DNA of 60,851 nt, taken from an uncultured Clostridia bacterium. Lineage in GTDB: Bacteria; Bacillota; Clostridia; Christensenellales; Pumilibacteraceae. The stretch is from NCBI GenBank assembly GCA_944372345.1, contig CALVYT010000006.1:1-60851 (forward strand). Direction: 5' to 3'. The notes beneath the pieces were generated by a model. That model was not told the origin of the DNA and did no database searches. It saw only the letters and a list, made by a program, of their open reading frames with translations. Shown here piece by piece: positions 1 to 60,851 of this stretch; within the stretch, counting starts at the first letter, position 1; each line of letters opens with the position of its first letter. The position numbers and the translations under genes were made by a program.

Positions 1-144
1 TTTCGGTCTTGTGTCGGAACAGGCGATGAGTCTTACGTCGCCCGCAAGCGGCTGACTTCTGACTATCGGAATGTTCCATTTCCCCGCGCAAAGATACTCA
101 TTGCGCAGGAAAGTTTGTTTTTGTCTTACTTCATTTGAATGCAT
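1..144 (-). CDS. DUF4417-like protein, N-terminal part (runs off the window)
   Basis: The first 48 codons of a minus-strand gene are visible, starting at ATG 144-142 with a GGAGGT ribosome binding site 7 nt upstream. The protein begins MHSNEVRQKQTF and contains GKWNIPIV followed by VRLIACSDTR. This looks like the start of DUF4417 proteins, which typically read 'gkydiPll...ligfdktr' near the N-terminus; those occur on phages and mobile elements and have no firmly known function. It follows the XRE/ImmA pair on the same strand and may be under its control. The assignment rests on the N-terminus only. Confidence 0.6.
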   Translation of the reverse strand, partial: MHSNEVRQKQTFLRNEYLCAGKWNIPIVRSQPLAGDVRLIACSDTRPK

Positions 145-170
145 TATAGCACCTCCATTAGTAATGTTGT

Positions 171-183
171 CAACCTTTGGTTG
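171..183. promoter_or_regulatory. Small inverted repeat upstream of the DUF4417-like gene (candidate operator)
   Basis: CAACC-TTT-GGTTG forms a perfect 5-bp inverted repeat 27 nt upstream of the gene start at 144. It overlaps TTGACA/TTGACG-like sequence on the minus strand, so a repressor such as the neighbouring XRE protein could bind here. That link is inferred from position only. Confidence 0.3.
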
Positions 184-197
184 CCGTCAAAAATATC

Positions 198-227
198 TTG
201 ACATAAAGAACGGAGGTATGCTACAAT
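198..227 (+). promoter_or_regulatory. Sigma70-type promoter-like sequence, plus strand
   Basis: TTGACA (198-203) is followed after 18 nt by TACAAT (222-227). No convincing plus-strand gene lies downstream; transcription would run antisense into the ImmA-like gene. The -10 overlaps the left arm of an inverted repeat (GGTATGCT 215-222 / AGCATACC 252-259). Confidence 0.4.
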
Positions 228-322
228 AAATGTGATAAGTGTGCTTTATGAAGCATACCGTTCCGAAAGGCTTTGATTTGATCGTTGCCGCGATCTCTTC
301 AAGGCTTTTCTTTATGATATTT

Positions 323-886
323 TCAAAAATCCAAGTCGATAACGATGCCGTTTTGTTTGCTTCTCTCGCTTTCTATTGCGCTTAATTGCCTATCTGCGCA
401 TGAAAATGAAACCGAGCAGCGTTTTTGCACTATATACGCAGGCAATCCGTCGATCAGATAAGACGGAGCAAGCAGTTCTCCGGCGAATACGTTTGCCTGC
501 CATTCGGGATCGCAAAAAGTCGGGATCTTGCCGCTGCCGGCAGATTTTGGAAATATTATTGACTTCTCGTCGTGCATAAAGTAATGTTCCGCTTCGTGCG
601 CCATAGTGAGGCGGTCGCGTCCTATATCCATACACGCATTGTTATATACGTCTTCCCGAATACGTATCTTGTGCTCGCTCGGGATCGTTTCGCCGTGCAT
701 ATTGCCCATTTCTTCCGTAGTGCAGACCTCAAATATAAAATCGGGAAACATAACGGGCATTACTTTTTCGACAAAATTGACAATATTGAAATAAAATTCA
801 TATTCAAGCCCCAAAGTGCGGCGCAGATTTCTGACAAAATCCCAAATAGCTTGCCGCGAAGTAGGACTCACGGGGAAGCGGCTCAT
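323..886 (-). CDS. ImmA/IrrE-family metallopeptidase
   Basis: A 187-residue protein with the zinc-binding motif HEAEH in the segment LTMAHEAEHYFMHDE, typical of the ImmA/IrrE (COG2856) family. These peptidases cleave or otherwise inactivate a partner XRE-type repressor, switching genes on mobile elements or in stress responses. Its ATG overlaps the stop of the upstream XRE gene (ATGA at 883-886), so the pair is translationally coupled as in the ImmR/ImmA arrangement. A downstream acidic residue in CDPEWQANVFAGELL fits the usual third-ligand E..A..FA.ELL motif. Base composition is lower in GC than the genes from 1428 on, consistent with a mobile origin. Confidence 0.85.
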   Translation of the reverse strand: MSRFPVSPTSRQAIWDFVRNLRRTLGLEYEFYFNIVNFVEKVMPVMFPDFIFEVCTTEEMGNMHGETIPSEHKIRIREDVYNNACMDIGRDRLTMAHEAEHYFMHDEKSIIFPKSAGSGKIPTFCDPEWQANVFAGELLAPSYLIDGLPAYIVQKRCSVSFSCADRQLSAIESERSKQNGIVIDLDF

Positions 887-1242
887 TTGTCATCCTCGCT
901 CAACATCAATTTTTTCAATGATTCCATTTGCTCGTCGGTAAAGTCGCAAAACGAGCGAGCGAAAGACACCGCAAGTTTTTTTGCGGCAGGGGACGCATTT
1001 TCCAAATCAAGGGTGACGGTTTTTTCGGATGACGCGATGGCTTCGTCAAGTTCGTTCTCCTGCGACGGAGTAAGCGGGTAAACGGATCGGATCTTCAAGT
1101 TCCATTCGTAAGGCATTTTTTTCTTTCCGAGTTCGACCGCAGAAAGAAAAGACGAAGAAACGTCGAGTTTTTTTGCCATTGTAAAAAGTATTTCGCCGTT
1201 GTCTATTCGTAATTTTTTCAAAAATTTACCGATCTCTGTCAT
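883..1242 (-). CDS. XRE-family helix-turn-helix regulator
   Basis: A 119-residue protein whose N-terminal 60 residues carry a Cro/C1-type helix-turn-helix (LKKLRIDNGEILFTMAKKLD followed by SSSFLSAVELGKKKMP). The C-terminal half is helical and acidic. It is the first gene of a minus-strand operon with the ImmA-like peptidase, preceded by a good promoter at 1276-1304 and an AGGGG ribosome binding site. The likely job is a repressor that its ImmA partner removes; the targets may be its own promoter and the DUF4417-like gene. Confidence 0.85.
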   Translation of the reverse strand: MTEIGKFLKKLRIDNGEILFTMAKKLDVSSSFLSAVELGKKKMPYEWNLKIRSVYPLTPSQENELDEAIASSEKTVTLDLENASPAAKKLAVSFARSFCDFTDEQMESLKKLMLSEDDK

Positions 1243-1275
1243 ATTATAAAGCCCCTGCTTATTTAATTCGGATAC

Positions 1276-1304
1276 ATAATATCATATTGATCCTGCTTTA
1301 TCAA
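1276..1304 (-). promoter_or_regulatory. Promoter of the XRE-ImmA operon
   Basis: Read on the minus strand: TTGATA (1304-1299), a 17-nt spacer, TATTAT (1281-1276), then about 33 nt of leader to the ATG at 1242. Confidence 0.75.
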
Positions 1305-1392
1305 CTATTTGGTTCAAAAAATCTACAAAAAGGTCAAAAAGAGTTTGTCGGCGGAAAATTGCGCCGCAACGTGACGTTTTTCCGCTCCCGGG

Positions 1393-1421
1393 TTGACAAA
1401 ACGCGGCGGGTGTGAGATAAT
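1393..1421 (+). promoter_or_regulatory. Promoter of the GH43 gene, giving a leaderless or near-leaderless mRNA
   Basis: TTGACA (1393-1398), exactly 17 nt, GATAAT (1416-1421). The ATG at 1428 lies only 6 nt beyond the -10, where transcription would be expected to start. No Shine-Dalgarno sequence fits between. Confidence 0.75.
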
Positions 1422-1427
1422 GGCGAT

Positions 1428-2882
1428 ATGAAAACGCAGGCATTCAATCCGTTCCTGCCGAGCTGGGAGTACGTCCCGGACGGCGAGCCGCACAAGTTCG
1501 GCGACAGGATATATCTTTACGGCAGTCACGACCGTTTCGGCGGCAATGCGTTCTGTATGAACGACTATGTGTGTTGGAGCGCGCCCGAGAGCGATCTGTC
1601 CGACTGGCGCTGCGAGGGCGTGATATACCGCAAGACGCAGGATCCGTATAACCGCCGCGGGCGGCTGCATATGTATGCGCCCGACGTGTGCCGCGGACCT
1701 GACGGGCGGTATTATCTGTATTACGCGCTTGCGTTCACCGGGCGGGTGAGCGTCGCCGTGTGCGACGAACCTGCGGGAAAGTATGAGTTTTACGGCTTCG
1801 TGCATTACCCCGACGGCACGCTGCTCGGCAGCGAAACGGGCGGCAGGTTTCAGTTCGATCCCGGCGTTTACGTCGAGGGCGACGACGTTTATCTGTATAC
1901 GGGGTTCTGCCCCGTCGGGTTTCCGTTCAATATCATTCTCCGCGGTAAGGAGAGCCGCCGCGGCGCGATGGTGACCAAGCTCGAAAGCGATATGTTGACG
2001 ATCGCTCTGCCGCCGAAATACATAGCGCGCTGCAAGCACAATTCCGCAGGCACGGATTACGAGGGGCACGAGTTCTTCGAGGCGGCGAGCATGCGGAAGA
2101 TCGGGGAGAAGTATTACTTTATCTATTCGTCGTTTCTCGGGCACGAGCTGTGCTACGCGGTGAGCGACCGCCCCGACGGGGACTTCGCGTTCGGCGGCAC
2201 GCTCGTTTCCATAGGCGACGTCGGGCTGCGCGGCATAACGGGCGTTAAGGACGCGGCGAACTTCACTGGCAATACGCACGGCTCGATCGTCGAGGCAAAC
2301 GGCGAGTATTATGTGTTCTACCACCGTCAGACCAACCGACATTGCTATTCGCGGCAGGCGTGCGCGGAGAAGATAACGATCGGCGCGGACGGCGGGATCT
2401 GTCAGGCGGAAGTCACGAGCTGCGGTTTGAACGGCGGTCCGCTGTGCGGAGCGGGGACTTATGAAGCGCGGACGGCGTGCTGTCTGACGTGCAAAGCGGG
2501 CGGGAGGTTTTACGGCGTGTTCCGCGGCTTCGAGGGCGCGCGGCCGTACTTTACTCAGTCGCTGCCCGACCGCGAGAGCGATCCCGACCAATACATAGCC
2601 AATCTGCGCGACGGCGCGGAGGCGGGCTTCAAATATTTCGACCTTACGTCGACCTCCTCCGTTGCGGCGACTCTGCGCGGCAGGGCGGAGGGGAGGCTCG
2701 TCGTTTCGTTCACGCCGGGCGGCGAAGCCGCCGCGGCGATCCCCGTATCCCTGCGCTCGCGCGAGTGGACGGAGCTTCCGTCCGTGCCGCTTGCTCCCGC
2801 CGCCGTGAGCGTGCGCGCCGCGCTGTTCTTCCGCTTCGAGGGCAAGGGCAGACTCGATTTTTCGGCATTTACGCTCTCATAG
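1428..2882 (+). CDS. Glycoside hydrolase family 43 enzyme (beta-xylosidase/arabinofuranosidase-like), cytoplasmic
   Basis: A 484-residue protein with the five-bladed propeller signatures of GH43. Candidate catalytic residues are Asp18 (WEYVPDGEPH, general base), Asp86 (MYAPD, pKa modulator) and Glu218 (FFEAASMRKIGEKYYFIYSS, general acid). The later GNTHGSIVE segment carries the conserved His. Residues about 345-484 form a beta-rich C-terminal accessory domain. There is no signal peptide, so it probably hydrolyses imported oligosaccharides. It is a single gene with its own promoter and seemingly a leaderless transcript. The exact substrate (xylose or arabinose side chains) cannot be told from sequence. 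Confidence 0.85.
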   Translation: MKTQAFNPFLPSWEYVPDGEPHKFGDRIYLYGSHDRFGGNAFCMNDYVCWSAPESDLSDWRCEGVIYRKTQDPYNRRGRLHMYAPDVCRGPDGRYYLYYALAFTGRVSVAVCDEPAGKYEFYGFVHYPDGTLLGSETGGRFQFDPGVYVEGDDVYLYTGFCPVGFPFNIILRGKESRRGAMVTKLESDMLTIALPPKYIARCKHNSAGTDYEGHEFFEAASMRKIGEKYYFIYSSFLGHELCYAVSDRPDGDFAFGGTLVSIGDVGLRGITGVKDAANFTGNTHGSIVEANGEYYVFYHRQTNRHCYSRQACAEKITIGADGGICQAEVTSCGLNGGPLCGAGTYEARTACCLTCKAGGRFYGVFRGFEGARPYFTQSLPDRESDPDQYIANLRDGAEAGFKYFDLTSTSSVAATLRGRAEGRLVVSFTPGGEAAAAIPVSLRSREWTELPSVPLAPAAVSVRAALFFRFEGKGRLDFSAFTLS

Positions 2883-3290
2883 TCCTGACGGAGCTCCGGC
2901 GGACGGTAATTGAAAGGCCGGGCAGCCGAGCGGGGTGCCGTGCGGCAATGCGTTGCGTGATTCGCGACGGCGAGGCGGTCCCGATGGACAGTAAGCGGTC
3001 CTGACGGAGCCGCGGCGGACGGCAGAGTGATAGCGGGCGCAAGACGGCGCAAGACAAAGACGATAGTCGGGCGGCTCGTGCATTGCTTTCGACAAGACAA
3101 GTTATCGAAAACGCGTTTTCGCGCGATCGGCGCGGGGACGCGTTTTTTCGTTGCGGAACGAGTGCGGGATTTTATAATTAAACTTCGTCGCGGCGTTATT
3201 TTATCGCGGCATCGGGCGCGGCGTGAAATTTTCGGCATATCCGCGCCGCGAGGTATTGACTTTACGCCCGCGTTGCTGTATAATAGAGCA
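2883..3290 (+). other. Intergenic region upstream of dnaB with a short direct repeat
   Basis: About 400 bp without a credible gene. A 25-bp sequence at 2882-2906 (starting GTCCTGACGGAGC) recurs with two changes at 2998-3022. A 16-bp palindrome CGAAAACGCGTTTTCG lies at 3106-3121. An open frame joined to dnaB begins at 3027, but it encodes an arginine-rich stretch with no family resemblance and spans the dnaB promoter, so it is not taken as coding. Confidence 0.6.
3256..3284 (+). promoter_or_regulatory. dnaB promoter, giving a leaderless or near-leaderless mRNA
   Basis: TTGACT (3256-3261), 17 nt, perfect TATAAT (3279-3284). The dnaB ATG at 3291 starts 6 nt after the -10, which places it at or next to the transcription start. 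No Shine-Dalgarno sequence is present. Confidence 0.8.
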
Positions 3291-4799
3291 ATGAGCGAGG
3301 GAACGAAAAAGATCGTATCGGAAAAGGAGAGGCTGGACAAGCATCCCAATGTGATAGGGCAGATCCCGCCGCACAGCGAAGAGGCGGAGCGGGGGCTGCT
3401 TTGCTGCATGATGATAGACGCCAACGTGCCTATGGAGGTCGTGCATCAGCTCGATCCCGAGGATTTCTATTACGAGTCCAACGGGCTGATATATTCCGCT
3501 ATGCGGCGGATATGGAACGACAACCGCCCCATCGACCTGGTGACGGTCACGACGGAGCTGGACGGTATGGGCGCGCTCAAAAAGGCGGGCGGCGCGAGGT
3601 ATATCAGCGAGCTTTCGGGGTATCTCGCGACGAGCGCGAACTTCAAGGCGCACCTGGATATAGTGCGCAAGGACGCGCAGCTGCGCAAGCTGATGAACGC
3701 CGCCAACGAGGTATTGAAAATGTGCTACGCTTCGTCCGACGCGCAGGAGACCCTGCAATTCGCCGAGCGCGCGGTGAACGATGTGGCGGAGAGCCAGGGC
3801 ATACACGCTCTGCGCCCGTTTGACGAGGCGGTCAACGAGGCTGTCGCGGACTTTGACGCGGTATGCCGCGATCCCAAGGCGAAAAAGGGATTGCAGACGG
3901 GCTTCCGCGATCTCGACTATCTGCTCGGCGGGCTGGGCGCGGGCGACCTCGTAATAATAGCCGCCCGTCCCGGGCAGGGCAAGACGAGTATCGGTATGAA
4001 TATCGTCAGCAACGTTGCGACGGCGCACCTGACGGAGGACGGCACGCCGAGAAAGACGGAAACGCCCGCCGTGTGCGCGATATTCTCTCTGGAAATGCCC
4101 GCTTCGCAGCTTGCCAAGCGTATGCTGTGCTCGCTCGCGCACGTCGATTTCGCGCGGATGAGCAAGGGCGAGATCAAGAGCGCGGACGAGTGGCGCAGGA
4201 TAACCAATGCGCGCTCCGCTCTGTGCGCGTCCAAGATCTTCATAGACGATCTGTCGCTGACCACGCCTATGGACATACTCTCCAAGTGCCGTCGGCTCAA
4301 ACGCGAGCAGAAGCGGCTGGACCTCGTTATGGTCGACTACCTGACGCTGATGAGCAGCGGCAAGCGCGTGGAGAACCGCCAGCAGGAGGTGTCCGAGATC
4401 TCGCGTATGATGAAGCTCGCCGCCAAGGAACTCGGCGTGCCCATACTGCTGCTCAGCCAGCTTTCGCGCGAGAGCGAGAAGAACAAGCGCGCGCCGCAGA
4501 TGAGCGATCTGCGCGAGTCGGGCGCGATCGAGCAGGACGCGGACGTCATTCTGTTCATATACCGCAAGACGGACAAGGAGGGGCAGCCCGTCGATACGAC
4601 CTCGCCCAAGGTCATCGTCGGCAAACACCGTAACGGTCCGCTCGGCGAAGTGGAGATGCGCTGGATGGGCGAGTACGTTTCGTTCGCCGACAAGGATTCC
4701 TCCGACCCCGTCCCCGCACCCGCGGACGACAAGACGGAAGCCAAAGGCATCGGCGCCGTCCTCGTTGCGGACGACTCCGACGAAACCGCCGGTTTATAA
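3291..4799 (+). CDS. dnaB: Replicative DNA helicase DnaB
   Basis: A 502-residue hexameric 5'-3' helicase that unwinds DNA at the fork and recruits primase. The N-terminal domain (IPPHSEEAERGLL to about residue 115) is followed by a RecA-like helicase domain with Walker A AARPGQGKTSIGMN, Walker B LVMVDYLTLM, and the segments LSQLSRESE and DLRESGAIEQDADVI. The C-terminal 35 residues are a loose Asp/Ala tail. ATG 3291 was chosen because the N-terminus MSEGTKKIV leads directly into the conserved domain and because the promoter at 3256-3284 lies inside the longer open frame. That makes the start coincide with the expected transcription start. It is about 45 residues longer than many DnaB proteins, mainly through the N- and C-terminal extensions. 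Confidence 0.95.
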   Translation: MSEGTKKIVSEKERLDKHPNVIGQIPPHSEEAERGLLCCMMIDANVPMEVVHQLDPEDFYYESNGLIYSAMRRIWNDNRPIDLVTVTTELDGMGALKKAGGARYISELSGYLATSANFKAHLDIVRKDAQLRKLMNAANEVLKMCYASSDAQETLQFAERAVNDVAESQGIHALRPFDEAVNEAVADFDAVCRDPKAKKGLQTGFRDLDYLLGGLGAGDLVIIAARPGQGKTSIGMNIVSNVATAHLTEDGTPRKTETPAVCAIFSLEMPASQLAKRMLCSLAHVDFARMSKGEIKSADEWRRITNARSALCASKIFIDDLSLTTPMDILSKCRRLKREQKRLDLVMVDYLTLMSSGKRVENRQQEVSEISRMMKLAAKELGVPILLLSQLSRESEKNKRAPQMSDLRESGAIEQDADVILFIYRKTDKEGQPVDTTSPKVIVGKHRNGPLGEVEMRWMGEYVSFADKDSSDPVPAPADDKTEAKGIGAVLVADDSDETAGL

Positions 4800-4810
4800 T
4801 ATCGATTTTT

Positions 4811-4848
4811 GCGGGGAGAACCCTCTTTGAAAAGAGGGTTCTCCCCGC
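4811..4848. repeat. Palindromic intergenic repeat (family P), copy 1
   Basis: A perfect 18-bp stem (4811-4828 / 4831-4848) around a 2-nt loop, with core AACCCTCTTT..AAAGAGGGTT. It is followed by the family tail CCGAGAAACTTAAAA. It lies just after dnaB and could help end its transcript, though no U-tract follows the stem. Confidence 0.85.
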
Positions 4849-4883
4849 ACCCCTTTCCGAGAAACTTAAAAATATTTTACCTC

Positions 4884-4925
4884 GGGGCGGAAACCCCTCT
4901 TTCGACAAAGAGGGGTTTCCGCCCC
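4884..4925. repeat. Palindromic intergenic repeat (family P), copy 2
   Basis: A perfect 19-bp stem (4884-4902 / 4907-4925) with loop CGAC, followed by the tail CCCGAGAAACTTAAAA. Stem and loop are identical to the copy at 10591-10632, which shows the repeat is dispersed. Confidence 0.85.
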
Positions 4926-4985
4926 GCACCCCACCTTCCCGAGAAACTTAAAAATCCTTTTTATAATTTTCTTTCGAGAAATTTT

Positions 4986-5025
4986 CAAGGGGAAACCCCT
5001 CTTTGCAAAGAGGGGTTTCCCCTTG
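4986..5025. repeat. Palindromic intergenic repeat (family P), copy 3
   Basis: A perfect 40-bp palindrome sharing the core AACCCCTCTTTGCAAAGAGG and followed by the tail CCCGAGAAACTTAAAA. Confidence 0.85.
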
Positions 5026-5118
5026 ACCCTTTCCCGAGAAACTTAAAACTCCTTTTCATATAATATAGAGGCACGTTTGTAAAGCAAGGCAAACGTGCTT
5101 TGTTTTATGTCGTGCGCG

Positions 5119-5289
5119 CCCGACGGCGACAGGCGCGGCGGAGCTTGCGGAAAGGCATTACGCTTGAACGCCGCAGGGCAAACGGAACAGCTACGAAGCA
5201 AACGCAGTCCTTTTCCGCCCTCGCCGTTTCCGCGGAGCGGCAAACAAAATCAATCTGCACCCTGTGCCCGTTCGTCTGCGCCTGAAGCG
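5119..5289. repeat. Dispersed ~170-bp repeat (family T), copy 1
   Basis: Runs from CCCGACGGCGACAGGCGCGG to TGCGCCTGAAGC. It is repeated almost identically at 5315-5483, and its middle (5149-5248) recurs inverted at 36820-36920. Short open frames through it differ between copies and show no conserved protein, so it looks non-coding. Confidence 0.75.
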
Positions 5290-5314
5290 AAAACACGGCT
5301 TTTGCGGGGGCAGC

Positions 5315-5483
5315 CCCGACGGCGACAGGCGCGGCGGGACTTGCGGAAAAAAGTTATGTCGAACGCCGCAGGGCAGACGGAGCTGAGCGCGGAGCAAAGC
5401 AGCCCTTTCCGCCTTCGCCGTTTCCGCGGAGCGGCAAACAAAATCAATCTGCACCCTGTGCCCGTTCGTCTGCGCCTGAAGCA
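5315..5483. repeat. Dispersed ~170-bp repeat (family T), copy 2
   Basis: Second direct copy, with its start 196 bp after the first and the same boundaries. Differences are scattered substitutions and small indels in the middle, while the last ~70 bp (GCGGAGCGGCAAACAAAATC onwards) are nearly identical. Confidence 0.75.
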
Positions 5484-5630
5484 AAAAGTTTATATACTTT
5501 ACGTTAAAATTTCGTCCGCAACTCGCCGTGCGCGAAAGAAAAAACGTCAATGCGCGTTTGCCTTGTTCGGCAAGCGCGCTTAATACCGTTAAGGAAAAAG
5601 GTGTTTTGAGTTCCTTGGGAAAGGGGGTTT

Positions 5631-5678
5631 CCAAAGGGGGAAAACCTTTCCTTGCAAGGAAAGGTTTTCCCCCTTTGG
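5631..5678. repeat. Palindromic intergenic repeat (family P), copy 4, 48-bp perfect palindrome
   Basis: Two 24-bp arms meet at 5654/5655 with no mismatch. The family flank is present in reverse on the left (TTTTGAGTTCCTTGGGAAAG). The arm sequence differs from copies 1-3, yet pairing is fully kept. Confidence 0.85.
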
Positions 5679-5704
5679 GCGCTTTGCGCAACCGCCTAAA
5701 TCGC

Positions 5705-5734
5705 TTGACAACAGGGGGCGCTTGCGTATATAAT
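5705..5734 (+). promoter_or_regulatory. Promoter upstream of the small membrane protein and dnaX
   Basis: TTGACA (5705-5710), 18 nt, TATAAT (5729-5734), about 20 nt ahead of the ATG at 5755. It probably also drives dnaX-ybaB-recR, as no other promoter is evident before 6037. Confidence 0.75.
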
Positions 5735-5754
5735 ACAAGGGCAAGGAAAGAACG

Positions 5755-5976
5755 ATGAAGAACAACACACCCGAAACAAAGAAAGCGATATTCCGCTTTA
5801 TGCTGATACTTACGGTCGTCGCGGCGGTCGCGGCGGTCGCGCTCATAGTGTTCGCGTTCATCGCGATAGGCGAACTCGGGCTTTGGTCGTGCCTTATCGT
5901 AGGCGTGCTGATGCTCGTTATCGTAACGCTCATCGCGCTGACGATAAGACAGGGACTCGGCGCATACGGAAAATAA
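5755..5976 (+). CDS. Small two-TM membrane protein
   Basis: A 73-residue protein with a short charged N-terminus (MKNNTPETKKA) and two hydrophobic helices (about residues 13-37 and 42-64). No family is recognised. It is preceded by AAGGAAAG, a weak ribosome binding site, and a good promoter. It lies 60 nt before dnaX on the same strand. The strongly hydrophobic composition over its whole length supports coding. Confidence 0.6.
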   Translation: MKNNTPETKKAIFRFMLILTVVAAVAAVALIVFAFIAIGELGLWSCLIVGVLMLVIVTLIALTIRQGLGAYGK

Positions 5977-6036
5977 TATCCGTCGCGGCAGGCGCGCTCT
6001 GCCGCTATATTTTTACGCGCACAGGCGGGGAAGCGG

Positions 6037-7620
6037 ATGAAGACAGCGTTATATCGCAAATACCGTCCGTCGACGTTCGACGGGGTCATAGGACAGGACG
6101 TCATCGTCAGAACGCTCCGCAACCAGATAGAGCGGGGCGCGCTTTCGCACGCGTATCTGTTCACGGGCAGTCGCGGTACGGGCAAAACGAGCTGCGCGAA
6201 GATCTTCGCGCGCGCGGTCAACTGCCTGCACCCGATAGGCGGCAGTCCGTGCGGCGAGTGCGAGGTATGCCGCGCGCTCGCGTCGCCCTCCAACCTCGAC
6301 ATAACGGAAATGGACGCGGCGTCCAACAACGGCGTGGATAAGATCCGCGAACTGCGTGAGAACATAGACTATATGCCGAGCGTGGGCAGGTATAAAGTAT
6401 ACATCGTCGACGAGGTGCATATGCTGTCGTCGAGCGCGTTCAACGCGCTGCTCAAAACGCTGGAAGAACCGCCCGCCCACGTCATATTCGTGCTCTGCAC
6501 GACGGAAGTGCATAAACTCCCCGCGACGATACTGTCGCGGTGTATGCGGTTCGATTTCCGCCTCGTCCCCGCGGAGAAATTACAGGCTCTGCTCGCGGAT
6601 ATCTTCGCGCGCGAGGGCGTTAAAGCGGAGGACAAAGCGCTCGCGCACATAGCGCGGCTCGGCGAAGGCAGCGTGCGCGACACGCTGTCCGTTGCGGACA
6701 GGTGCGTGAACGCCGTTTCGGGCACGCTGACGTATGCCGACGTATTGGAGATCACGGGCGCGGGCAGTTCGGAAGAGATAGCGTCGCTCGCGGAGTCGGT
6801 AATGGACTCGGACGCGGGCGCGGTCGTGCGCAAGGTCGAGGACCTCGCGGCGCGCGGCAGGAGCCCGTCGCAGATAAGCCACGAACTGACGGTGCTCGCG
6901 CGCGATCTGCTGCTCCTGATCTCGGGCGCGGAAGAGGACGTGACGGCTTCGCCCGAAACGCTCGCGCGGATGAAAACGCTCGCGTCGCGCGTCGGGGCGG
7001 GGTATCTCGTGAAATTCGTCAGAGAACTCGGCGTGGCGGAGGCGGAACTCCGGTATTCGTCGTCGCCGCGTATAGTGCTCGAATGCGCCCTGCTGTCGCT
7101 GTGCGATCTGCCGGGCCCAGAGCATAGCGGCGGGTCCGCGCCGGGACGCGCCGCGGGAACGGAGCAAGGCGAACGAAACGCGGAGCGGAGCGGCAACGAT
7201 AACGGAAAAACCGCTGAAACCGCAAAAGCCGCGGAAGCGCCGCAGGCAAGCGGCGGCGACGGGCGGGGCGGCAGAAAAGAGGATATGAAAGCCGTGAGCG
7301 TGCTCGGGCACATACGTCACGCGCTGCGCACCCGCGGGGAACTGCGGCTGTTCGGCGAATACGCGGCTTTGCGCGACGACGCGGTGCGGCTGCGCGGGAA
7401 CGATTTCGTGGTATCCGTGCCCGCTTCGTCGACGGAAGTGTTCGCGGAAGAGAGCCGTATGCGCACGGTGCAGGCGTGCCTCGGCGATATAGGCGGTCTG
7501 CGGCTCGTTATAGAGGAGCTGCCGCCCGAAGCGGAAACGCGGCTGGATACGCTGCTGCGCTGCGCGGAGGGGCTGGCGACGGAAGTCGTGGACGGCAAGG
7601 GAAGAAAACTGCGGCGGTAG
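6037..7620 (+). CDS. dnaX: DNA polymerase III subunit gamma/tau
   Basis: A 527-residue clamp-loader ATPase. It opens with the family hallmark ALYRKYRPSTFDGVIGQD, followed by Walker A GSRGTGKTSCAKIFAR, the zinc module C..C..C in SPCGECEVC, the Walker B region KVYIVDEVHMLS and sensor 1 LCTTEVHKLPATILSRC. Domain III follows (to about residue 355), then a low-complexity linker rich in G, E and A (about 360-420) and a C-terminal tau-like region. A GGGGA site precedes the ATG. It heads the classic dnaX-ybaB-recR cluster. No frameshift slippery run was noticed that would give a separate gamma form. Confidence 0.95.
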   Translation: MKTALYRKYRPSTFDGVIGQDVIVRTLRNQIERGALSHAYLFTGSRGTGKTSCAKIFARAVNCLHPIGGSPCGECEVCRALASPSNLDITEMDAASNNGVDKIRELRENIDYMPSVGRYKVYIVDEVHMLSSSAFNALLKTLEEPPAHVIFVLCTTEVHKLPATILSRCMRFDFRLVPAEKLQALLADIFAREGVKAEDKALAHIARLGEGSVRDTLSVADRCVNAVSGTLTYADVLEITGAGSSEEIASLAESVMDSDAGAVVRKVEDLAARGRSPSQISHELTVLARDLLLLISGAEEDVTASPETLARMKTLASRVGAGYLVKFVRELGVAEAELRYSSSPRIVLECALLSLCDLPGPEHSGGSAPGRAAGTEQGERNAERSGNDNGKTAETAKAAEAPQASGGDGRGGRKEDMKAVSVLGHIRHALRTRGELRLFGEYAALRDDAVRLRGNDFVVSVPASSTEVFAEESRMRTVQACLGDIGGLRLVIEELPPEAETRLDTLLRCAEGLATEVVDGKGRKLRR

Positions 7621-7665
7621 CCGCGGACGGTCATAGACAAAGATCATCGGAGGTAAGATTCGGAT

Positions 7666-7992
7666 ATGTCCAAGCACGGAGGATTCGGAGGCTTCGGCGG
7701 CGGAATGAATATGCAGTCGCTGATGCAGCAGGCGCGCAAAATGCAGGAGCAGATGGAAAAGGCGCGCGAGGAACTGGAAAACGCGGAACTGACGGGGAGC
7801 GCGGGCGGCGGGCTCGTGACGGTCACCGTGAACGGCAACGGCGCGCTCAGAGGCGTTTCCATCAAACCCGAAGCGGTCGATCCCGACGACGTGGAAATGC
7901 TCGAAGATCTGATCATAGCGGCGTATAACGAAGCGGCGCGCGAGGCGGAGGAGATGAAGAACTCCGTTATGCCCGCGGGCGTCGGGCTGTAA
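7666..7992 (+). CDS. ybaB: YbaB/EbfC-family nucleoid-associated protein
   Basis: A 108-residue DNA-binding dimer of the YbaB/EbfC family. It has a Gly/Phe-rich start (MSKHGGFGGFGGGMNMQ), the helix MQQARKMQEQMEKAREEL and the conserved core VTVTVNGNGALRGVSIKPE. GGAGG precedes the start. It sits between dnaX and recR as in most Bacillota, separated by 45 and 16 nt. Confidence 0.93.
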   Translation: MSKHGGFGGFGGGMNMQSLMQQARKMQEQMEKAREELENAELTGSAGGGLVTVTVNGNGALRGVSIKPEAVDPDDVEMLEDLIIAAYNEAAREAEEMKNSVMPAGVGL

Positions 7993-8008
7993 AAGCACGC
8001 GGCAGGGT

Positions 8009-8584
8009 ATGAACAGTCTGGACAGGCTCGCCCACGAATTCGCCAAACTGCCGGGAGTGGGCGCGAAAACGGCGATGCGCTACGCATACGCCGTCATAGG
8101 TATGAGCGCGGAGGACGCCGCGGACTTTTCGCGCGCGATCTCCGACGTCAAGGAAAAAGTGCATTACTGCCGCGAGTGCGGCAACTTCACCGAGGACGAC
8201 GTGTGCGAGATCTGCCGCGAACGCCCGTCCGACGTCATCTGCGTCGTGACGTACCCCAAGGACGTCGCGGCAATGGAAAAAGCACACTCGTTCGGCGGCG
8301 TTTACCACGTCCTCCACGGCACGATCTCGCCGCTCGGCGGGCGCGGCGCGGACGACATCCGCATAAAAGAACTGCTCGCGCGGCTCAGCGGCGTCAAAGA
8401 GGTCATTCTCGCGACCAACCCCGACGTCGAGGGCGAAGCCACGGCTATGTATATCGCCGCGCTGATCAAGCCGCTCGGGATCAAGGTATCGCGCATAGCG
8501 CAGGGCGTCAGCCTCGGCAGCGACATAGAGTACGCCGATTCCGTTACTCTTTCGCGCGCGATCGAGTCGAGAGTCATGCTGTAA
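8009..8584 (+). CDS. recR: Recombination mediator RecR
   Basis: A 191-residue protein acting with RecF/RecO in loading RecA at gaps. It has the N-terminal helix-hairpin-helix (FAKLPGVGAKTAMRYAY), a C4 zinc finger (YCRECGNFTEDDVCEIC), a Toprim domain with ILATNPDVEGEATAMY, and the C-terminal ARGV-like segment SRIAQGVSLGSDIEYAD. It is slightly shorter than typical (about 198). Two hairpins with T-runs close the transcript at 8621-8695. Confidence 0.95.
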   Translation: MNSLDRLAHEFAKLPGVGAKTAMRYAYAVIGMSAEDAADFSRAISDVKEKVHYCRECGNFTEDDVCEICRERPSDVICVVTYPKDVAAMEKAHSFGGVYHVLHGTISPLGGRGADDIRIKELLARLSGVKEVILATNPDVEGEATAMYIAALIKPLGIKVSRIAQGVSLGSDIEYADSVTLSRAIESRVML

Positions 8585-8620
8585 GACGGTAGGGAACGCC
8601 GCTTGCATATGTCGGATCCC

Positions 8621-8650
8621 GCGCGGGAAGCGTTCGCTTCCCGCGCTTTT
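8621..8650 (+). terminator. Rho-independent terminator after recR
   Basis: Stem GCGCGGGAAG (8621-8630) pairs with CTTCCCGCGC (8637-8646) around a 6-nt loop and is followed by TTTT. Confidence 0.75.
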
Positions 8651-8663
8651 GACGGCAAAACAA

Positions 8664-8695
8664 CGCCGCGCCCTTTTCGGGCGCGGCGGTTTTTT
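8664..8695 (+). terminator. Second terminator between recR and the araC-like gene
   Basis: CGCCGCGCCC (8664-8673) pairs with GGGCGCGGCG (8679-8688), followed by G and six T. An A-run on the other side (CAAAACAA) may let it also serve the convergent gene. Confidence 0.8.
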
Positions 8696-8727
8696 CATCC
8701 GGCGTTTTGTGTTTTTGCGTTTTGCGG

Positions 8728-9519
8728 TCAGCCGTCGGAGTCGCCCGCGATCTGCACGGGCGCGCGGCCTATGATGCGGACGTAAGCGCGGTAGAACGTG
8801 GAGTAGTCCGCAAAGCCGAACTCTTTGGCGGCGCGGGTGGGGCGTTCGCCGAATACTATGCAGCGGTGCGCCGCGACTATCTTTTTTATGCGGACGTACT
8901 GGATGAGCGAAACTTTCATATACCCGCTGAACTTGTTGGACAGGTACGACGACGAGAAGCCGAGGTCGGAGCATATGCGCGAAAGGGTGAGCGGCTCGCG
9001 TATGTGCGCGTCGACGTATTCGACCACGCGCGCGATCGTCTTGTTCTTTTTGAGCGGTTTGCTGCTGCATTCCGCGCGGCTGAGCAGTACGAGCAGTTCG
9101 ACGAGCTTTACCCCCGCGAGCACGCCGCGCTCGTCCTCGTCCTCGCGTTCGGCTATGGCGTCTATCTCCGCGAATATGCGCTTCATTTCGTCGGTGACCG
9201 TATAGAACTTGTCTTTTGCGCTCAGCCGCGAGATGAGGAACGCGGGCATTTGCTTTTCGCCGAATTTGAGCGACCAGCTTTCGCACGGGATCTTTTCCGC
9301 GCCGTAGGTGAGGTAATGGTGCTCGCCCGGCAGAATGAATACCACGTCGCCCGCAGTCAGGCGGCAGTGCACGTCCTCCATTACGAATTCGCATTCGCCG
9401 GCGGCGAAGTACAGCAGTTCGTAAAAATCGTGGTAGTGTTTTGCAAAGTCGGGTTTTGTTTCGGGAGCTTCCTCGTATCTGTGCGCCAGATCGAGTTCTC
9501 CGTAGCTGAATTCAAACAT
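8728..9519 (-). CDS. AraC-family transcriptional regulator with N-terminal cupin domain
   Basis: A 263-residue protein. Residues 1-130 form a cupin-type ligand-sensing domain (HYHDFYELLYFAAGECEF, LTAGDVVFILPGEHH). Residues about 160-258 carry the two helix-turn-helix motifs of the AraC/XylS family (PLTLSRICSDLGFSSSYLSN and GFADYSTFYRAYVRIIGRAP). Such regulators usually control sugar uptake or glycoside hydrolase genes, but no clear target lies adjacent. It is a single gene with its own promoter (9563-9591) and an AAAGGGGG ribosome binding site. Confidence 0.9.
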   Translation of the reverse strand: MFEFSYGELDLAHRYEEAPETKPDFAKHYHDFYELLYFAAGECEFVMEDVHCRLTAGDVVFILPGEHHYLTYGAEKIPCESWSLKFGEKQMPAFLISRLSAKDKFYTVTDEMKRIFAEIDAIAEREDEDERGVLAGVKLVELLVLLSRAECSSKPLKKNKTIARVVEYVDAHIREPLTLSRICSDLGFSSSYLSNKFSGYMKVSLIQYVRIKKIVAAHRCIVFGERPTRAAKEFGFADYSTFYRAYVRIIGRAPVQIAGDSDG

Positions 9520-9562
9520 AGTACGACCCCCTTTCGCCGCGCGTTCCCGCCCGATATATTAC

Positions 9563-9591
9563 ATTATACCACCATTATCGCATTTCGTCAA
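9563..9591 (-). promoter_or_regulatory. Promoter of the araC-like gene
   Basis: Minus strand: TTGACG (9591-9586), 17 nt, TATAAT (9568-9563), 43 nt before the ATG at 9519. Confidence 0.8.
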
Positions 9592-9836
9592 TACCCATTT
9601 TCAAACTTTTTGTTTCTCGCTTATGCCGCGCCCGAACGCGCGCCGTTCCGCCGCTCCCGTGCAGGGAGAATGCCGAACGGCGGCTTATTTGTGCTTCCGC
9701 TTGTCGCGCGGAAAAATTTTACAAAACTTTAATATTATATTTACGCATAATTGACAACGGCGGATTAGAATGTAAGTGAAAAGAGGGAAGAGTGGGGCGA
9801 ACGGAGAAAACGCGGCGGCGCTGCGGGGAGGTGCAT

Positions 9837-10568
9837 ATGAACAATACATACAGGGCTGCGGAAAGCGTCGGCAGGGTCGGTTACAGGCGGCACCCGCTCG
9901 CGCTGACGGTGCGCATACTTTCGTACACGCTGTGCGGGTCGGCTGTGATATACGCAGTCGTTCGCGTGGCGACGGGCGCGGCTTCCGCGGACACCAAGCT
10001 GTTCTCGCCGTTGATAGGGCTCGTGCTGTTGGGCGGTATAGCTGTTTTCGAGCGGGTGATAAAACGGCGGCTCCCGACGTATCTCGACGTTGCGCTCTGT
10101 CTGTTCATATGCGGCGCGCTGCCGCTGGGCAGTACTTTCGATTTCTATAATCTCGTGCCGGGCTGGGATAAGATACTGCACACGTTCAGCGGGTTCGTGT
10201 TCTTTATGTGCGGGATGTGTATCGGGGATCTGCTCGCGGGACCCGGCGTCAAAGGCAAACGCCGCGTGGCGATCGTTGTCGTGACCGCTCTGCTCGTTTC
10301 CGTTGCCGTCGGCGCGCTGTGGGAGATGTTCGAATATGCCGGCGACAGCTTGTTCGGGATGAACAATCAGCGCTGGCAGAACGGACTGGTCGGCGAAACG
10401 GGCGACGGGAACTATATAGTGACCGATCCCCGCGGCACAGCGATCGTTGATACGATGACGGACGTTCTGCTCGCGTTTGCAGGTACGCTCGTCTGCTTCG
10501 TGCCCGTGCTCGTCGCCTGTCTGCGCAAGCCCGGCCGCCTCGATATTTTCACGCTCGTCGCCGTTTGA
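9837..10568 (+). CDS. YjdF/DUF2238-like polytopic membrane protein, paralogue 1
   Basis: A 243-residue protein with about six hydrophobic helices. Conserved polar motifs include GWDKILHTFSGF, ALWEMFEYAGDSLFG and DPRGTAIVDTMTDVL; this pattern matches the DUF2238/YjdF group of uncharacterised membrane proteins. ATG 9837 is chosen because GGGGAGGT sits 4 nt upstream; an earlier ATG at 9792 has no such site. It is convergent with a paralogue at 10864-11550 that has the same three motifs. The function is unknown; conserved acidic and His residues in the membrane region could bind a metal or substrate. Confidence 0.75.
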   Translation: MNNTYRAAESVGRVGYRRHPLALTVRILSYTLCGSAVIYAVVRVATGAASADTKLFSPLIGLVLLGGIAVFERVIKRRLPTYLDVALCLFICGALPLGSTFDFYNLVPGWDKILHTFSGFVFFMCGMCIGDLLAGPGVKGKRRVAIVVVTALLVSVAVGALWEMFEYAGDSLFGMNNQRWQNGLVGETGDGNYIVTDPRGTAIVDTMTDVLLAFAGTLVCFVPVLVACLRKPGRLDIFTLVAV

Positions 10569-10590
10569 GTTTTTCGGGAAGTGTTTTTTC

Positions 10591-10632
10591 GGGGCGGAAA
10601 CCCCTCTTTCGACAAAGAGGGGTTTCCGCCCC
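10591..10632. repeat. Palindromic intergenic repeat (family P), copy 5
   Basis: A 19-bp perfect stem (10591-10609 / 10614-10632) with loop CGAC, identical to the copy at 4884-4925, and followed by the tail CCCGAGAAACTTA. Confidence 0.85.
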
Positions 10633-10690
10633 GAACCCCACCTTCCCGAGAAACTTACAAGTGCGTTTATAATTTTTCCGGGAGTGTTTT

Positions 10691-10726
10691 TCGGGGAAAC
10701 CCTCTTTGCAAAGAGGGTTTCCCCGA
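10691..10726. repeat. Palindromic intergenic repeat (family P), copy 6
   Basis: A perfect 36-bp palindrome with core AACCCTCTTTGCAAAGAGGG and tail CCGAGAAACTTAAAA. Confidence 0.85.
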
Positions 10727-10844
10727 ACCCCTTCCGAGAAACTTAAAACTCTTTTTCATATAATACAGGGGCACGTTTGCTTTGTTCGGCAAGCGCGCTT
10801 CATACTATTAAGATATAAGGTTTTAAGTTCCTTGGGAAAGGGGG

Positions 10845-10888
10845 TGCGGGGGAAAACACTTCCTTACAAGGAAGGGTTTTCCCCCGCA
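10845..10888. repeat. Palindromic intergenic repeat (family P), copy 7
   Basis: Nearly perfect stem with one mismatch (10845-10865 / 10868-10888) and the reversed family flank on its left (TTTTAAGTTCCTTGGGAAAG). Its right arm overlaps the last codons of the convergent membrane gene, so the repeat supplies that protein's C-terminus. Confidence 0.8.
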
Positions 10889-11550
10889 TAGTTCACCCTC
10901 CTGACAGCCAGCAGCGCGGCGCAGACGGCGGAGCCGAAAAGATTGACGAACATATCTCCCATCGTATCGACGATCGCGGAGCCGCGGGGGTCGCGCACGA
11001 GCCAGCCGCCGCGATCGGGCAGGCAGGCAATGACGTTCTCCGCCCAGCGCTGACTGTTCAGCCCGAAAAGCGCGTCCCCGGCGAACTCGAACAGCTCCCA
11101 TAAATACCCGCTTGCGAGCGCGAGCAGAATGCCGCAAAGCACGGCGTGTTTTGCGCCTTTCGCACCCGCTACCTCCGTCCCGATCAGCGTGAACACCGCG
11201 CCGCTCGCCGTATGTAACAGCTTGTCGTAGCCCGGCACGTCGTACAGCGCGAACGACCGCCCGAGCACCACGCACGCCGCGATCAGCAGCCGCGTCAAAG
11301 CTGCGGTCGTGTCCGAAAACCGCACGCCGCTCAGCCGCTCGGCAAGCCCCGCCGCCGCGACCAGCCCCATACAGATAACGGGCGACAGCAAACGGTAAAC
11401 GTACATCTCCGACCCCGGCGCAGCCGTCATCGGCACATAATACTCCGCCGCCGCGCATACGAGCGCGACCGCTATGAGCGCCGCCGTCCGCCTGTTCAGC
11501 CTGTTTCCCGCCCGCACGGCGGTTCCCGCAACTCCCGTCATCACCCTCAT
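10864..11550 (-). CDS. YjdF/DUF2238-like polytopic membrane protein, paralogue 2
   Basis: A 228-residue protein with about six hydrophobic segments. It shares PGYDKLLHTASGA, YLWELFEFAGDALFG and DPRGSAIVDTMGDMF with the convergent gene at 9837, so the two are diverged paralogues. The final residues (VNYAGENPSL) are encoded by the edge of a palindromic repeat, suggesting the repeat inserted at the gene end and replaced the original C-terminus. The start at 11550 has only a weak GGGGGC upstream. The function is unknown. Confidence 0.7.
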   Translation of the reverse strand: MRVMTGVAGTAVRAGNRLNRRTAALIAVALVCAAAEYYVPMTAAPGSEMYVYRLLSPVICMGLVAAAGLAERLSGVRFSDTTAALTRLLIAACVVLGRSFALYDVPGYDKLLHTASGAVFTLIGTEVAGAKGAKHAVLCGILLALASGYLWELFEFAGDALFGLNSQRWAENVIACLPDRGGWLVRDPRGSAIVDTMGDMFVNLFGSAVCAALLAVRRVNYAGENPSL

Positions 11551-11630
11551 TTTGCCGCGCTTTGCCCCCGCTTATGCCTCCGCCGCGCTGTCAATATCTG
11601 TCCGCCGCGCCCCGCGGCGCGCCGCACGGT

Positions 11631-11695
11631 AAATAATTATTTTTTAATAACTGAAACGGGGGCGGTGTGCACAGTTGTGCACAAGTTGTGCATAA
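11631..11695. promoter_or_regulatory. A/T stretch plus three phased DnaA-box-like 9-mers
   Basis: Twenty consecutive A/T bases (11631-11650) precede three 9-mers read on the minus strand: TTATGCACA (11695-11687, matches TTATNCACA), TTGTGCACA (11684-11676) and CTGTGCACA (11674-11666). They lie 10 and 11 bp apart, about one helical turn. This is the layout of an AT-rich unwinding element beside DnaA boxes, in a neighbourhood with dnaB and dnaX-recR. No dnaA or dnaN is in the window, so origin function is unproven; a regulatory DnaA-binding site is an alternative. Confidence 0.4.
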
Positions 11696-11823
11696 CTGTA
11701 ACGGAAGGGTGGGTAAGCGGCGGAAAAACGCGTTGTCGTTATCAAGCGATACCGTTATGCGGCGGGAAAACGCGGGTATTCGGAAAATGCAAGCGGCGTT
11801 TGGGGAAAACACGGCGCACATTG

Positions 11824-11852
11824 TTGACATTTTGCCGCGGGCAAGGTAAGAT
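11824..11852 (+). promoter_or_regulatory. Promoter of the zinc-ribbon membrane protein gene
   Basis: TTGACA (11824-11829), 17 nt, TAAGAT (11847-11852); a TATAAT overlaps at 11852-11857. A 7-bp hairpin (11903-11909 / 11913-11919) sits directly before the GGAGGAG ribosome binding site at 11921-11927 and could affect translation. Confidence 0.6.
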
Positions 11853-11930
11853 ATAATAAACGGTGCGGCGAATATACTTTTAACGTAAAAGCGCCGCGCG
11901 CTCGTCCGACGTTCGGACGCGGAGGAGACA

Positions 11931-12485
11931 GTGAAACATTTCAGTCTGATGATAATAATGCTGACGGCGCTCGGGGTCGTCGGGATAGGCGCGGGGGCGT
12001 TCGTGATGACGCTTATGCTTTACAGCGACAGGTTCGATTACGTCGCGATCCCCGTTGTCTGTATGTCGGTGGGGTTTGCCGCGCTCGTGGCGGCTCTTGT
12101 CCTGCAGTATGTGAACAACAGGCGCATACGCCGTTCGCGCGGCGCGGGCGGTACGTTCGGCAACGGCAATCCTGCTCACGGCGGACCCGCCCACGGCACA
12201 TATCCTTACGGGCAGAAGATCGATCCGTTCGAGGAATTCCCCGACGATCCGTTCGCTTTCGGCGGACCTGCGGCCGGCAGACCTGCGGCCGGCGGATCTG
12301 CGGCCGGTAATTCCGCTCCGGATAATTCCGCTTCCGGCGACGGCGCAAATGACCCCGCTTGCGGCGGCAAGTTTGCGAAGCCGGACGACGGGGCGGGCGC
12401 GGGGAAATACTGCATGCATTGCGGCTCTCCGCGCGATCCGAAGGATAAGTTCTGCCCGTTCTGCGGGCATCGTTACGACGAGTGA
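11931..12485 (+). CDS. Two-TM protein with C-terminal zinc ribbon
   Basis: A 184-residue protein starting at GTG 11931 behind GGAGGAG. Two hydrophobic helices (about residues 5-27 and 38-60) are followed by a long Gly/Pro/Ala/Asn linker. The C-terminal zinc ribbon reads YCMHCG...KFCPFCG. The linker contains three 15-bp DNA repeats (12264-12308), likely to vary in number. The topology places the zinc ribbon in the cytoplasm. No specific family is recognised; such zinc-ribbon membrane proteins are common in Bacillota and uncharacterised. It is followed 34 nt later by mnmA. Confidence 0.75.
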   Translation: MKHFSLMIIMLTALGVVGIGAGAFVMTLMLYSDRFDYVAIPVVCMSVGFAALVAALVLQYVNNRRIRRSRGAGGTFGNGNPAHGGPAHGTYPYGQKIDPFEEFPDDPFAFGGPAAGRPAAGGSAAGNSAPDNSASGDGANDPACGGKFAKPDDGAGAGKYCMHCGSPRDPKDKFCPFCGHRYDE

Positions 12486-12519
12486 AAGCGGCGTTCGGCT
12501 GCTCTGCGGAGGTTTTCGG

Positions 12520-13596
12520 ATGGGAAGAACGGTCATAGGCATGAGCGGCGGCGTGGACAGCGCCGTTGCCGCCGCGCTTCTGAAAGAGTCAGGGCGCGAC
12601 GTCGTCGGGCTGTTTATGAACAACTGGGAAGACAAGGACGGGACGTGCCCCGCGGACGAGGACTGGGCTGACGCGCGCAGCGCGGCGGCTCGGCTGGGCA
12701 TACCTATCTATTCCGTGGATTTTTCGCGCGAGTATTACGAGCGCGTTTTTCGGCATTTCCTCGACGAGTACGCGGCGGGAAGGACGCCCAATCCCGACGT
12801 GCTCTGCAACCGCGAGATCAAGTTCGACGCGTTCCGCCGCTATGCGGACGAGCTGGGCGCGGACGAGATAGCCACGGGGCATTACTGCGGAGTGCGGACG
12901 GGCGACGGCGGCGCGGAACTGCTGCGCGCTCTCGACAGGAATAAGGATCAGACGTATTTTCTCAATCAGGTGAGGACGGAGCAGCTCTGCGGCGTGACGT
13001 TTCCGCTCGCGCGGATGACGAAGCCGGAGGTGCGTGCTCTCGCGGAAAAGTACGGGCTGGATTCCGTTGCGAAGAAAAAGGATTCGACGGGCGTGTGTTT
13101 TATCGGGGAGAGGAATTTCCGGCGGTTTCTGTCCGAATATCTGCCCGCGCGCCCGGGCGACATAGTCGACGAGGACGGTACGGTCGTGGGCCGGCACGAG
13201 GGGCTTATGTATTACACGCTCGGTCAGCGGCGCGGACTGGGCATAGGCGGACTGAAAGGCAGAGCGCAGGAACGCTGGTTCGTCGTGGCGAAGGATCTCG
13301 ACCGTAACAGACTGATAGTTTCCTGCGGGGAGGACGATAAGTTGTTTTCGACGCGGCTGACGTGCTCCGGGCTTAATTTCATAGGCGCGCCCCCGACGGG
13401 CGGCGAACTGTCGTGCACGGCGAAAACGCGCTACCGCCAGCCGGACGCGCCCTGCCGCGTGACGCTTGCGGAGGGAGGACGCGCCGAAGTGACGTTCGCT
13501 TCTCCCGTGCGGGCGGTGACCCCGGGGCAGTACGTCGTGTTCTACGACGGCGAACGCTGCCTCGGAGGAGGAGTGATAGAACGGACCGACGCCTGA
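12520..13596 (+). CDS. mnmA: tRNA 2-thiouridine(34) synthase MnmA
   Basis: A 358-residue enzyme that thiolates U34 of Lys, Glu and Gln tRNAs using ATP and a persulfide donor. The PP-loop GMSGGVDSAVAAALL is at the N-terminus. The catalytic cysteine pair is in NPDVLCNREIKF and KKDSTGVCFIGERNF. The segment GRHEGLMYYTLGQRRGLGIGG and a C-terminal beta-barrel follow. ATG 12520 is chosen over upstream in-frame starts because GCGGAGGT precedes it and the family begins immediately (MGRTVIGMSGG). A terminator follows at 13606. Confidence 0.95.
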   Translation: MGRTVIGMSGGVDSAVAAALLKESGRDVVGLFMNNWEDKDGTCPADEDWADARSAAARLGIPIYSVDFSREYYERVFRHFLDEYAAGRTPNPDVLCNREIKFDAFRRYADELGADEIATGHYCGVRTGDGGAELLRALDRNKDQTYFLNQVRTEQLCGVTFPLARMTKPEVRALAEKYGLDSVAKKKDSTGVCFIGERNFRRFLSEYLPARPGDIVDEDGTVVGRHEGLMYYTLGQRRGLGIGGLKGRAQERWFVVAKDLDRNRLIVSCGEDDKLFSTRLTCSGLNFIGAPPTGGELSCTAKTRYRQPDAPCRVTLAEGGRAEVTFASPVRAVTPGQYVVFYDGERCLGGGVIERTDA

Positions 13597-13605
13597 CGGC
13601 CGCAG

Positions 13606-13636
13606 ACGGCTTTTCCTTTACGGGAAGAGCCGTTTT
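13606..13636 (+). terminator. Terminator after mnmA
   Basis: ACGGCTTTTCC (13606-13616) pairs, with one G-U, with GGAAGAGCCGT (13623-13633) and is followed by TTTT. It separates mnmA from the ten-gene operon. Confidence 0.65.
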
Positions 13637-13720
13637 CGCAATTTATGAGCGTAAAACGGGGCGGAAACGCGGGTGCAGATTAAAATTCGTTAAATTCGGT
13701 GCGGAGATATGCGAAGATTA

Positions 13721-13749
13721 TTGCTATTTCGACAGTAATATGTTACAAT
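13721..13749 (+). promoter_or_regulatory. Promoter of the ten-gene operon
   Basis: TTGCTA (13721-13726), 17 nt, TACAAT (13744-13749), then 36 nt to the first ATG. The region is AT-richer than its surroundings. No other clear promoter was noticed up to 34981, where gene gaps are 45 nt or less. Confidence 0.65.
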
Positions 13750-13785
13750 ATCACAGAATCGGAATAACGTGAGGCGGTGTGATCA

Positions 13786-15798
13786 ATGGCAAACGAGATC
13801 TGCATAGGGCTCGATCTCGGCAGCGATACGCTGAAAATAGCGTATGCGTCCGGGAGCGATAAATGCGGAAAATTTCTGGACGACAAACATTCGCTGAACG
13901 TCGCCGTTCCCGCCGTGGCATATTACGACAGAGCCGCGGGCAAGTGGATATACGGCGACGGGGTGGACAGCGGAGAGCGATCCTTTATCAACGTCGTGAA
14001 GATAAAGGCTCTGATCTCTATGCTGATAGACCGCCCGGACGCGCCGACAGTCGTTAAGAAGAACAGGGAATACTACGCCGACGGCAGCCGTTTCCCCAAG
14101 TTCTGTTTCCCCGCGCGCCGCAAAATGCTCGACGATTTCGGAGAGATGGTGCGCCGCGACCTGACGTTCGACGCTCCCGGTTTTACGCCGCGGTCGGTGT
14201 GCGAGGGGTATTTTTCGTATATAGCCGAGGTCGTGAGCCGCAATATAACCGAACTTACCGCGCTCAAAGGCGCGGAAAAGTGCGAAAAGATCAGGCTCGC
14301 GCTCGTCTATCCGGCGGTCGCGGATAAGGCGTATATCGCCGAGTACACCCGCCTCGCGGAAAACGCGTTCGGGATAAAAGCGGACAAGGTGATGAGCTTT
14401 ACCAAGGCGCTTTCGATGTACGCATACGGAATGGGAATGGTATCGCGCAACGAGTCGCTGCTCATATTCGATATGGGCGAGGACGTCATATCCGTCGCCA
14501 AAGCCTCCGTCATACCTTCGGCGGAGGGCGCGCGCGGCTCCAACGGCGACGAGCTCGTCGTCGACGGCAGCGACGGGCACAGTGAACCGCTCGCCGTCGG
14601 TGGCAACGACATAGACCGTGCCGTGGCGGAATATATCCGCGGCGGCATAGAAAAGCGCGAAACGGTGGGCTATCCGTCCTACGGCGACCCGGGACATATC
14701 AGTGAAACGTGGCTGCACTCCAAGCTGTATCTGTTTATGAAGGAGATCAAGGCGGCGAAGGTCATACTGAGCGCGCCCGGCGGCGGTTCGGGACTGTTCG
14801 CCGACGGCGTTCCCGTATCCGTCAACTGCGATCTTTACATAGAGCGCAAACTGACGCGCGAAGAGCTCTGCCGCTGCATAGGCGTGACGGACGGCAGCGG
14901 AGTCGCTCGCGAGATCGCCGATTACATTCTCGGCGAACTGCGCCGTTCGGTCAATAAGGGCGTAAGTAAAGTGTTCCTTTCGGGCGGACTGACGGAAACG
15001 TACGCGCTCGCGGATTTCATCAAGGAGCAGGTCGCGCGCGAGTTCCCGGGACTGCGATTTTATCCTGTCGATTCGGACGGCACGGAGGAGAACGACGGGT
15101 TCACCATTCTCCGCAACGAGGACTCCGTTTACGCTCCCGCGGCGGGCGCGGCGATCGCGGCGTACCGCAACTACGACATACGCGCGGTGCTCGCGCTGTC
15201 CTACGGGACGTGGGTGGACTTTAAGGATCAAAAGCTGAAACTGCTCGCGCTGTTCGTGGACAGGGGCACGCCTCCCGACGCGGAGGGCGAATACAAAACG
15301 GAATTCACCGTCCACGGCGAAAAGGTGCCGGACGAGGAGATATTCTCGACGGTCATCACCCGCCGCGACATACGCTCGGGAAATTATCCCGGACTGCGCG
15401 ACGACGATATGATAATTTACGACAACGAGCCGTATCTCGTCATCGGGGAGCGCGGGAGCGCGCAGCGCAAGCGCGTCGCCGCCGCCGTGGAGCTTTGCTC
15501 CGTCAAGAAAGACGAGATACTTTACTGGCATAACGGCGCGCGCGTCCATATCACGGAGGGCAGCGTGTCGTGCTGCGAGGGGATGCGGATAACGCCGGAG
15601 GGCAGGGCTAAGCCGTTCGTGCGCAACGACGAAACGGGATACTCCAGGATAGTGGGGATAAAATATCTCGGAAAGCCGCGGCGGCAGGACGGGACGACGG
15701 ACTTTTCCGTCGATATTTCGCGGATATACCACGTCTACGCAAAGGACGTCGTGGTAGGGTTCAAAGACGGTGCGGAGCTGGAACTGTCCACCGGCTGA
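13786..15798 (+). CDS. Hsp70/actin-fold ATPase, first gene of the novel operon
   Basis: A 670-residue protein with the nucleotide-binding signatures of the Hsp70/actin superfamily: phosphate-1 IGLDLGSDTLKIAYA (residues ~7-21), phosphate-2 LLIFDMGEDVISVAKA (~225-240) and the adenosine motif KVFLSGGLTETYALADFI (~390-407). Residues ~470-670 replace the usual substrate-binding half with a region I cannot assign (it starts near AVLALSYGTWVDF and is beta-rich). The canonical Hsp70 linker and peptide-binding signature are not evident. DnaJ and GrpE partners are absent locally. In this operon it could be an ATP-driven switch or scaffold for the helicases. The start is supported by GAGGCGGTG upstream. 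Confidence 0.8.
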   Translation: MANEICIGLDLGSDTLKIAYASGSDKCGKFLDDKHSLNVAVPAVAYYDRAAGKWIYGDGVDSGERSFINVVKIKALISMLIDRPDAPTVVKKNREYYADGSRFPKFCFPARRKMLDDFGEMVRRDLTFDAPGFTPRSVCEGYFSYIAEVVSRNITELTALKGAEKCEKIRLALVYPAVADKAYIAEYTRLAENAFGIKADKVMSFTKALSMYAYGMGMVSRNESLLIFDMGEDVISVAKASVIPSAEGARGSNGDELVVDGSDGHSEPLAVGGNDIDRAVAEYIRGGIEKRETVGYPSYGDPGHISETWLHSKLYLFMKEIKAAKVILSAPGGGSGLFADGVPVSVNCDLYIERKLTREELCRCIGVTDGSGVAREIADYILGELRRSVNKGVSKVFLSGGLTETYALADFIKEQVAREFPGLRFYPVDSDGTEENDGFTILRNEDSVYAPAAGAAIAAYRNYDIRAVLALSYGTWVDFKDQKLKLLALFVDRGTPPDAEGEYKTEFTVHGEKVPDEEIFSTVITRRDIRSGNYPGLRDDDMIIYDNEPYLVIGERGSAQRKRVAAAVELCSVKKDEILYWHNGARVHITEGSVSCCEGMRITPEGRAKPFVRNDETGYSRIVGIKYLGKPRRQDGTTDFSVDISRIYHVYAKDVVVGFKDGAELELSTG

Positions 15799-15811
15799 GG
15801 AGAAGATGAAA

Positions 15812-18706
15812 ATGGCAAAAGAAGAATACGACGTACTTTCCGAAGCCGCCCTGCGCGTCACTGCCGACGCGGAAGCGCTTTCGGGAGATATAGGCAGGCA
15901 GCAGAGCCTGTTCGACTCGGTCGCCGTCAAACCCGCGACGGAGGAACTTTCCGAAATGAACGCCGCGGCGGAGGAACTCAACCGCTACGACGACTTTTCC
16001 GCGCTCAAAATAGCCCCTGCAAAATACGAGAACGGCAGCGGCACGGGCATATACGGCATCCGCCGCCGCGACGAAGTGCAGGGGATCGGCGGACCCATCA
16101 TACTCGAACACCAGAGCAGCGCGGCTCTGCGGTTCCTTCGCGAACTGCGCGGGTTCGGACTGCTCGCCGACGTGGTCGGCAGCGGCAAGACGTACGAAGC
16201 GGGCGTCGTGATCAGCGAACTCGCCGTGCGCGGCAACGTCAACTCGCTGCTCTTCGTCGTTCCCGCGCAGGTATACGATACCTGGACGGAAGTTATGGAA
16301 AAGCAGTTCGGGATGGGGGAGAACGTCCTGCTGCATATAGGCGGCGATCTCGCGGAAAGCGGCGTCCCGTGCGAAAAAGCGGGCGCGTTCCTGCGCCCGA
16401 CGCGCCCCGTCATCGTGACGACGGAGGATTTCGCGGCGTGGTCGGACTCCGCCGCGGCGTATCTGTTCGACGTCATCGTCGTGGACGAAGCGCACAACCT
16501 GTGCGCCGAGGGCGGCAAGTACGCGCGGGCGATGAAGATGCTCAGTATGCTGATGCAGACCAAGAAGAAGGCGGGCGCGACCTACTGCCTGCTGCTCACC
16601 GCGACGCCGCATACGGGCAACCTTGCGAATATGTACCGTCTGTGGTACTTTATCAGGGACAACGGCGGCACGCCGTCCGACTTCGACGAAAAGGACGACT
16701 CCGCGCGCACCGCGACGTACAGGACGGAAAAGCGGCACTATCTCGAAGACGTGTGCCGCGGCGCGACCACCGTCACGGAGTTCATAGGCAAAGTCAAGCT
16801 GCGCGAGGTGACTTCGGCAGGCGGCGACGCGTTCGCGAAATACCTGCGCAAAACGGGCGTAGACAAGCGCAAATACGATAAAAAGACGGAGAGCGAAAAG
16901 ATCGCTCTCGCGGACGGATTTCTCGACGAGCCGGGCAACGAGGCTCTGCGCGCCGCGGTGACGGCGCGCGTGGCGAGCGCGTACCACAACAACGTGCTGC
17001 GCCCGATAATGATAAGACAGGCGAAGAACCCGCTCGTCGAACGCAGAAAGAAGTTCGTGTTCAACAAGCTGTATCTGCCGACGGAAAAGCCGCTCGGCAA
17101 GGTGACGGTGGAGGCGGAGAACGCCGGCGAAGTGACTGTCGACCTCACGTCGCTGTCCGGCGAAGGGGAGATAACCTTCGGCGGCGAAACGATGACGACG
17201 GATAAGTTCCTCGCCGAATACGCGCGCTCCACGGCGGGGCACGACGGCGCGGCGCGCCCGAAGAGCGCGGTGTACGCAATGCTGATGCGCCGCCTGTTCC
17301 CGTATTTCTGCGACGAAACGGGGGATTTCCCCTCGTCGGTATTTGAGAAGAGCGGCTCTGCGGAGTACTATCTCGGCAGACTCGCCGCGGGCGACGCGGA
17401 GCGCACCCAGAAGACGGAAGTGGTGCCCGTGCCGTTCTCGGACGACCCGTTCGACCGCAAGCTCGCGGAAACGAAAAAAATACTGTCGCTGCACAAGGAC
17501 AAGCGCGTGCTCGTGTTCTTCGACTACGACCTGCCCAAGGACGAGTGCTACGCGGAGCGGTTCGCGGAGGAGATAAAGAAGGACGAGAAGTTCGCGTCCC
17601 GCATAGTGCTCGGGTCGCGCGCCAACTCGCGCGAGGCGGAGCGCAGGTTCAACGAAAAGGAAAACGCGGTGCTCGTCGTGCTCGATTCCGCGCTGACGGA
17701 AGGCGCCAACCTGCAGGCGTCCAATATCATAATCAACTTCCGGGTCACTCCGGACCCGCTGGCGATGGATCAGCGCATAGGACGCATATTCCGCCTCGGG
17801 CAGAGCAGCGACGTATATATATACTCGCTGGCGGAGATGAACGCCCTCGAAGGGTACGCGCTGATGTACTTCGCGGGGATAGGTCTGCTGTCCGCGGGCA
17901 GCGGCGACGCGACGATAATCTCGGGCAGCAACAGCGAGCGCATGGTCGCCGTGCGCTGCAAGGTGTGCGGCAACGTCCGTCTGTATTCGCTCGACGACTA
18001 CGAGGCGAAAAAGAAGAACGACGAGCTGTACTGCCGCCAGACCCCCGAGTGCATGACGAAGGACAGTCCCAAGGGCACGCGTATGGACGAGATCAGCGTG
18101 TGGGATTTCAGGTGCGACAACGAGAGCTGCGGAGCGACGTTCACGCGCTCCGTCGTACAGGAGGGGTATTTCTGTCTTTCGCGCACGACGGACGGCGGGA
18201 TAATGTGCAACAGCGGGGAGTCCGGCGACCGCAATTTCTACTGCCGCAAGATATGCGCCGTCGCGCATTGCAAAATGTTCCTCAGCGGCGCGAGAAAGGG
18301 CTGCGCCGCGCTTGCGAGATACAGGGAAAAGGGTTTGACGGTGAGCAACGCCGAACTGATGTACATATGCGAGTCCTGCCGCTGGTCGGACGTATGCTGC
18401 GGGCGGATAGACACCCGCGAGGACAGCGTGACGAGCTGCTCGACCTGCCCCGAAACGATGTGCAGTCCCAAGCCGGGCGTGATACGCTTCGACGGGGAGT
18501 GGGAGACGGACTGTCCCGTCTGCGCCGCGGAGGGCAGAAAGGGCAGGCTGCGCAAGGTCACCGCGCACACGTTCGCGGCGTACCTGCGCGCGTCCTGGAA
18601 CTTCAAGGCGGACAGGAGCGGCTTCTGCTACAACCTCGGGCGCGAAGTGCGCCGCGGCGCGGAAGTGCGCGACGTTCTGCGTATGGACAAGGAGAACGAG
18701 AGGTAA
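15812..18706 (+). CDS. SNF2-type superfamily 2 helicase with C-terminal cysteine-rich array
   Basis: A 964-residue protein. Motif I is GLLADVVGSGKTYEAG (Lys126), motif II VVDEAHNLC (DEAH 225-228), motif III LLLTATPHTGN, and motifs V/VI read TEGANLQASNIIINF and MDQRIGRIFRLGQ (from ~652). This is the RapA/SNF2 arrangement of dsDNA translocases. Residues ~715-960 hold at least eight Cys pairs (CKVC, CDNESC, CRKIC, CESC, CSTC, CPVC and others), suggesting several zinc ribbons that may read DNA or RNA. ATG 15812 is preferred to 15806 for its spacing from GAGGAG. It begins 13 nt after the Hsp70-like gene. Confidence 0.85.
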   Translation: MAKEEYDVLSEAALRVTADAEALSGDIGRQQSLFDSVAVKPATEELSEMNAAAEELNRYDDFSALKIAPAKYENGSGTGIYGIRRRDEVQGIGGPIILEHQSSAALRFLRELRGFGLLADVVGSGKTYEAGVVISELAVRGNVNSLLFVVPAQVYDTWTEVMEKQFGMGENVLLHIGGDLAESGVPCEKAGAFLRPTRPVIVTTEDFAAWSDSAAAYLFDVIVVDEAHNLCAEGGKYARAMKMLSMLMQTKKKAGATYCLLLTATPHTGNLANMYRLWYFIRDNGGTPSDFDEKDDSARTATYRTEKRHYLEDVCRGATTVTEFIGKVKLREVTSAGGDAFAKYLRKTGVDKRKYDKKTESEKIALADGFLDEPGNEALRAAVTARVASAYHNNVLRPIMIRQAKNPLVERRKKFVFNKLYLPTEKPLGKVTVEAENAGEVTVDLTSLSGEGEITFGGETMTTDKFLAEYARSTAGHDGAARPKSAVYAMLMRRLFPYFCDETGDFPSSVFEKSGSAEYYLGRLAAGDAERTQKTEVVPVPFSDDPFDRKLAETKKILSLHKDKRVLVFFDYDLPKDECYAERFAEEIKKDEKFASRIVLGSRANSREAERRFNEKENAVLVVLDSALTEGANLQASNIIINFRVTPDPLAMDQRIGRIFRLGQSSDVYIYSLAEMNALEGYALMYFAGIGLLSAGSGDATIISGSNSERMVAVRCKVCGNVRLYSLDDYEAKKKNDELYCRQTPECMTKDSPKGTRMDEISVWDFRCDNESCGATFTRSVVQEGYFCLSRTTDGGIMCNSGESGDRNFYCRKICAVAHCKMFLSGARKGCAALARYREKGLTVSNAELMYICESCRWSDVCCGRIDTREDSVTSCSTCPETMCSPKPGVIRFDGEWETDCPVCAAEGRKGRLRKVTAHTFAAYLRASWNFKADRSGFCYNLGREVRRGAEVRDVLRMDKENER

Positions 18707-18710
18707 GGCA

Positions 18711-20333
18711 ATGGCGATCGTTATAGGAAGGGATTACAAAGCGGCGTTCGACGGTATGTGCCGCCTGATCGCGGGCGGCTGCGCTCCCGACGGAGTTAAG
18801 CTGGAAAACGGGCGCATAGTCTGCGACGGCGGCGTGTTCGAATATTCGGACGCCGTCGCGGGGATAGACGTCACCGACGGGATGTCGGTGAAGATGAACG
18901 CGAAGGACGGCGCGAGCTGGTTCGCGTCGCTGCGCGGCGGCGCGCGGGCGGAGAGCGATCTCGCGCTGTGGAAAAAGCTTGTCAAATCGGTGGGCGACCA
19001 TTACCGCAGGAACTATTCGCTCGTCGACTACGGCACGGTCGCGGAAGAGCCGACGGAAGAGGCGCGCTCGCGTATGACCGACCTCGTCCTGCGGCTCGCG
19101 CAGATGTTCTATCCGAGCGACGAAGCGGAGATACGCGAACGCCGCGGCGGTATGGCGGACGTATACGGGCTGAACGTCAGAGCGGAGATGGGCAGCGGAG
19201 CGGGCGATCCCGTTCCCGTGCTCGGACGGCTGTATTTCCGTCGGACGGACAAAGGGCTCGTCCCGCTCGCGGGCGGCGACGCGCGCGAAGCGGAGGCGTT
19301 TACGGCTTCCGCCCGCGGCGCGAAGGACGCTAAAAAGAGCGCTTCTCTCGGCGGCGAGAGCAACGGCAAGACCATACTCGACGTGTTCGGCGCGCTGAAC
19401 GGGCTTGTCGGCGGGCGGACGGCGTTCTCGCTCGGCGAGTGCCTGTATTTCCCCGGCGAGCGCGACCGCAAAGAGCTGCGCGAACTCGTCGTCAAGCTCC
19501 CCGCGGGGGCGAATACGATAGAATGCACGCGGCTGGAAGTGCTCGGCATATTCCGTATGCGCCTGCCCGACAGCATTTTCGACGTATGCGAGGACGGCGT
19601 GCCCGTGCTTCGCGCCGTCATAAGCGCGACGGGCAAGGTCAGCCTTTACTGCGTCGCCTGCAACGCTCCGCTTATGGAAAACGGCAGGATATATTGCAGC
19701 GACGAGGAAGGCGATACCGTCATAGAGCTCGATAAGGACGAGGACGACCTCGGGCTGGGCGACGGCGACGTGGAATATATCCTCGCGCACAGCGCGTTCG
19801 GCGAGCATCTGATGCCGAACAGCTGCGTCGGCGTAAGCTGCCGCCGCCGCATATGCACCGCGCGGCAGGAAAATCTCGGGACGGAGGAGGAGCCGCGGCT
19901 CGCGTGCTCCGACTGTCCGTATCCCGAAGTCGTGTTCGTCACGCCCGACGGCAGGCGGCTGTATACGCCCGACCTCGCCTTCGCCCGCGACGCCATGACG
20001 CTCGTCCCGCGCTCGCAGACGGCGAAGTGCACCGTCTGCGGCAGGACGTTCACGGCGGAGTCGCTGCGCCGCGTCGGGACGGTCAGAACGTGCGCGTTCT
20101 GCACCCGCGCGTTCGCGGAGGCGGACGCGGATTCCGCGTCCGCGCGCAAGCTGTATAAGCGGTTTTCGGGCATGCTCGGATACGGCGTGCGGCTGCGGCA
20201 CATAGGTAAAAAGAAATACTGTTTCGACGACGACGACATCACGATGATGATGCTCGGCGACGACGTTTACATACTCGACAAGAGCGAAATGCGCTCCCGC
20301 GGGCGGATAGCGAAGCCGCGTAAAACGAACTGA
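18711..20333 (+). CDS. Cysteine-rich protein of unknown function, operon gene 3
   Basis: A 540-residue protein with no recognised family. The N-terminal ~300 residues are mixed alpha/beta. The C-terminal part has zinc-knuckle-like pairs: YCVACNAP...YCSD, SCRRRICTA...CSDCPYP, and CTVCGRTF...CAFCTRAF. It ends with a basic tail (RSRGRIAKPRKTN). It lies 4 nt after the SNF2 gene, and the two share the Cys-rich character, so they may be partners. A GAGAGGT ribosome binding site is present. Zinc binding is inferred from the CxxC spacing only. Confidence 0.6.
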   Translation: MAIVIGRDYKAAFDGMCRLIAGGCAPDGVKLENGRIVCDGGVFEYSDAVAGIDVTDGMSVKMNAKDGASWFASLRGGARAESDLALWKKLVKSVGDHYRRNYSLVDYGTVAEEPTEEARSRMTDLVLRLAQMFYPSDEAEIRERRGGMADVYGLNVRAEMGSGAGDPVPVLGRLYFRRTDKGLVPLAGGDAREAEAFTASARGAKDAKKSASLGGESNGKTILDVFGALNGLVGGRTAFSLGECLYFPGERDRKELRELVVKLPAGANTIECTRLEVLGIFRMRLPDSIFDVCEDGVPVLRAVISATGKVSLYCVACNAPLMENGRIYCSDEEGDTVIELDKDEDDLGLGDGDVEYILAHSAFGEHLMPNSCVGVSCRRRICTARQENLGTEEEPRLACSDCPYPEVVFVTPDGRRLYTPDLAFARDAMTLVPRSQTAKCTVCGRTFTAESLRRVGTVRTCAFCTRAFAEADADSASARKLYKRFSGMLGYGVRLRHIGKKKYCFDDDDITMMMLGDDVYILDKSEMRSRGRIAKPRKTN

Positions 20334-20344
20334 CGGAGGTAAGT

Positions 20345-23300
20345 ATGGCAAACGAAAACGAAAAATACAAACTTACCGAAAAGCGCGCGGGCAGTCCGAA
20401 AGCTCTGCTGTACGCGGCGACGGGGCTTGCCGTCGCGGCGGACGCGATCGTGCTCGCGTTTATCGCGACGGCGGTCGGCGAGGCGAAATTTTTCATCGCG
20501 CCCGCCCTTATGCTCGCGCTCGACATCGCTATGCTGCTGCTTTCGGCGTTCGGCAATTTCCGCTTTACTTACGGCTTTATCGCGGTGGGGATATACTGCA
20601 TAGGCGCTCCCGTGCTGATGGCGCTGACGGGCGTGCTCTGTACGGGCACGGCTTCGGGCGCGGTTATGACCGTCCCCGCGGTCGCATTGTGGATGACCGT
20701 CCACGCGCTCGCCGTGCTCGGCGTGCTCTCGGGCGCGCTGCATGCGGCGAAAATAGGCAGCCGTCCGCGCACCGCGCTGGTGGCGGCGGCAGTCGCTCTG
20801 CTCGCGGCGGGCATATGCGTATACGTCTGGTCGCTCGCGGCGGGCGGGTTCTTCGGTCAGGGCGCGGGAACGCGCGTTCTGACGTTCGAATACGACTCCG
20901 CGACGGACTCCTACGCCGTGACGGACATTCTCGACGGTCCCGGCAGTACGGTGGTAGTCCCGGAAAGTTTCGACGGCAAACCCGTTGCGTCGCTCGACTG
21001 CGCCGTGATGAAGGCGGAGGGCGTGGAGCGCGTCGAACTGCGCTGTTCGTCCGACGTGGCGCTGGAAAACCGCAGCGAACTCGCTTCGCTGACGGACGTG
21101 ACGATAGTCGCGGACAAGTCGGCGATAGACGACTTCCGCGAGCGGTTCTATTCGCTCGGACTGTTCGCCGCGGGCAACGCCATGATCCCCGACGGCGAGG
21201 GAGTGACCGCCTACGCGGTGTTCGACTACTCGCAGGAAACCTACGAGCAGGCGGGCGGAAAGGTTCTGCCCACCTGGACGGGATCGGACATCGCCGATTT
21301 TGACATTGCGGGCTATACGGACGCGGGCTTTTCCTACGCCGCCCATACCGACTGGCTGGACGACGAGGATCTGCACTGGTGCGTGACGAACAACGGCGGA
21401 TATATAATGCGTATGTTCTCGGACGACTCCGACGCTTCCGTCATAGACGCGAGCGTGTCCTTCGATAAGGTATATAAGATATATACGGCGGCGGACAACG
21501 ATGACGTGTTCGACGGCTACGAGGGAATGACGGCGGAAGCCGACGACGCGGACTGCGTATACACGGTCGCGTCCGAAGCGGACGGGCTGATAGGCAGCTG
21601 GACGCGCGACGGCTTCTCCGTCGTCTGGCACGAGGGCAGCGTGAACGGCTCCGCCGTGACCGACCTCGGCGCGCTGCTGTCCTCCGACGACTTGTATTTT
21701 AAGAGCGGCATAACGCTCGCCCCCGTCTGGGAGCTCAACGCGCCGACGGTCACGCTTCCCGCCTCGGCTTCCGTTATTTATGCCGACGACGTGACGATGA
21801 CGGCGAACGCCGCAGCCCCCGCGGCGGGCTTCGACCTGTCGTATGAATGGACGGCTCCTTCCTCGGGCGTAACGGAGAACGATTCCGCGTCGCCGTCGTC
21901 GTACTCGATGACGAACGTGCAGCCGGACGACGAAGGCGGCTATACCGTCAAAGTGACCGCGTCCGATCCCGACGTTACGTCGCTGACCTCGTCTGCAAGC
22001 GCGACGGTAAGACTCACCGTGCGGCAGCGCGAACTGACGTGGATCTGGACAATAGACGGCGAACAGTATACCGACCGCGCGTCCGTGACTTACGACGGCG
22101 AAGCGGTGGATGTGACGAACTCGTGCCGTGGTAACGTCAACGGCGACAATGTGCTCGGCAGCATATCCACAAATTACGGAAGCGGCGCAGTGCTTGACGC
22201 GGGCAGTTACATACTGACGGTCACGCTGCAAGGCGAAATGGCGGAAAAATACCGCATAGGCAATAACGGTATGTCGCTGACGGTGGATAAACGCCCGGTG
22301 ACCGTTTCCTGGTCGGGCGGCGATTCGTTCGTCTACGACGGAGAGAACCCGGAGATCACGGCTTCGGCATACGGCACAGGCAGGGAAGACTCCGTGCAAC
22401 TGCTTGCCGACCTCCCGCTGGAAAAAGACGCGGGCTCGTATGTCGCGCGCGCCTCGCTGCTCGGCGATTACGGGAAGAACTATACGATCTCGTCGGGGGC
22501 GGAATTAGATTATACCGTATCGCGCCGCACGATAACCGCGACGTGGAGCAGCGACGACGGCTTCGTCTATAACGGCGAGGGGCAGAGCGTAAAGGTGACG
22601 GCTCTTGCGAACTGCGTCGGCGGCGACGAAGCGACCGTGCTCGAACGGCTGACGTACAATGCCGCGGGAGTGGACGCGGGGCATTATACAGCGACGGCGA
22701 CGCTCGGAAACGACAGCGTATCGAAGAACTACACGTTCGCGGGCGGGCTGTCCGCCTCGGCGGGTTACGATATAGCGAAGCAGACGGTGACCTCTCTTGA
22801 ATGGGGGAGCACGTCGTTCGTCTACGACGGCAATGAGCATAAGGCGGAAGTCGTCGGGATAGTCGGCTGCGTGGAGGCGGAAGAGAACGCGCTCATAGCC
22901 GCGCTGACGTATAGCGGCGGCAGGACGAACGCGGGCTCCGGCACGACGACGGTCACCGTGCCGACGAACGGCGTATGGCGCAATTACACCTATTCGGGCT
23001 CGCGCACGCAGGAGTATTCGATAGCGAAGCGGCAGATAACCTCGCTCGAATGGGGAACGGACGCGTTCATTTATAACGGCGAAGAGCGCGGCGCGCGCGT
23101 TACGGGCATAAACGGAGCGGTCTCCGCCGACGAGGCAGAAATGCTCGCCGCGCTGACGTATGCGGGCGACGCAGCGAACGTCGGCTCGCATACGACGACG
23201 GTCACCGTACCGACGGACGGCGTATGGGCGAACTATAACTACACGGGCGTTTTGACGCACGGTTACACGATCGAAAAGCGCGCCGTCACCCTCGAATGGG

Positions 23301-24082
23301 GGAACGCGACGTTCGTCTATGACGGTAAGGAGCATAAGGCGGAAGTCGTCGGGATAGAAAACTGCGTGAGCGCGGAAGAGAGCGCGCTCATCGCCGCGCT
23401 GACGTATGACGGCGGCAGAACGGACGCGGGCTTTGGTCAGACGACGGCGATCGTTCCGTCCGGCGGCGTGTGGGACAACTACTCGTGCGCGGACGCGACC
23501 TGCACCGTGACGGTAGAAAAACTTGCGCTGACCGTGACGGCGATCGACGCGGAAAAGACGTATGACGGCGAAGCGTATGAGTTCGGCAAGACCGACTGGT
23601 CGCACGGCGCGCTCGCCGAGGGCGACGATATAGGCGAAGTGCTGACCGTGACGTTCGTCGGCGACGCGACAGGCAAGACGGACGCGGGGACGTATGCGTT
23701 CACCGTTTCCGTCACGCCGGGAGTTAAGGGCGGCAATTACGCCATAAGCGTGAGCTCCGCCGAACTGACGATAGCCCGCCGCGAGGTGACGATAAAAGCG
23801 CCGACGCTCGAAGGCGAAGCGGGAACGCCCTGCTCCGCGGACGGAAGCGATTGCGAAGTGACGAACGCGGTCGGCGGCGACGGAGAGGAGATGAAAGAGC
23901 AGCTTTCGCTGGCGTTCTCGCGCGGCGGCGAGACCGTGGAACGCGAGGACACGGCGGAAGCGGGCGAATATACCGTGACCCCCGTTATGAGCGCGGATGA
24001 CGAAGCGGCGTGGAGCAATTACGACATACGTTTCGAGCCGGGCTCGCTGACCGTGGCGGAAGCGGAAGGAGGTGCCGAATGA
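20345..24082 (+). CDS. Five-TM protein with a large extracellular Ig/MBG-repeat region, operon gene 4
   Basis: A 1245-residue protein. Five hydrophobic helices (about residues 20-168) put the rest outside the cell if the N-terminus is inside. Next come a beta-rich region with FDGKPVASL...VERVEL (leucine-rich-repeat surface-protein-like), an Ig-like domain (~460-560), then about seven repeats of ~85 residues, most with F(V/I)Y(D/N)G near the start and DAG or NAG in the middle. These resemble MBG-type bacterial adhesin repeats. There is no sortase motif. It is the only envelope protein in an operon of nucleotide-driven cytoplasmic proteins, 11 nt after gene 3, with GGAGG before the ATG. Confidence 0.75.
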   Translation: MANENEKYKLTEKRAGSPKALLYAATGLAVAADAIVLAFIATAVGEAKFFIAPALMLALDIAMLLLSAFGNFRFTYGFIAVGIYCIGAPVLMALTGVLCTGTASGAVMTVPAVALWMTVHALAVLGVLSGALHAAKIGSRPRTALVAAAVALLAAGICVYVWSLAAGGFFGQGAGTRVLTFEYDSATDSYAVTDILDGPGSTVVVPESFDGKPVASLDCAVMKAEGVERVELRCSSDVALENRSELASLTDVTIVADKSAIDDFRERFYSLGLFAAGNAMIPDGEGVTAYAVFDYSQETYEQAGGKVLPTWTGSDIADFDIAGYTDAGFSYAAHTDWLDDEDLHWCVTNNGGYIMRMFSDDSDASVIDASVSFDKVYKIYTAADNDDVFDGYEGMTAEADDADCVYTVASEADGLIGSWTRDGFSVVWHEGSVNGSAVTDLGALLSSDDLYFKSGITLAPVWELNAPTVTLPASASVIYADDVTMTANAAAPAAGFDLSYEWTAPSSGVTENDSASPSSYSMTNVQPDDEGGYTVKVTASDPDVTSLTSSASATVRLTVRQRELTWIWTIDGEQYTDRASVTYDGEAVDVTNSCRGNVNGDNVLGSISTNYGSGAVLDAGSYILTVTLQGEMAEKYRIGNNGMSLTVDKRPVTVSWSGGDSFVYDGENPEITASAYGTGREDSVQLLADLPLEKDAGSYVARASLLGDYGKNYTISSGAELDYTVSRRTITATWSSDDGFVYNGEGQSVKVTALANCVGGDEATVLERLTYNAAGVDAGHYTATATLGNDSVSKNYTFAGGLSASAGYDIAKQTVTSLEWGSTSFVYDGNEHKAEVVGIVGCVEAEENALIAALTYSGGRTNAGSGTTTVTVPTNGVWRNYTYSGSRTQEYSIAKRQITSLEWGTDAFIYNGEERGARVTGINGAVSADEAEMLAALTYAGDAANVGSHTTTVTVPTDGVWANYNYTGVLTHGYTIEKRAVTLEWGNATFVYDGKEHKAEVVGIENCVSAEESALIAALTYDGGRTDAGFGQTTAIVPSGGVWDNYSCADATCTVTVEKLALTVTAIDAEKTYDGEAYEFGKTDWSHGALAEGDDIGEVLTVTFVGDATGKTDAGTYAFTVSVTPGVKGGNYAISVSSAELTIARREVTIKAPTLEGEAGTPCSADGSDCEVTNAVGGDGEEMKEQLSLAFSRGGETVEREDTAEAGEYTVTPVMSADDEAAWSNYDIRFEPGSLTVAEAEGGAE

Positions 24083-25170
24083 AGTGCGTCAATCCCAAAT
24101 GCGGGAAAACGATAGAGCGTCCGCTCGAACTTTACGACGGCAGATGGGCTTGCCCGTATTGCAGGAGCATAGTGGGCGACGTGGTCGGCGAGGGCTTCCG
24201 GATCACGGCGGAGAACGAAATGCTGTTCACGCAGTCGGAGATATGCTTTCTGACGTGGCTGACGGCGGGCAGGGACGGCAGACGGGACAGGCATATGCTG
24301 GAAAACGCCGTGGAGCTGTGCCGCGAAGCCGCGCTTGCGGGACACCCGCGCGCGGCGATGAGAATGGGGTATTATTACGACAAGGACTTCGTCGAGGAGA
24401 ACAGGAGCGAAACGGCGCGCTGCCGCGTGGCTTATACCTATTACGCTTCGGTGTGCTTTAACGGCGGCTCGTCCGTGGACGCCGAACCAGGCGTGACCGC
24501 GCCCGACTGGAACAAGCTGCGTATCGAGGCGGCGAAGCTGCTGCTCGGTATGCTGTCCGCCACTCCCGCCGATTTCGACGCGATAGACACCTATTCGTTC
24601 GCGCGCAACAAGGCGAAAGCGGAGAGTATGTTCGGCAACCAGTTCGGCGCGATAAAGCGCGCGGCGGGGCAGTCGGAGTCGGACAGGGTAAAGGAGGTGC
24701 ACGATATGCTCGCGTCCTGCGCGGGCAAGGGGCGCATACCCGTGTTCGGGGTGTATTCGCTCGACGGCGACTCGCTGAAAGCGGTCGTGCGATACGGCGG
24801 CGGGGACTTTTACCGTCTCATCGAGCGCAGGAAAGTGCGCGTCGGAATATTCGTTGCGAACGGCGGGCGGCTGGGCGCGGCGGACAGGATCCAGATGCTG
24901 ACCAACCGCAGGCTCGTCGAAGCGACTCTCGAAGAGCTCGGCAGCGAGAAAGTATATATGTACTTCTTCGCTCTCCGCAAACAGCCGTCCGTTATGGACG
25001 CGCTCGAATCCCGCGGCGGGGAACTGCTGCGCGAACTGATAAACGGCGGACGCAAACCGTCCTACGTCTTTTACGACGACGACCTCGTTTACGCGGGGGC
25101 GAAGCGCGGCTCGTCCGTTAAAAAAGCGGTGAAAAATCTGATAAACGAAGCGGCGGAAGCCGAAGCGTGA
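24079..25170 (+). CDS. Zinc-ribbon protein with a Sel1-like helical segment, operon gene 5
   Basis: A 363-residue protein starting at ATG 24079, which overlaps the stop of the previous gene (ATGA) and has GGAGGT upstream. The N-terminal zinc ribbon is CVNPKCGK...WACPYCRS (residues 3-32). Residues ~75-105 (LCREAALAGHPRAAMRMGYYY) look like one Sel1/TPR-type repeat, a protein-interaction motif. The C-terminal half (RKVRVGIFVANGGRLG to the end) is alpha/beta and unassigned. It has no catalytic motif, so an adaptor role is likely. Confidence 0.6.
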   Translation: MKCVNPKCGKTIERPLELYDGRWACPYCRSIVGDVVGEGFRITAENEMLFTQSEICFLTWLTAGRDGRRDRHMLENAVELCREAALAGHPRAAMRMGYYYDKDFVEENRSETARCRVAYTYYASVCFNGGSSVDAEPGVTAPDWNKLRIEAAKLLLGMLSATPADFDAIDTYSFARNKAKAESMFGNQFGAIKRAAGQSESDRVKEVHDMLASCAGKGRIPVFGVYSLDGDSLKAVVRYGGGDFYRLIERRKVRVGIFVANGGRLGAADRIQMLTNRRLVEATLEELGSEKVYMYFFALRKQPSVMDALESRGGELLRELINGGRKPSYVFYDDDLVYAGAKRGSSVKKAVKNLINEAAEAEA

Positions 25171-25187
25171 CATAAGGAGGAGAAACA

Positions 25188-26588
25188 ATGACTACCAAGC
25201 GCATATACGAAGTGCTCGTGAAAAACGGCGTCCGCGTCCGTTCGGAGTTTGCCGAACTTTCCCGGCTCGGCTACGACAGCGACGAGGCGCAGGAATTCTC
25301 CGACGAACTCGTCGGCGACATAAGCCGTATCGTCGAACACGGCGTGAACAATGGCTTCGGCGGCTCGATGAAAGACGCGCTGGATATGCTCATCGATATG
25401 GCGCTGACCCTCGGAAAGCCGAAGATCACGGCGAAGATAGACAAGCTGCGCACGAAGAAGAACGACGAATTGCAGCGTATGAAGCTGACGAAGTCGGACG
25501 ACGTGGACGTGCGCGCACCCATTCTCGAATATATCCGCAATTCCCTCGACGTGCTGGACGTCATAGAGGAGCGGGCGGACGGGAACGAGCGCGTGCAAAG
25601 GTTCGTCGACCGCAGCCGCGCCGAGTTCGAAGCCCTGCGCGACGCTCTCGGCGAGGTCATCAACGTCTCGGCGGTCCCCGCGGCGGACTACGCCAAATTC
25701 ATAGCGACGTGCATATCCAACTGGCGTTTTAAGACGGTCGTAAGCGAATATATCCCGAGCGTTGCGGACTATATCTCGCGCGCGAAAAACGCGGCGGAAA
25801 GGTGGGGCAAGATAGCGATAAGCGGTCCCCACGCCAAAAAGGATCAGCTGCCCGCCGTCGCCCGCGACTATGCGCATTCGATAGCCGAGAGCCGCACTTC
25901 CTACGACGAACTCGACAGTCTGCGCGCCGAGCTCGCCCGCGCGCAAGGCTATGCGGAAGAGATCCGCGCAAAGACGCAGGAGAGCCGCGCCAAACTTGCG
26001 GAAATATCCGCTCTCATCGAAGAGACGGGAAAAGAGTGGAAGAGCGGCAAGCTGGACGGGATCACCGCCGCCGCGCGCGTCAAGTCGCTCAAAGCGGACG
26101 AAGAACGGCTGCAAAGGGATATACGCGACGGCGAAGCGCGCGTAAAAATGGAGGACAGACGCCTCGCGCTTGCCGAAGAGATAGTGCGCACGATCGCGCC
26201 TTACGAGGACAGACCCGCTCTGCTGTACGAGGTCTGCACGCGCATAGATATGACTGCCGCCCATCAATACCTCAACGGTATGGGCAACCTCGAAACGGGC
26301 AGAAATCTGCTCGACAAGATCAAGGTCGTCGCCCGCGCGCAGCAGGCGCAGTTCGAAGAATCCGTCAGCCTGAACCGGGAACTTGACCAGGAGAAAGACA
26401 AACTTCTCGAAGAGCAGGACAGGATGCTCGGCGAACTCGACGGACTGACGGGCGCGGAGAACAAGCAGTCGGACGAAGATTATCTCGCGTCGCTGTTCGG
26501 CGAAAAACAGCAGACTCAGGCGGAAGAAGAAGTCAAGTCGGAGCAGAAGCTCGATCTCGACAACGAGCTCTCCCGCGAAGAACTCTGA
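25188..26588 (+). CDS. Helical/coiled-coil protein, operon gene 6
   Basis: A 466-residue, almost wholly helical, highly charged protein with no signal or TM segment. Residues ~235-330 and ~380-425 are heptad-like coiled coils (for example AELARAQGYAEEIRAKTQES and LNRELDQEKDKLLEEQDRML). The C-terminus is very acidic. It has no recognised family. GGAGG precedes the ATG, 17 nt after gene 5. It may be a structural or linker subunit of a complex. Confidence 0.6.
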   Translation: MTTKRIYEVLVKNGVRVRSEFAELSRLGYDSDEAQEFSDELVGDISRIVEHGVNNGFGGSMKDALDMLIDMALTLGKPKITAKIDKLRTKKNDELQRMKLTKSDDVDVRAPILEYIRNSLDVLDVIEERADGNERVQRFVDRSRAEFEALRDALGEVINVSAVPAADYAKFIATCISNWRFKTVVSEYIPSVADYISRAKNAAERWGKIAISGPHAKKDQLPAVARDYAHSIAESRTSYDELDSLRAELARAQGYAEEIRAKTQESRAKLAEISALIEETGKEWKSGKLDGITAAARVKSLKADEERLQRDIRDGEARVKMEDRRLALAEEIVRTIAPYEDRPALLYEVCTRIDMTAAHQYLNGMGNLETGRNLLDKIKVVARAQQAQFEESVSLNRELDQEKDKLLEEQDRMLGELDGLTGAENKQSDEDYLASLFGEKQQTQAEEEVKSEQKLDLDNELSREEL

Positions 26589-26603
26589 TAACGGTAGCGG
26601 GAT

Positions 26604-28520
26604 ATGGACGCAAGAGAAACCTTAAAAGAAGCGAGGCGGATATTCGTGACCGCGCTCTCCGTCGGGGAAACGGAGCGCGGGATAGCTTTGATAAGCGATC
26701 TTCCCGCGGACATAAGCGACGAGAACAAGGAATACGCGCGCGCGTATGCCTATAAGCTGTCGCTGAAACGGCTCGCGCTGAATTTTGCGGAAAAGTTCGA
26801 CGAGAGCAGCCTGCAAAAACTGCTCGGTTATATAGACAGGTGCATGCCGAAACTCAGAACGGAGTTCCCGAGCACGCACGCCGCTTTCGCGCGGATGAAG
26901 AGCGCGGCGGAAAAGCTGGAAAGAGCGGAGCGGGAAACGCGGCGGGCGGCGGAAATGCTCGCCGCGGCAAAGAAAGGCGCGTTCGGTTCCGCGGAGCTTT
27001 CCGCGGAATGCGACAGGTTGCGCGGAGAGATCGCCGCGCTCGGCAGTTCGGATATTCCCGACGAGCCGCTCGGCGCGGGAGTGGCGTTTCCCGACTTAAA
27101 GGCGGAAGCGGAGAGCGCGCTCGGCAGGCTTGCGGGCGCTCTCGGCGACGAGGCGGCAAAACTGCTTGCTGCGGACGACGAGAAGCTGCTGCGGGGTGCG
27201 GTGCGCGAACTGGACGCGAAGGCATACGATTACTGCCCGGATATGGCGGAGATGACCCGCGGCATGGCGGGGGCGATAGTGCTCTGTACGCCGTTCGACG
27301 ACGAGGCGGAGCTGTACGTCCGTTCCGTCGCCGAGAGAGAGGGGCGGAAGTTCTCCGTCGCGGACTTGTCCGCGCTGTCCGACGCTTCGCCCGAAGCCGT
27401 GAAACGGCTGCTCGACGCGTTCGTAAGGGCGGGAAAGGACTGTCTGCTGCTCGGCGCGGCGCATTACGTCGGCGACTCGAACGCGCTGCTCGTTGCGGCG
27501 ATGCGGTTCGGCAAGGCGGGGCGCAGGATATATATGACGGACGACAGCGGCGGCGGGGTGTACCGCACGGCGCTCGAACTCGCGGTGGAGACCGACGGGC
27601 TGAGCACGCTGGACGTAAGCCGTCTGGACCTGTCCATGCCCGCGTTTGCGGACGTGATCCGTATATTCGAAGAGCGCGGGATGATATCGCCGTCCGACAG
27701 CGCAGAGGTAAGGAACGCGATGAAGTTCATCGGGTTCGTCGGGCTGAACGAAGCGGTAGCGGCGTTCGTCGGGGGCAAGGACTGGAAGCTCGCCGCCCGC
27801 CGCCGCTCCGAGGATAACCGTGCGGAGGCTCTCGAATATCTGGCGAGGTTAGCTAACCCGTCTTTGTTCATAGACTCGGACTGGGGCGACTTTTCGGGGT
27901 ACGGCAGCGGCGCGGACGAGAGCAAGCCGCCCTTCGATTACGACAGGATCGCCGTCGTCAATCCCGAAAACGTAAGACGCATAATGCAAAGCGGACTGTC
28001 GCTGTTCTCGCGCATAGGGATATTGACGAGATACTGTCTGCTCGCGGGGGCGGACGAATCGGTGTGGGAGCAGCTCGACCCGGAGATCAGGGAGGAGCGG
28101 ATAACCGAAGCGACCAAACTGACGATGCGCGCGCTCGCGATCCCGTTCGAGCCTGTCGTGGAGATAAAGAAAACGCTCGGACCGGGCGTGGCGGGGCAGT
28201 GCTGCGACGGCGGCAAGCTGATACAGTACGTCTACCACGACACGCTCAAATTCGACTTTTTGCAGCGGATGATCTGCCACGAGTGTTTCCACGCGTTCCA
28301 GAGCGAAGCGATAAACGGCGGCTGGAAGATATGGCACTGGGCGGAGCTCGGCGTCACGCGCAACCGCATCGGACAATGGAAGATGAATCAGACGGTATAC
28401 GTCGGCGACACGTCGTCGCTCGTATACAAGGTGGAGATATACGAGTGCGACGCGCGCGCGTTCGAGCACGACTGCGCGGACGGCGACGGCAAAGATTACC
28501 GCAAAGTGGATCTCGTGTAA
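26604..28520 (+). CDS. Protein with C-terminal HExxH metallopeptidase-like domain, operon gene 7
   Basis: A 638-residue protein. The N-terminal ~150 residues are helical (coiled-coil SAAEKLERAERETRRAAEML). Residues ~230-420 form an alpha/beta region with some resemblance to a P-loop fold but no Walker A lysine motif. Near the C-terminus FLQRMICHECFHAFQSEA gives H559-E560-x-x-H563, and 51 residues later YECDARAFE supplies Glu614 (or Glu621) as a candidate third zinc ligand. That spacing fits gluzincin-like peptidases, where a downstream E-x-x-A motif completes the site. It would act in the cytoplasm; the substrate is unknown. Only a weak GCGGGA ribosome binding site is seen. Confidence 0.6.
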   Translation: MDARETLKEARRIFVTALSVGETERGIALISDLPADISDENKEYARAYAYKLSLKRLALNFAEKFDESSLQKLLGYIDRCMPKLRTEFPSTHAAFARMKSAAEKLERAERETRRAAEMLAAAKKGAFGSAELSAECDRLRGEIAALGSSDIPDEPLGAGVAFPDLKAEAESALGRLAGALGDEAAKLLAADDEKLLRGAVRELDAKAYDYCPDMAEMTRGMAGAIVLCTPFDDEAELYVRSVAEREGRKFSVADLSALSDASPEAVKRLLDAFVRAGKDCLLLGAAHYVGDSNALLVAAMRFGKAGRRIYMTDDSGGGVYRTALELAVETDGLSTLDVSRLDLSMPAFADVIRIFEERGMISPSDSAEVRNAMKFIGFVGLNEAVAAFVGGKDWKLAARRRSEDNRAEALEYLARLANPSLFIDSDWGDFSGYGSGADESKPPFDYDRIAVVNPENVRRIMQSGLSLFSRIGILTRYCLLAGADESVWEQLDPEIREERITEATKLTMRALAIPFEPVVEIKKTLGPGVAGQCCDGGKLIQYVYHDTLKFDFLQRMICHECFHAFQSEAINGGWKIWHWAELGVTRNRIGQWKMNQTVYVGDTSSLVYKVEIYECDARAFEHDCADGDGKDYRKVDLV

Positions 28521-28565
28521 GCCCGCGAAGAAAGATCGGGGCAAACGAAAGATAAGGAGAACGGA

Positions 28566-31500
28566 ATGAGTTTACTCGACGACAGCATAATCGACCTTCT
28601 GCACATAGACGAGCCGCAGAGCAACAAACTGCTCGATCTGCGCGGCAGGAGCCCCGCAGCGACGTATATCCTTTCGCGCGCGGCGGAGAGCGACTTTACG
28701 GCATTTATGCTCGATCTGGTGCGCCGCCGCATAGGCAAGCCCGGCAATACCGCGCTGCTCGGCAGCGCGCTCAACGCCGCGGCGGGCGAGCAGATAGTGG
28801 GCAGGAACGTGAACGCCGTGGACTGGGCGGACGGCAACGGCGTCCGCGATCCCAAAGCCCTCGATTCGTTCATCGACACGGCATACCGCGATCTGTCGCT
28901 CAAAGGGAACAATCCGATGTTCCTCGGACTGGGCGCGCTCGAATGGCGGGTGTCCGCAGGCAGGGATGAATACGTCGACGTTACCACTCCGCTCGTGATA
29001 TTCCCCGTGCTGCTGCTGCGCGGCGGCGCAAGCAGTCCCGTGCATATGCAGTTCGTCGACGACGACATATACCTCAATCCCTGTCTGTTCGCAAAAATGC
29101 GTTCGATGCCGGGAATGGAGGAAGTGGCGGACGGATTTCCGCGTCCCGATCCCGAAAAGGAGGCGGACGAGCCGATAGACCTCGCGTCGCTCACCCCCGA
29201 ATATTTCACCGCGGTGGAGAAGTACGTCGACGAATGCCGCAGGAGCGACGAAACGGTGTTCCGTTTCAGACGCGGTATGGCGGCTGTGGCGGTATACGAC
29301 CACGGCGACGTGTGTATGTATTACGACATACGCGCCAACCGCGCCCGCATAGACGCGGACGGCAAGATCTGCCGCATATTCACGAAAGCGGAAAGCCTGC
29401 CGCCTCCCGCCGAGCCGAAGAGGGGGCTTATGCTCCCGCTCGCCCGCGACAGCGTTCAGGAGAACATAATCGGCAGGATAGCCGCGGGCGAATCGCTGAT
29501 CGTCAAAGGACCTCCGGGAACGGGTAAGACGCAGACGATCGCCAATATCATCGCCGCGCTGACGGGCGAGGGCAAGAGCATACTGTTCGCGTCCAAAAAG
29601 CTGTCCGCGCTCGGCGAGGTATACGCCAAACTGCCCGCGCAGCTGCGCCCTTTCGTAATGCTGCTCGAAAGCGAAACGGCGGCGCAGGCGGCGAAAATGC
29701 GCCCCGAGAACGTAACGGCGGATCTGCGCGCCCTGCTGCGCGCGCGTTCGTCGTACTCTCAGCCGGGAGAAGCCGTCTACGGCAAAAAGCGGCGGGGAAG
29801 AGAAGCGTGTTCGGAAGCCGCGCGGTTCATAGAGAAATACCGCGGACTGATGTTCGGAGCGCGCGGGGCGGCGGGACTGAGCTATTACGACGTGATCGAC
29901 GCGGCTTACCGCGAGGATCTGCCTCTCGTTCCGTTCGTCGCGCCGGAAACGGCGGCGGCTACGGGCGTGCGCGATTACGAAAGCGCTCTCGCCGCGGTCA
30001 CGGAAGCGGAAGTCTGGCTGCCGCGTATGACGGACGACGGGCGGCATGCCGCGGACGTGTGCCCGTATATGGGCATAACGGATAAGACGGACATCGAAAG
30101 CGCGAGAAGCGCGCTGATCTCGGCTGCGGAGTCCGCGAAAGACGCGCTCGCGGCGACGGCCGGATATTCGGAAATATCGCCTCTGACGCTCGGCGGGCTG
30201 ACCGCGCTGTGCCGCCGCAAATTCACCCGCGAAGAAGCGCGCACGGTGCGCGGACTTTCAGAGGAAGCGGCGGAGGACGTGCGCAAGGCGTTCGCCGCCT
30301 GCCCCGAGAAGCCCAAAGCGGCGTTCGAGGCGTTCGACGGTATGCTCGAAGCGTATGCGGAGCTGAACGCCGCGGCGGACGGGGCGGCGGGAATGACCCT
30401 GCGCGAACTGAAACTGCTCGTCGCCGAAAAGGACGTGTTCTCGGGCGCTGACGGCAAGCCTATGAGCCGCGCCGAACTGAACGCGGCGAAGGGCATCGCG
30501 GACGCCGCGGATAAGTTCACGGACGACGCGGTAGCGAGGTATTATAACTCGGCGGCTGCGTTGAAACGCCGCGAGGAGCTGACGGAGGACGAACGCCGCG
30601 AGGTAGTAAACGCCGCCGCGGCTGTGGCAAAATACGAAAATACGGATAGAATAAAGCCGGGCGTGTTCGATCTTGCCGCGAAAAAGGCGGTGAAGATACT
30701 GCGCGGGTTCTGCTATATGGACGACGTTTCCTTCGGCGATCTCGTCAGGGCGGCGTGCGAGTTCGCGCGCGCGGCGAAGAGCGAGGAAGAGGCGGTGAAG
30801 CTGTACGGCAGACTGTGCGCGCATTTCCGCCGCAGGCTGACTCCCGACCAGGAAAAGTGCGTGCGGCTGCTGCTGCGCAAAACGGGCGCGGAGCCGTCCG
30901 ATTTCTTCGCGGCTGCGTCCGAAGCGCTGGAAGCCGCCGCGAAATGCGCGGTCGCAGACGGCTCGGAGGACATCACCCCGCGCGAGCTTGCCGACAAGTT
31001 CGCCGACGGAATGAAAGTGGCGCGGCTGGCGGAAACGTTGAAAAACGCCGAAACGTGCGGCGAACCGCTCGTTACCGCGGAAGCGCTGCTCGCGCTGCGT
31101 TCGCTTTCGGACGAGGGCGCGTCGAACGCCGAGGCGCTCGCGCTGTCCGACCGTGCGGACGCGGCTGCGGACGCCGCGGAAAAAACGCGCGCCGCGCTCT
31201 CTGCGTTCGGAGTGAAATATTTCGCGAACGGCCTGACGCGCCGCGCGCGGCTTGCCGATCTCGCCGCGCTCGTAGACGAAGCGGACGACAGGAGCGTCGC
31301 GGACGCCGCGCTGCGTTACCGCCGCGCGCTGGACGCTTCGCCCGTATCTCTTTCCGCGCTCATGCGCCCGGTAGAGAGCGGAAAAATAACGGACACAGAG
31401 CCGAAACGGCTGTTCGAGCATAACTTCTTCCGCGCCGCCGCGGAGGGAATGGCGATGAGCCTGGGCGGCGCGCGCAACGGACTGGGAGCCGCCGCCGCGG

Positions 31501-33011
31501 AAGCGCTGCAAAAGTTCGCGGACGGCGAGCGGGAGATAGCGGAAGCGGACGTGTCGATCATCGAATCGCTGTGTATGAGCAGGATAGACCCGAATTCGAA
31601 GGCGTTCGCGTTCCTCGGTTCGGAGCGCTCCGCCGCTCCGTCGTCGCTGCGGCGGCTGTTCAAGGACCACGGCGACGCCATAAGACAGCTCAAACGGTGT
31701 TTCATACTCTCGTCGGCTACGGCGAGTCTGCTGATGCGCTCTCCCGAATATTTCGACTTCGACGTCGCGATAGTGGACGAGGCGAGCCAGCTCGAACCCG
31801 CGGGCATACTGCCCGTGCTGATGCGCGCGAAGCAGTGCGTCATCGTGGGGGACGAATGGCAGATGCCGCCGATAAACGATTTCAGAGCGTCGTCGCGCGC
31901 GGAAGGCGTGCCCGACGACGGGGATTTTCTCGAACCCAACGCGTCCGCGCTCGGCGTGGCTCTGCGCAACGAGGCGTTCAGGGTGTGCGAGCTTGTCTGC
32001 CATTACCGCAGCAAGACGGAATCGCTGATAGCGTTCTCGCAGCGGATGTTCTATCCGTATATGCGCACGTTCCCCGCGGCTGTGCCGAGAGTGGAAGGCG
32101 ACCTCGGCTTTACGGACATATATGTGGAGAACGCTGCGTGCAGGCGCGGTGAGAACAGGAAAGAGGCGGAAGCCGTCGTAGAGTGCGTCCGCAGACATTT
32201 TGAAAAGTATTACGACGAAAAGAAAGGCACGCTTTCGCGGTCGTTCGGCGTGGTCGCGTTCGGCGAGCCGCAGATAAAGCTCATAAAGAGCCTTGCGGAA
32301 AGGGACGGATGGCTGGGGCCGCGTATGCGCAAGGCGCTCGCCGCGTTCGACGACGTGGAAGAGCGGCTGATGTTCTTCAAGACGATACGAACGGTGCAGG
32401 GTCAGGAAACGGAGGATCTGTTCCTGTCGCTGACCTACGGTCGCAGCGACGAGGGCGGGCTCAGTCAGGCGTTCGGCACGCTCAACCGCAGCGAGCTGGG
32501 CAGGTGCGTGTTCAACGTATCCGTCACCCGCGCCCGCAGTTCGGTCACCGTCGTGCACTCGATAGAGGCGGCGGATCTGACGAACGAAAACATCTCGTAT
32601 ATCCGCGACTATCTGCGGCTGGCGGAGCGGTTCTCCGTGTCGGGAGCCGACCAGTTCGTCAGCGAAACTCCGCCCCCGGGATTTCTGCGCAGCGTCGGAC
32701 AGTATATCGTTTCCCTCGGCGTTCCCGAGGACCGCGTCGTATATAACTACGGCGTGACCGGCGGTTCGGTCAAGATCCCGATAGCCGTGCTCGGCGAGGA
32801 CAAGACGCGCGCGGCGATAGGCGTTTGGTGCGAGCGCGGCGGCGGAGCGTATGACTATTACGACTGCAATATGCGCTACTACGAGAGCCTCGTTTCCCGA
32901 GGGTGGACGCTGCACCGCGTTTCCGCGCACGACTGGTCGGACAACGCGGAAGCCGAACGCAGATCGCTGGCGGACGCCGTCAGACGCGCGCTCACGGGTA
33001 CGGACGCGTGA
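28566..33011 (+). CDS. Large UPF1/DNA2-like superfamily 1 helicase, operon gene 8
   Basis: A 1481-residue protein. The N-terminus (LLDLRGRSPAATYIL, NPMFLGLGALEW, TPLVIFPVLLLRG) resembles the DUF4011 domain found on many prokaryotic SF1 helicases. Walker A is IVKGPPGTGKTQTIANII (Lys321). After a helical insertion of ~650 residues come motif II VDEASQLEPAGILPV (Asp1071), VGDEWQMPP, CHYRSKTESLI, VQGQETEDLF and VSVTRARSSVTVVHS. The last ~90 residues (SVKIPIAVLGEDKTRAAIG to RGWTLHRVSAHDW) have the shape of the MTES_1575-type endonuclease fold seen in the same position in relatives, but its usual acidic active-site motif is not clear. It is likely a nucleic-acid translocase. GGAG precedes the start. 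Confidence 0.8.
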   Translation: MSLLDDSIIDLLHIDEPQSNKLLDLRGRSPAATYILSRAAESDFTAFMLDLVRRRIGKPGNTALLGSALNAAAGEQIVGRNVNAVDWADGNGVRDPKALDSFIDTAYRDLSLKGNNPMFLGLGALEWRVSAGRDEYVDVTTPLVIFPVLLLRGGASSPVHMQFVDDDIYLNPCLFAKMRSMPGMEEVADGFPRPDPEKEADEPIDLASLTPEYFTAVEKYVDECRRSDETVFRFRRGMAAVAVYDHGDVCMYYDIRANRARIDADGKICRIFTKAESLPPPAEPKRGLMLPLARDSVQENIIGRIAAGESLIVKGPPGTGKTQTIANIIAALTGEGKSILFASKKLSALGEVYAKLPAQLRPFVMLLESETAAQAAKMRPENVTADLRALLRARSSYSQPGEAVYGKKRRGREACSEAARFIEKYRGLMFGARGAAGLSYYDVIDAAYREDLPLVPFVAPETAAATGVRDYESALAAVTEAEVWLPRMTDDGRHAADVCPYMGITDKTDIESARSALISAAESAKDALAATAGYSEISPLTLGGLTALCRRKFTREEARTVRGLSEEAAEDVRKAFAACPEKPKAAFEAFDGMLEAYAELNAAADGAAGMTLRELKLLVAEKDVFSGADGKPMSRAELNAAKGIADAADKFTDDAVARYYNSAAALKRREELTEDERREVVNAAAAVAKYENTDRIKPGVFDLAAKKAVKILRGFCYMDDVSFGDLVRAACEFARAAKSEEEAVKLYGRLCAHFRRRLTPDQEKCVRLLLRKTGAEPSDFFAAASEALEAAAKCAVADGSEDITPRELADKFADGMKVARLAETLKNAETCGEPLVTAEALLALRSLSDEGASNAEALALSDRADAAADAAEKTRAALSAFGVKYFANGLTRRARLADLAALVDEADDRSVADAALRYRRALDASPVSLSALMRPVESGKITDTEPKRLFEHNFFRAAAEGMAMSLGGARNGLGAAAAEALQKFADGEREIAEADVSIIESLCMSRIDPNSKAFAFLGSERSAAPSSLRRLFKDHGDAIRQLKRCFILSSATASLLMRSPEYFDFDVAIVDEASQLEPAGILPVLMRAKQCVIVGDEWQMPPINDFRASSRAEGVPDDGDFLEPNASALGVALRNEAFRVCELVCHYRSKTESLIAFSQRMFYPYMRTFPAAVPRVEGDLGFTDIYVENAACRRGENRKEAEAVVECVRRHFEKYYDEKKGTLSRSFGVVAFGEPQIKLIKSLAERDGWLGPRMRKALAAFDDVEERLMFFKTIRTVQGQETEDLFLSLTYGRSDEGGLSQAFGTLNRSELGRCVFNVSVTRARSSVTVVHSIEAADLTNENISYIRDYLRLAERFSVSGADQFVSETPPPGFLRSVGQYIVSLGVPEDRVVYNYGVTGGSVKIPIAVLGEDKTRAAIGVWCERGGGAYDYYDCNMRYYESLVSRGWTLHRVSAHDWSDNAEAERRSLADAVRRALTGTDA

Positions 33012-33048
33012 CGCGCATAATATAAAACATAAGGTGAGGTGAAATACA

Positions 33049-33819
33049 ATGGAAGAAAAGATCGAAAATCTGGCAGAGAAGTACGGCGCGACCCCGTCGT
33101 TCATCGAGAAAATGGATAAGACGGAGCGCGAGCTCGAAGGCGAACGCCGTATCCGCGATATGGAAGCGCGCCTCGCCAAGCTCGGCGAAGGCAGCCGCAA
33201 GATCGCCGAACAGGCGGCGGAGTTCGCTCTGGAATACGGCAACGACGATTTCCGCACGGAGATGATGGTCGATTTCCTCGATATGGTCCTCGAAATACAG
33301 GACAGCATCAAGCTGCTCAAAGCGACGAGCACGGTGATGAACGTCCTTTCGCAGGCTATATCCCTTGTCGACGACATCGTGAATTTCAACGACGACGCGC
33401 TTTTGCAGTCCACGCAGAAGCGTTACGGGTTTTTCCAGCGCTGGCGGGCGAAACGCCGTATGCGCAAGGCGATACGCAACAACAACGCGCGTATGCTCGC
33501 GGTGTACGACACCATACTCGCGCAGCAGGAAATGGCGCAGGATATGACGGAGAGCCTGCGCGAAGCCGCTATGCGCATGCGTATACGCCGTCAGAAGCTG
33601 CTCGAAAAGCGCGAGGATAAGAAGCGCAAGATGGCGAAAAAGGGTCTGAACCCCGAACGCCTGTCCGATTCGAGCAAGGCGCGCAGCATGGTGGACGACA
33701 TAATCCGCGAAAAGCAGGGCGTCAAAGACGTGGGCGGCGTCGAGCCTCCCGCTCCGCCCGCGGGCGAGTCCGGTCCTTCGAAGTCGTCGGGCGACAGCGG
33801 CATAGACGACATAGCATAA
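33049..33819 (+). CDS. Charged helical protein preceding the AAA ATPase, operon gene 9
   Basis: A 256-residue soluble protein, nearly all helical. The acidic N-terminal half has long helices (ELEGERRIRDMEARLAKLGE, FLDMVLEIQDSIKLL). The middle to C-terminal part is strongly basic (RWRAKRRMRKAIRNNNARML, RIRRQKLLEKREDKKRKMAK). A disordered Pro/Ser/Gly linker ends in SGIDDIA. It lies 10 nt before the Vps4/katanin-like ATPase, so it may be that enzyme's substrate or adaptor. The size and all-helical nature recall ESCRT-III-type polymers, but the charge order is reversed and no sequence match is claimed. GAGGTG precedes the ATG. Confidence 0.6.
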   Translation: MEEKIENLAEKYGATPSFIEKMDKTERELEGERRIRDMEARLAKLGEGSRKIAEQAAEFALEYGNDDFRTEMMVDFLDMVLEIQDSIKLLKATSTVMNVLSQAISLVDDIVNFNDDALLQSTQKRYGFFQRWRAKRRMRKAIRNNNARMLAVYDTILAQQEMAQDMTESLREAAMRMRIRRQKLLEKREDKKRKMAKKGLNPERLSDSSKARSMVDDIIREKQGVKDVGGVEPPAPPAGESGPSKSSGDSGIDDIA

Positions 33820-33829
33820 GGAGCGCGGT

Positions 33830-34981
33830 ATGGCGGGAATAGATAAAAGACCCAAGGCGCAGCCGGGCGAGAGCGTGGACGAGCTTAAAAAGAAGTTCGA
33901 AGCGCACAAGAGCGAGATCCGCAAACTTCTCGGCGGCAAGAAGGATACCAACGACATCGGCAGGGACGAGAAACAGCGGCTGCGCACGGAGTATTCCGCC
34001 GCGGCGCAGCTTGCCAAGACGATAAGCGAGCGCCTGACGGACGAAGCGGAGAGCGAAACGTATGCGGATTATTACGAGAGGCTGAGCAAGAAAGCCGCCG
34101 CTTACGGTTCCGTCATCAAGAGCAAGATCCCCACGACGACGTTCGACGACGTCAAGGGTCTGAACGACGTCAAAAAACTCGTCAGGAGTTTTATGTATAT
34201 GGCGCAGCACCCCGATACCGTCGCCTATTACAAACTGGAAGGCGGACTGGGCATGCTGATGTACGGCGCGCCCGGCACGGGCAAGACGATGTTCGCCGAG
34301 GCGATCGCGAACGCGATGGAACTGCCGCTGTTCATCGTCACTCCGGCGGACATATTCAAGTCTTACGTCGGAGAGAGCGAGGCGGCGGTCAGGCAGATAT
34401 TCCAGGAGATAGACGCCTGCCCGGACGGCGCGATACTCTTCGTCGACGAGTGCGAATCCATATTCAGCCGCAGGGGACAGGACACCAAGGACTATAAAGC
34501 GGCGGTCACGACTGAGCTGCTCCAACGGCTCAACGGTTTCGGAGTGGACGGTTCCAAGCGCATCATAATCGCGGCGACCAACCGCCCCGACGTCATCGAT
34601 CCCGCGTATCTGCGCTATAAACGGTTTTCGCACCTCGTTCACGTTCCGCCTCCCGACGCGACGGCGAAGCGGGCGATCATAGATGGCAAGCTGAACGGCA
34701 TCGCGCTCGACGGCGTGACTACGGAAGACGTGCTCTATATGTCCGAATTCCCCGGCGACGGCGACTATACGAAGCCGCGCGCGTATTATTCCGCGGCGGA
34801 TCTGTGCGGGATAATAGAGGAGGCGTGCCGCCTCGCGCTCGAAAAATTGCAGGCGGCGGGGTCGACCGTCCCCATCCCGCTGACAAAGGATATGTTCGAG
34901 CGGGCGTTCAAAAAAATACCGCCGTCCATATCCGCCGAGCTGCTCGAAACTTACGAACAGTTTCGTTCGGGAAAGGAATAA
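33830..34981 (+). CDS. Vps4/katanin-like AAA ATPase, operon gene 10
   Basis: A 383-residue classical AAA ATPase. Residues 1-~95 are a helical N-domain of MIT-like size. The linker IPTTTFDDVKGLNDVKKLV leads into Walker A YGAPGTGKTMFAEAIAN (Lys152), the pore region PADIFKSYVGESEAAVRQIF, Walker B ILFVDECESIFS (Asp206-Glu207) and sensor 1 IAATNRPD. The C-terminus FERAFKKIPPSISAELLETY matches the PS(V/I)S..dl..Y helix typical of the meiotic clade (katanin, spastin, Vps4), which threads protein chains through a hexamer. It is the last gene, followed by a terminator-like hairpin. GGAG lies 8 nt upstream. Confidence 0.85.
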   Translation: MAGIDKRPKAQPGESVDELKKKFEAHKSEIRKLLGGKKDTNDIGRDEKQRLRTEYSAAAQLAKTISERLTDEAESETYADYYERLSKKAAAYGSVIKSKIPTTTFDDVKGLNDVKKLVRSFMYMAQHPDTVAYYKLEGGLGMLMYGAPGTGKTMFAEAIANAMELPLFIVTPADIFKSYVGESEAAVRQIFQEIDACPDGAILFVDECESIFSRRGQDTKDYKAAVTTELLQRLNGFGVDGSKRIIIAATNRPDVIDPAYLRYKRFSHLVHVPPPDATAKRAIIDGKLNGIALDGVTTEDVLYMSEFPGDGDYTKPRAYYSAADLCGIIEEACRLALEKLQAAGSTVPIPLTKDMFERAFKKIPPSISAELLETYEQFRSGKE

Positions 34982-35006
34982 AAGCGTGAAACATACATAA
35001 AAAACA

Positions 35007-35034
35007 GCGGGCGCGCCGTTATCGGCGCGCCCGC
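35007..35034 (+). terminator. Hairpin closing the ten-gene operon
   Basis: GCGGGCGCGCCG (35007-35018) pairs with CGGCGCGCCCGC (35023-35034) around TTAT. Only a short T-poor tail (ATCTTG) follows, so efficiency is uncertain; on the opposite strand a T-rich tail is present. Confidence 0.55.
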
Positions 35035-35091
35035 ATCTTGCATCGAGGGTGCGCTCCGCGGTTTTTTGCGGCAGTCGGGGAGTGTGCCGGC

Positions 35092-35155
35092 GTTTGCACG
35101 CGGCGGCGCTTGCGCGCGGCGGCGCTTGCACGCGGCGGCGTTTGCACGCGTCGAT
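35092..35155. repeat. Four tandem 16-bp repeats
   Basis: Units start at 35092, 35108, 35124 and 35140, with consensus G(T/C)TTGC(A/G)CGCGGCGGC; the last copy is degenerate. They lie between the operon and the alcohol dehydrogenase, and the 270-nt gap holds no other gene. Confidence 0.8.
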
Positions 35156-35233
35156 GTTCGCGTCCTGCGGCGTTTTTCGCGTCGGCGCGCCGCGCGGGGA
35201 GGGCGGGCGGCGGAGCAAAGCGGGCGTTTTCGT

Positions 35234-35262
35234 TTGACATTTCCCGGTGTATGTATTACAAT
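35234..35262 (+). promoter_or_regulatory. Promoter of the iron alcohol dehydrogenase
   Basis: TTGACA (35234-35239), 17 nt, TACAAT (35257-35262), with a 52-nt leader carrying GGGAG before the ATG. Confidence 0.8.
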
Positions 35263-35314
35263 AAATATGATGTTCGGAGAAGCCGGACAAATATAAAAAT
35301 CATGGGAGATAATT

Positions 35315-36526
35315 ATGGGACGTTTTACGTTACCCCGTGATCTCTATCACGGCAAAGGCTCTCTTGCGGAGCTGAAAAACCTCAAAGGCAAAAAGGCGGT
35401 CCTCGTTCTCGGCGGCGGCAGCATGAAGAGATTCGGATTCGTCGACAAAGCGGTCGGCTATCTCAAAGAAGCGGGCATGGAAGTCAGGCTCTTTGAAAAC
35501 GTAGAGCCCGATCCTTCGGTGGAAACCGTTATGAAGGGCGCGGCGGTTATGCGCGAATTCGAGCCCGATTGGATCATATCCATGGGCGGCGGCTCGCCGA
35601 TAGACGCGGCGAAAGCTATGTGGGTGTTCTATGAATATCCCGACACGACGTTCGAAGCGATCATTCAGCCGTTCTCGTTCCCGACGCTTCGCACCAAGGC
35701 GAAGTTCTGCGCGATCCCGTCCACCTCGGGCACCGCGACGGAAGTGACGGCGTTCTCCGTCATCACCGACTACTCGCAGGGCATCAAATATCCGCTTGCG
35801 GACTTCAACATCACGCCCGACGTTGCGATCGTCGATCCCGAGCTTGCGGAAACGATGCCTCCCAAACTCACGGCTCACACGGGTATGGACGCTATGACGC
35901 ACGCGATCGAAGCGTACGTTTCCACGCTCCATTGCAATTATACCGATCCGCTTGCGCTGCACGCGATCAAGCTGATCCACCTCAATCTCAAAAAGTCCTA
36001 CGACGGTGACAAGGAAGCTCGCGCCGTCATGCACGACGCGCAGTGCCTTGCGGGTATGGCGTTCTCCAACGCTCTGCTCGGTATCGTCCACTCGATGGCT
36101 CACAAGACCGGCGCGGCGTTCACCGGCGGTCATATAATCCACGGCGCGGCGAACGCTATGTACCTGCCCAAGGTCATCAAGTACAACTCCAAAGTTCCCG
36201 AGGCAGCGGAGCGCTATGCGGAGATCGCGCGTTTCATCGGACTGAAAGGCAAGACGACCGCCGAGCTCGTCGACGCGCTCATCGCCGAACTGCGCGATAT
36301 GAACAAACAGCTCAATATCCCTCTCGCGATCAAGAACTACGGCGAGGGCGGCGTGGTCGCCGACAAGAGCATTATCGACGAAAAGGAATTCAACGATAAG
36401 CTCGAACACGTCGCGGCGCTCGCGATAAGCGACGCCTGCACGGGCTCCAACCCCCGCCAGCCGTCTCTCGAAGAGATGAAGAAGCTGTTGACGGCAGTTT
36501 ATTACGACAAAGAAATCGACTTTTGA
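35315..36526 (+). CDS. Iron-containing (group III) alcohol dehydrogenase
   Basis: A 403-residue NAD(P)H-dependent alcohol dehydrogenase of the butanol/lactaldehyde reductase group. The Rossmann part has VLGGGSMKR and SMGGGSPIDAAKAM. The iron ligands are in HTGMDAMTHAIEAYVS and GIVHSMAHKTGAAF...GGHIIHGAANA. It is cytoplasmic and would reduce aldehydes to alcohols in fermentation to re-oxidise NAD(P)H. It is transcribed alone, with its own promoter and a strong terminator. The substrate is not determined by sequence. Confidence 0.93.
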   Translation: MGRFTLPRDLYHGKGSLAELKNLKGKKAVLVLGGGSMKRFGFVDKAVGYLKEAGMEVRLFENVEPDPSVETVMKGAAVMREFEPDWIISMGGGSPIDAAKAMWVFYEYPDTTFEAIIQPFSFPTLRTKAKFCAIPSTSGTATEVTAFSVITDYSQGIKYPLADFNITPDVAIVDPELAETMPPKLTAHTGMDAMTHAIEAYVSTLHCNYTDPLALHAIKLIHLNLKKSYDGDKEARAVMHDAQCLAGMAFSNALLGIVHSMAHKTGAAFTGGHIIHGAANAMYLPKVIKYNSKVPEAAERYAEIARFIGLKGKTTAELVDALIAELRDMNKQLNIPLAIKNYGEGGVVADKSIIDEKEFNDKLEHVAALAISDACTGSNPRQPSLEEMKKLLTAVYYDKEIDF

Positions 36527-36533
36527 AAATAAA

Positions 36534-36563
36534 GCAAAAGCCGCGGCGTGCCGCGGTTTTTGC
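36534..36563 (+). terminator. Terminator after the alcohol dehydrogenase
   Basis: GCAAAAGCCGCGG (36534-36546) pairs with CCGCGGTTTTTGC (36551-36563) around CGTG; the T-run within the right arm makes it bidirectional. Confidence 0.85.
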
Positions 36564-36589
36564 TTTTCCGCTTTAATGATGGGAAGCCG

Positions 36590-36676
36590 CATAGCACCGC
36601 TGATGCGGGCTGCGTCCTCGGTCACATACTCCGCCTTGCACTACCGTGCTGCGGCGACGTAGGTATGCTCCCTCGG
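36590..36676. repeat. Dispersed ~80-bp repeat (family C), copy 1
   Basis: Marked by GCTGATGCGGGCTGCGTCCT, GGTCACATACTCCGCCT and GGTATGCTCCCTCGG. CATAC and GTATG near its ends can pair. Copies recur at 39568-39652 and 39676-39750. Confidence 0.75.
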
Positions 36677-36734
36677 CAGCTGCCCGCCTGAGCGGCACTC
36701 TGCGGCTTCCGCTGTATCGGAAATAAGATATTGT

Positions 36735-36756
36735 CGCCCACGGCAAGCCGTGGGCG
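36735..36756. repeat. 10-bp-stem hairpin, isolated 5' part of the structured repeat (family S)
   Basis: CGCCCACGGC-AA-GCCGTGGGCG followed by GTCTGTTTTATGCGGG. The same hairpin plus tail opens the two full elements at 36929 and 39962, but here one C-G pair is replaced by G-C on the opposite arms, preserving pairing. Confidence 0.65.
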
Positions 36757-36819
36757 TCTGTTTTATGCGGGGAGGGTCAGTAGTAGACGCAGCTAAACGG
36801 GCATAGGAGGCAAGTTAGT

Positions 36820-36920
36820 TTTGTTTGCTGCCCCGTGGAAATGGCGAGGGCGGAGAGGGCTAAACTTGCTCCGAACAAACTCCGTTTGCCCTGCGCCGTT
36901 CGGGCGTAATCTTTTTCTGC
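36820..36920. repeat. Dispersed repeat (family T), partial inverted copy 3
   Basis: The reverse complement of 5149-5248, recognisable from GGAAATGGCGAGGGCGGAGA and TCCGTTTGCCCTGCGCCGTT. It is more diverged than the two tandem copies. Confidence 0.65.
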
Positions 36921-36928
36921 AATACTTT

Positions 36929-37155
36929 CGCGCACGGCTCGCCGTGCGCGTCTGCTTTATGCGGGAAAATAGCTCGCCGTTTGGCAGAATTCGCAGCGAA
37001 TGCGCAGAGATTTTTGTAGTGAATGCGGCGGTTATCGGAGCGAGCGGACGCGGAAGCGGTCACGGCTGGGTGACCCCGCCGTGACCCGAAACCGCCGCAG
37101 ATTCGCAAAAAGATCGCGCAGGCGCGTGTAACGGGCAGCGCGCTTTGCGCGCAAC
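36929..37155. repeat. Structured ~230-bp intergenic repeat (family S), copy A
   Basis: In order: hairpin 36929-36950; a stretch from 36985 to 37041 nearly identical to copy B; outer stem GAATGCGGCGGTT (37021-37033) with AACCGCCGCAGATTC (37090-37104); inner stem GGTCACGGC (37058-37066) with GCCGTGACC (37078-37086); terminal hairpin GCGCGCTTTGCGCGC. Copy B has a different inner-stem sequence that still pairs. It has no conserved open frame. It may be a mobile structured element or a non-coding RNA. Confidence 0.7.
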
Positions 37156-37186
37156 CGAAGTGGATTTTAAGTTTCTCGGAAGGGGC

Positions 37187-37224
37187 TCGGGGAGAACCCT
37201 ATTTTCAAAGAGGGTTCTCCCCGA
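37187..37224. repeat. Palindromic intergenic repeat (family P), copy 8, decayed
   Basis: TCGGGGAGAACCCT and AGGGTTCTCCCCGA pair around an imperfect centre. The family flank lies on the left (TTTTAAGTTTCTCGGAAG), and a further half-copy flank is at 37257-37290. Confidence 0.75.
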
Positions 37225-37314
37225 CAAACTTTTCCCGAAAAATTATAAATGCACTTGTAAGTTTCTCGGAAAGGCGGGGTTTCCGTCCCGCAAGCGCGCT
37301 TTGCGCGCAACCGC

Positions 37315-37344
37315 TTGACAAAGCAGGGGGGGGGGTGCTATAAT
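37315..37344 (+). promoter_or_regulatory. Promoter of the AgrA/AgrC-type operon with a G10 tract in its spacer
   Basis: TTGACA (37315-37320), 18-nt spacer containing ten consecutive G (37326-37335), TATAAT (37339-37344). Loss of one G would give the optimal 17-nt spacer. Homopolymers in this position are classic slipped-strand on/off switches. Confidence 0.75.
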
Positions 37345-37375
37345 CCGAATTAGAACGGACGTGGGGGCGAAAATA

Positions 37376-38104
37376 ATGAGTGAGTTCGCGAAAGCGGTAA
37401 ACATAGCGATAGTCGAGGACGAGCAGGCGGAGGCGGAAACGCTGTGCGCTATGCTCGGCAGGTACGGCGACGAGCACGGAGTGAATTTTCACTGCCGCGT
37501 ATTTCGGCTTGCGACGGACTTTCTGGAGGACAGACCGCTGGATCTTGACGTCGTGTTTATGGATATACAGCTGCCCGACCTTGACGGTATGAGCGCGGCA
37601 AGGAAGCTGCGGGAAACGGACGGGCGCACGCTGCTCGTGTTCGTAACGAATATGTCGCAGTACGCGATAAACGGTTACGAAGTGGAAGCGGCGGACTTTA
37701 TCGTCAAACCCGTGGAGTATGCGCATTTTGCGGGCAAGTTAGTGAGGATACTGTCGCGAGTAAACGCGCTGCCCGACGTGGTGATCCCCGTAAAAACGGC
37801 GAACGGTATGGTGTCCGTGGCGGCGTCCGATCTGAAATACGTCGAGGTTATGGCGCACGAGCTGATATATCATACGACGCGCGGCGACCTGCGCTCTTAC
37901 GGCGGCGGACTGTATAAAGTGGAGAAACGCCTGGAAGGCGCGCGGTTCGTCAGGTGCAACAGCTGCTATCTGGTCAACCCGCGGTTCGTCGAGTCCGTCG
38001 GGAGCGATACCACGAAAGTGGGCGGCGACGAGCTTAAAATATCGTATTCGCGGAGGAAGGAATACCGCAAAGCTGTCGCGGAGTATCTCGGGGGACTCGT
38101 CTGA
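37376..38104 (+). CDS. LytTR-family response regulator (AgrA/VirR-like)
   Basis: A 242-residue protein. The receiver domain (residues ~8-125) has the acidic pair VEDEQ, phospho-acceptor Asp63 (VVFMDIQLPD) and Lys in DFIVKPVEY. The LytTR DNA-binding domain (~138-240) contains LKYVEVMAHELIYHTTRGD and FVRCNSCYLVNPRFVESV. ATG 37376 is used because GGGGG lies 7 nt upstream; the in-frame GTG at 37361 is part of that site. Its stop overlaps the kinase start (TGATG). LytTR regulators usually bind paired direct repeats and control bacteriocin, virulence or quorum genes. Confidence 0.9.
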   Translation: MSEFAKAVNIAIVEDEQAEAETLCAMLGRYGDEHGVNFHCRVFRLATDFLEDRPLDLDVVFMDIQLPDLDGMSAARKLRETDGRTLLVFVTNMSQYAINGYEVEAADFIVKPVEYAHFAGKLVRILSRVNALPDVVIPVKTANGMVSVAASDLKYVEVMAHELIYHTTRGDLRSYGGGLYKVEKRLEGARFVRCNSCYLVNPRFVESVGSDTTKVGGDELKISYSRRKEYRKAVAEYLGGLV

Positions 38105-39498
38105 TGTACGATTTCACCGCGCTGTATCTGTATAAGGCGATATTTATGTGCGAACTGCTCGTCGCGGAGTTTCTGATGTGCACGGGCTTGAAACGCCGTC
38201 CGCTGTTCGCGCTGCGCGTTACGGCGAGCGCGGCGGCGTGCGTGGGGGTAGCGTTCGCGCTGCCCGTCGTGGCGTATAACGCGATCTATTGTACGACGGT
38301 GTTTTTGCTTATGTTTGCGGTCACGCTGCCGTTCATCGCGCTGTGCTACGAGTGCAACGCGCCGTCCGCCGTGTTCCGCGGGATCGCGGCGTATACGACG
38401 CAGCACATAGCGTACCAGACTTTCGACCTCGTAATGTCGCTGATCTCGCTGCTTTTCGGCAACGACTCGTTCGCGACGGGCGGGGCTTACGGCGACGCGG
38501 AGATGAGCGGGTATCTGCCGCTTATAATGTACCGCGCGGGCACCGCGTCCATAATGGCGTCCACCTCGCCTATGCGCATTCAGATGATAACGCTGCTCGG
38601 CTACTGCTCGTATGCGTTCATATATATCGCGACGTATGCGCTGTCGTGCAGATTCGTGTCGTCGCGTCTGAAAAACAGCGACAAGTTCGAGTTCCGCGCT
38701 TCGTCGCTGTTCGTATTCGTCGTGCTGTTCGTGCTGTTCAACGTCGTCGTGACGTCCGTCGTCACATACTCGGGCGAACAGACGGGGCTGTTCGTGACCT
38801 TGCTCATATCGGGATATAATATCGTCTGCTGCCTGCTGACTATGTATCTTATGTGCGAAGTCATATTCAAGAAACAGCTCGAGCTTAATTATACGACGGC
38901 GAACAGAATGCTCAAACAGGCGGAGGAGCAGTATGCTCTCGCCAAAGAGAACATAGAACTCATCAACCTCAAATGCCACGACTTAAAGCACCAGATCCGC
39001 ATGGCGGGCAAAGCCGACGGCGGCGCCGTCCGCGAGATAGAGGATATGATCGCGATCTACGACGCGAATATCCGCACGGGCAACGAGGCTCTGGACATAA
39101 TACTCACCGAAAAGAGCCTGTACTGCAACAACCGCAGGATCAAACTGTACTGCATAGTGGACGGCGCGCTGCTGTCGTTTATGTCCGACCCGGATCTGTA
39201 TTCGCTGTTCGGCAACCTGCTCGACAATGCGATCGAGGCGGTGGAGGAACTGCCCGAGGACAAGCGGTTCGTCAATCTCTCCGTTAAGAAAGTCAACGGC
39301 TTCACGCGCATAGAAACGAACAACTGCACGCAAAGCGCGCCCGTTTTCGAGAACGGTCTGCCGGTCACGACCAAGCAAGACCGCGACGCCCACGGCTACG
39401 GAATGAAGAGCATCCGCCTGATCTGCCGCAAGTACGGCGGGGAAATGCTGGTGAGCGCCGCCGACGGTCTTTTTACCGTCACCATAATATTTATATGA
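38104..39498 (+). CDS. AgrC-like sensor histidine kinase
   Basis: A 464-residue membrane kinase with about six N-terminal TM helices (residues ~10-260). A dimerisation helix and H-box follow, KCHDLKHQIRMAG (His292 the likely phospho-site), then an N-box LFGNLLDNAIEAVEEL and a G-box DAHGYGMKSIRLI typical of the HPK10/AgrC GHKL group. These sense peptide signals. No agrB- or agrD-like gene lies next to it, so the signal may be encoded elsewhere. It is translationally coupled to the response regulator. Confidence 0.9.
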   Translation: MYDFTALYLYKAIFMCELLVAEFLMCTGLKRRPLFALRVTASAAACVGVAFALPVVAYNAIYCTTVFLLMFAVTLPFIALCYECNAPSAVFRGIAAYTTQHIAYQTFDLVMSLISLLFGNDSFATGGAYGDAEMSGYLPLIMYRAGTASIMASTSPMRIQMITLLGYCSYAFIYIATYALSCRFVSSRLKNSDKFEFRASSLFVFVVLFVLFNVVVTSVVTYSGEQTGLFVTLLISGYNIVCCLLTMYLMCEVIFKKQLELNYTTANRMLKQAEEQYALAKENIELINLKCHDLKHQIRMAGKADGGAVREIEDMIAIYDANIRTGNEALDIILTEKSLYCNNRRIKLYCIVDGALLSFMSDPDLYSLFGNLLDNAIEAVEELPEDKRFVNLSVKKVNGFTRIETNNCTQSAPVFENGLPVTTKQDRDAHGYGMKSIRLICRKYGGEMLVSAADGLFTVTIIFI

Positions 39499-39567
39499 GT
39501 TTCTAATGCGACGGGACCGAGCGGCTGCGCCCTCGGTCTATGTGCCTTCCCCTTTGAGGGGGAAGGC

Positions 39568-39652
39568 ACATAGCGCTGCTGATGCGGGCTGCGTCCTCGG
39601 TCACATACTCCGCCTCGTGCTATGCTTCGTCGACAGTAGTATGCTCCCTCGG
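39568..39652. repeat. Dispersed ~80-bp repeat (family C), copy 2
   Basis: Carries GCTGATGCGGGCTGCGTCCT, GGTCACATACTCCGCCTCG and AGTATGCTCCCTCGGG. The inner segment differs from copy 1. Confidence 0.75.
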
Positions 39653-39675
39653 GCGAAAAGCCGTATAACGGGGAT

Positions 39676-39750
39676 TGATAGCGACTGCGTGTTCGGTCAC
39701 ATACTCCGCCTTGCGCTACCGCGCTGCGGCGACGCAAGTATGCTCCCTCA
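39676..39750. repeat. Dispersed ~80-bp repeat (family C), copy 3
   Basis: Carries GGTCACATACTCCGCCTTGC and CGCAAGTATGCTCCCTC. Here CATACT and TTGCG pair with CGCAAGTATG, extending the hairpin. Confidence 0.75.
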
Positions 39751-39961
39751 CCAGCCGTCGCTCTGAACCCCGTTCTCCGGCTTTCGCCAAAAAAGGAAAT
39801 TGTCTGAACCCCGTTCTCTGCCTTCCGCTGTATCGGGGAAAGGGAAGAAGCAAAAACTATTCGCGCAACCGTCCGTCCAACTCTGCTTTGCGGTTTTTTT
39901 CGTTGCGCAAAAGGACGGTCATAAATCGCTTGTCCGAGCTTGCAAAACAAATCAAAACTTT

Positions 39962-40194
39962 CGCGCACGGCACGCCGTGCGCGTCTTATTACTGCGGGAA
40001 ACCTGCTTGCCGTTTAACAGAATTCGCAGCGAATGCGCAGAGATTTTTGTAGTGAATGCGGCGGTTATCGGAGCGTGCGGAGCGATAGCGGTCGGCGCAA
40101 GGGTGCCCTGCGCCGACCCGAAACCGCCGCAGATTCGCAAAAAGATCGCGCAGGCGCGTGAAGCGGGCAGCGCGCTTCGCGCGCAACCAAAGTA
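39962..40194. repeat. Structured ~230-bp intergenic repeat (family S), copy B
   Basis: Same architecture as copy A: opening hairpin 39962-39983; outer stem 40054-40066 with 40132-40146; inner stem GGTCGGCGCA (40090-40099) with TGCGCCGACC (40109-40118); closing hairpin GCGCGCTTCGCGCGC. The inner stem is changed on both arms relative to copy A, keeping complementarity, while flanking blocks are near-identical. Confidence 0.7.
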
Positions 40195-40332
40195 TCGAGT
40201 TATGGCGTAAAAAACGGGGATTATGCGAATAATGAAAATATTGAGGAAGAGTGTGTTACATTGTAGGAGCAAAGCGGCGCGCTTTTCCGGACGGCGCGCG
40301 GCGGAGCAAAAAATAATATAATGGAGGAAAAA

Positions 40333-43300
40333 ATGAACAAGGGTAAGATCATTATGATCGTTGTAAACTTTGTGCTCATAGCGATAGTCATTGCCGCTCT
40401 TTCCGTCGGCACCGGAATATTATATCGCTTCGAGCAGGAAGTGAACACGTTCCTTTCGCCGCCGATAGTGGACGAAGAGGCGCTGTCGGTCAGCAGCGAA
40501 TCGGGTCAGGCGATGTCGCGGAGGATAATGACGGAGGGCGCGGTAATGCTGAAAAACAACGGCGCGCTGCCTCTTGACTATTCGACGGACAAACAGGTCA
40601 ACGTGTTCGGCTGGCGTTCGGTAGACTGGATCTACGGAAGCGAGGGACAGAACGCTTCCGGCGGCGTTGCGCCCGAAACGGACAACTTCGACGAGAACGT
40701 GGACATTTATAAGGCTCTGAATAAGTACGGCATCAAGTACAACACGGAGCTTTACGATATGTACTACGACTATGTCATGCCCGACCACCAGAGCGCGAAC
40801 CTCAAGGGCGTGCATATCAGTACGCTCGTTCCGCTGCGCGAACCGAAAATAACCGACAGTAATTATTACACGCCGAGTCTGCTCGCGAACGCAGAAGGGT
40901 TCTCGGATACCGCCATCGTCGTCATAGGCAGAATGGCGGGCGAGGGAATGAACGCGAATATGAACGAGCAGCTGAAAGAGGGACCGGGCGCGATGAGCGA
41001 CAGCACGCGCCACTACCTCGAGATCTCCACGGAAGAGGAAGCCCTTCTGAAATACTGCGGAGAAACCTACGAAAACGTGGTCGTGCTGATGAATGTGGCG
41101 AATCCGTTTGAAATGGGCTTTTTGGAGACGATCCCCGGCATAGACGCCTGCCTTTATATAGGCTTCACGGGCACGCGCGCGGCGCAGGCTCTGCCCGGAC
41201 TGCTCTACGGCGACACTTCTCCGTCGGGCAGAACGGTGGATACGTTCGCATACGACCTGCTGACCAACCCCGCGAACGTGTTCACCGGCGGCAAGAGTTA
41301 CAGCAATTACGGCAGGAGTTACGCCGACTATGTAGAGAACATCTACGTCGGCTATAAGTGGTATGAAACGGCGGACGCCGAGGGCATATGGAAGGGCTAC
41401 ACCCGCGAGATACCCGGCGAGAACGGCGCGGCGGGAACGACCGTGACGGGCTACGACGCCGTCGTGCAGTTCCCGCTCGGCTTCGGTATGTCGTATAACG
41501 AATACTCGTGGGAAGTGGGGGACATCACGTTCACCGATACGACGACCGCGGGCGACGAAGAAGGCGCGGGCGCGACCGTAGCGACGGAGAACGCGGCATT
41601 CACGGACAAAACGCGGATAACTATCCCCGTGACCGTCACGAACAACGGGCAGTACCCCGGCCGCGACGTCGTGGAGGTGTACGTCGCGCCGCCGTATTAC
41701 GGGCACGAGAAAGAGAGCGCGATAGAAAAAGCGTCCGTCACGCTCGCGGGTTTTGCCAAGACGCGCGAACTCGCCCCCGGAGCGAGCGAAACGATAGAAC
41801 TCGTGATAGACCCGTATGACTTTGCGTCTTACGACTGCTATGACAGGAACGGCAACGACTTCAAGGGCTGGGAGCTCGAACACGGCAGCTATACGTTCAG
41901 CCTGCGCACCGACGCGCACACCGTCAAGACGGTGACGCACGGCGGCGCGGAACAGGCGGGCAACTTCGTATACACCGTCGCTAAGGACATCGAGATACCT
42001 CTCGATCCCGTTACGGGCAAAGAGGTCGGTAACCTGTTCACGGGCGAGGACGCGGTGGATCTCGCGCCTCTTGACGCGGGCAAAAAGAACGATCCGGACT
42101 ACGTCAACCCCGACATACCGTGGTTCACCCGCGCCGACTTTATGAAGCCGAGCGAGTTTGCGGACAATTATGTGGCTCGTGACGTATCTCAGGGCGCGGA
42201 CGTCGATCCGAGCAGCCATCATGCGTCCTATGCCGACACGTGGGACGAGGCGACGGGCACGGACGCGTTCGGCGAAGAGATCCCGACGAAGGCTCCGAAG
42301 TGGGGCGAGGATAACGGTCTTATGCTTGCCGACGAATTTGGCAACGTGACCGAACTCGGACAGAAGCTGGGTATGGATTACGACGACCCGCAGTGGGACG
42401 CCGTGCTCGACCAGCTGGAAATGTCCGAGGTCACGAACATGATAAACGGATATTACGGAACGAAAGCGCTTCCCAGCGTCGGTAAACCCGCGCTTGCGGA
42501 TCTCGACGGACCGGCGCAGATCAAAGGCTTTTCGACCGCGCCGCGCGGCACGGGCTATCCGACGATGGTCGTAATTGCCGCGACGTGGAATCCGGACCTC
42601 GCATACGAGTTCGGCAAGGCTTACGGCGACGATATGAAAGGCGTTTCCGTTTACGGCGTCTGGGGGTGGGCGATAGACTGCCACAGAACGGCGTGGTTCG
42701 GGCGCAATCACGAATCCCCGAGCGAGGACGCCATGCTCGCGGGCACGATGATAGCGAACGCCGTCAGAGGGCTCAGCACCCGCGGCAGATACAGCTTTAC
42801 CAAGCATTTCGCACTCTACGGATACGGCGGCGACAGCATTTGGCTGACCGAGCAGGCGTTCCGTGAAGTGTACCTGCGCTCTTACCGCAAGGCGTTCGTG
42901 GACGGCGGCGCGCTCGGCGCGATGACGACATATCAGGGTATCGGCGCGGAGCATTCCGAAACGACGTCCGCGCTCCTGACGGGAGTCCTCCGCCGCGAGT
43001 GGGATTTCAAGGGCGCAATCACGACGGACTATATAGGCGAAAACAATTATTGCGAAGCGATACTGCGCGCGGGCGGCGACCTCGGTATGGGCGTTAAACT
43101 GATCCGCAACTACAACGAGTCCTCGTCGCCGCGCGTACAGCATATGATACGCGAAGTGGCGCACCACGTCCTGTATATGTGGCTGCACGCGGACTATAAC
43201 GCGCGCGTTTACGAAGCCAACCCCGACAAGGACGATACGATCATCAAGTCCACGAGCATAAACAGCTGGGTGTGGTGGAAACCGTTCATAACGACGGTGG

Positions 43301-44106
43301 ACGTATGCGCGGGCGTGCTGTGCCTTATGTGGGCGGCGCTCGTAGTGTTCAGCCTGATCTTCGGTAAGAAGAAAGCCCCCGAAGGACCGACGGCGCAACC
43401 GTTTGCCGGCGGCAATGTTAAGGGCGGCGGCGATAAGCACGGCAACGCATATGCGGACGCGTATATAGCGGGTATGTTCGCGGCGGCGAACGAACCTCCT
43501 CCCGCAAGCGGCGACGCTCCGTTCGAGGAACTTTCGGGCGCGGCGGCGGACATAACGGAAACCGCGGCTGCGGACGCACCCGAAGCGGCGGCGGAGCAGG
43601 AGGAAGCGCCGGGCGAAGCCGCGGCGGCTGACGCGCCTGCGGCGGGCTTCGCGGTCGTTCCCGCAGCGGCAAAAACGTATGCGGAGGAATACGAGGAGCT
43701 GACCGACGAACGCAAAGAGTATGTGGAGAAAGTCAAAGCGCACGTTCTTTCGGCAGAGGGCGCGGTCGAAACCGCGACCGCGGGCGGAGTGACCGTCAAG
43801 GTCGGCGGCAAGCCCGTGGTAACGATAAAGATCAGGCGCGGAATGCCCGTCGCGTATTTCAAACTTGATAACGACGCGATCCGTTCGGCGCGGAAAGAGT
43901 TCGGGTTCAAGCTGGAATATACGAAGATCAAGCTGCGCGACGAAACGGGCGTGAACGCGGCGTGCCGCCTTGCGGACATCGTTTGCGAGCAGCACGCGCG
44001 CGAAAAGGAAGAGGCGAAGGAGCGCCGCCGCGAGGCAAGGCGCGCCCGCCGCGAACAGGCGAAAGCCGCAGAAGCCGATAAGGCAAAGGAGAACGACGAT
44101 GAGTAA
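40333..44106 (+). CDS. Membrane-anchored, domain-permuted glycoside hydrolase family 3 enzyme with cytosolic tail
   Basis: A 1257-residue protein. ATG 40333 has GGAGG 5 nt upstream; the ATG at 40321 overlaps that site. One TM helix (residues ~5-28) anchors it. The GH3 C-terminal sandwich domain comes first (GAVMLKNNGALPLD) with an FnIII-like domain (~390-500). The GH3 TIM barrel follows (~680-960), with FTKHFALYGYGG and nucleophile Asp899 in AITTDYIG. This inverted order is known in some clostridial beta-glucosidases. A second TM (~987-1012) leads to an Ala/Glu-rich linker and a ~140-residue cytosolic domain (KPVVTIKIRRGMPVAYFKLD) with a basic helical tail. Its stop overlaps the next start by 8 nt. 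Confidence 0.85.
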   Translation: MNKGKIIMIVVNFVLIAIVIAALSVGTGILYRFEQEVNTFLSPPIVDEEALSVSSESGQAMSRRIMTEGAVMLKNNGALPLDYSTDKQVNVFGWRSVDWIYGSEGQNASGGVAPETDNFDENVDIYKALNKYGIKYNTELYDMYYDYVMPDHQSANLKGVHISTLVPLREPKITDSNYYTPSLLANAEGFSDTAIVVIGRMAGEGMNANMNEQLKEGPGAMSDSTRHYLEISTEEEALLKYCGETYENVVVLMNVANPFEMGFLETIPGIDACLYIGFTGTRAAQALPGLLYGDTSPSGRTVDTFAYDLLTNPANVFTGGKSYSNYGRSYADYVENIYVGYKWYETADAEGIWKGYTREIPGENGAAGTTVTGYDAVVQFPLGFGMSYNEYSWEVGDITFTDTTTAGDEEGAGATVATENAAFTDKTRITIPVTVTNNGQYPGRDVVEVYVAPPYYGHEKESAIEKASVTLAGFAKTRELAPGASETIELVIDPYDFASYDCYDRNGNDFKGWELEHGSYTFSLRTDAHTVKTVTHGGAEQAGNFVYTVAKDIEIPLDPVTGKEVGNLFTGEDAVDLAPLDAGKKNDPDYVNPDIPWFTRADFMKPSEFADNYVARDVSQGADVDPSSHHASYADTWDEATGTDAFGEEIPTKAPKWGEDNGLMLADEFGNVTELGQKLGMDYDDPQWDAVLDQLEMSEVTNMINGYYGTKALPSVGKPALADLDGPAQIKGFSTAPRGTGYPTMVVIAATWNPDLAYEFGKAYGDDMKGVSVYGVWGWAIDCHRTAWFGRNHESPSEDAMLAGTMIANAVRGLSTRGRYSFTKHFALYGYGGDSIWLTEQAFREVYLRSYRKAFVDGGALGAMTTYQGIGAEHSETTSALLTGVLRREWDFKGAITTDYIGENNYCEAILRAGGDLGMGVKLIRNYNESSSPRVQHMIREVAHHVLYMWLHADYNARVYEANPDKDDTIIKSTSINSWVWWKPFITTVDVCAGVLCLMWAALVVFSLIFGKKKAPEGPTAQPFAGGNVKGGGDKHGNAYADAYIAGMFAAANEPPPASGDAPFEELSGAAADITETAAADAPEAAAEQEEAPGEAAAADAPAAGFAVVPAAAKTYAEEYEELTDERKEYVEKVKAHVLSAEGAVETATAGGVTVKVGGKPVVTIKIRRGMPVAYFKLDNDAIRSARKEFGFKLEYTKIKLRDETGVNAACRLADIVCEQHAREKEEAKERRREARRARREQAKAAEADKAKENDDE

Positions 44107-47100
44107 TCTGAATAAGAAGAGAACGCTCCTGACGGTCTGCGTGATAGTCGCCGCACTCCTGATATGCGCGATAACGGCAATATCCGTTATGGTGTCGTCC
44201 TGGGTGGATTATAAGGATTATTACGACAGAGCGATATGGGAGCGCGAAGAGCAGAAGCGGATAGACAGTCTGCCGCTCGAGCTCGTGGGAATAACGGCAA
44301 ATCTCGCGCAGGGCGTGGAGTATTACGATAACGGCAAAGCGAGCCCTAAGAACGCCGACTTCGAAGTTATGGCGCACTTCACCGAAAAGGGGAAGGAGCG
44401 CGACGAAATGCTGATGGACGACGCGTTCACGCTCTCCGTCCCCGCGGATTTCGCCGAAAAGGGCGGAACGGTAACGGTCAGTTACAGCTGGACGCCCGAG
44501 ACGGAAGAAGGAGAAGAGGCTCCCGAACCCGTGGTCAAGACGGCGGAAGTCCCCGTAACGCTGACGCACGTCGCTCTCGAAACATTGACGATAAGGCAAA
44601 ACCCTTACCGCATATATTACAGCGACGCGATGAGCTTCGACAAGAAAGGAATGACTGCGGTCGCCGAATATAACGACGGCAGCGTAACGCCGCTTTACGA
44701 GGGCGACCTGACGGTGAAAACGGAGGGCGCGCTTGAAGCGGGCGCGCAGTCCGCGACGGTGGCGTATACCGACGGCGAAAGCGAGGTTACGGCGGAGGTT
44801 CCGATAACCGTCGTGCCCGAGGAAGATTACGACGACGGCAAGGTGGTCGCGATAGACCCCGACGGAGAAGTATTCCTTTCCGAAGGTCAGTCGCTCGTGA
44901 CTGCCGTCCCGCCCATCCGCGCGACTTACGTCAGCGGCAACCGCCTGCTTCTCAGCAGTTCCAGCGAATACAGCCCATACGAGGTCGAAGGCAATATCGA
45001 AACGGCGTCGTTTATGAAGAACTGCGTCCTGACGATAACCCTTAAAGAGGATCCGAACATCGTCTGCCGCGTGGCGGCGAGCGTGCGCAACGGCAGAGAC
45101 GCTGAGGACGCGACGAAAGAGGGCGGCGAGGATAAGACCGTTACCGGCTGGACGTATGACGAAAACGGTCTGCTCGTCGAAGAGGACGAACAGACGACGG
45201 CAGTCGAGGGCGCGAGCCGCATATCCTTCGTGTACGAAAGCAAAAGGATAGCAAGGACGAATTTCTCGATGCGCATAGCCAACCGCACCGAAGCGGACGG
45301 ACAGATAAAACCCGTCAATCTCGCGTCGGTGGCGTCGCTCACCGTCAACGGCAGGTATGTGCCGATAGACAGGAATTACGTTCTTTCGGGTCAGACAGCG
45401 GCGGACAAGGATAAGTATATGTTCACGGACGTATCTCTGCCCGACCTCGCTCTCAACGAGGGCGCGAACAGCATCGTGCTGACGTTCAAGCCCTCCGTCA
45501 CTCTCGCGATAGACCGTCTCGATCTTTCCACGCGGTATGACGGGGAGTTCTATGAATCGATGAGCGATTACATCGCGGAGTGCGCGGCGACAAATTCGAC
45601 GTTCGACCTCGACCTCGAAAAGATGTACGACTGGCACAATACACCGGGAGCGTATGCGCACGGTATGTGCTCGGACGGCGAATACATTTATGCGACGTAT
45701 ACGACCTGGCGCCACAGCGGCATTCTCCGCCCGACAACCGTGATGCGTTTCGACCCCGAAACGGGCGAAACGGTGAAAAGCGCGACGGTCAACGATTTCA
45801 CGCTCGAAGAGAACGCCGGCATCACTTACTACGACGGCAAGATCATCATCTTCGGCGGCAGCGGCTCGTCGATGAAAGCGGCGTATGTGGAAAAGAGCGC
45901 GTTTACGGACAAATGCACGTTCACGGCTTACGACGGTTTCGCGTTCGAGGGACTGGAAAACGCTACTCTTCGCGACGTTTACTGGAACAACGCGGCGCAG
46001 AGGTTCGCGGTGTTCTCGGGAAACAATCTGTATATATACGATTCTTCCTTCAAGGTCGTTACGAACGTCACGCCGGTCGCAGACCCCGTGAACGGCAGCC
46101 TGAAAATAATGCGTATGACGGGCAGCGACGACTATATCTTCTTCAACTATTCCGTTGACGGCGTATACACTCCCGTCGTGCACATTTACGACTGGAACGG
46201 CAATTACGTCGGACGCGTGGTCATCCCGAATACCGTCGACGCGATGAACGAGGGAGGGGAAGTCGTAATCGACACCGCCAGTACGAACACGCAGGCGATA
46301 GCGTACCATAACGGCGACTTCTACTTCGCGGCTATCAAATTCGGCGATAACGTCGGCGGCGACGCGACGGCGTATATGCGCGCCCGTCTGCCGCTCGTTC
46401 CCGAGGACAGGGAATACGACCTCAACTTCGGCGAATATCTGGCGGCGTGCGCGGATAACGGTTACGATCCGATGTTTGACGTTGTCGCGGCGAAAGGTAC
46501 TTACGGTCAGATCGGCGAAGCCGAGATCAAGACCGGTTACTCGATGGGCGGCATTTCGGACGGCAGATACATCTACGTCGCCCAGAACACGGGCGGTAAC
46601 TCCATGACGACGCTGCGCAAGTTCGATCCCGTCGACTGGTCGCTCGTCGGCAGCACGAAATCGTTCTCCGTACAGCTCGGCGAAGGCGTAAACACATACG
46701 ATAATTCGCAGCTTATGATAAAGGACGGCATACTGTACTGCTTCATTTATCCCGACGAAGATATGTGCCGCGCGGTGGCGGTCAGCCTCGATGACTTCGA
46801 CGGCGCGACCCCCGTCGAAACGGCTCTGCCGTTCGAGGGCAAAACGGACAACATCGGCAGCGGCTGGCAGAGCGCGCACGTCAAGGGCGCGTATTGGAGC
46901 GACGAAACGGGTAAGTTCGCAGTCATCGACCGCGGCGGCAATATGTATCTGTTCGACGAAGAGGGCAACAAGCAGGGCGATACGATCGTACTTCGGAAGC
47001 ACTCGGGAATGAACCTTACGTCGATAACGGGCGACGACAAATACATCTATGTCGCATATTCCGTCAACTCCCAGACGACGGTGCCGTTCGACATCTACAC

Positions 47101-48622
47101 CTGGGAAGGTACTTACGTCGGCTCGGGCGCGCCCGAGGGCATACACCTCAGGCAGAATGTCGGGGAGGACAGCGACGGCAATCCTATCCATCAGCCGTAT
47201 AACATCCAGGCGATATTCTTCCACGACGGCGAAATGTACACGACGTTCTGCTCGTGGACGAACGAGGATTACAAAGGCGATACGGGGCTGTATCTGTGGC
47301 GGATGGCGGCGGATTACGAAGCGTTCGATCAGCTCGTACTGACGGGCGTGACCGCCGAGGAGACCGGGAGCGTCAAGAAGGATTACCGCGTCGGCGAGTC
47401 CTTCGACCCGAGCGGGCTCACCGTTACCGCGCAGTTCAGCGACGGAAGCTCCGATGCCGTCGATGAATTCACGTTTTCTCCCGCGGTGTTCTCCGAAGGC
47501 GGAGAGCAGAAAGTCACGATCTCCTACACGTTCGGCAAGCGCACCTACGAAGCGGAGCATAAGGTGACCGTGAACGTCGCGTCCGTCACCGACATAACGG
47601 TGGAGGGAGCAAAGACGAACTACCGCGTCGGCGAATCCTTCGACAGATCCGTCGCCACCGTCAAAGTAAATTACGACGACGGTACGTCCAGAGAAGTCGA
47701 CGATTACGCGGTGGATCCGAACGTGTTCATCGATAAGGGCGAGTACGACGTAGTGATATCGTACACGGTGGACGGCACGACGTACCGCGCCGCTCCCATC
47801 AAAGTCACGGTGTCCGACGCGGCGAATTACGGCGACTACGCGGTCGGCGGCGGCAGCAGCTTCAACGTCGCGGGCGTGAACAGCGACTACGGCAGGCTCA
47901 CGACGAGCGGCTGGACGCAGGGCGGCGTTTCCGACGGTACTTATCTGTACGTCGCGGTCAATGCCGGCAACAATTCGACGTCAACGCTGTATAAGATAGA
48001 TCCCGCCGACGGCTACGCCGTGGTCGGCACGAGCACGGCGTTCAGTACGGGAATGGATTCGGGCGAGGGAGATAACTCGCGTCTGTTCATCAAGGACGGC
48101 ATCCTGTATATCGTCAGCCCCGGAAAACCGCTGCTGTATATCCCGACGGACGGCATAGACGGCGGCACGCCGCAGGCCGCCTCCGGCACGGAATACGACA
48201 TCACGTTCACCGGCGTCGACGGAACGATCAAGTCCGTCACCTGGAATGAATCGGCGAACAAGTTCGCCATACTCTCCGGCTCAACGATATATATCGCCGA
48301 TGAAAGCGGCAGCGTGACGGATCAGATCACAGGAGTGGGCTATTCCGATTACAGCGCGGGTTCGGTCACGAGCGATAACAAATACATCTATGTGTCGTTT
48401 ACGAAGAACGGTCAGACGGAAGCCCCCGTCCTCGTCTACGATTGGGAAGACGGCGAACCGACGGTCACCGCGCCTACGGGCATAAATCTCGGAGAGAACG
48501 TCGGGTTCAACTATAATATCCAGACGATATTCTTCCACAACGGCGCGATCTACGCCACCGTCTGCACCTGGATCAACACCCATTCGGGACTTTACCTCTG
48601 GTCGATAACTCCGGCGGCGTAA
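44099..48622 (+). CDS. Large membrane-anchored surface protein with Ig-like and propeller-like repeats
   Basis: A 1507-residue protein starting at ATG 44099 (AAGGAG 7 nt upstream). One N-terminal TM helix (residues ~8-32) anchors it. Bacterial Ig-like (Big_3-type) modules occur near 60-260, and two more at ~1080-1245 (YRVGESFDPSGLTV, YRVGESFDRSVATV). Three propeller-like blocks begin near residues 521, 816 and 1274 with G(M/G)xSDGxY(I/L)Y. No enzyme motif or sortase signal is seen. It is coupled translationally to the GH3 gene, so it probably holds or presents glycan to that enzyme on the cell surface. Confidence 0.75.
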   Translation: MSNLNKKRTLLTVCVIVAALLICAITAISVMVSSWVDYKDYYDRAIWEREEQKRIDSLPLELVGITANLAQGVEYYDNGKASPKNADFEVMAHFTEKGKERDEMLMDDAFTLSVPADFAEKGGTVTVSYSWTPETEEGEEAPEPVVKTAEVPVTLTHVALETLTIRQNPYRIYYSDAMSFDKKGMTAVAEYNDGSVTPLYEGDLTVKTEGALEAGAQSATVAYTDGESEVTAEVPITVVPEEDYDDGKVVAIDPDGEVFLSEGQSLVTAVPPIRATYVSGNRLLLSSSSEYSPYEVEGNIETASFMKNCVLTITLKEDPNIVCRVAASVRNGRDAEDATKEGGEDKTVTGWTYDENGLLVEEDEQTTAVEGASRISFVYESKRIARTNFSMRIANRTEADGQIKPVNLASVASLTVNGRYVPIDRNYVLSGQTAADKDKYMFTDVSLPDLALNEGANSIVLTFKPSVTLAIDRLDLSTRYDGEFYESMSDYIAECAATNSTFDLDLEKMYDWHNTPGAYAHGMCSDGEYIYATYTTWRHSGILRPTTVMRFDPETGETVKSATVNDFTLEENAGITYYDGKIIIFGGSGSSMKAAYVEKSAFTDKCTFTAYDGFAFEGLENATLRDVYWNNAAQRFAVFSGNNLYIYDSSFKVVTNVTPVADPVNGSLKIMRMTGSDDYIFFNYSVDGVYTPVVHIYDWNGNYVGRVVIPNTVDAMNEGGEVVIDTASTNTQAIAYHNGDFYFAAIKFGDNVGGDATAYMRARLPLVPEDREYDLNFGEYLAACADNGYDPMFDVVAAKGTYGQIGEAEIKTGYSMGGISDGRYIYVAQNTGGNSMTTLRKFDPVDWSLVGSTKSFSVQLGEGVNTYDNSQLMIKDGILYCFIYPDEDMCRAVAVSLDDFDGATPVETALPFEGKTDNIGSGWQSAHVKGAYWSDETGKFAVIDRGGNMYLFDEEGNKQGDTIVLRKHSGMNLTSITGDDKYIYVAYSVNSQTTVPFDIYTWEGTYVGSGAPEGIHLRQNVGEDSDGNPIHQPYNIQAIFFHDGEMYTTFCSWTNEDYKGDTGLYLWRMAADYEAFDQLVLTGVTAEETGSVKKDYRVGESFDPSGLTVTAQFSDGSSDAVDEFTFSPAVFSEGGEQKVTISYTFGKRTYEAEHKVTVNVASVTDITVEGAKTNYRVGESFDRSVATVKVNYDDGTSREVDDYAVDPNVFIDKGEYDVVISYTVDGTTYRAAPIKVTVSDAANYGDYAVGGGSSFNVAGVNSDYGRLTTSGWTQGGVSDGTYLYVAVNAGNNSTSTLYKIDPADGYAVVGTSTAFSTGMDSGEGDNSRLFIKDGILYIVSPGKPLLYIPTDGIDGGTPQAASGTEYDITFTGVDGTIKSVTWNESANKFAILSGSTIYIADESGSVTDQITGVGYSDYSAGSVTSDNKYIYVSFTKNGQTEAPVLVYDWEDGEPTVTAPTGINLGENVGFNYNIQTIFFHNGAIYATVCTWINTHSGLYLWSITPAA

Positions 48623-48815
48623 CGGCGGCGCGGACGCGACCGGGCGGACGGCCCTTTGAGCGGAGTTCGGAAAAGTTTGCAGGCAGGCGGCTTCGCGGGA
48701 AGTTCGGAACGCGGCAGGCGAGATGACTTCGCGAGGAGTCCGTAACGCCGGGCGGACGTCCGGAACGGTAAACCTTAAAGAAAATGCCCGTCGGGAGTAC
48801 TCCCGACAGGCGGCA

Positions 48816-48846
48816 GGAGCGGCTCGTAAAGAGCCGCTCCTTGATT
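48816..48846 (+). terminator. Terminator after the GH3/surface-protein operon
   Basis: GGAGCGGCTC (48816-48825) pairs with GAGCCGCTCC (48831-48840) and is followed by TTGATTTTT. A second palindrome TCGGGAGTACTCCCGA (48791-48806) lies just upstream. Confidence 0.75.
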
Positions 48847-48996
48847 TTTATGTTTGCAAAACGCCCGGCTTTCGCGAAATTCCTGCTCTGCGGGTCAAAT
48901 GCCATGCGCTTCGCCGCGGTCACGGAAAGACCGCCGTAAACGGATCCGAGCGTCGCGCCGTATTCCGCGGACAGTATCATAAAAAACGTGCCGGAG

Positions 48997-49073
48997 TTCA
49001 ATAAAACGCAGGATAATTTTTGCGCACCGCCCGATAAAACGCAGGATAACGCCGCCGCAAAGCGGCGCGGCGG
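48997..49073. repeat. 77-bp direct repeat, left copy, flanking the DUF4143 ATPase cassette
   Basis: Identical but for one base to 50440-50516. It contains an internal duplication of ATAAAACGCAGGATAA and ends in the palindromic GCCGCCGCAAAGCGGCGCGG. The stretch 48847-48996 before it holds no supported gene. Confidence 0.9.
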
Positions 49074-49082
49074 TTCTTGAAA

Positions 49083-49177
49083 TTTTTACGATGCGGAGTA
49101 AAAAGTATCTTATTATCGAAAGTTTTTACGCTATGGAGTAAAAACATTTGACTTTCTGAGAGTTTTTACTTAAAATA
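49083..49177 (+). promoter_or_regulatory. Promoter with three phased TTTTTAC operator-like repeats
   Basis: The 22-mers at 49083-49104 and 49123-49144 share TTTTTACG....GGAGTAAAAA and are imperfect inverted repeats. A third TTTTTAC (49164-49170) lies inside the spacer of the promoter TTGACT (49149-49154), 17 nt, TAAAAT (49172-49177). The spacing of 40 and 41 bp puts all three on one helix face. Confidence 0.6.
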
Positions 49178-49195
49178 TGATCAGGGAGGTCGGAT

Positions 49196-50401
49196 ATGAT
49201 ATACAGGGAAGAGTATATGGCGCAGCTCAAAGCATTCGCAGGCAGCGGCGTGATAAAGGTCGTTACGGGACTGCGCAGGTCGGGTAAGTCGACGCTGCTC
49301 GGGATGTTCCGCGACGAACTTCTGCAAAGCGGCGTCGCGGCGGAGCGCATACAGTATATAAACTTTGAACTGATGAAGTACGATTCGGTGCGCTCATACC
49401 GCCGGCTTTACGATCTCGTGCGCCCGAATATAGTGAGCGGCGAAAAGAACTATTTGTTTTTCGACGAGATACAGCAGGTTGACGGTTGGGAAAAGACGGT
49501 AAATTCGCTGTCTCTCGAATGTGACGTCGATATTTATGTGACCGGGTCGAACGCATATCTCCTGTCTTCGGAACTGGCGACGCTCATTTCAGGCAGATAT
49601 GTGGAAATCAGAATGCTGCCGCTTTCGTTTAAGGAGTACTACGGGTATTACCGCGGGAGCGGGAGGAGCAGGGAAGATATATTCAACGAATATCTGAAAT
49701 ACGGCGGGCTGCCGCAGCTGCTCTCTCTCCCTCGCGACGAGAAAATAACGGACGCTTTTTTGTCGAGCATTTACGATACCGTGATACTTAAAGACGTTAT
49801 CGGACGCAATAAACTCAAAGATCCCGACCTTTTGAGGCGGGTGTTCGCATTCGTTTGCGGGAACGTGGGCAGCATCATATCGGCGAACAGCATAGCGAAG
49901 TATATAGCGAAAGAGGCAAAGCTCGACGCGGCTCTCCGCCCCGCTACGATAAGCAATCTGCTCGGTATGCTGGAAAACGCTTTCATCGTTTACCGTGCGG
50001 ATCGCTATGACGTAAAAGGCAAGGAAACGCTCAGATCTCTGGAAAAATACTATCTCGCGGACATAGGACTGAAAAATACGATCACGGGATATTCGCTTGA
50101 AAATTACGGGCATACGATAGAAAACGTCGTATATCTCGAACTCCTGCGCCGCGGTTATAAGGTCTACGTCGGCAAATGCGAGAACAGGGAGATAGATTTC
50201 GTCGCGATCAGAAAAGGCGAAACGAAATATTATCAGGTCACGGAGAGTCTGGCGGATAAGACGACGCGCGAGCGTGAGATCGCTCCGTTCTATGCCACGA
50301 ACGATTTCTACGAGAAAACGATAATCACGGCGGATAAGACATACGTTACGGATGCGAACGGGATAAATATCGTTAATCTGACGGATTTCCTGCTTTCCTG
50401 A
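49196..50401 (+). CDS. AAA_14/DUF4143 family ATPase
   Basis: A 401-residue protein. The N-terminal P-loop domain has VVTGLRRSGKSTLL (Lys31), Walker B NYLFFDEIQQVDGWE and sensor VTGSNAYLLSSELATLISGR. The C-terminal DUF4143 domain contains EKYYLADIGLKNTITGY and a nuclease-like EIDFVAIRKGETKYYQV (E-x-D...K pattern). These ATPases are widespread in anaerobes, are often present in many copies, and have an unclear function. The gene has lower GC than its neighbours and sits between 77-bp direct repeats, suggesting movement as a unit. GGGAGG precedes the ATG. Confidence 0.9.
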   Translation: MIYREEYMAQLKAFAGSGVIKVVTGLRRSGKSTLLGMFRDELLQSGVAAERIQYINFELMKYDSVRSYRRLYDLVRPNIVSGEKNYLFFDEIQQVDGWEKTVNSLSLECDVDIYVTGSNAYLLSSELATLISGRYVEIRMLPLSFKEYYGYYRGSGRSREDIFNEYLKYGGLPQLLSLPRDEKITDAFLSSIYDTVILKDVIGRNKLKDPDLLRRVFAFVCGNVGSIISANSIAKYIAKEAKLDAALRPATISNLLGMLENAFIVYRADRYDVKGKETLRSLEKYYLADIGLKNTITGYSLENYGHTIENVVYLELLRRGYKVYVGKCENREIDFVAIRKGETKYYQVTESLADKTTREREIAPFYATNDFYEKTIITADKTYVTDANGINIVNLTDFLLS

Positions 50402-50439
50402 TGTGCGAAAACTTTGTCGCGGCGCCGCGGTCTTTCTTT

Positions 50440-50516
50440 TTCAATGAAACGCAGGATAATTTTTGCGCACCGCCCGATAAAACGCAGGATAACGCCGCCG
50501 CAAAGCGGCGCGGCGG
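50440..50516. repeat. 77-bp direct repeat, right copy
   Basis: One mismatch to the left copy (ATGAAA instead of ATAAAA). It starts 39 nt after the ATPase stop codon. Confidence 0.9.
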
Positions 50517-50520
50517 CGCA

Positions 50521-50560
50521 AAAGGCTGGGGCGTTTCCGTTCGGAAACGCCCCAGCCTTT
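50521..50560. terminator. Strong hairpin between convergent genes
   Basis: An 18-bp perfect stem (50521-50538 / 50543-50560) with loop GTTC. Both sides carry short A/T runs, so it may end transcription from the ATPase and from the htrA-like gene. Confidence 0.75.
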
Positions 50561-50816
50561 GCTTCGTAATTTGATTTTTATATGCCCGCTTTTGCGCTTT
50601 TGCCTGCCGCGGACCCCTGCCCGCCGGCTTTCGCCGTCCGCGGCTCTCTGTCCGCTTTTGCGCTTTTGCCTGCCGCGGCTCGCTTTGCCGTCGTCGCTTT
50701 GCGTCCGTATTCGGCTGACCGCGCACGCAGCCGGATCGCCGCGGTATTATTTGCCGCGCTTTCAGGTCTTATGCTCTCGGATCCGCCGCGCATTCCGCGC
50801 GGGGAGCGCCTGCGGT
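50561..50816. other. Intergenic region 3' of the htrA-like gene
   Basis: It holds a short direct repeat (CCGCTTTTGCGCTTTTGCCT near 50586 and again near 50661). Read on the minus strand it gives a Lys/Ala-rich 71-codon frame (50793-50578) without a clear ribosome binding site. No supported gene. Confidence 0.5.
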
Positions 50817-52094
50817 TCAGGAGAACGAGGGCGCGTCGGGAGGCGTGTAGCGGTATTGCGACAGGCTGTCGATCGCGACGTCCTCCGTTTCGCCGGAAAG
50901 GCAGAGAATTCCGCCGAAGGGTCCCATCCTGTACGTTTCGACGGCTTCGACCGTGACGGTCACGCTGTCGCCCGCGTCCGCGCCCGCAAGCGCGTCATAG
51001 ACGTCCTGCGCCGCGGTTATCTCCGTTTCCGTCTGCTTGCCCGTTTCGGAGTCCGTCACGACTATTTTGCGCAGCGCGTCGAACGACTGCCTGCTCGTTC
51101 CGTATCGGTATTCTTCGTAGGTGTCCAGCGCGTTGTCGAGATCCTCGTTGGACGTATCGTCGGCGTAGACTATCGTTTCCTGACCGGAGAGGGAACTGTT
51201 ATAGACGTTGCCGACGGCGGCGGTTATCGTCAGCCCCACGTCGCCGGGGACGTAACCGTAAAGTTCGTCGTCCGTGCCGTAAGTTTCCGTCAGTTTTTCG
51301 ACGGCGTACATAGCGTCTTCCGCGGGGATCGCGAAGCCCAGTCCGTCATAGCCCGTCGCGCCCGAGTTGACTATCCCCGCGAGAGCCGCCGACCATTCGC
51401 CGTCCGCGCTTTCGTAGGTATAGAACAGTCCGCCGCCCGAGTTGCCGCTGTTTATCGCCGCGTCCATCTGTATCAGGTCCATACTGCCGATGTTTTCCAC
51501 GTTGATCTTTCGGCTGGTCGCGGAAACTATGCCGCGCGTCACCGTGCCGCCCAGCGTGCCCGTCGGGTTGCCGATCGCGACGACTTCCGCACCGACCTGC
51601 AGTTCGTCGCCGTCGGCAAGCCACGTCGCCGTCGTCAGCGTCGCCGTCGTTTTGACGTACAGCACCGCTATGTCGCGCTCGTGCGAGCCGCCTATGAGCT
51701 GCGCGTTATATGCCGTCGTGGTTTCGCTGCCGTCCTCGCCGATAGAGAGCACGTTGACTATCATCGAATAGCAGTTCTCTATGACGTGGTGGTTGGTGAC
51801 GATGAAATATCCGTCGCCGATGAGCGAGTCGTCGCTCTTTCCGACGATGACGCCCGCACCCGCGGAAGTCATTATCGCGGTGCCGCTGTCGTCGTAGCCC
51901 TCGCAGTACACTTCGACGACGCCGGGGCGTATGGACGCTATCATATCCGTATAGGACGAATATTTCGGCAGATCCGCCATTGACGTTTCCACCGTATACG
52001 TTTTTGCGCCGCATCCGCCGCAGCCGGCGGCAACGACGCAAAGCGTCACGAGCAGTACGCACGCCGATACGACGGCGACTATCTTCTTTTTCAT
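50817..52094 (-). CDS. Lipoprotein HtrA/DegP-like serine protease
   Basis: A 425-residue secreted lipoprotein. The signal peptide ends in the lipobox VVAAGC (Cys25). The trypsin-like domain has its catalytic triad at His103 (VTNHHVIE), Asp141 (HERDIAVLYV) and Ser219 (INSGNSGGGL). A C-terminal PDZ-like region (~330-395) ends EITAAQDVYDALAGADAGDS. It would degrade or refold damaged proteins on the outer face of the membrane. GGGAGG precedes the ATG. It is a single gene, convergent with the DUF4143 ATPase. Confidence 0.9.
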   Translation of the reverse strand: MKKKIVAVVSACVLLVTLCVVAAGCGGCGAKTYTVETSMADLPKYSSYTDMIASIRPGVVEVYCEGYDDSGTAIMTSAGAGVIVGKSDDSLIGDGYFIVTNHHVIENCYSMIVNVLSIGEDGSETTTAYNAQLIGGSHERDIAVLYVKTTATLTTATWLADGDELQVGAEVVAIGNPTGTLGGTVTRGIVSATSRKINVENIGSMDLIQMDAAINSGNSGGGLFYTYESADGEWSAALAGIVNSGATGYDGLGFAIPAEDAMYAVEKLTETYGTDDELYGYVPGDVGLTITAAVGNVYNSSLSGQETIVYADDTSNEDLDNALDTYEEYRYGTSRQSFDALRKIVVTDSETGKQTETEITAAQDVYDALAGADAGDSVTVTVEAVETYRMGPFGGILCLSGETEDVAIDSLSQYRYTPPDAPSFS

Positions 52095-52246
52095 TTTTCC
52101 TCCCGGGCGGCGCGTAATATCGTATCCGCCGCTTTTTATACGTTAATTATACCCGCCGTACCATTAAAAACGCATTAAGCGGCGGATTAGAATAAGGTTA
52201 GAGCGTACCTAAATTTTCCCGCAGGCGGAAAAGCCGTCAAAATCGC

Positions 52247-52275
52247 TTGACCGCGCGCTTTCATCGTGCTATCAT
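52247..52275 (+). promoter_or_regulatory. Promoter of the DUF815 gene
   Basis: TTGACC (52247-52252), 17 nt, TATCAT (52270-52275), then 22 nt with AAAAGGAG before the ATG at 52298. Confidence 0.7.
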
Positions 52276-52297
52276 TATGCGGAAAAGGAGCGAACTT

Positions 52298-53221
52298 ATG
52301 AAAAAGGACGACAGACGGCAGGTGCTTGTCCGTATGGACGGGGAATTGCTGGAACGGCTCACGAGGCTGGCGGAGCGCGAATATCGTTCCGTAAACGGGG
52401 AAATAGAATATCTCGTCGCGCGCGCGGTGGGCGGCGAAGGCGGAGAGTCGTACCCGCCCGAGTTTTTCGACGGAGCGAAGGCGTTTATCTGGGACGGCGA
52501 GGAGCGGGAGCTGCTGCCCATGCGCAGCACCGATCCCGTGCGGCTGACCGATCTGAAACGGTATGAGGAGGAAAAGGAAATCGTCGTGCGCAATACGCTG
52601 GCGTTCCTGAGCGGTCTGCCCGCGCAGAACGTGCTGCTTTACGGCGACCGCGGCACGGGCAAGTCGAGCACGGTGCACGCCGTGATAAACGAGTATGCCG
52701 ATCGCGGACTGCGGCTGATCGAGGTCAAGAAACGGGATATCATCACGCTGCCGCGGCTGATGAACGCGATCGCGGACGGCGGGAACAAGAAGTTCATCGT
52801 GTTCATAGACGATCTGACGTTCGTCGAGGGTCAGGACAACTACGGAGAACTCAAAGCGGTGCTCGAAGGCAGCGCGCTGCACCTCGGCAATCTGCTGATA
52901 TACGCGACTACCAACCGCCGCCACCTGATAAAGGAAACGGCGGAGGACCGCAAGAACGATATGCACGAGTCCGACCTCCGCCAGGAGCAGATGAGCCTGT
53001 CCGACCGCTTCGGGATAGTGGTGACGTATATCAACCCGGACAAGCGGGAGTTTGCGGACATACTCCGCGCCGTGCTTGCCGACCGCGGCGTGACCCTGCC
53101 CGAGGACGAGCTTTCGCTGCGCGCCGAGCGGTTCTGCCTGGAAAAAGGCGGGCGTTCGCCGCGCGGAGCGCGCCAGCTCGCCGACATCATCTGCTGCGAG
53201 CGCGGGCTTTCCGGCTCGTAA
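52298..53221 (+). CDS. DUF815 AAA ATPase with N-terminal ribbon-helix-helix domain
   Basis: A 307-residue protein starting at ATG 52298 behind AAAAGGAG. Residues 1-~48 (QVLVRMDGELLERLTRLAER, then VNGEIEYLVARAV) look like an Arc-type ribbon-helix-helix DNA-binding domain. The DUF815 P-loop domain follows, with LLYGDRGTGKSSTVHAV (Lys122), KFIVFIDDLTF (Walker B), YATTNRRHLIKE (sensor 1) and DRFGIVVTYINPD. DUF815 proteins are DnaA/IstB-like AAA ATPases of unknown function. The RHH fusion suggests a DNA-bound role. A GH3 gene remnant starts right after it. Confidence 0.85.
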   Translation: MKKDDRRQVLVRMDGELLERLTRLAEREYRSVNGEIEYLVARAVGGEGGESYPPEFFDGAKAFIWDGEERELLPMRSTDPVRLTDLKRYEEEKEIVVRNTLAFLSGLPAQNVLLYGDRGTGKSSTVHAVINEYADRGLRLIEVKKRDIITLPRLMNAIADGGNKKFIVFIDDLTFVEGQDNYGELKAVLEGSALHLGNLLIYATTNRRHLIKETAEDRKNDMHESDLRQEQMSLSDRFGIVVTYINPDKREFADILRAVLADRGVTLPEDELSLRAERFCLEKGGRSPRGARQLADIICCERGLSGS

Positions 53222-53263
53222 CGCACATTTCCCGCCGCGGCTTTTCCGCCCGAAAGCGCATGA

Positions 53264-54511
53264 AGCGGCGGACGGCGGGGCGGCGCGGAGATAACGTTCA
53301 CGGTGCCTGACGGCGGTTTCCGCTGGGAGAGCGATCCGAAAACGGACGGCGACGTGCATAACCGCTTTACCGGCGAGGACGCCGAGGCGGGAATTCCGAT
53401 AGACGGAAACTCTAACGGTCCCGAGATCACTTATCTGTCGCGCGCGGATTTTGCGGGGACGTTTCCTTCGTCCAAAACGCCGAACAGAACGAGCGGAGCG
53501 GATCTCACGAATAAAGGTACTTACGTCACCGACGAAGAATATTATGCCGATGTGACTATGCCCGAACTGGAAAACGCCGAAGATCCGATATACCTGTTCA
53601 CGCTGGAGGACGGCTCAAAGGCGACATACAACGATCTTGCGTATTCCTCGCAGAACAAAGTCGTACCGAACGAGAAACTCATAATGCAGCTCGGCGCGGA
53701 TTACGACGACCCTCTTTGGGAAAAACTGCTTTCGCAGCGGACGCGCGTGTTCGACGGTCCGGCGGGAGTGAACAATACCACGTTGTCGTCCGAGCAGCTC
53801 GCGGACGTTTCCGCGTTCCCCGTGTCGCTGCTCGTCGGTCAGACGTGGAACAAGGAACTCGCGCGTCAGGAGGGCGCGGCAATGGCGACGGAAGCGTCGT
53901 TGACGGGTACGATAGGTATGTACGCGCCCGCCGTCGACCTGCATCGCCACGCGTATAACGGCAGGAACTTCGAGCAGTATTCGGAAGATCCGCTGCTCTC
54001 CGGACTGATGGGAGAGCGCGTGGTGTACGGCATGATAACGCACGGCATACAGCCGTCCGTAAAGCATTTCGTCTGCTCGCAGCCCGGGCTCAATCCCCGC
54101 GATTACAACACCTGGCTGACCGAGCAGAATCTGCGCGAAAACTACCTTAAACCCTTCGAGTACTGCGTCAAGGACGCGGAGACCAACTTCCCGATGACGT
54201 CGTTCAACAATATCGGAGCGGTGCGATGCGCTTACAGCTATCAGCTGCTCAACGGCGTGCTCCGCGAAGAGTGGGGCTTCCTCGGCTCGATCATAACGGA
54301 CTACGACGTAAACAGCCCTTCGCGCACGACGGCGCACCTGATCAGATCGGGCAACGATCTTCGTTTCCAGGGCAGTTCCGTGAACGTGCGCGAGCTCGAC
54401 GAGGACAATGCGGTCGACGTATATCTCGCAAGGCAGTCCGTCAAGCGCGATCTGTATTCGTACTGTCACATATCTGTATGGACAGTTTGGATTTATAGTA
54501 AAGCTAAATGA
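53264..54511 (+). pseudogene. Remnant of a permuted GH3 glycoside hydrolase, truncated at both ends
   Basis: The open frame from 53264 has no ribosome binding site; homology begins near EITFTVPDGGFRWESDP. The segment corresponds to residues ~560-960 of the intact GH3 at 40333: both share ADYDDPLWEKLL-like and VKHFVCSQPG-like motifs, and the nucleophile region GSIITDYDV. The GH3 sandwich domain and membrane anchor are missing at the 5' side. At the 3' side it breaks near 54465 (SVKRDLYSYC), where AT-rich island DNA begins, and stops at 54511. It is unlikely to be functional. Confidence 0.8.
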
Positions 54512-54549
54512 AAAAATATGAACCCCGCTTATTGTAGCAGGATTCATAT
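54511..54549 (-). terminator. Terminator of the restriction-modification operon
   Basis: A 14-bp stem with G-U pairs (54516-54529 / 54536-54549), followed on the minus strand by a T-run (complement of 54511-54516). It ends the operon whose last gene stops at 54583. Confidence 0.8.
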
Positions 54550-54582
54550 CACTTAGCTTATGGTATTGCACACAAATCGGCG

Positions 54583-56394
54583 TTATTGCCCAGCTATATT
54601 GTTAGATTGTTTATAATTTATGAAAAGTGGTATTATTTCGTTCTTTGCAAATTTACTATATTGTGCACCGGCATAGGGGAATATATTGCCTGGTGAATTG
54701 TCAAAACTAAAATTCCAATTTTTAAAAACCCTCATGTAATAAGCGTAATCTTTCGGACCATCAGTGACTTTCAAAGTTTCTCTGAAAGCTATTATGAAGG
54801 CATTTAAAGATATTACCATTAATAACTTAGAGCTATCGTTCCAATAGCTTATAAATTTGCTTTTCACCGCTTTAAAATATTCCTTAAGAGAATCGGTACA
54901 ATACTTTATGTATTCATTAATATCTGACGATTGCTTTAATATATAATCTTTTTCTTTTCCTGTTTTTATCAGCCAGTAATGATATAATGAATTTTCATAA
55001 TCTTTGGCAATCAACAAACTTGATAATGCGTACTGTATAATGGATGCCGTTTTTATCGGAGCAGTTTCAACCTTTGACAGTCGAAACATGTTCTCAAAAG
55101 GCTCTTCTTTGTTGAGCCTTTCTATTACTTTTCTAGAGATGGCTTCCCCTGATGTCGGGTTCATAATAGCTTGTACTTGTATCAATGTATCTGCATCGAC
55201 GGGTTTCGCATTTTTATTAATTGACACAAACAAATTGCTCTCAAATCTTCGACGCTCTAATTCATCATTATAAGTTTCATTGTCTGGATAAATAATACCA
55301 GTTACCAACAAATTTAATTTGTTGCGAAGTTCGCTAATAGTTTTTTCGTTTGCAGACTCTTCATAATCTTGGTAATAGGCATAAACTCTATGTTGGCCAT
55401 CTATGATTGCCATAGAATTAAAATCCACAGGAATATTAATTTCTATGTTGCTATCATAATTGGTAATCAATTCTATATTTACAGGAGTTCTATTTCCATT
55501 GCTGTCAACCCTATTAAAACTAACCCCTTTGGGAAGGGTTACAATAATATTGTTTAAAAAAGTAGTTTTATTATTTACTACAAAATCTCTTATAGATTTA
55601 ATTCTTTTAGGAGTAATTAACCTTTGGTATAAATCAATATCTTGCTCCCATCCATCTTTACGTAAAACAAAGCTATTTTCAATCAAATCTCCGGGTCTCA
55701 TCATAAAAGAAACCATGCGAACACCATTGTTATAACCAGTAACTGATTCTGGGTAAATAATTGATGAAACGATAGGCTTTATATTTCTATTTCCAGACGG
55801 ATCAATTGGCCCGATATCGCTTCGCGTCAAACATAAAAATCTGAATAATTCATACTTAAAAGAGGCTTTTATACTTTTCGCCATGGTGTGAAAGTAGTTG
55901 AGTGTTGCAGCATCAATAAATTTCAAATTTGAATATCGCCGTACATCATTTTCTTGAATTTTTTGGGCCTCATATTCAAAATAAAGATAATAGACCCTAA
56001 ACTCATTATAATTATATCTTGAAAGATATATACTTTGAGGGAATTTTGATTGCAAAATATCAAAGAAATCTTTTTTATTACTATTTATTGCGCCAGCTGT
56101 TTCGTTTTTTTCTAATTTGTGATTTCTATTATAGGATTGATTATTATCCGCCGCTTTTTCTTTGCGCCGTATCTCTTTAATCGTATCTTCGCAAATTATT
56201 ACTACATTTTCAAATACATATAAATGATCTAGTTCATTGCTTCTATCGCCCAGTTCAAATTGAAATCCATTGACATGTAACGATTCAAAACCAGAAAACA
56301 CAAAAATTTCATGAATTTGTTTTGAAAAGTTAAGCCTTCTTTTCCGTTCCGCTTGTTGTTCTCTTGTGAGTTTCTTTTGTTTTTTCTTCACCAT
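54583..56394 (-). CDS. DGQHR-domain protein (DndB/ParB-like fold)
   Basis: A 603-residue AT-rich gene. The signature MAIIDGQHRVYAYY (Asp332-Arg336) defines the DGQHR family, known from DndB and related proteins accompanying DNA modification systems; the fold resembles ParB/Srx domains. An N-terminal basic segment (MVKKKQKKLTREQQAERKRR) precedes a possible restriction-endonuclease-like region (FEVGDRSNELD-type and VVIICEDTIKEIR, ~50-80). The start overlaps the upstream methyltransferase stop by 7 nt. It may be the effector or regulator paired with that methyltransferase; this is inferred from coupling alone. Confidence 0.75.
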   Translation of the reverse strand: MVKKKQKKLTREQQAERKRRLNFSKQIHEIFVFSGFESLHVNGFQFELGDRSNELDHLYVFENVVIICEDTIKEIRRKEKAADNNQSYNRNHKLEKNETAGAINSNKKDFFDILQSKFPQSIYLSRYNYNEFRVYYLYFEYEAQKIQENDVRRYSNLKFIDAATLNYFHTMAKSIKASFKYELFRFLCLTRSDIGPIDPSGNRNIKPIVSSIIYPESVTGYNNGVRMVSFMMRPGDLIENSFVLRKDGWEQDIDLYQRLITPKRIKSIRDFVVNNKTTFLNNIIVTLPKGVSFNRVDSNGNRTPVNIELITNYDSNIEINIPVDFNSMAIIDGQHRVYAYYQDYEESANEKTISELRNKLNLLVTGIIYPDNETYNDELERRRFESNLFVSINKNAKPVDADTLIQVQAIMNPTSGEAISRKVIERLNKEEPFENMFRLSKVETAPIKTASIIQYALSSLLIAKDYENSLYHYWLIKTGKEKDYILKQSSDINEYIKYCTDSLKEYFKAVKSKFISYWNDSSKLLMVISLNAFIIAFRETLKVTDGPKDYAYYMRVFKNWNFSFDNSPGNIFPYAGAQYSKFAKNEIIPLFINYKQSNNIAGQ

Positions 56395-57287
56395 TTGAAT
56401 TCCTCCGGCTTTTGTGCAACTTTTTGTTTAATATCTGGTTCCACAACTGGAACATCTGGTCGATATCTAACTTCTCCCCTGAGTGCTTCCTGTATACGTT
56501 TGTCGGCAATTTGAATATATTCTTTTTTTACTTCACACCCAATGAATTTCCTTCCTTCAATAATACAGGCAATGGCAGTAGTCCCGCTTCCGGCAAAAGG
56601 GTCCATTACAATCCCATCAAGTTTTGTTAAAGCTTTTATCAATCTTTGAGGTATTGCTATTGGGAATTGGCACGGATGTTCAGTCTTTTCTATATGGTTT
56701 GCTTTAACATTAGGTATATCCCAAACATCTGATGGATTTTTGCCGAGAGGATTTCCACTAAACTGTCCTGCCTTTTTACCTTTTGAATATTTTTTCCCTG
56801 GATATTTTTGAGGAACCCTGATTTCATCTAAATTGAAGATATAATCTTTACCTTTTGTAAACCACATAATTGTTTCATATCTTCCACTTAAGCGTTTTTC
56901 CGCATTTAAACCGTGCCCAAAAGTCCACACAATTCTATTGTGCAAATATAATTTCTCTTCAGTTGGCAATGGTTCATTTAGTTTTTGTACGATTTCATAT
57001 GTTAAACAATCTAATGGTACAATTACAGAATCTTTAACATGGAATCCAATTTGCCAGCAAATACTGCCACCTTTTTTAATGACACGGTGAGCCTCATTTA
57101 GTGCTTTTTTATTTAATGAGAGGAATGATTCAATATCATCCGATATACTTTCATATTCTTTTCCCATGCAATACGGAGGTGATGTCACAATTAGGTCTAT
57201 TGAGTTGTCATCTATTGAAGAGAATACATTAAGACAATCCTCATTATACATGATTATTTGATTTTGATTATAAGCAGATACTTTCAT
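56388..57287 (-). CDS. DNA methyltransferase, beta class (N4-cytosine or N6-adenine)
   Basis: A 299-residue enzyme with motif IV first (VTSPPYCMGKEYES, ~residue 35) and the AdoMet-binding motif I later (IVMDPFAGSGTTAIACIIEG, ~230), the beta-class order. SPPY is common in N4-cytosine enzymes but also occurs in N6-adenine ones. The recognition segment lies between (KYPGKKYSKGKKAGQF). GAGG precedes ATG 57287. It is coupled to the DGQHR gene and separated by 27 nt from the next methyltransferase. Confidence 0.85.
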   Translation of the reverse strand: MKVSAYNQNQIIMYNEDCLNVFSSIDDNSIDLIVTSPPYCMGKEYESISDDIESFLSLNKKALNEAHRVIKKGGSICWQIGFHVKDSVIVPLDCLTYEIVQKLNEPLPTEEKLYLHNRIVWTFGHGLNAEKRLSGRYETIMWFTKGKDYIFNLDEIRVPQKYPGKKYSKGKKAGQFSGNPLGKNPSDVWDIPNVKANHIEKTEHPCQFPIAIPQRLIKALTKLDGIVMDPFAGSGTTAIACIIEGRKFIGCEVKKEYIQIADKRIQEALRGEVRYRPDVPVVEPDIKQKVAQKPEEFKW

Positions 57288-57314
57288 AATAGCCTCGCAA
57301 ATACAATTAAGAAA

Positions 57315-58052
57315 CTATTTCTTCAATACAAATAAATATTCATGCGCCAATAGCAAAAAGTTGAACTTAATGCTGTTGGTTTTCCAATATCCGGTTGCTT
57401 TACAATTGTGTTGCTCTTTGATAATGATTTCCTTCGTTTTGAAGCCGGCGAGTTCAAAAACGCGCATAGTTTCAAACGCAAGAGGTTGCACCATTCCTTT
57501 TTTTCGCATGTCACCCATAAGAATAGCACAAAATCTATCCTTTTTCAATACACGGTGAAACTCATCGGCCACCTTGCCCATTTCAAACAAAAAGGCTTTC
57601 ATCGGCAAGAGTGACAAGTCTCCCTCGATATCATCGCTGTAATGAATGATATCAGCATAAGGGGGATGAGAACAAATCAAATCTACCGAATTATCAGCCA
57701 GTGGGAGGTTGCGCGCGTCTGCCATGTCAATGACCGATGAGGCCGTGGTGTCAAATTGGAATTCACACTTTTTACGGCTTAATTCAACAGCGTTGGGATT
57801 GATGTCAAAGCCGACAAAATTCCTGTTTGTGAGTTTTGCTTCCACGGCAGTCGTACCGCCGCCGACAAACGGATCTAAAACCGTGTCGCCTTCCTGCGAA
57901 TAGCGCAAAATCACATTGCGCGGAATATATGGCGACCAGTTTCCGCGATATTTCGCGTCATGTGTTGCCCATTTTCCTCTATCGGGGAATGCCCACACGG
58001 TATTGGTTTCCAACTCAAAGTTTTCGGGCTGTAAAGGAACTTTCTTTGCCAT
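57315..58052 (-). CDS. Second DNA methyltransferase of the island
   Basis: A 245-residue protein with motif I near the N-terminus (TVLDPFVGGGTTAVEAK, ~65; FVGFDINPNAV) and motif IV after it (LICSHPPYADIIHYS, ~137). The order differs from the beta-class gene beside it. HPPY replaces the usual SPPY/DPPY. The N-terminus (FPDRGKWATHDAKYRGNWSP) may contact DNA. It follows the DpnII-like nuclease gene by 2 nt. It may be a second GATC methyltransferase (as DpnA is in DpnII systems) or belong to another specificity. Confidence 0.75.
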   Translation of the reverse strand: MAKKVPLQPENFELETNTVWAFPDRGKWATHDAKYRGNWSPYIPRNVILRYSQEGDTVLDPFVGGGTTAVEAKLTNRNFVGFDINPNAVELSRKKCEFQFDTTASSVIDMADARNLPLADNSVDLICSHPPYADIIHYSDDIEGDLSLLPMKAFLFEMGKVADEFHRVLKKDRFCAILMGDMRKKGMVQPLAFETMRVFELAGFKTKEIIIKEQHNCKATGYWKTNSIKFNFLLLAHEYLFVLKK

Positions 58053-58054
58053 CG

Positions 58055-58918
58055 TTAGTCCTTAAAGAGCCGATCGGCAACGCCACTTTCAAGCTCGGCG
58101 ATACAATAGATATTTTCCATCACATCAAAGGTTTCTTCTAGGTTATGGCGTGCAGAAAACCACCCCTTGCCATCTGTAAACCATACAAAGGCAAAACCCT
58201 GTATTTCTTTCGCTTCTAACGCAATGGTTTTGTAGCTACGGGCTGTTTCATTGAGCTTAGAACCGCCACCGGTATAAAAGTTTGTTTCAATACCGTAAAC
58301 CGTTCCGCCTTTTTTCACAACAAAATCAAAACGCTTTTCAGCCTTTCCTTGATTAGAAATATTGGATAAGTCTATCGACCATTTCCTTTCTATATCCGAT
58401 ATGTACATCTCTTTGAAATAATCAACTCCGTGGCGAAGTCCGGCTTTAATAAGATAGCTTTCGACCAAGTTTTCCATCAGATGCCCACCGCGGTTTTTTC
58501 TGCCGTTACTGTCCAATCCGACCTCAACGCCCGTAACATAATCGACGAGGTTATTGATAATTCTCTCGGAGATCAATTTGAAAAGTCCAGTTTTACGCAT
58601 AAACATCCGATATTCTTCTATACCATAGTTTGGCTTTGCGAAATTGAATAAATATTCGCCGTCGCCGTCTATCGCATAGATTTCGCGTCCACGAACCGCT
58701 AGTAAAATCGGGATGCACTTCAATACCTGCGGATAGTCAGACACAAGTTTTGAAAAATTCGTTTCAATATCATGTACCCCGACAAGCGAGTTCAAAATAT
58801 TTAACTCCACTTTGATAGAGTCAATTTTACCATAGACATTCTCAAAGTTAACATAATAACCATAATCACAAATGCTCGATTTAAATTGTTTTATCCAATC
58901 ATTAAAATTCCTTTTCAT
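58055..58918 (-). CDS. DpnII/MboI-family restriction endonuclease (predicted GATC)
   Basis: A 287-residue protein with the family hallmarks VGLDSNGRKNRGGHLMENLV, KRFDFVVKKGGTVYGIETNF (D...E-x-N catalytic core) and GGGSKLNETARSYK. DpnII-family enzymes cut unmethylated GATC. ATG 58918 is chosen because GAGGTG lies 6 nt upstream; the GTG at 58927 is inside that site. It is transcribed after the Dam-type methylase (14 nt after its stop), so host protection is made first. Confidence 0.92.
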   Translation of the reverse strand: MKRNFNDWIKQFKSSICDYGYYVNFENVYGKIDSIKVELNILNSLVGVHDIETNFSKLVSDYPQVLKCIPILLAVRGREIYAIDGDGEYLFNFAKPNYGIEEYRMFMRKTGLFKLISERIINNLVDYVTGVEVGLDSNGRKNRGGHLMENLVESYLIKAGLRHGVDYFKEMYISDIERKWSIDLSNISNQGKAEKRFDFVVKKGGTVYGIETNFYTGGGSKLNETARSYKTIALEAKEIQGFAFVWFTDGKGWFSARHNLEETFDVMENIYCIAELESGVADRLFKD

Positions 58919-58932
58919 TTTCCGCACCTCAC

Positions 58933-60000
58933 TTAATTACAAATAAGCAACTCGTTTATCTTACCGCGTTTTGCCGCATTGCTGTTTATCATTCGTGTTG
59001 CCGAAACCCTATGAATCCGATATGATTTATATAAGTCATCAAAGAAATTGTCTTCTGGATTAACATTTTTTGGGTCGGAATTGCTCAAGACAATCTTCGC
59101 CCCTGCCTTATTTATCTTATCAATGAATTTTGCAAGTCTTAGTTGTTCGTTATCATCAAAAGCATCACTATTGTATGAGGTAAATGCCGAAGTTTCCGAA
59201 ATTGGACGATACGGCGGATCCAAGTAGACAAAAGTCTTTCTATCAATAAAAGATTGGGACAGAGAGTAATCGCCGCACACAATGGTCACATTCTGCAATG
59301 CTGAGTGGATATTACGGAGATTTTCTGCGTCGCAAATCGTAGGGTTTTTGTAAGAACCCATGGGTACATTAAACAATCCTTTGCGATTGACGCGGTAAAG
59401 TCCATTAAAACAAGTCTTGTTTAAGAAGATAAAATAAGCCGCTTTTTCAGTAGAGGTGTTTTCGTTTAGTTTTACTGTGTTGAATTTATCACGGACATTG
59501 TAGTAATAATACTTTCTGCCATTGTCTTCAAAGGGTAAGAAAGTCATCTGCATCTCGTTGAGCCGTTCAATCAAAGTTTCGACATCTTGCTTGATTGCTT
59601 TATAGGCATTGATGAGTTCGGAATTGATATCGCTGATATATAGCTCATCAAACTGATACCTTGAAAGGACATTAAAAAACAGTGCGCCGCCGCCAACCAT
59701 CGGCTCTGCGTATTTTGTAAGGACTTTCTCACCGTCAGAAGGCAGCATCTTCTCGATCTCTTGAATCAGTTGGCTCTTTCCGCCAACCCACTTTACAAAC
59801 GGCTTGAGCTCGATTTTTTGTGATTTCTCATAACGAACGGTACGTTTGTCTATCGGCTTTTCGGCATTCGCGGGGATGATCCACATATTGCCGACCATCA
59901 TTGCGCCGGAAATTCTCTCTTCGGAACAGAGAATCGCTACGCGCCTCTGAGAGATATTCCACTTTTCCGCAGCTTCCTTCGCCGAAATGTAACTTAACAT
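58933..60000 (-). CDS. Dam-family N6-adenine methyltransferase (GATC) with N-terminal helix-turn-helix
   Basis: A 355-residue protein. Residues ~1-60 (SAKEAAEKWNISQRRVAILC...GNMWIIPANA) form an excisionase/MerR-like helix-turn-helix. The methylase follows with KWVGGKSQLIQEIEKMLP, YAEPMVGGGALFFNV (motif I), YISDINSELINAY and VYLDPPYRP (motif IV), as in Dam/DpnM. It protects GATC sites from the adjacent nuclease. ATG 60000 has AGAGGTG 6 nt upstream; the GTG at 60009 is less likely. The extra DNA-binding domain could let it regulate its own promoter. Confidence 0.92.
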   Translation of the reverse strand: MLSYISAKEAAEKWNISQRRVAILCSEERISGAMMVGNMWIIPANAEKPIDKRTVRYEKSQKIELKPFVKWVGGKSQLIQEIEKMLPSDGEKVLTKYAEPMVGGGALFFNVLSRYQFDELYISDINSELINAYKAIKQDVETLIERLNEMQMTFLPFEDNGRKYYYYNVRDKFNTVKLNENTSTEKAAYFIFLNKTCFNGLYRVNRKGLFNVPMGSYKNPTICDAENLRNIHSALQNVTIVCGDYSLSQSFIDRKTFVYLDPPYRPISETSAFTSYNSDAFDDNEQLRLAKFIDKINKAGAKIVLSNSDPKNVNPEDNFFDDLYKSYRIHRVSATRMINSNAAKRGKINELLICN

Positions 60001-60028
60001 ATCGTGCACCTCTAGAATTCATACTCAC

Positions 60029-60057
60029 ATTATATTCTAAAACGCGAATAATAGCAA
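60029..60057 (-). promoter_or_regulatory. Promoter of the restriction-modification operon
   Basis: Minus strand: TTGCTA (60057-60052), 17 nt, TATAAT (60034-60029), 28 nt before the ATG at 60000. Confidence 0.8.
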
Positions 60058-60110
60058 GCAATTTCTTGTTAATAATCAAAAGTGGCAAATATATTTTTTG
60101 CAACTTGGCA

Positions 60111-60179
60111 CCGTGGCGTGTGCTTGGCATAGACAAGTGCGCCGCGCTGACGCGCGCCGCAGCCAAGCACACGCCACGG
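60111..60179. repeat. Long hairpin with 18-bp perfect arms
   Basis: CCGTGGCGTGTGCTTGGC (60111-60128) pairs exactly with 60162-60179. The 33-nt loop contains another GC-rich inverted repeat (GCGCCGCGC / GCGCGCCGC). It sits just outside the AT-rich island, where composition returns to GC-rich. Confidence 0.85.
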
Positions 60180-60730
60180 AAAAGACAACAAGAACAACAC
60201 GGAAAACCAGGCAAACAGGGCTCCCGAAAAAGATTTGCAAAGCAAAGATTTTTTGGGAAGAGGAGACGTAACGGAGCAAAACGGACGGGCTGCGAAAGCA
60301 AGCCGCCCAAAAGCGAAGTTTACGGCGACGAGAAAGCGCGGCGGAGCGGAGCCGTCCCCGCTAAACCGCTTGGGATCGGCTGCCGCTTTTCCGCCGCGCA
60401 ATGCTTTCTTTCATTGGCTTTATTCCCGTTCCATGTACCTCTTGAATTTGCTTTTTCGGTCGGCTATGGTAGCATAGCTCCTCGCGGACGTCAACGGCCG
60501 CAAAATCGTCGCTTAAAACACCCATAGAAAGACTTTGAGAGCTGAGTAAGGAAAGTTTTTGCCCAGCTCTTTTTTGCGTTATAAGCCATTCTACGCGCCC
60601 ACAACGCAACGATTTTGTCTTTGCCCCGTTGACTTCCGCAGACCGACAGGGAATTTGCTTTCTTTTCACCGTCCTATGCACCTCCGCCTGTTGCCCGAAA
60701 AGGCAAATCCAATTCAAGAGGTGTAAGAAA
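60180..60730. other. Intergenic region at the right edge
   Basis: About 550 bp with no supported gene. A terminator-like hairpin, AGAGCTG (60538-60544) / CAGCTCT (60564-60570) followed by six T, is the only clear element. A short minus-strand frame (60525-60361) lacks a ribosome binding site. Confidence 0.5.
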
Positions 60731-60851
60731 ATGGAACAAAAGAAAGTGATAAGAGATTTCAAAGTCCTTACGGAGCAAATATCTCCGGACAATGTAGCGG
60801 TAATGGCGGAACTCATCACCATGCACGAGACCAGAGCACTCATAGGCTATA
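60731..60851 (+). CDS. Unrecognised protein, N-terminal 40 codons (runs off the window)
   Basis: It starts at ATG 60731 with AGAGGTG 7 nt upstream. The visible part (MEQKKVIRDFKVLTEQISPD, then VAVMAELITMHETRALIGY) is helical and charged. The style resembles small accessory proteins of conjugative elements, but no family can be named from 40 residues. Confidence 0.5.
   Translation, partial: MEQKKVIRDFKVLTEQISPDNVAVMAELITMHETRALIGY

Follow-up and report, generated by a model that had tools for sequence, protein, structure and literature searches.

Within 60,851 nucleotides of an uncultured Clostridia bacterium (Christensenellales; Pumilibacteraceae; assembly GCA_944372345.1, contig CALVYT010000006.1, positions 1-60,851; hereafter the window), an initial annotation had noted a run of ten genes that might encode one multi-protein machine, possibly for defence. 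We wanted to know whether these genes form a real unit, whether that unit corresponds to a named system, and what it might do.

Conservation and distribution of the ten-gene block

In the ORF list of the window, positions 13786-34981 are filled by ten ORFs on the plus strand, g1 to g10 (Table 1). The successive intergenic gaps are 7, 4, 11, -4, 17, 15, 45, 37 and 10 nt, in agreement with the initial description of ten same-strand genes over 21 kb with tight gaps (-4 to 45 nt). The signals proposed to bound the block held up in part. A promoter match is present at 13721-13749, but such matches are no commoner than chance, since six were found versus 4.1 (sd 2.1) in shuffled sequence. The closing hairpin is also present, but it faces the wrong way as an intrinsic terminator of the operon because only the minus strand carries the T-run.

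Table 1. Features of the operon and its flanks in the window.
Feature	Description	Position	Strand	Basis
mnmA	borders the insertion site on the left	12517..13596	+	named by eye from sequence
g1	Hsp70-like ATPase of 670 aa whose phosphate-2 loop is altered	13786..15798	+	PF00012 in relatives; hhalign to DnaK
g2	SNF2/RapA/DrmD/BrxH-like translocase, Cys-rich tail, 966 aa	15806..18706	+	family matches, motifs
g3	Cys-rich protein of 540 aa, likely binds zinc	18711..20333	+	ten invariant Cys
g4	membrane protein of 1245 aa with five predicted TM segments followed by MBG/Ig-like repeats	20345..24082	+	Pfam, hydropathy
g5	N-terminal zinc ribbon and helical region, 363 aa	24079..25170	+	sequence comparison
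g6	coiled-coil protein, acidic linker, short C-terminal motif, 466 aa	25188..26588	+	
g7	predicted zinc metallopeptidase (HExxH and distal Glu), 638 aa; missing from eight-gene loci	26604..28520	+	
g8	DUF4011/UPF1-like SF1 helicase, C-terminal MTES_1575-like domain, 1481 aa; missing from eight-gene loci	28566..33011	+	
g9	helical protein, disordered linker, conserved IDDI(V/L/A)-type tail at the C-terminus, 256 aa	33049..33819	+	
g10	classical AAA ATPase, CDC48/Vps4/IetA-like, 383 aa	33830..34981	+	Pfam, PADLOC, NCBIfam
hairpin	downstream of g10	35007..35034	.	12 G-C pairs; T-run on minus strand only
alcohol dehydrogenase gene	iron-type; right flank of the insertion site	35315..36526	+	named by eye from sequence

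Comparison with other genomes (59 rows) revealed that the gene order is conserved elsewhere. Twenty other loci of related uncultured Clostridia contain all ten genes, again in this order and on a single strand, and 11 more loci hold g1-g6, g9 and g10, with the order kept, without g7 and g8. One locus (G002) contains g1-g5 alone, and the remaining rows end at contig or fetched-sequence ends. The 31 other loci that cover the whole block share the same order and contain no unrelated ORF of at least 110 aa inside it. Moreover, among 151 sampled genomes of the order, every genome found to have g10 carries g1 as well (6/6). It is present in 38 of the 39 genomes with g1, and in 31 of these 38 it lies 10.9-20.4 kb downstream of g1 on the same contig and strand, a count from which G157, with a contig of 4,932 bases, was excluded. 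Homologues scattered without co-occurrence, which would speak against a common machine, are the opposite of this picture. The ten-gene arrangement is far beyond chance, and because of the strict co-linearity and co-occurrence the conserved operon is one real unit, as had been proposed. The same two features rule out a chance gene cluster.

The operon is patchily distributed in the order, the family and the genus. The Hsp70-like gene g1 is present in 8 of the 151 genomes of the order and in 2 of 11 genomes of the genus, and the family-level count is 9 of 61 genomes; in a sample of 398 genomes of the phylum it was found once, in the window's own genome.

Family relationships of the encoded proteins

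The identities first proposed for g2, g4, g7, g8 and g10 were confirmed, and those for g1 and g5 were confirmed in part. At the family level g1 is Hsp70-like: six of 34 relatives match PF00012, the nucleotide-binding-domain motifs of the Hsp70 superfamily are present, and the g1 profile aligns with the DnaK of its own genome (hhalign E 6e-5) through the phosphate-2 region, with an altered loop, and the adenosine region. This alignment extends to the hinge and only the start of the peptide-binding domain. The window protein itself gave no Pfam match, and no PDB chain was obtained at E<=0.01. Pfam supports the SNF2-type helicase call for g2, whose nucleotide-binding and QxxGRxxR motifs are found in 47/47 rows and DEAH or DESH in 45/47. 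Its best PADLOC matches are BrxHI and DrmD, with ZorD at 1.1e-8; its NCBIfam DrmD score (104.3 bits) is below the cut-off of 610. In g3, ten Cys are invariant across 29 rows, and the protein likely binds zinc. The zinc ribbon proposed for g5 is seen at the N-terminus in 19 of 21 rows (it is missing in L034 and L063), while the Sel1-like part found no Pfam support.

The five-TM MBG protein g4 matches Pfam MBG_2 (2.3e-13), and hydropathy predicts five TM segments for 34 of the 47 rows, with six predicted for 10 rows, four for two and none for one fragment. The portion that follows these segments is long and variable (918-1747 aa in the full-span loci). The HExxH motif of g7 is found in 27/27 homologues, with H559, E560, H563 and E614 invariant in 26 rows; neither Pfam nor PADLOC gave a peptidase family match.

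For g8, the DUF4011/UPF1-like call holds in Pfam (DUF4011, 32.4 bits; cut-off 22.2). About 750 residues separate its Walker A motif from DEASQ, and its best PADLOC matches are PDC-S37 (4.8e-115, 383.9 bits) and Hhe. The C-terminus scores 26.8 bits against MTES_1575, under the cut-off of 38.2, and has no significant relative among solved structures. In 26/26 sequences a Pro occupies the position of the presumed catalytic Asp. No nuclease was found above the Pfam cut-off in g1-g10, and no intact nuclease was recognised.

The AAA core of g10 is clear (PF00004, 112.2 bits; cut-off 21.2), and all 40 rows have the Walker A, Walker B and NRP motifs. The roughly 95 residues at its N-terminus are predicted to be helical. 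Its best PADLOC match is IetA (3.1e-30); it reaches 19.5 bits against Vps4_C (cut-off 21.3). An MIT domain was sought on g10, and the 41 PDB matches up to E 10 contained none, only chance helical ones. The neighbouring g9 has its C-terminal tail conserved in 37/38 rows. In its fold comparison, ESCRT-III-superfamily entries account for 10 of the 49 rows from Foldseek and 17 of the 50 from VIA, none of them significant, and ESCRT-III and PspA are absent among the Pfam matches listed; neither by sequence nor by structure did g9 show a significant match.

These proteins allow a reading in which the operon maintains or remodels the envelope: g9 and g10 would act as an ESCRT-III/Vps4 pair, g4 as the anchor, g1 and g7 would deal with envelope proteins that are misfolded or tagged, and the helicases would be regulatory. 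It is consistent with the hydropathy of g4, with the classical AAA g10, whose best matches are CDC48/Vps4-like, with the adjoining helical g9 and its conserved C-terminal peptide, and with the ESCRT-III entries among the g9 fold rows. A published survey (PMC11237479) reports that bacterial Vps4-like AAA genes adjoin a TPR plus 6TM protein in place of snf7. The operon differs from ESCRT-III/Vps4 and PspA systems in that g9 has no significant match and g10 no MIT match, and we consider this reading rather unlikely.

In another alternative, the variable repeats of g4 would meet neighbour cells or phage tails, and the cytoplasmic proteins would use g10 and g7 to process a protein that is delivered or released. 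The long variable region of g4, the pairing of an AAA protein with a peptidase and the patchy distribution would fit such a competition or contact system. However, the family matches of the ten proteins include no secretion apparatus, toxin or immunity family, g7 is absent from 11 of the 31 full-span loci, and the two nucleic-acid motors would be left unexplained; we regard this alternative as quite improbable.

Insertion site, neighbours and a sign of transfer

The chromosomal site between mnmA and the alcohol dehydrogenase gene holds the operon in the window genome and in the congener G634. In the sister species G127 it contains restriction-modification and Kiwa-like genes instead, and in G604 and G614 it is empty. 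Thus, at this one site, with five of 11 congeners resolved, the operon occupies a place also used by known defence genes. Neighbours in other genomes give a different picture. In a scan of 30 of 276 listed neighbouring ORFs, obtained with a naive ORF caller, none of the 20 nearest neighbours and two of ten large upstream ORFs were defence genes, so no enrichment was seen, and a defence island in every genome is not supported.

The tree of the operon genes places G005 and L046 within the Borkfalkia clade (support 100/100), while the mnmA tree places them in another clade (100/99). This conflict, one case with one marker gene, points to horizontal movement of the operon. The mnmA tree retained the row of L035 (G158, 42% identity), which probably represents a paralogue. 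Cargo on plasmids or phages was rejected: among 72,556 plasmid records and 50,697 phage records nothing matched g1, and g10 had no relative in viral contigs. The absence of g1 from these collections also weighs against an immune role.

The distribution also bears on a housekeeping role in nucleoprotein or RNA-protein quality control, combining RapA-like recycling of RNA polymerase with UPF1-like and Cdc48-like activities. The scores of g2 against RapA (76.6 bits; cut-off 576) and of g10 against CDC48 (149.1 bits; cut-off 802.65) and the UPF1-like nature of g8 would suit it. But unlike core quality control, the operon is rare in the order and is lacking at its site in three congeners, in one of which it is replaced, and we regard this role as very unlikely.

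The operon is predicted to defend against phages or other invading DNA, a function made plausible by the restriction-modification and Kiwa-like genes that fill the same site in the sister species, by the patchy distribution and by the one sign of horizontal transfer. The defence role suggested at first gains from these observations, but not from the neighbours elsewhere, which are mostly not defence genes. Chaperoning, envelope contact and quality control, also suggested then, are conjectural.

Comparison with named systems and a candidate mechanism

In agreement with the initial annotation, no named system with this ten-gene set was found in the open-licence PMC literature, and the operon likely encodes a previously unnamed multi-protein machine. 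By sequence, g2, g8 and g10 resemble defence proteins, yet the definition of no named system fits. None of the operon proteins reaches the NCBIfam cut-offs for DrmD, ProA, Hhe or IetA. PADLOC-like matches of motor proteins also come from shared superfamilies.

The available text of PMC11090510 describes CoCoNuT systems with an Hsp70-like protein with altered ATPase motifs, a UPF1-like SF1 helicase that in Types II and III has a large insertion after Walker A, a coiled-coil protein and, in some systems, a Cdc48-like AAA protein. The operon is alike in g1, g8 with its insertion of about 750 residues, g6 and g10. It differs in that no McrB-like GTPase or McrC is among the family matches of its ten proteins, and in its SNF2 protein, five-TM MBG protein and zincin, which lie outside the CoCoNuT core as given there. 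The best PADLOC matches of g2 include DrmD of DISARM, but DrmB, DrmC and a methyltransferase are lacking, and DrmA appears only as helicase cross-matching of g2. They also include BrxHI of BREX, a system described as having no apparent nuclease (PMC9122589). However, PglZ/BrxZ, BrxC and PglX found no match in the ten proteins.

Zorya combines a membrane protein with an SNF2-type ATPase, as do g4 and g2, but ZorA, ZorB and ZorE have no match in the operon. IetAS is resembled in the pairing of the IetA-like g10 with the peptidase g7. In contrast, IetS is a subtilisin and g7 an HExxH zincin, g10 is below the curated IetA cut-off (94.2 versus 510 bits), and the eight-gene loci have no peptidase at all. 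With PDC-S37, Hhe and ProA, g8 shares DUF4011, the UPF1-like motor and the MTES_1575-like C-terminus, but it stays under the NCBIfam cut-offs (356.8 of 1500; 240.5 of 2000), has Pro for the presumed catalytic Asp, and is embedded in a ten-gene operon. PDC-S37 had no mention in the open-licence PMC literature.

Our tentative proposal, which we place a little below an even chance, is an immune machine, anchored in the membrane and directed against invading DNA or RNA, that is predicted to act without a nuclease. Its mechanism is mostly inferred, since no family was recognised for six of the ten proteins. The complex would be docked at the envelope by the five-TM protein g4, whose MBG repeats would face outwards. 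With the help of g3 and g5, the two zinc proteins, g2 would grip incoming nucleic acid and travel along it. With its altered phosphate-2 loop, g1 would work not as a folding chaperone but as a slow clamp gated by ATP. Two proteins, the coiled-coil g6 and the helical g9, would gather on the target; the ring of the AAA ATPase g10 would engage the C-terminal tails of both and recycle or unfold them. The peptidase g7 and the helicase g8 would form an add-on arm; since one lineage lacks it, the core (g1-g6, g9 and g10) would block or strip nucleic acid rather than cut it. A more specific form would be a new class of nuclease-free bacterial immunity: incoming nucleic acid would be captured by an Hsp70-SNF2 complex docked at the envelope, and g9 and g10, as an ESCRT-III/Vps4-type pair, would build and dismantle a polymer that seals or strips the entry site. 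This form appears highly unlikely.

If the membrane-anchored machine does serve defence, a single immune complex that lacks a recognisable nuclease would join chaperone-like, SNF2, UPF1-like, AAA and peptidase parts, and it would help explain phage resistance in these uncultured Clostridia. This 21-kb, ten-protein machine, so far unnamed within the open-licence PMC literature, occurs naturally in five-, eight- and ten-gene versions, through which the contribution of each part can be tested directly. A different effector module behind the five genes of G002 was considered and rejected, as the genes that come next were read by eye as hrcA-grpE-dnaK-dnaJ.

Layout and conservation of the gene order

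The ten plus-strand genes that the initial annotation had described as one operon, here named g1 to g10, were all present in an ORF check of the window. From g1 to g10 the intergenic gaps are 7, 4, 11, -4, 17, 15, 45, 37 and 10 nt, and within the window the G+C content of the operon (61.8%) exceeds that of its flanks (58.4% and 52.9%). The proposed transcription signals fared less well: promoter-like matches were not more numerous than in shuffled sequences (6 versus 4.1, sd 2.1), and for the closing hairpin, a stem of 12 G-C pairs, the T-run falls on the minus strand.

Positions in the window of the operon and other features
Feature	Position	Remark
mnmA (named by eye)	12517-13596	Left flank of operon
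Operon g1-g10	13786-34981	Plus strand
Closing hairpin	35007-35034	
Iron-type alcohol dehydrogenase gene (named by eye)	35315-36526	Right flank of operon
Long direct repeat, first copy	36581-37161	
Long direct repeat, second copy	39560-40193	~3.03 kb from first copy
ATPase	49196-50401	501 bits to candidate defence family PDC-S01
Second defence-like stretch	54583-60009	DpdB-matching protein (2.3e-10), DNA methyltransferase, type II restriction enzyme, more methyltransferases
Restriction-modification genes	57315-60009	79% DNA identity to those of genome G127

The g1 search matched 122 related proteins, of which 120 were listed. Record titles of the g1 loci are of uncultured Clostridia, Clostridiales, Eubacteriales, Firmicutes and Christensenellaceae MAGs, and of Candidatus Borkfalkia, Alloclostridium, Protoclostridium and Limadaptatus MAGs, and several of the names refer to animal guts; one g1 fragment (L070) is from a MAG labelled Bacilli, in which g4-g10 are on another contig (L140). 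A scan of a one-genome-per-species collection gave 47 g1 loci, and 59 rows were compared after extending the loci. The ten-gene order is found elsewhere: g1-g10 are colinear in 20 loci, 11 contain g1-g6, g9 and g10 with no substitute in the g7-g8 slot, and one, in genome G002, contains g1-g5 alone; the remaining 27 rows are interrupted by contig or fetch ends. The 31 full-span loci contain no unrelated ORFs of at least 110 aa inside the set, and are not 31 independent events because some rows are close kin (G098/G115, L048/L053). The eight eight-gene loci present in the mnmA tree form a single clade, which makes one loss or one gain of g7-g8 probable.

The five-gene version of G002 (L013/L014) lies immediately upstream of genes reading as hrcA-grpE-dnaK-dnaJ. 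Two of the 20 ten-gene loci (L011 in G005 and L110 in the genome of L046) carry g7 as a tandem duplicate with diverged copies. The g6 tail, of S/T-D-D-D types where g7-g8 are present, is instead IISTITKK-like or INDIV/ITDIV-like in eight-gene loci.

Co-occurrence and possible horizontal transfer

Homologues of g1 and g10 co-occur. A single g10 match (E<=1e-60) was found in 38 of the 39 g1 genomes searched; in 31 of the 38 it shares contig and strand with g1 and follows it at a distance of 10.9-20.4 kb, and in the other seven it is on a different contig. Among the 151 genomes of the order sample, g1 is present in eight and g10 in six (E<=1e-60), and all six, the window's genome counted, are among the eight; by a hand calculation assuming independent genomes, the probability of this overlap by chance is ~2e-9. 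The two of the eight that have no g10 match (G002, G128) belong to one family. At other ranks, g1 was found in 2/11 genomes of the genus, 9/61 of the family and 1/398 of the phylum sample, the last being the window's own.

The tree of the operon (g1+g2+g10, 27 genomes) groups G005 and L046 with the Borkfalkia clade (100/100), whereas the mnmA tree groups them with the L055/G098/L044/L039 clade (100/99). This strong conflict, which points to horizontal transfer, is one case and involves one short marker gene. Across 378 pairs, mnmA identities follow those of the operon genes only loosely (Spearman 0.36-0.49).

Operon proteins and known systems

Pfam, PADLOC and NCBIfam profiles run on the ten proteins recognised families for g2, g8, g10 and the MBG repeats of g4, and none above cut-off for g1, g3, g5, g6, g7 and g9. 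The Pfam HSP70 family matched 6/34 relatives of the Hsp70-like g1, and no PDB chain matched g1 at E<=0.01. In a profile comparison, g1 aligned (E 6e-5) with DnaK of its own genome, the sole PF00012 match there, over the phosphate-2 region, the GGxDxD and adenosine motifs, the hinge and the start of the substrate-binding domain. The DnaK loop DLGGGT is altered to DMGED in g1 and DMGEE in its family consensus, which suggests that g1 would hydrolyse ATP slowly; a passage of PMC11090510 makes a similar argument for CoCoNuT Hsp70-like proteins.

The SNF2-type g2 matches BrxHI (6.9e-31) and DrmD (5.5e-27) in PADLOC. Ten Cys of g3 are invariant in 29 aligned rows, simple hydropathy gives five transmembrane segments in g4 for 34/47 rows, and the g5 zinc ribbon is missing from 2/21. 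The predicted metallopeptidase g7 keeps HExxH in 27/27 homologues and an invariant distal Glu (E614), which we take to be the gluzincin ligand pattern. The helicase g8 combines DUF4011 with a UPF1-like part (PADLOC PDC-S37, 4.8e-115; NCBIfam ProA 2.4e-106 and Hhe 2.9e-71, each under its cut-off) and retains Walker A and DEASQ ~750 residues apart. Its C-terminal domain is MTES_1575-like, scoring under the Pfam cut-off, with a Pro (26/26 rows) at what is presumably the place of the catalytic Asp; therefore, no intact nuclease was recognised in the ten proteins, which does not prove its absence. The classical AAA ATPase g10 matches IetA (PADLOC, 3.1e-30) and, under cut-off, the NCBIfam CDC48 model (1.5e-43).

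By composition CoCoNuTs are nearest, having an Hsp70-like protein, a UPF1-like helicase and a coiled coil in common with the operon, and according to part of PMC11090510 some include a Cdc48-like AAA; their McrB and McrC were not found among the operon proteins. DISARM (g2, DrmD-like), BREX (g2, BrxHI-like), IetAS (g10, IetA-like) and Zorya each have one part in common, and their remaining defining parts are absent from the operon. Passages of PMC7159879 describe Hsp70 and AAA conflict systems built on other cores, and of PMC11237479 Vps4-like AAA genes in bacteria; BrxHII is paralleled with RapA in a passage of PMC12839542, and g2 likewise resembles RapA (NCBIfam). The earlier statement that no named system is known with this gene set held in searches of open-licence PMC papers.

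Our preferred reading, which we rate a little short of even, is that the operon encodes an immune machine anchored in the membrane that would handle nucleic acid but leave it uncut. Gene order, motifs, co-occurrence, the tree conflict and the insertion site are observed, and we infer each functional step: g4 would provide docking, g2 together with g3 and g5 would grip nucleic acid and translocate, g1 could be a clamp, g6 and g9 may assemble, and g10 might recycle or unfold them via their tails. In ten-gene lineages, g7-g8 would be an added proteolytic and unwinding arm.

The insertion site and its neighbours

The site between mnmA and the dehydrogenase gene was resolved in five of the 11 genus genomes, including the window's. 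In G634 the operon is at the same site, with 50 bp between g10 and the dehydrogenase ORF and contig ends breaking the mnmA side. The two flanking genes are ~130 and ~400 bp apart in G604 and G614, respectively, and ~11 kb apart in G127, whose insert includes two DNA methyltransferases (3.6e-103, 3.4e-109), a type II restriction enzyme (3.4e-100), and Mrr-like (2.7e-20), KwaA-like (6.6e-14) and KwaB-like (3.4e-11) proteins. Therefore, this site alternates between empty, restriction plus Kiwa-like genes, and the operon. Kin of the G127 restriction-modification genes lie in the second defence-like stretch of the window.

A scan of 30 of the 276 listed neighbours in other genomes gave PADLOC matches (E<=1e-15) for 0/20 nearest neighbours and 2/10 large upstream ORFs, which speaks against a general defence-island habit. 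Upstream neighbours include a mads_3 match (L030:5525-8344, 1.6e-101) and a type IIG restriction-methyltransferase (L036:3302-6079, 1107.8 bits). The two direct repeats of the window enclose a regulator-sensor pair of LytTR type (named by eye), and in G634 the contig breaks that interrupt the mnmA side carry ~110 bp akin to the repeats (L190:427-544; L192:1-108).
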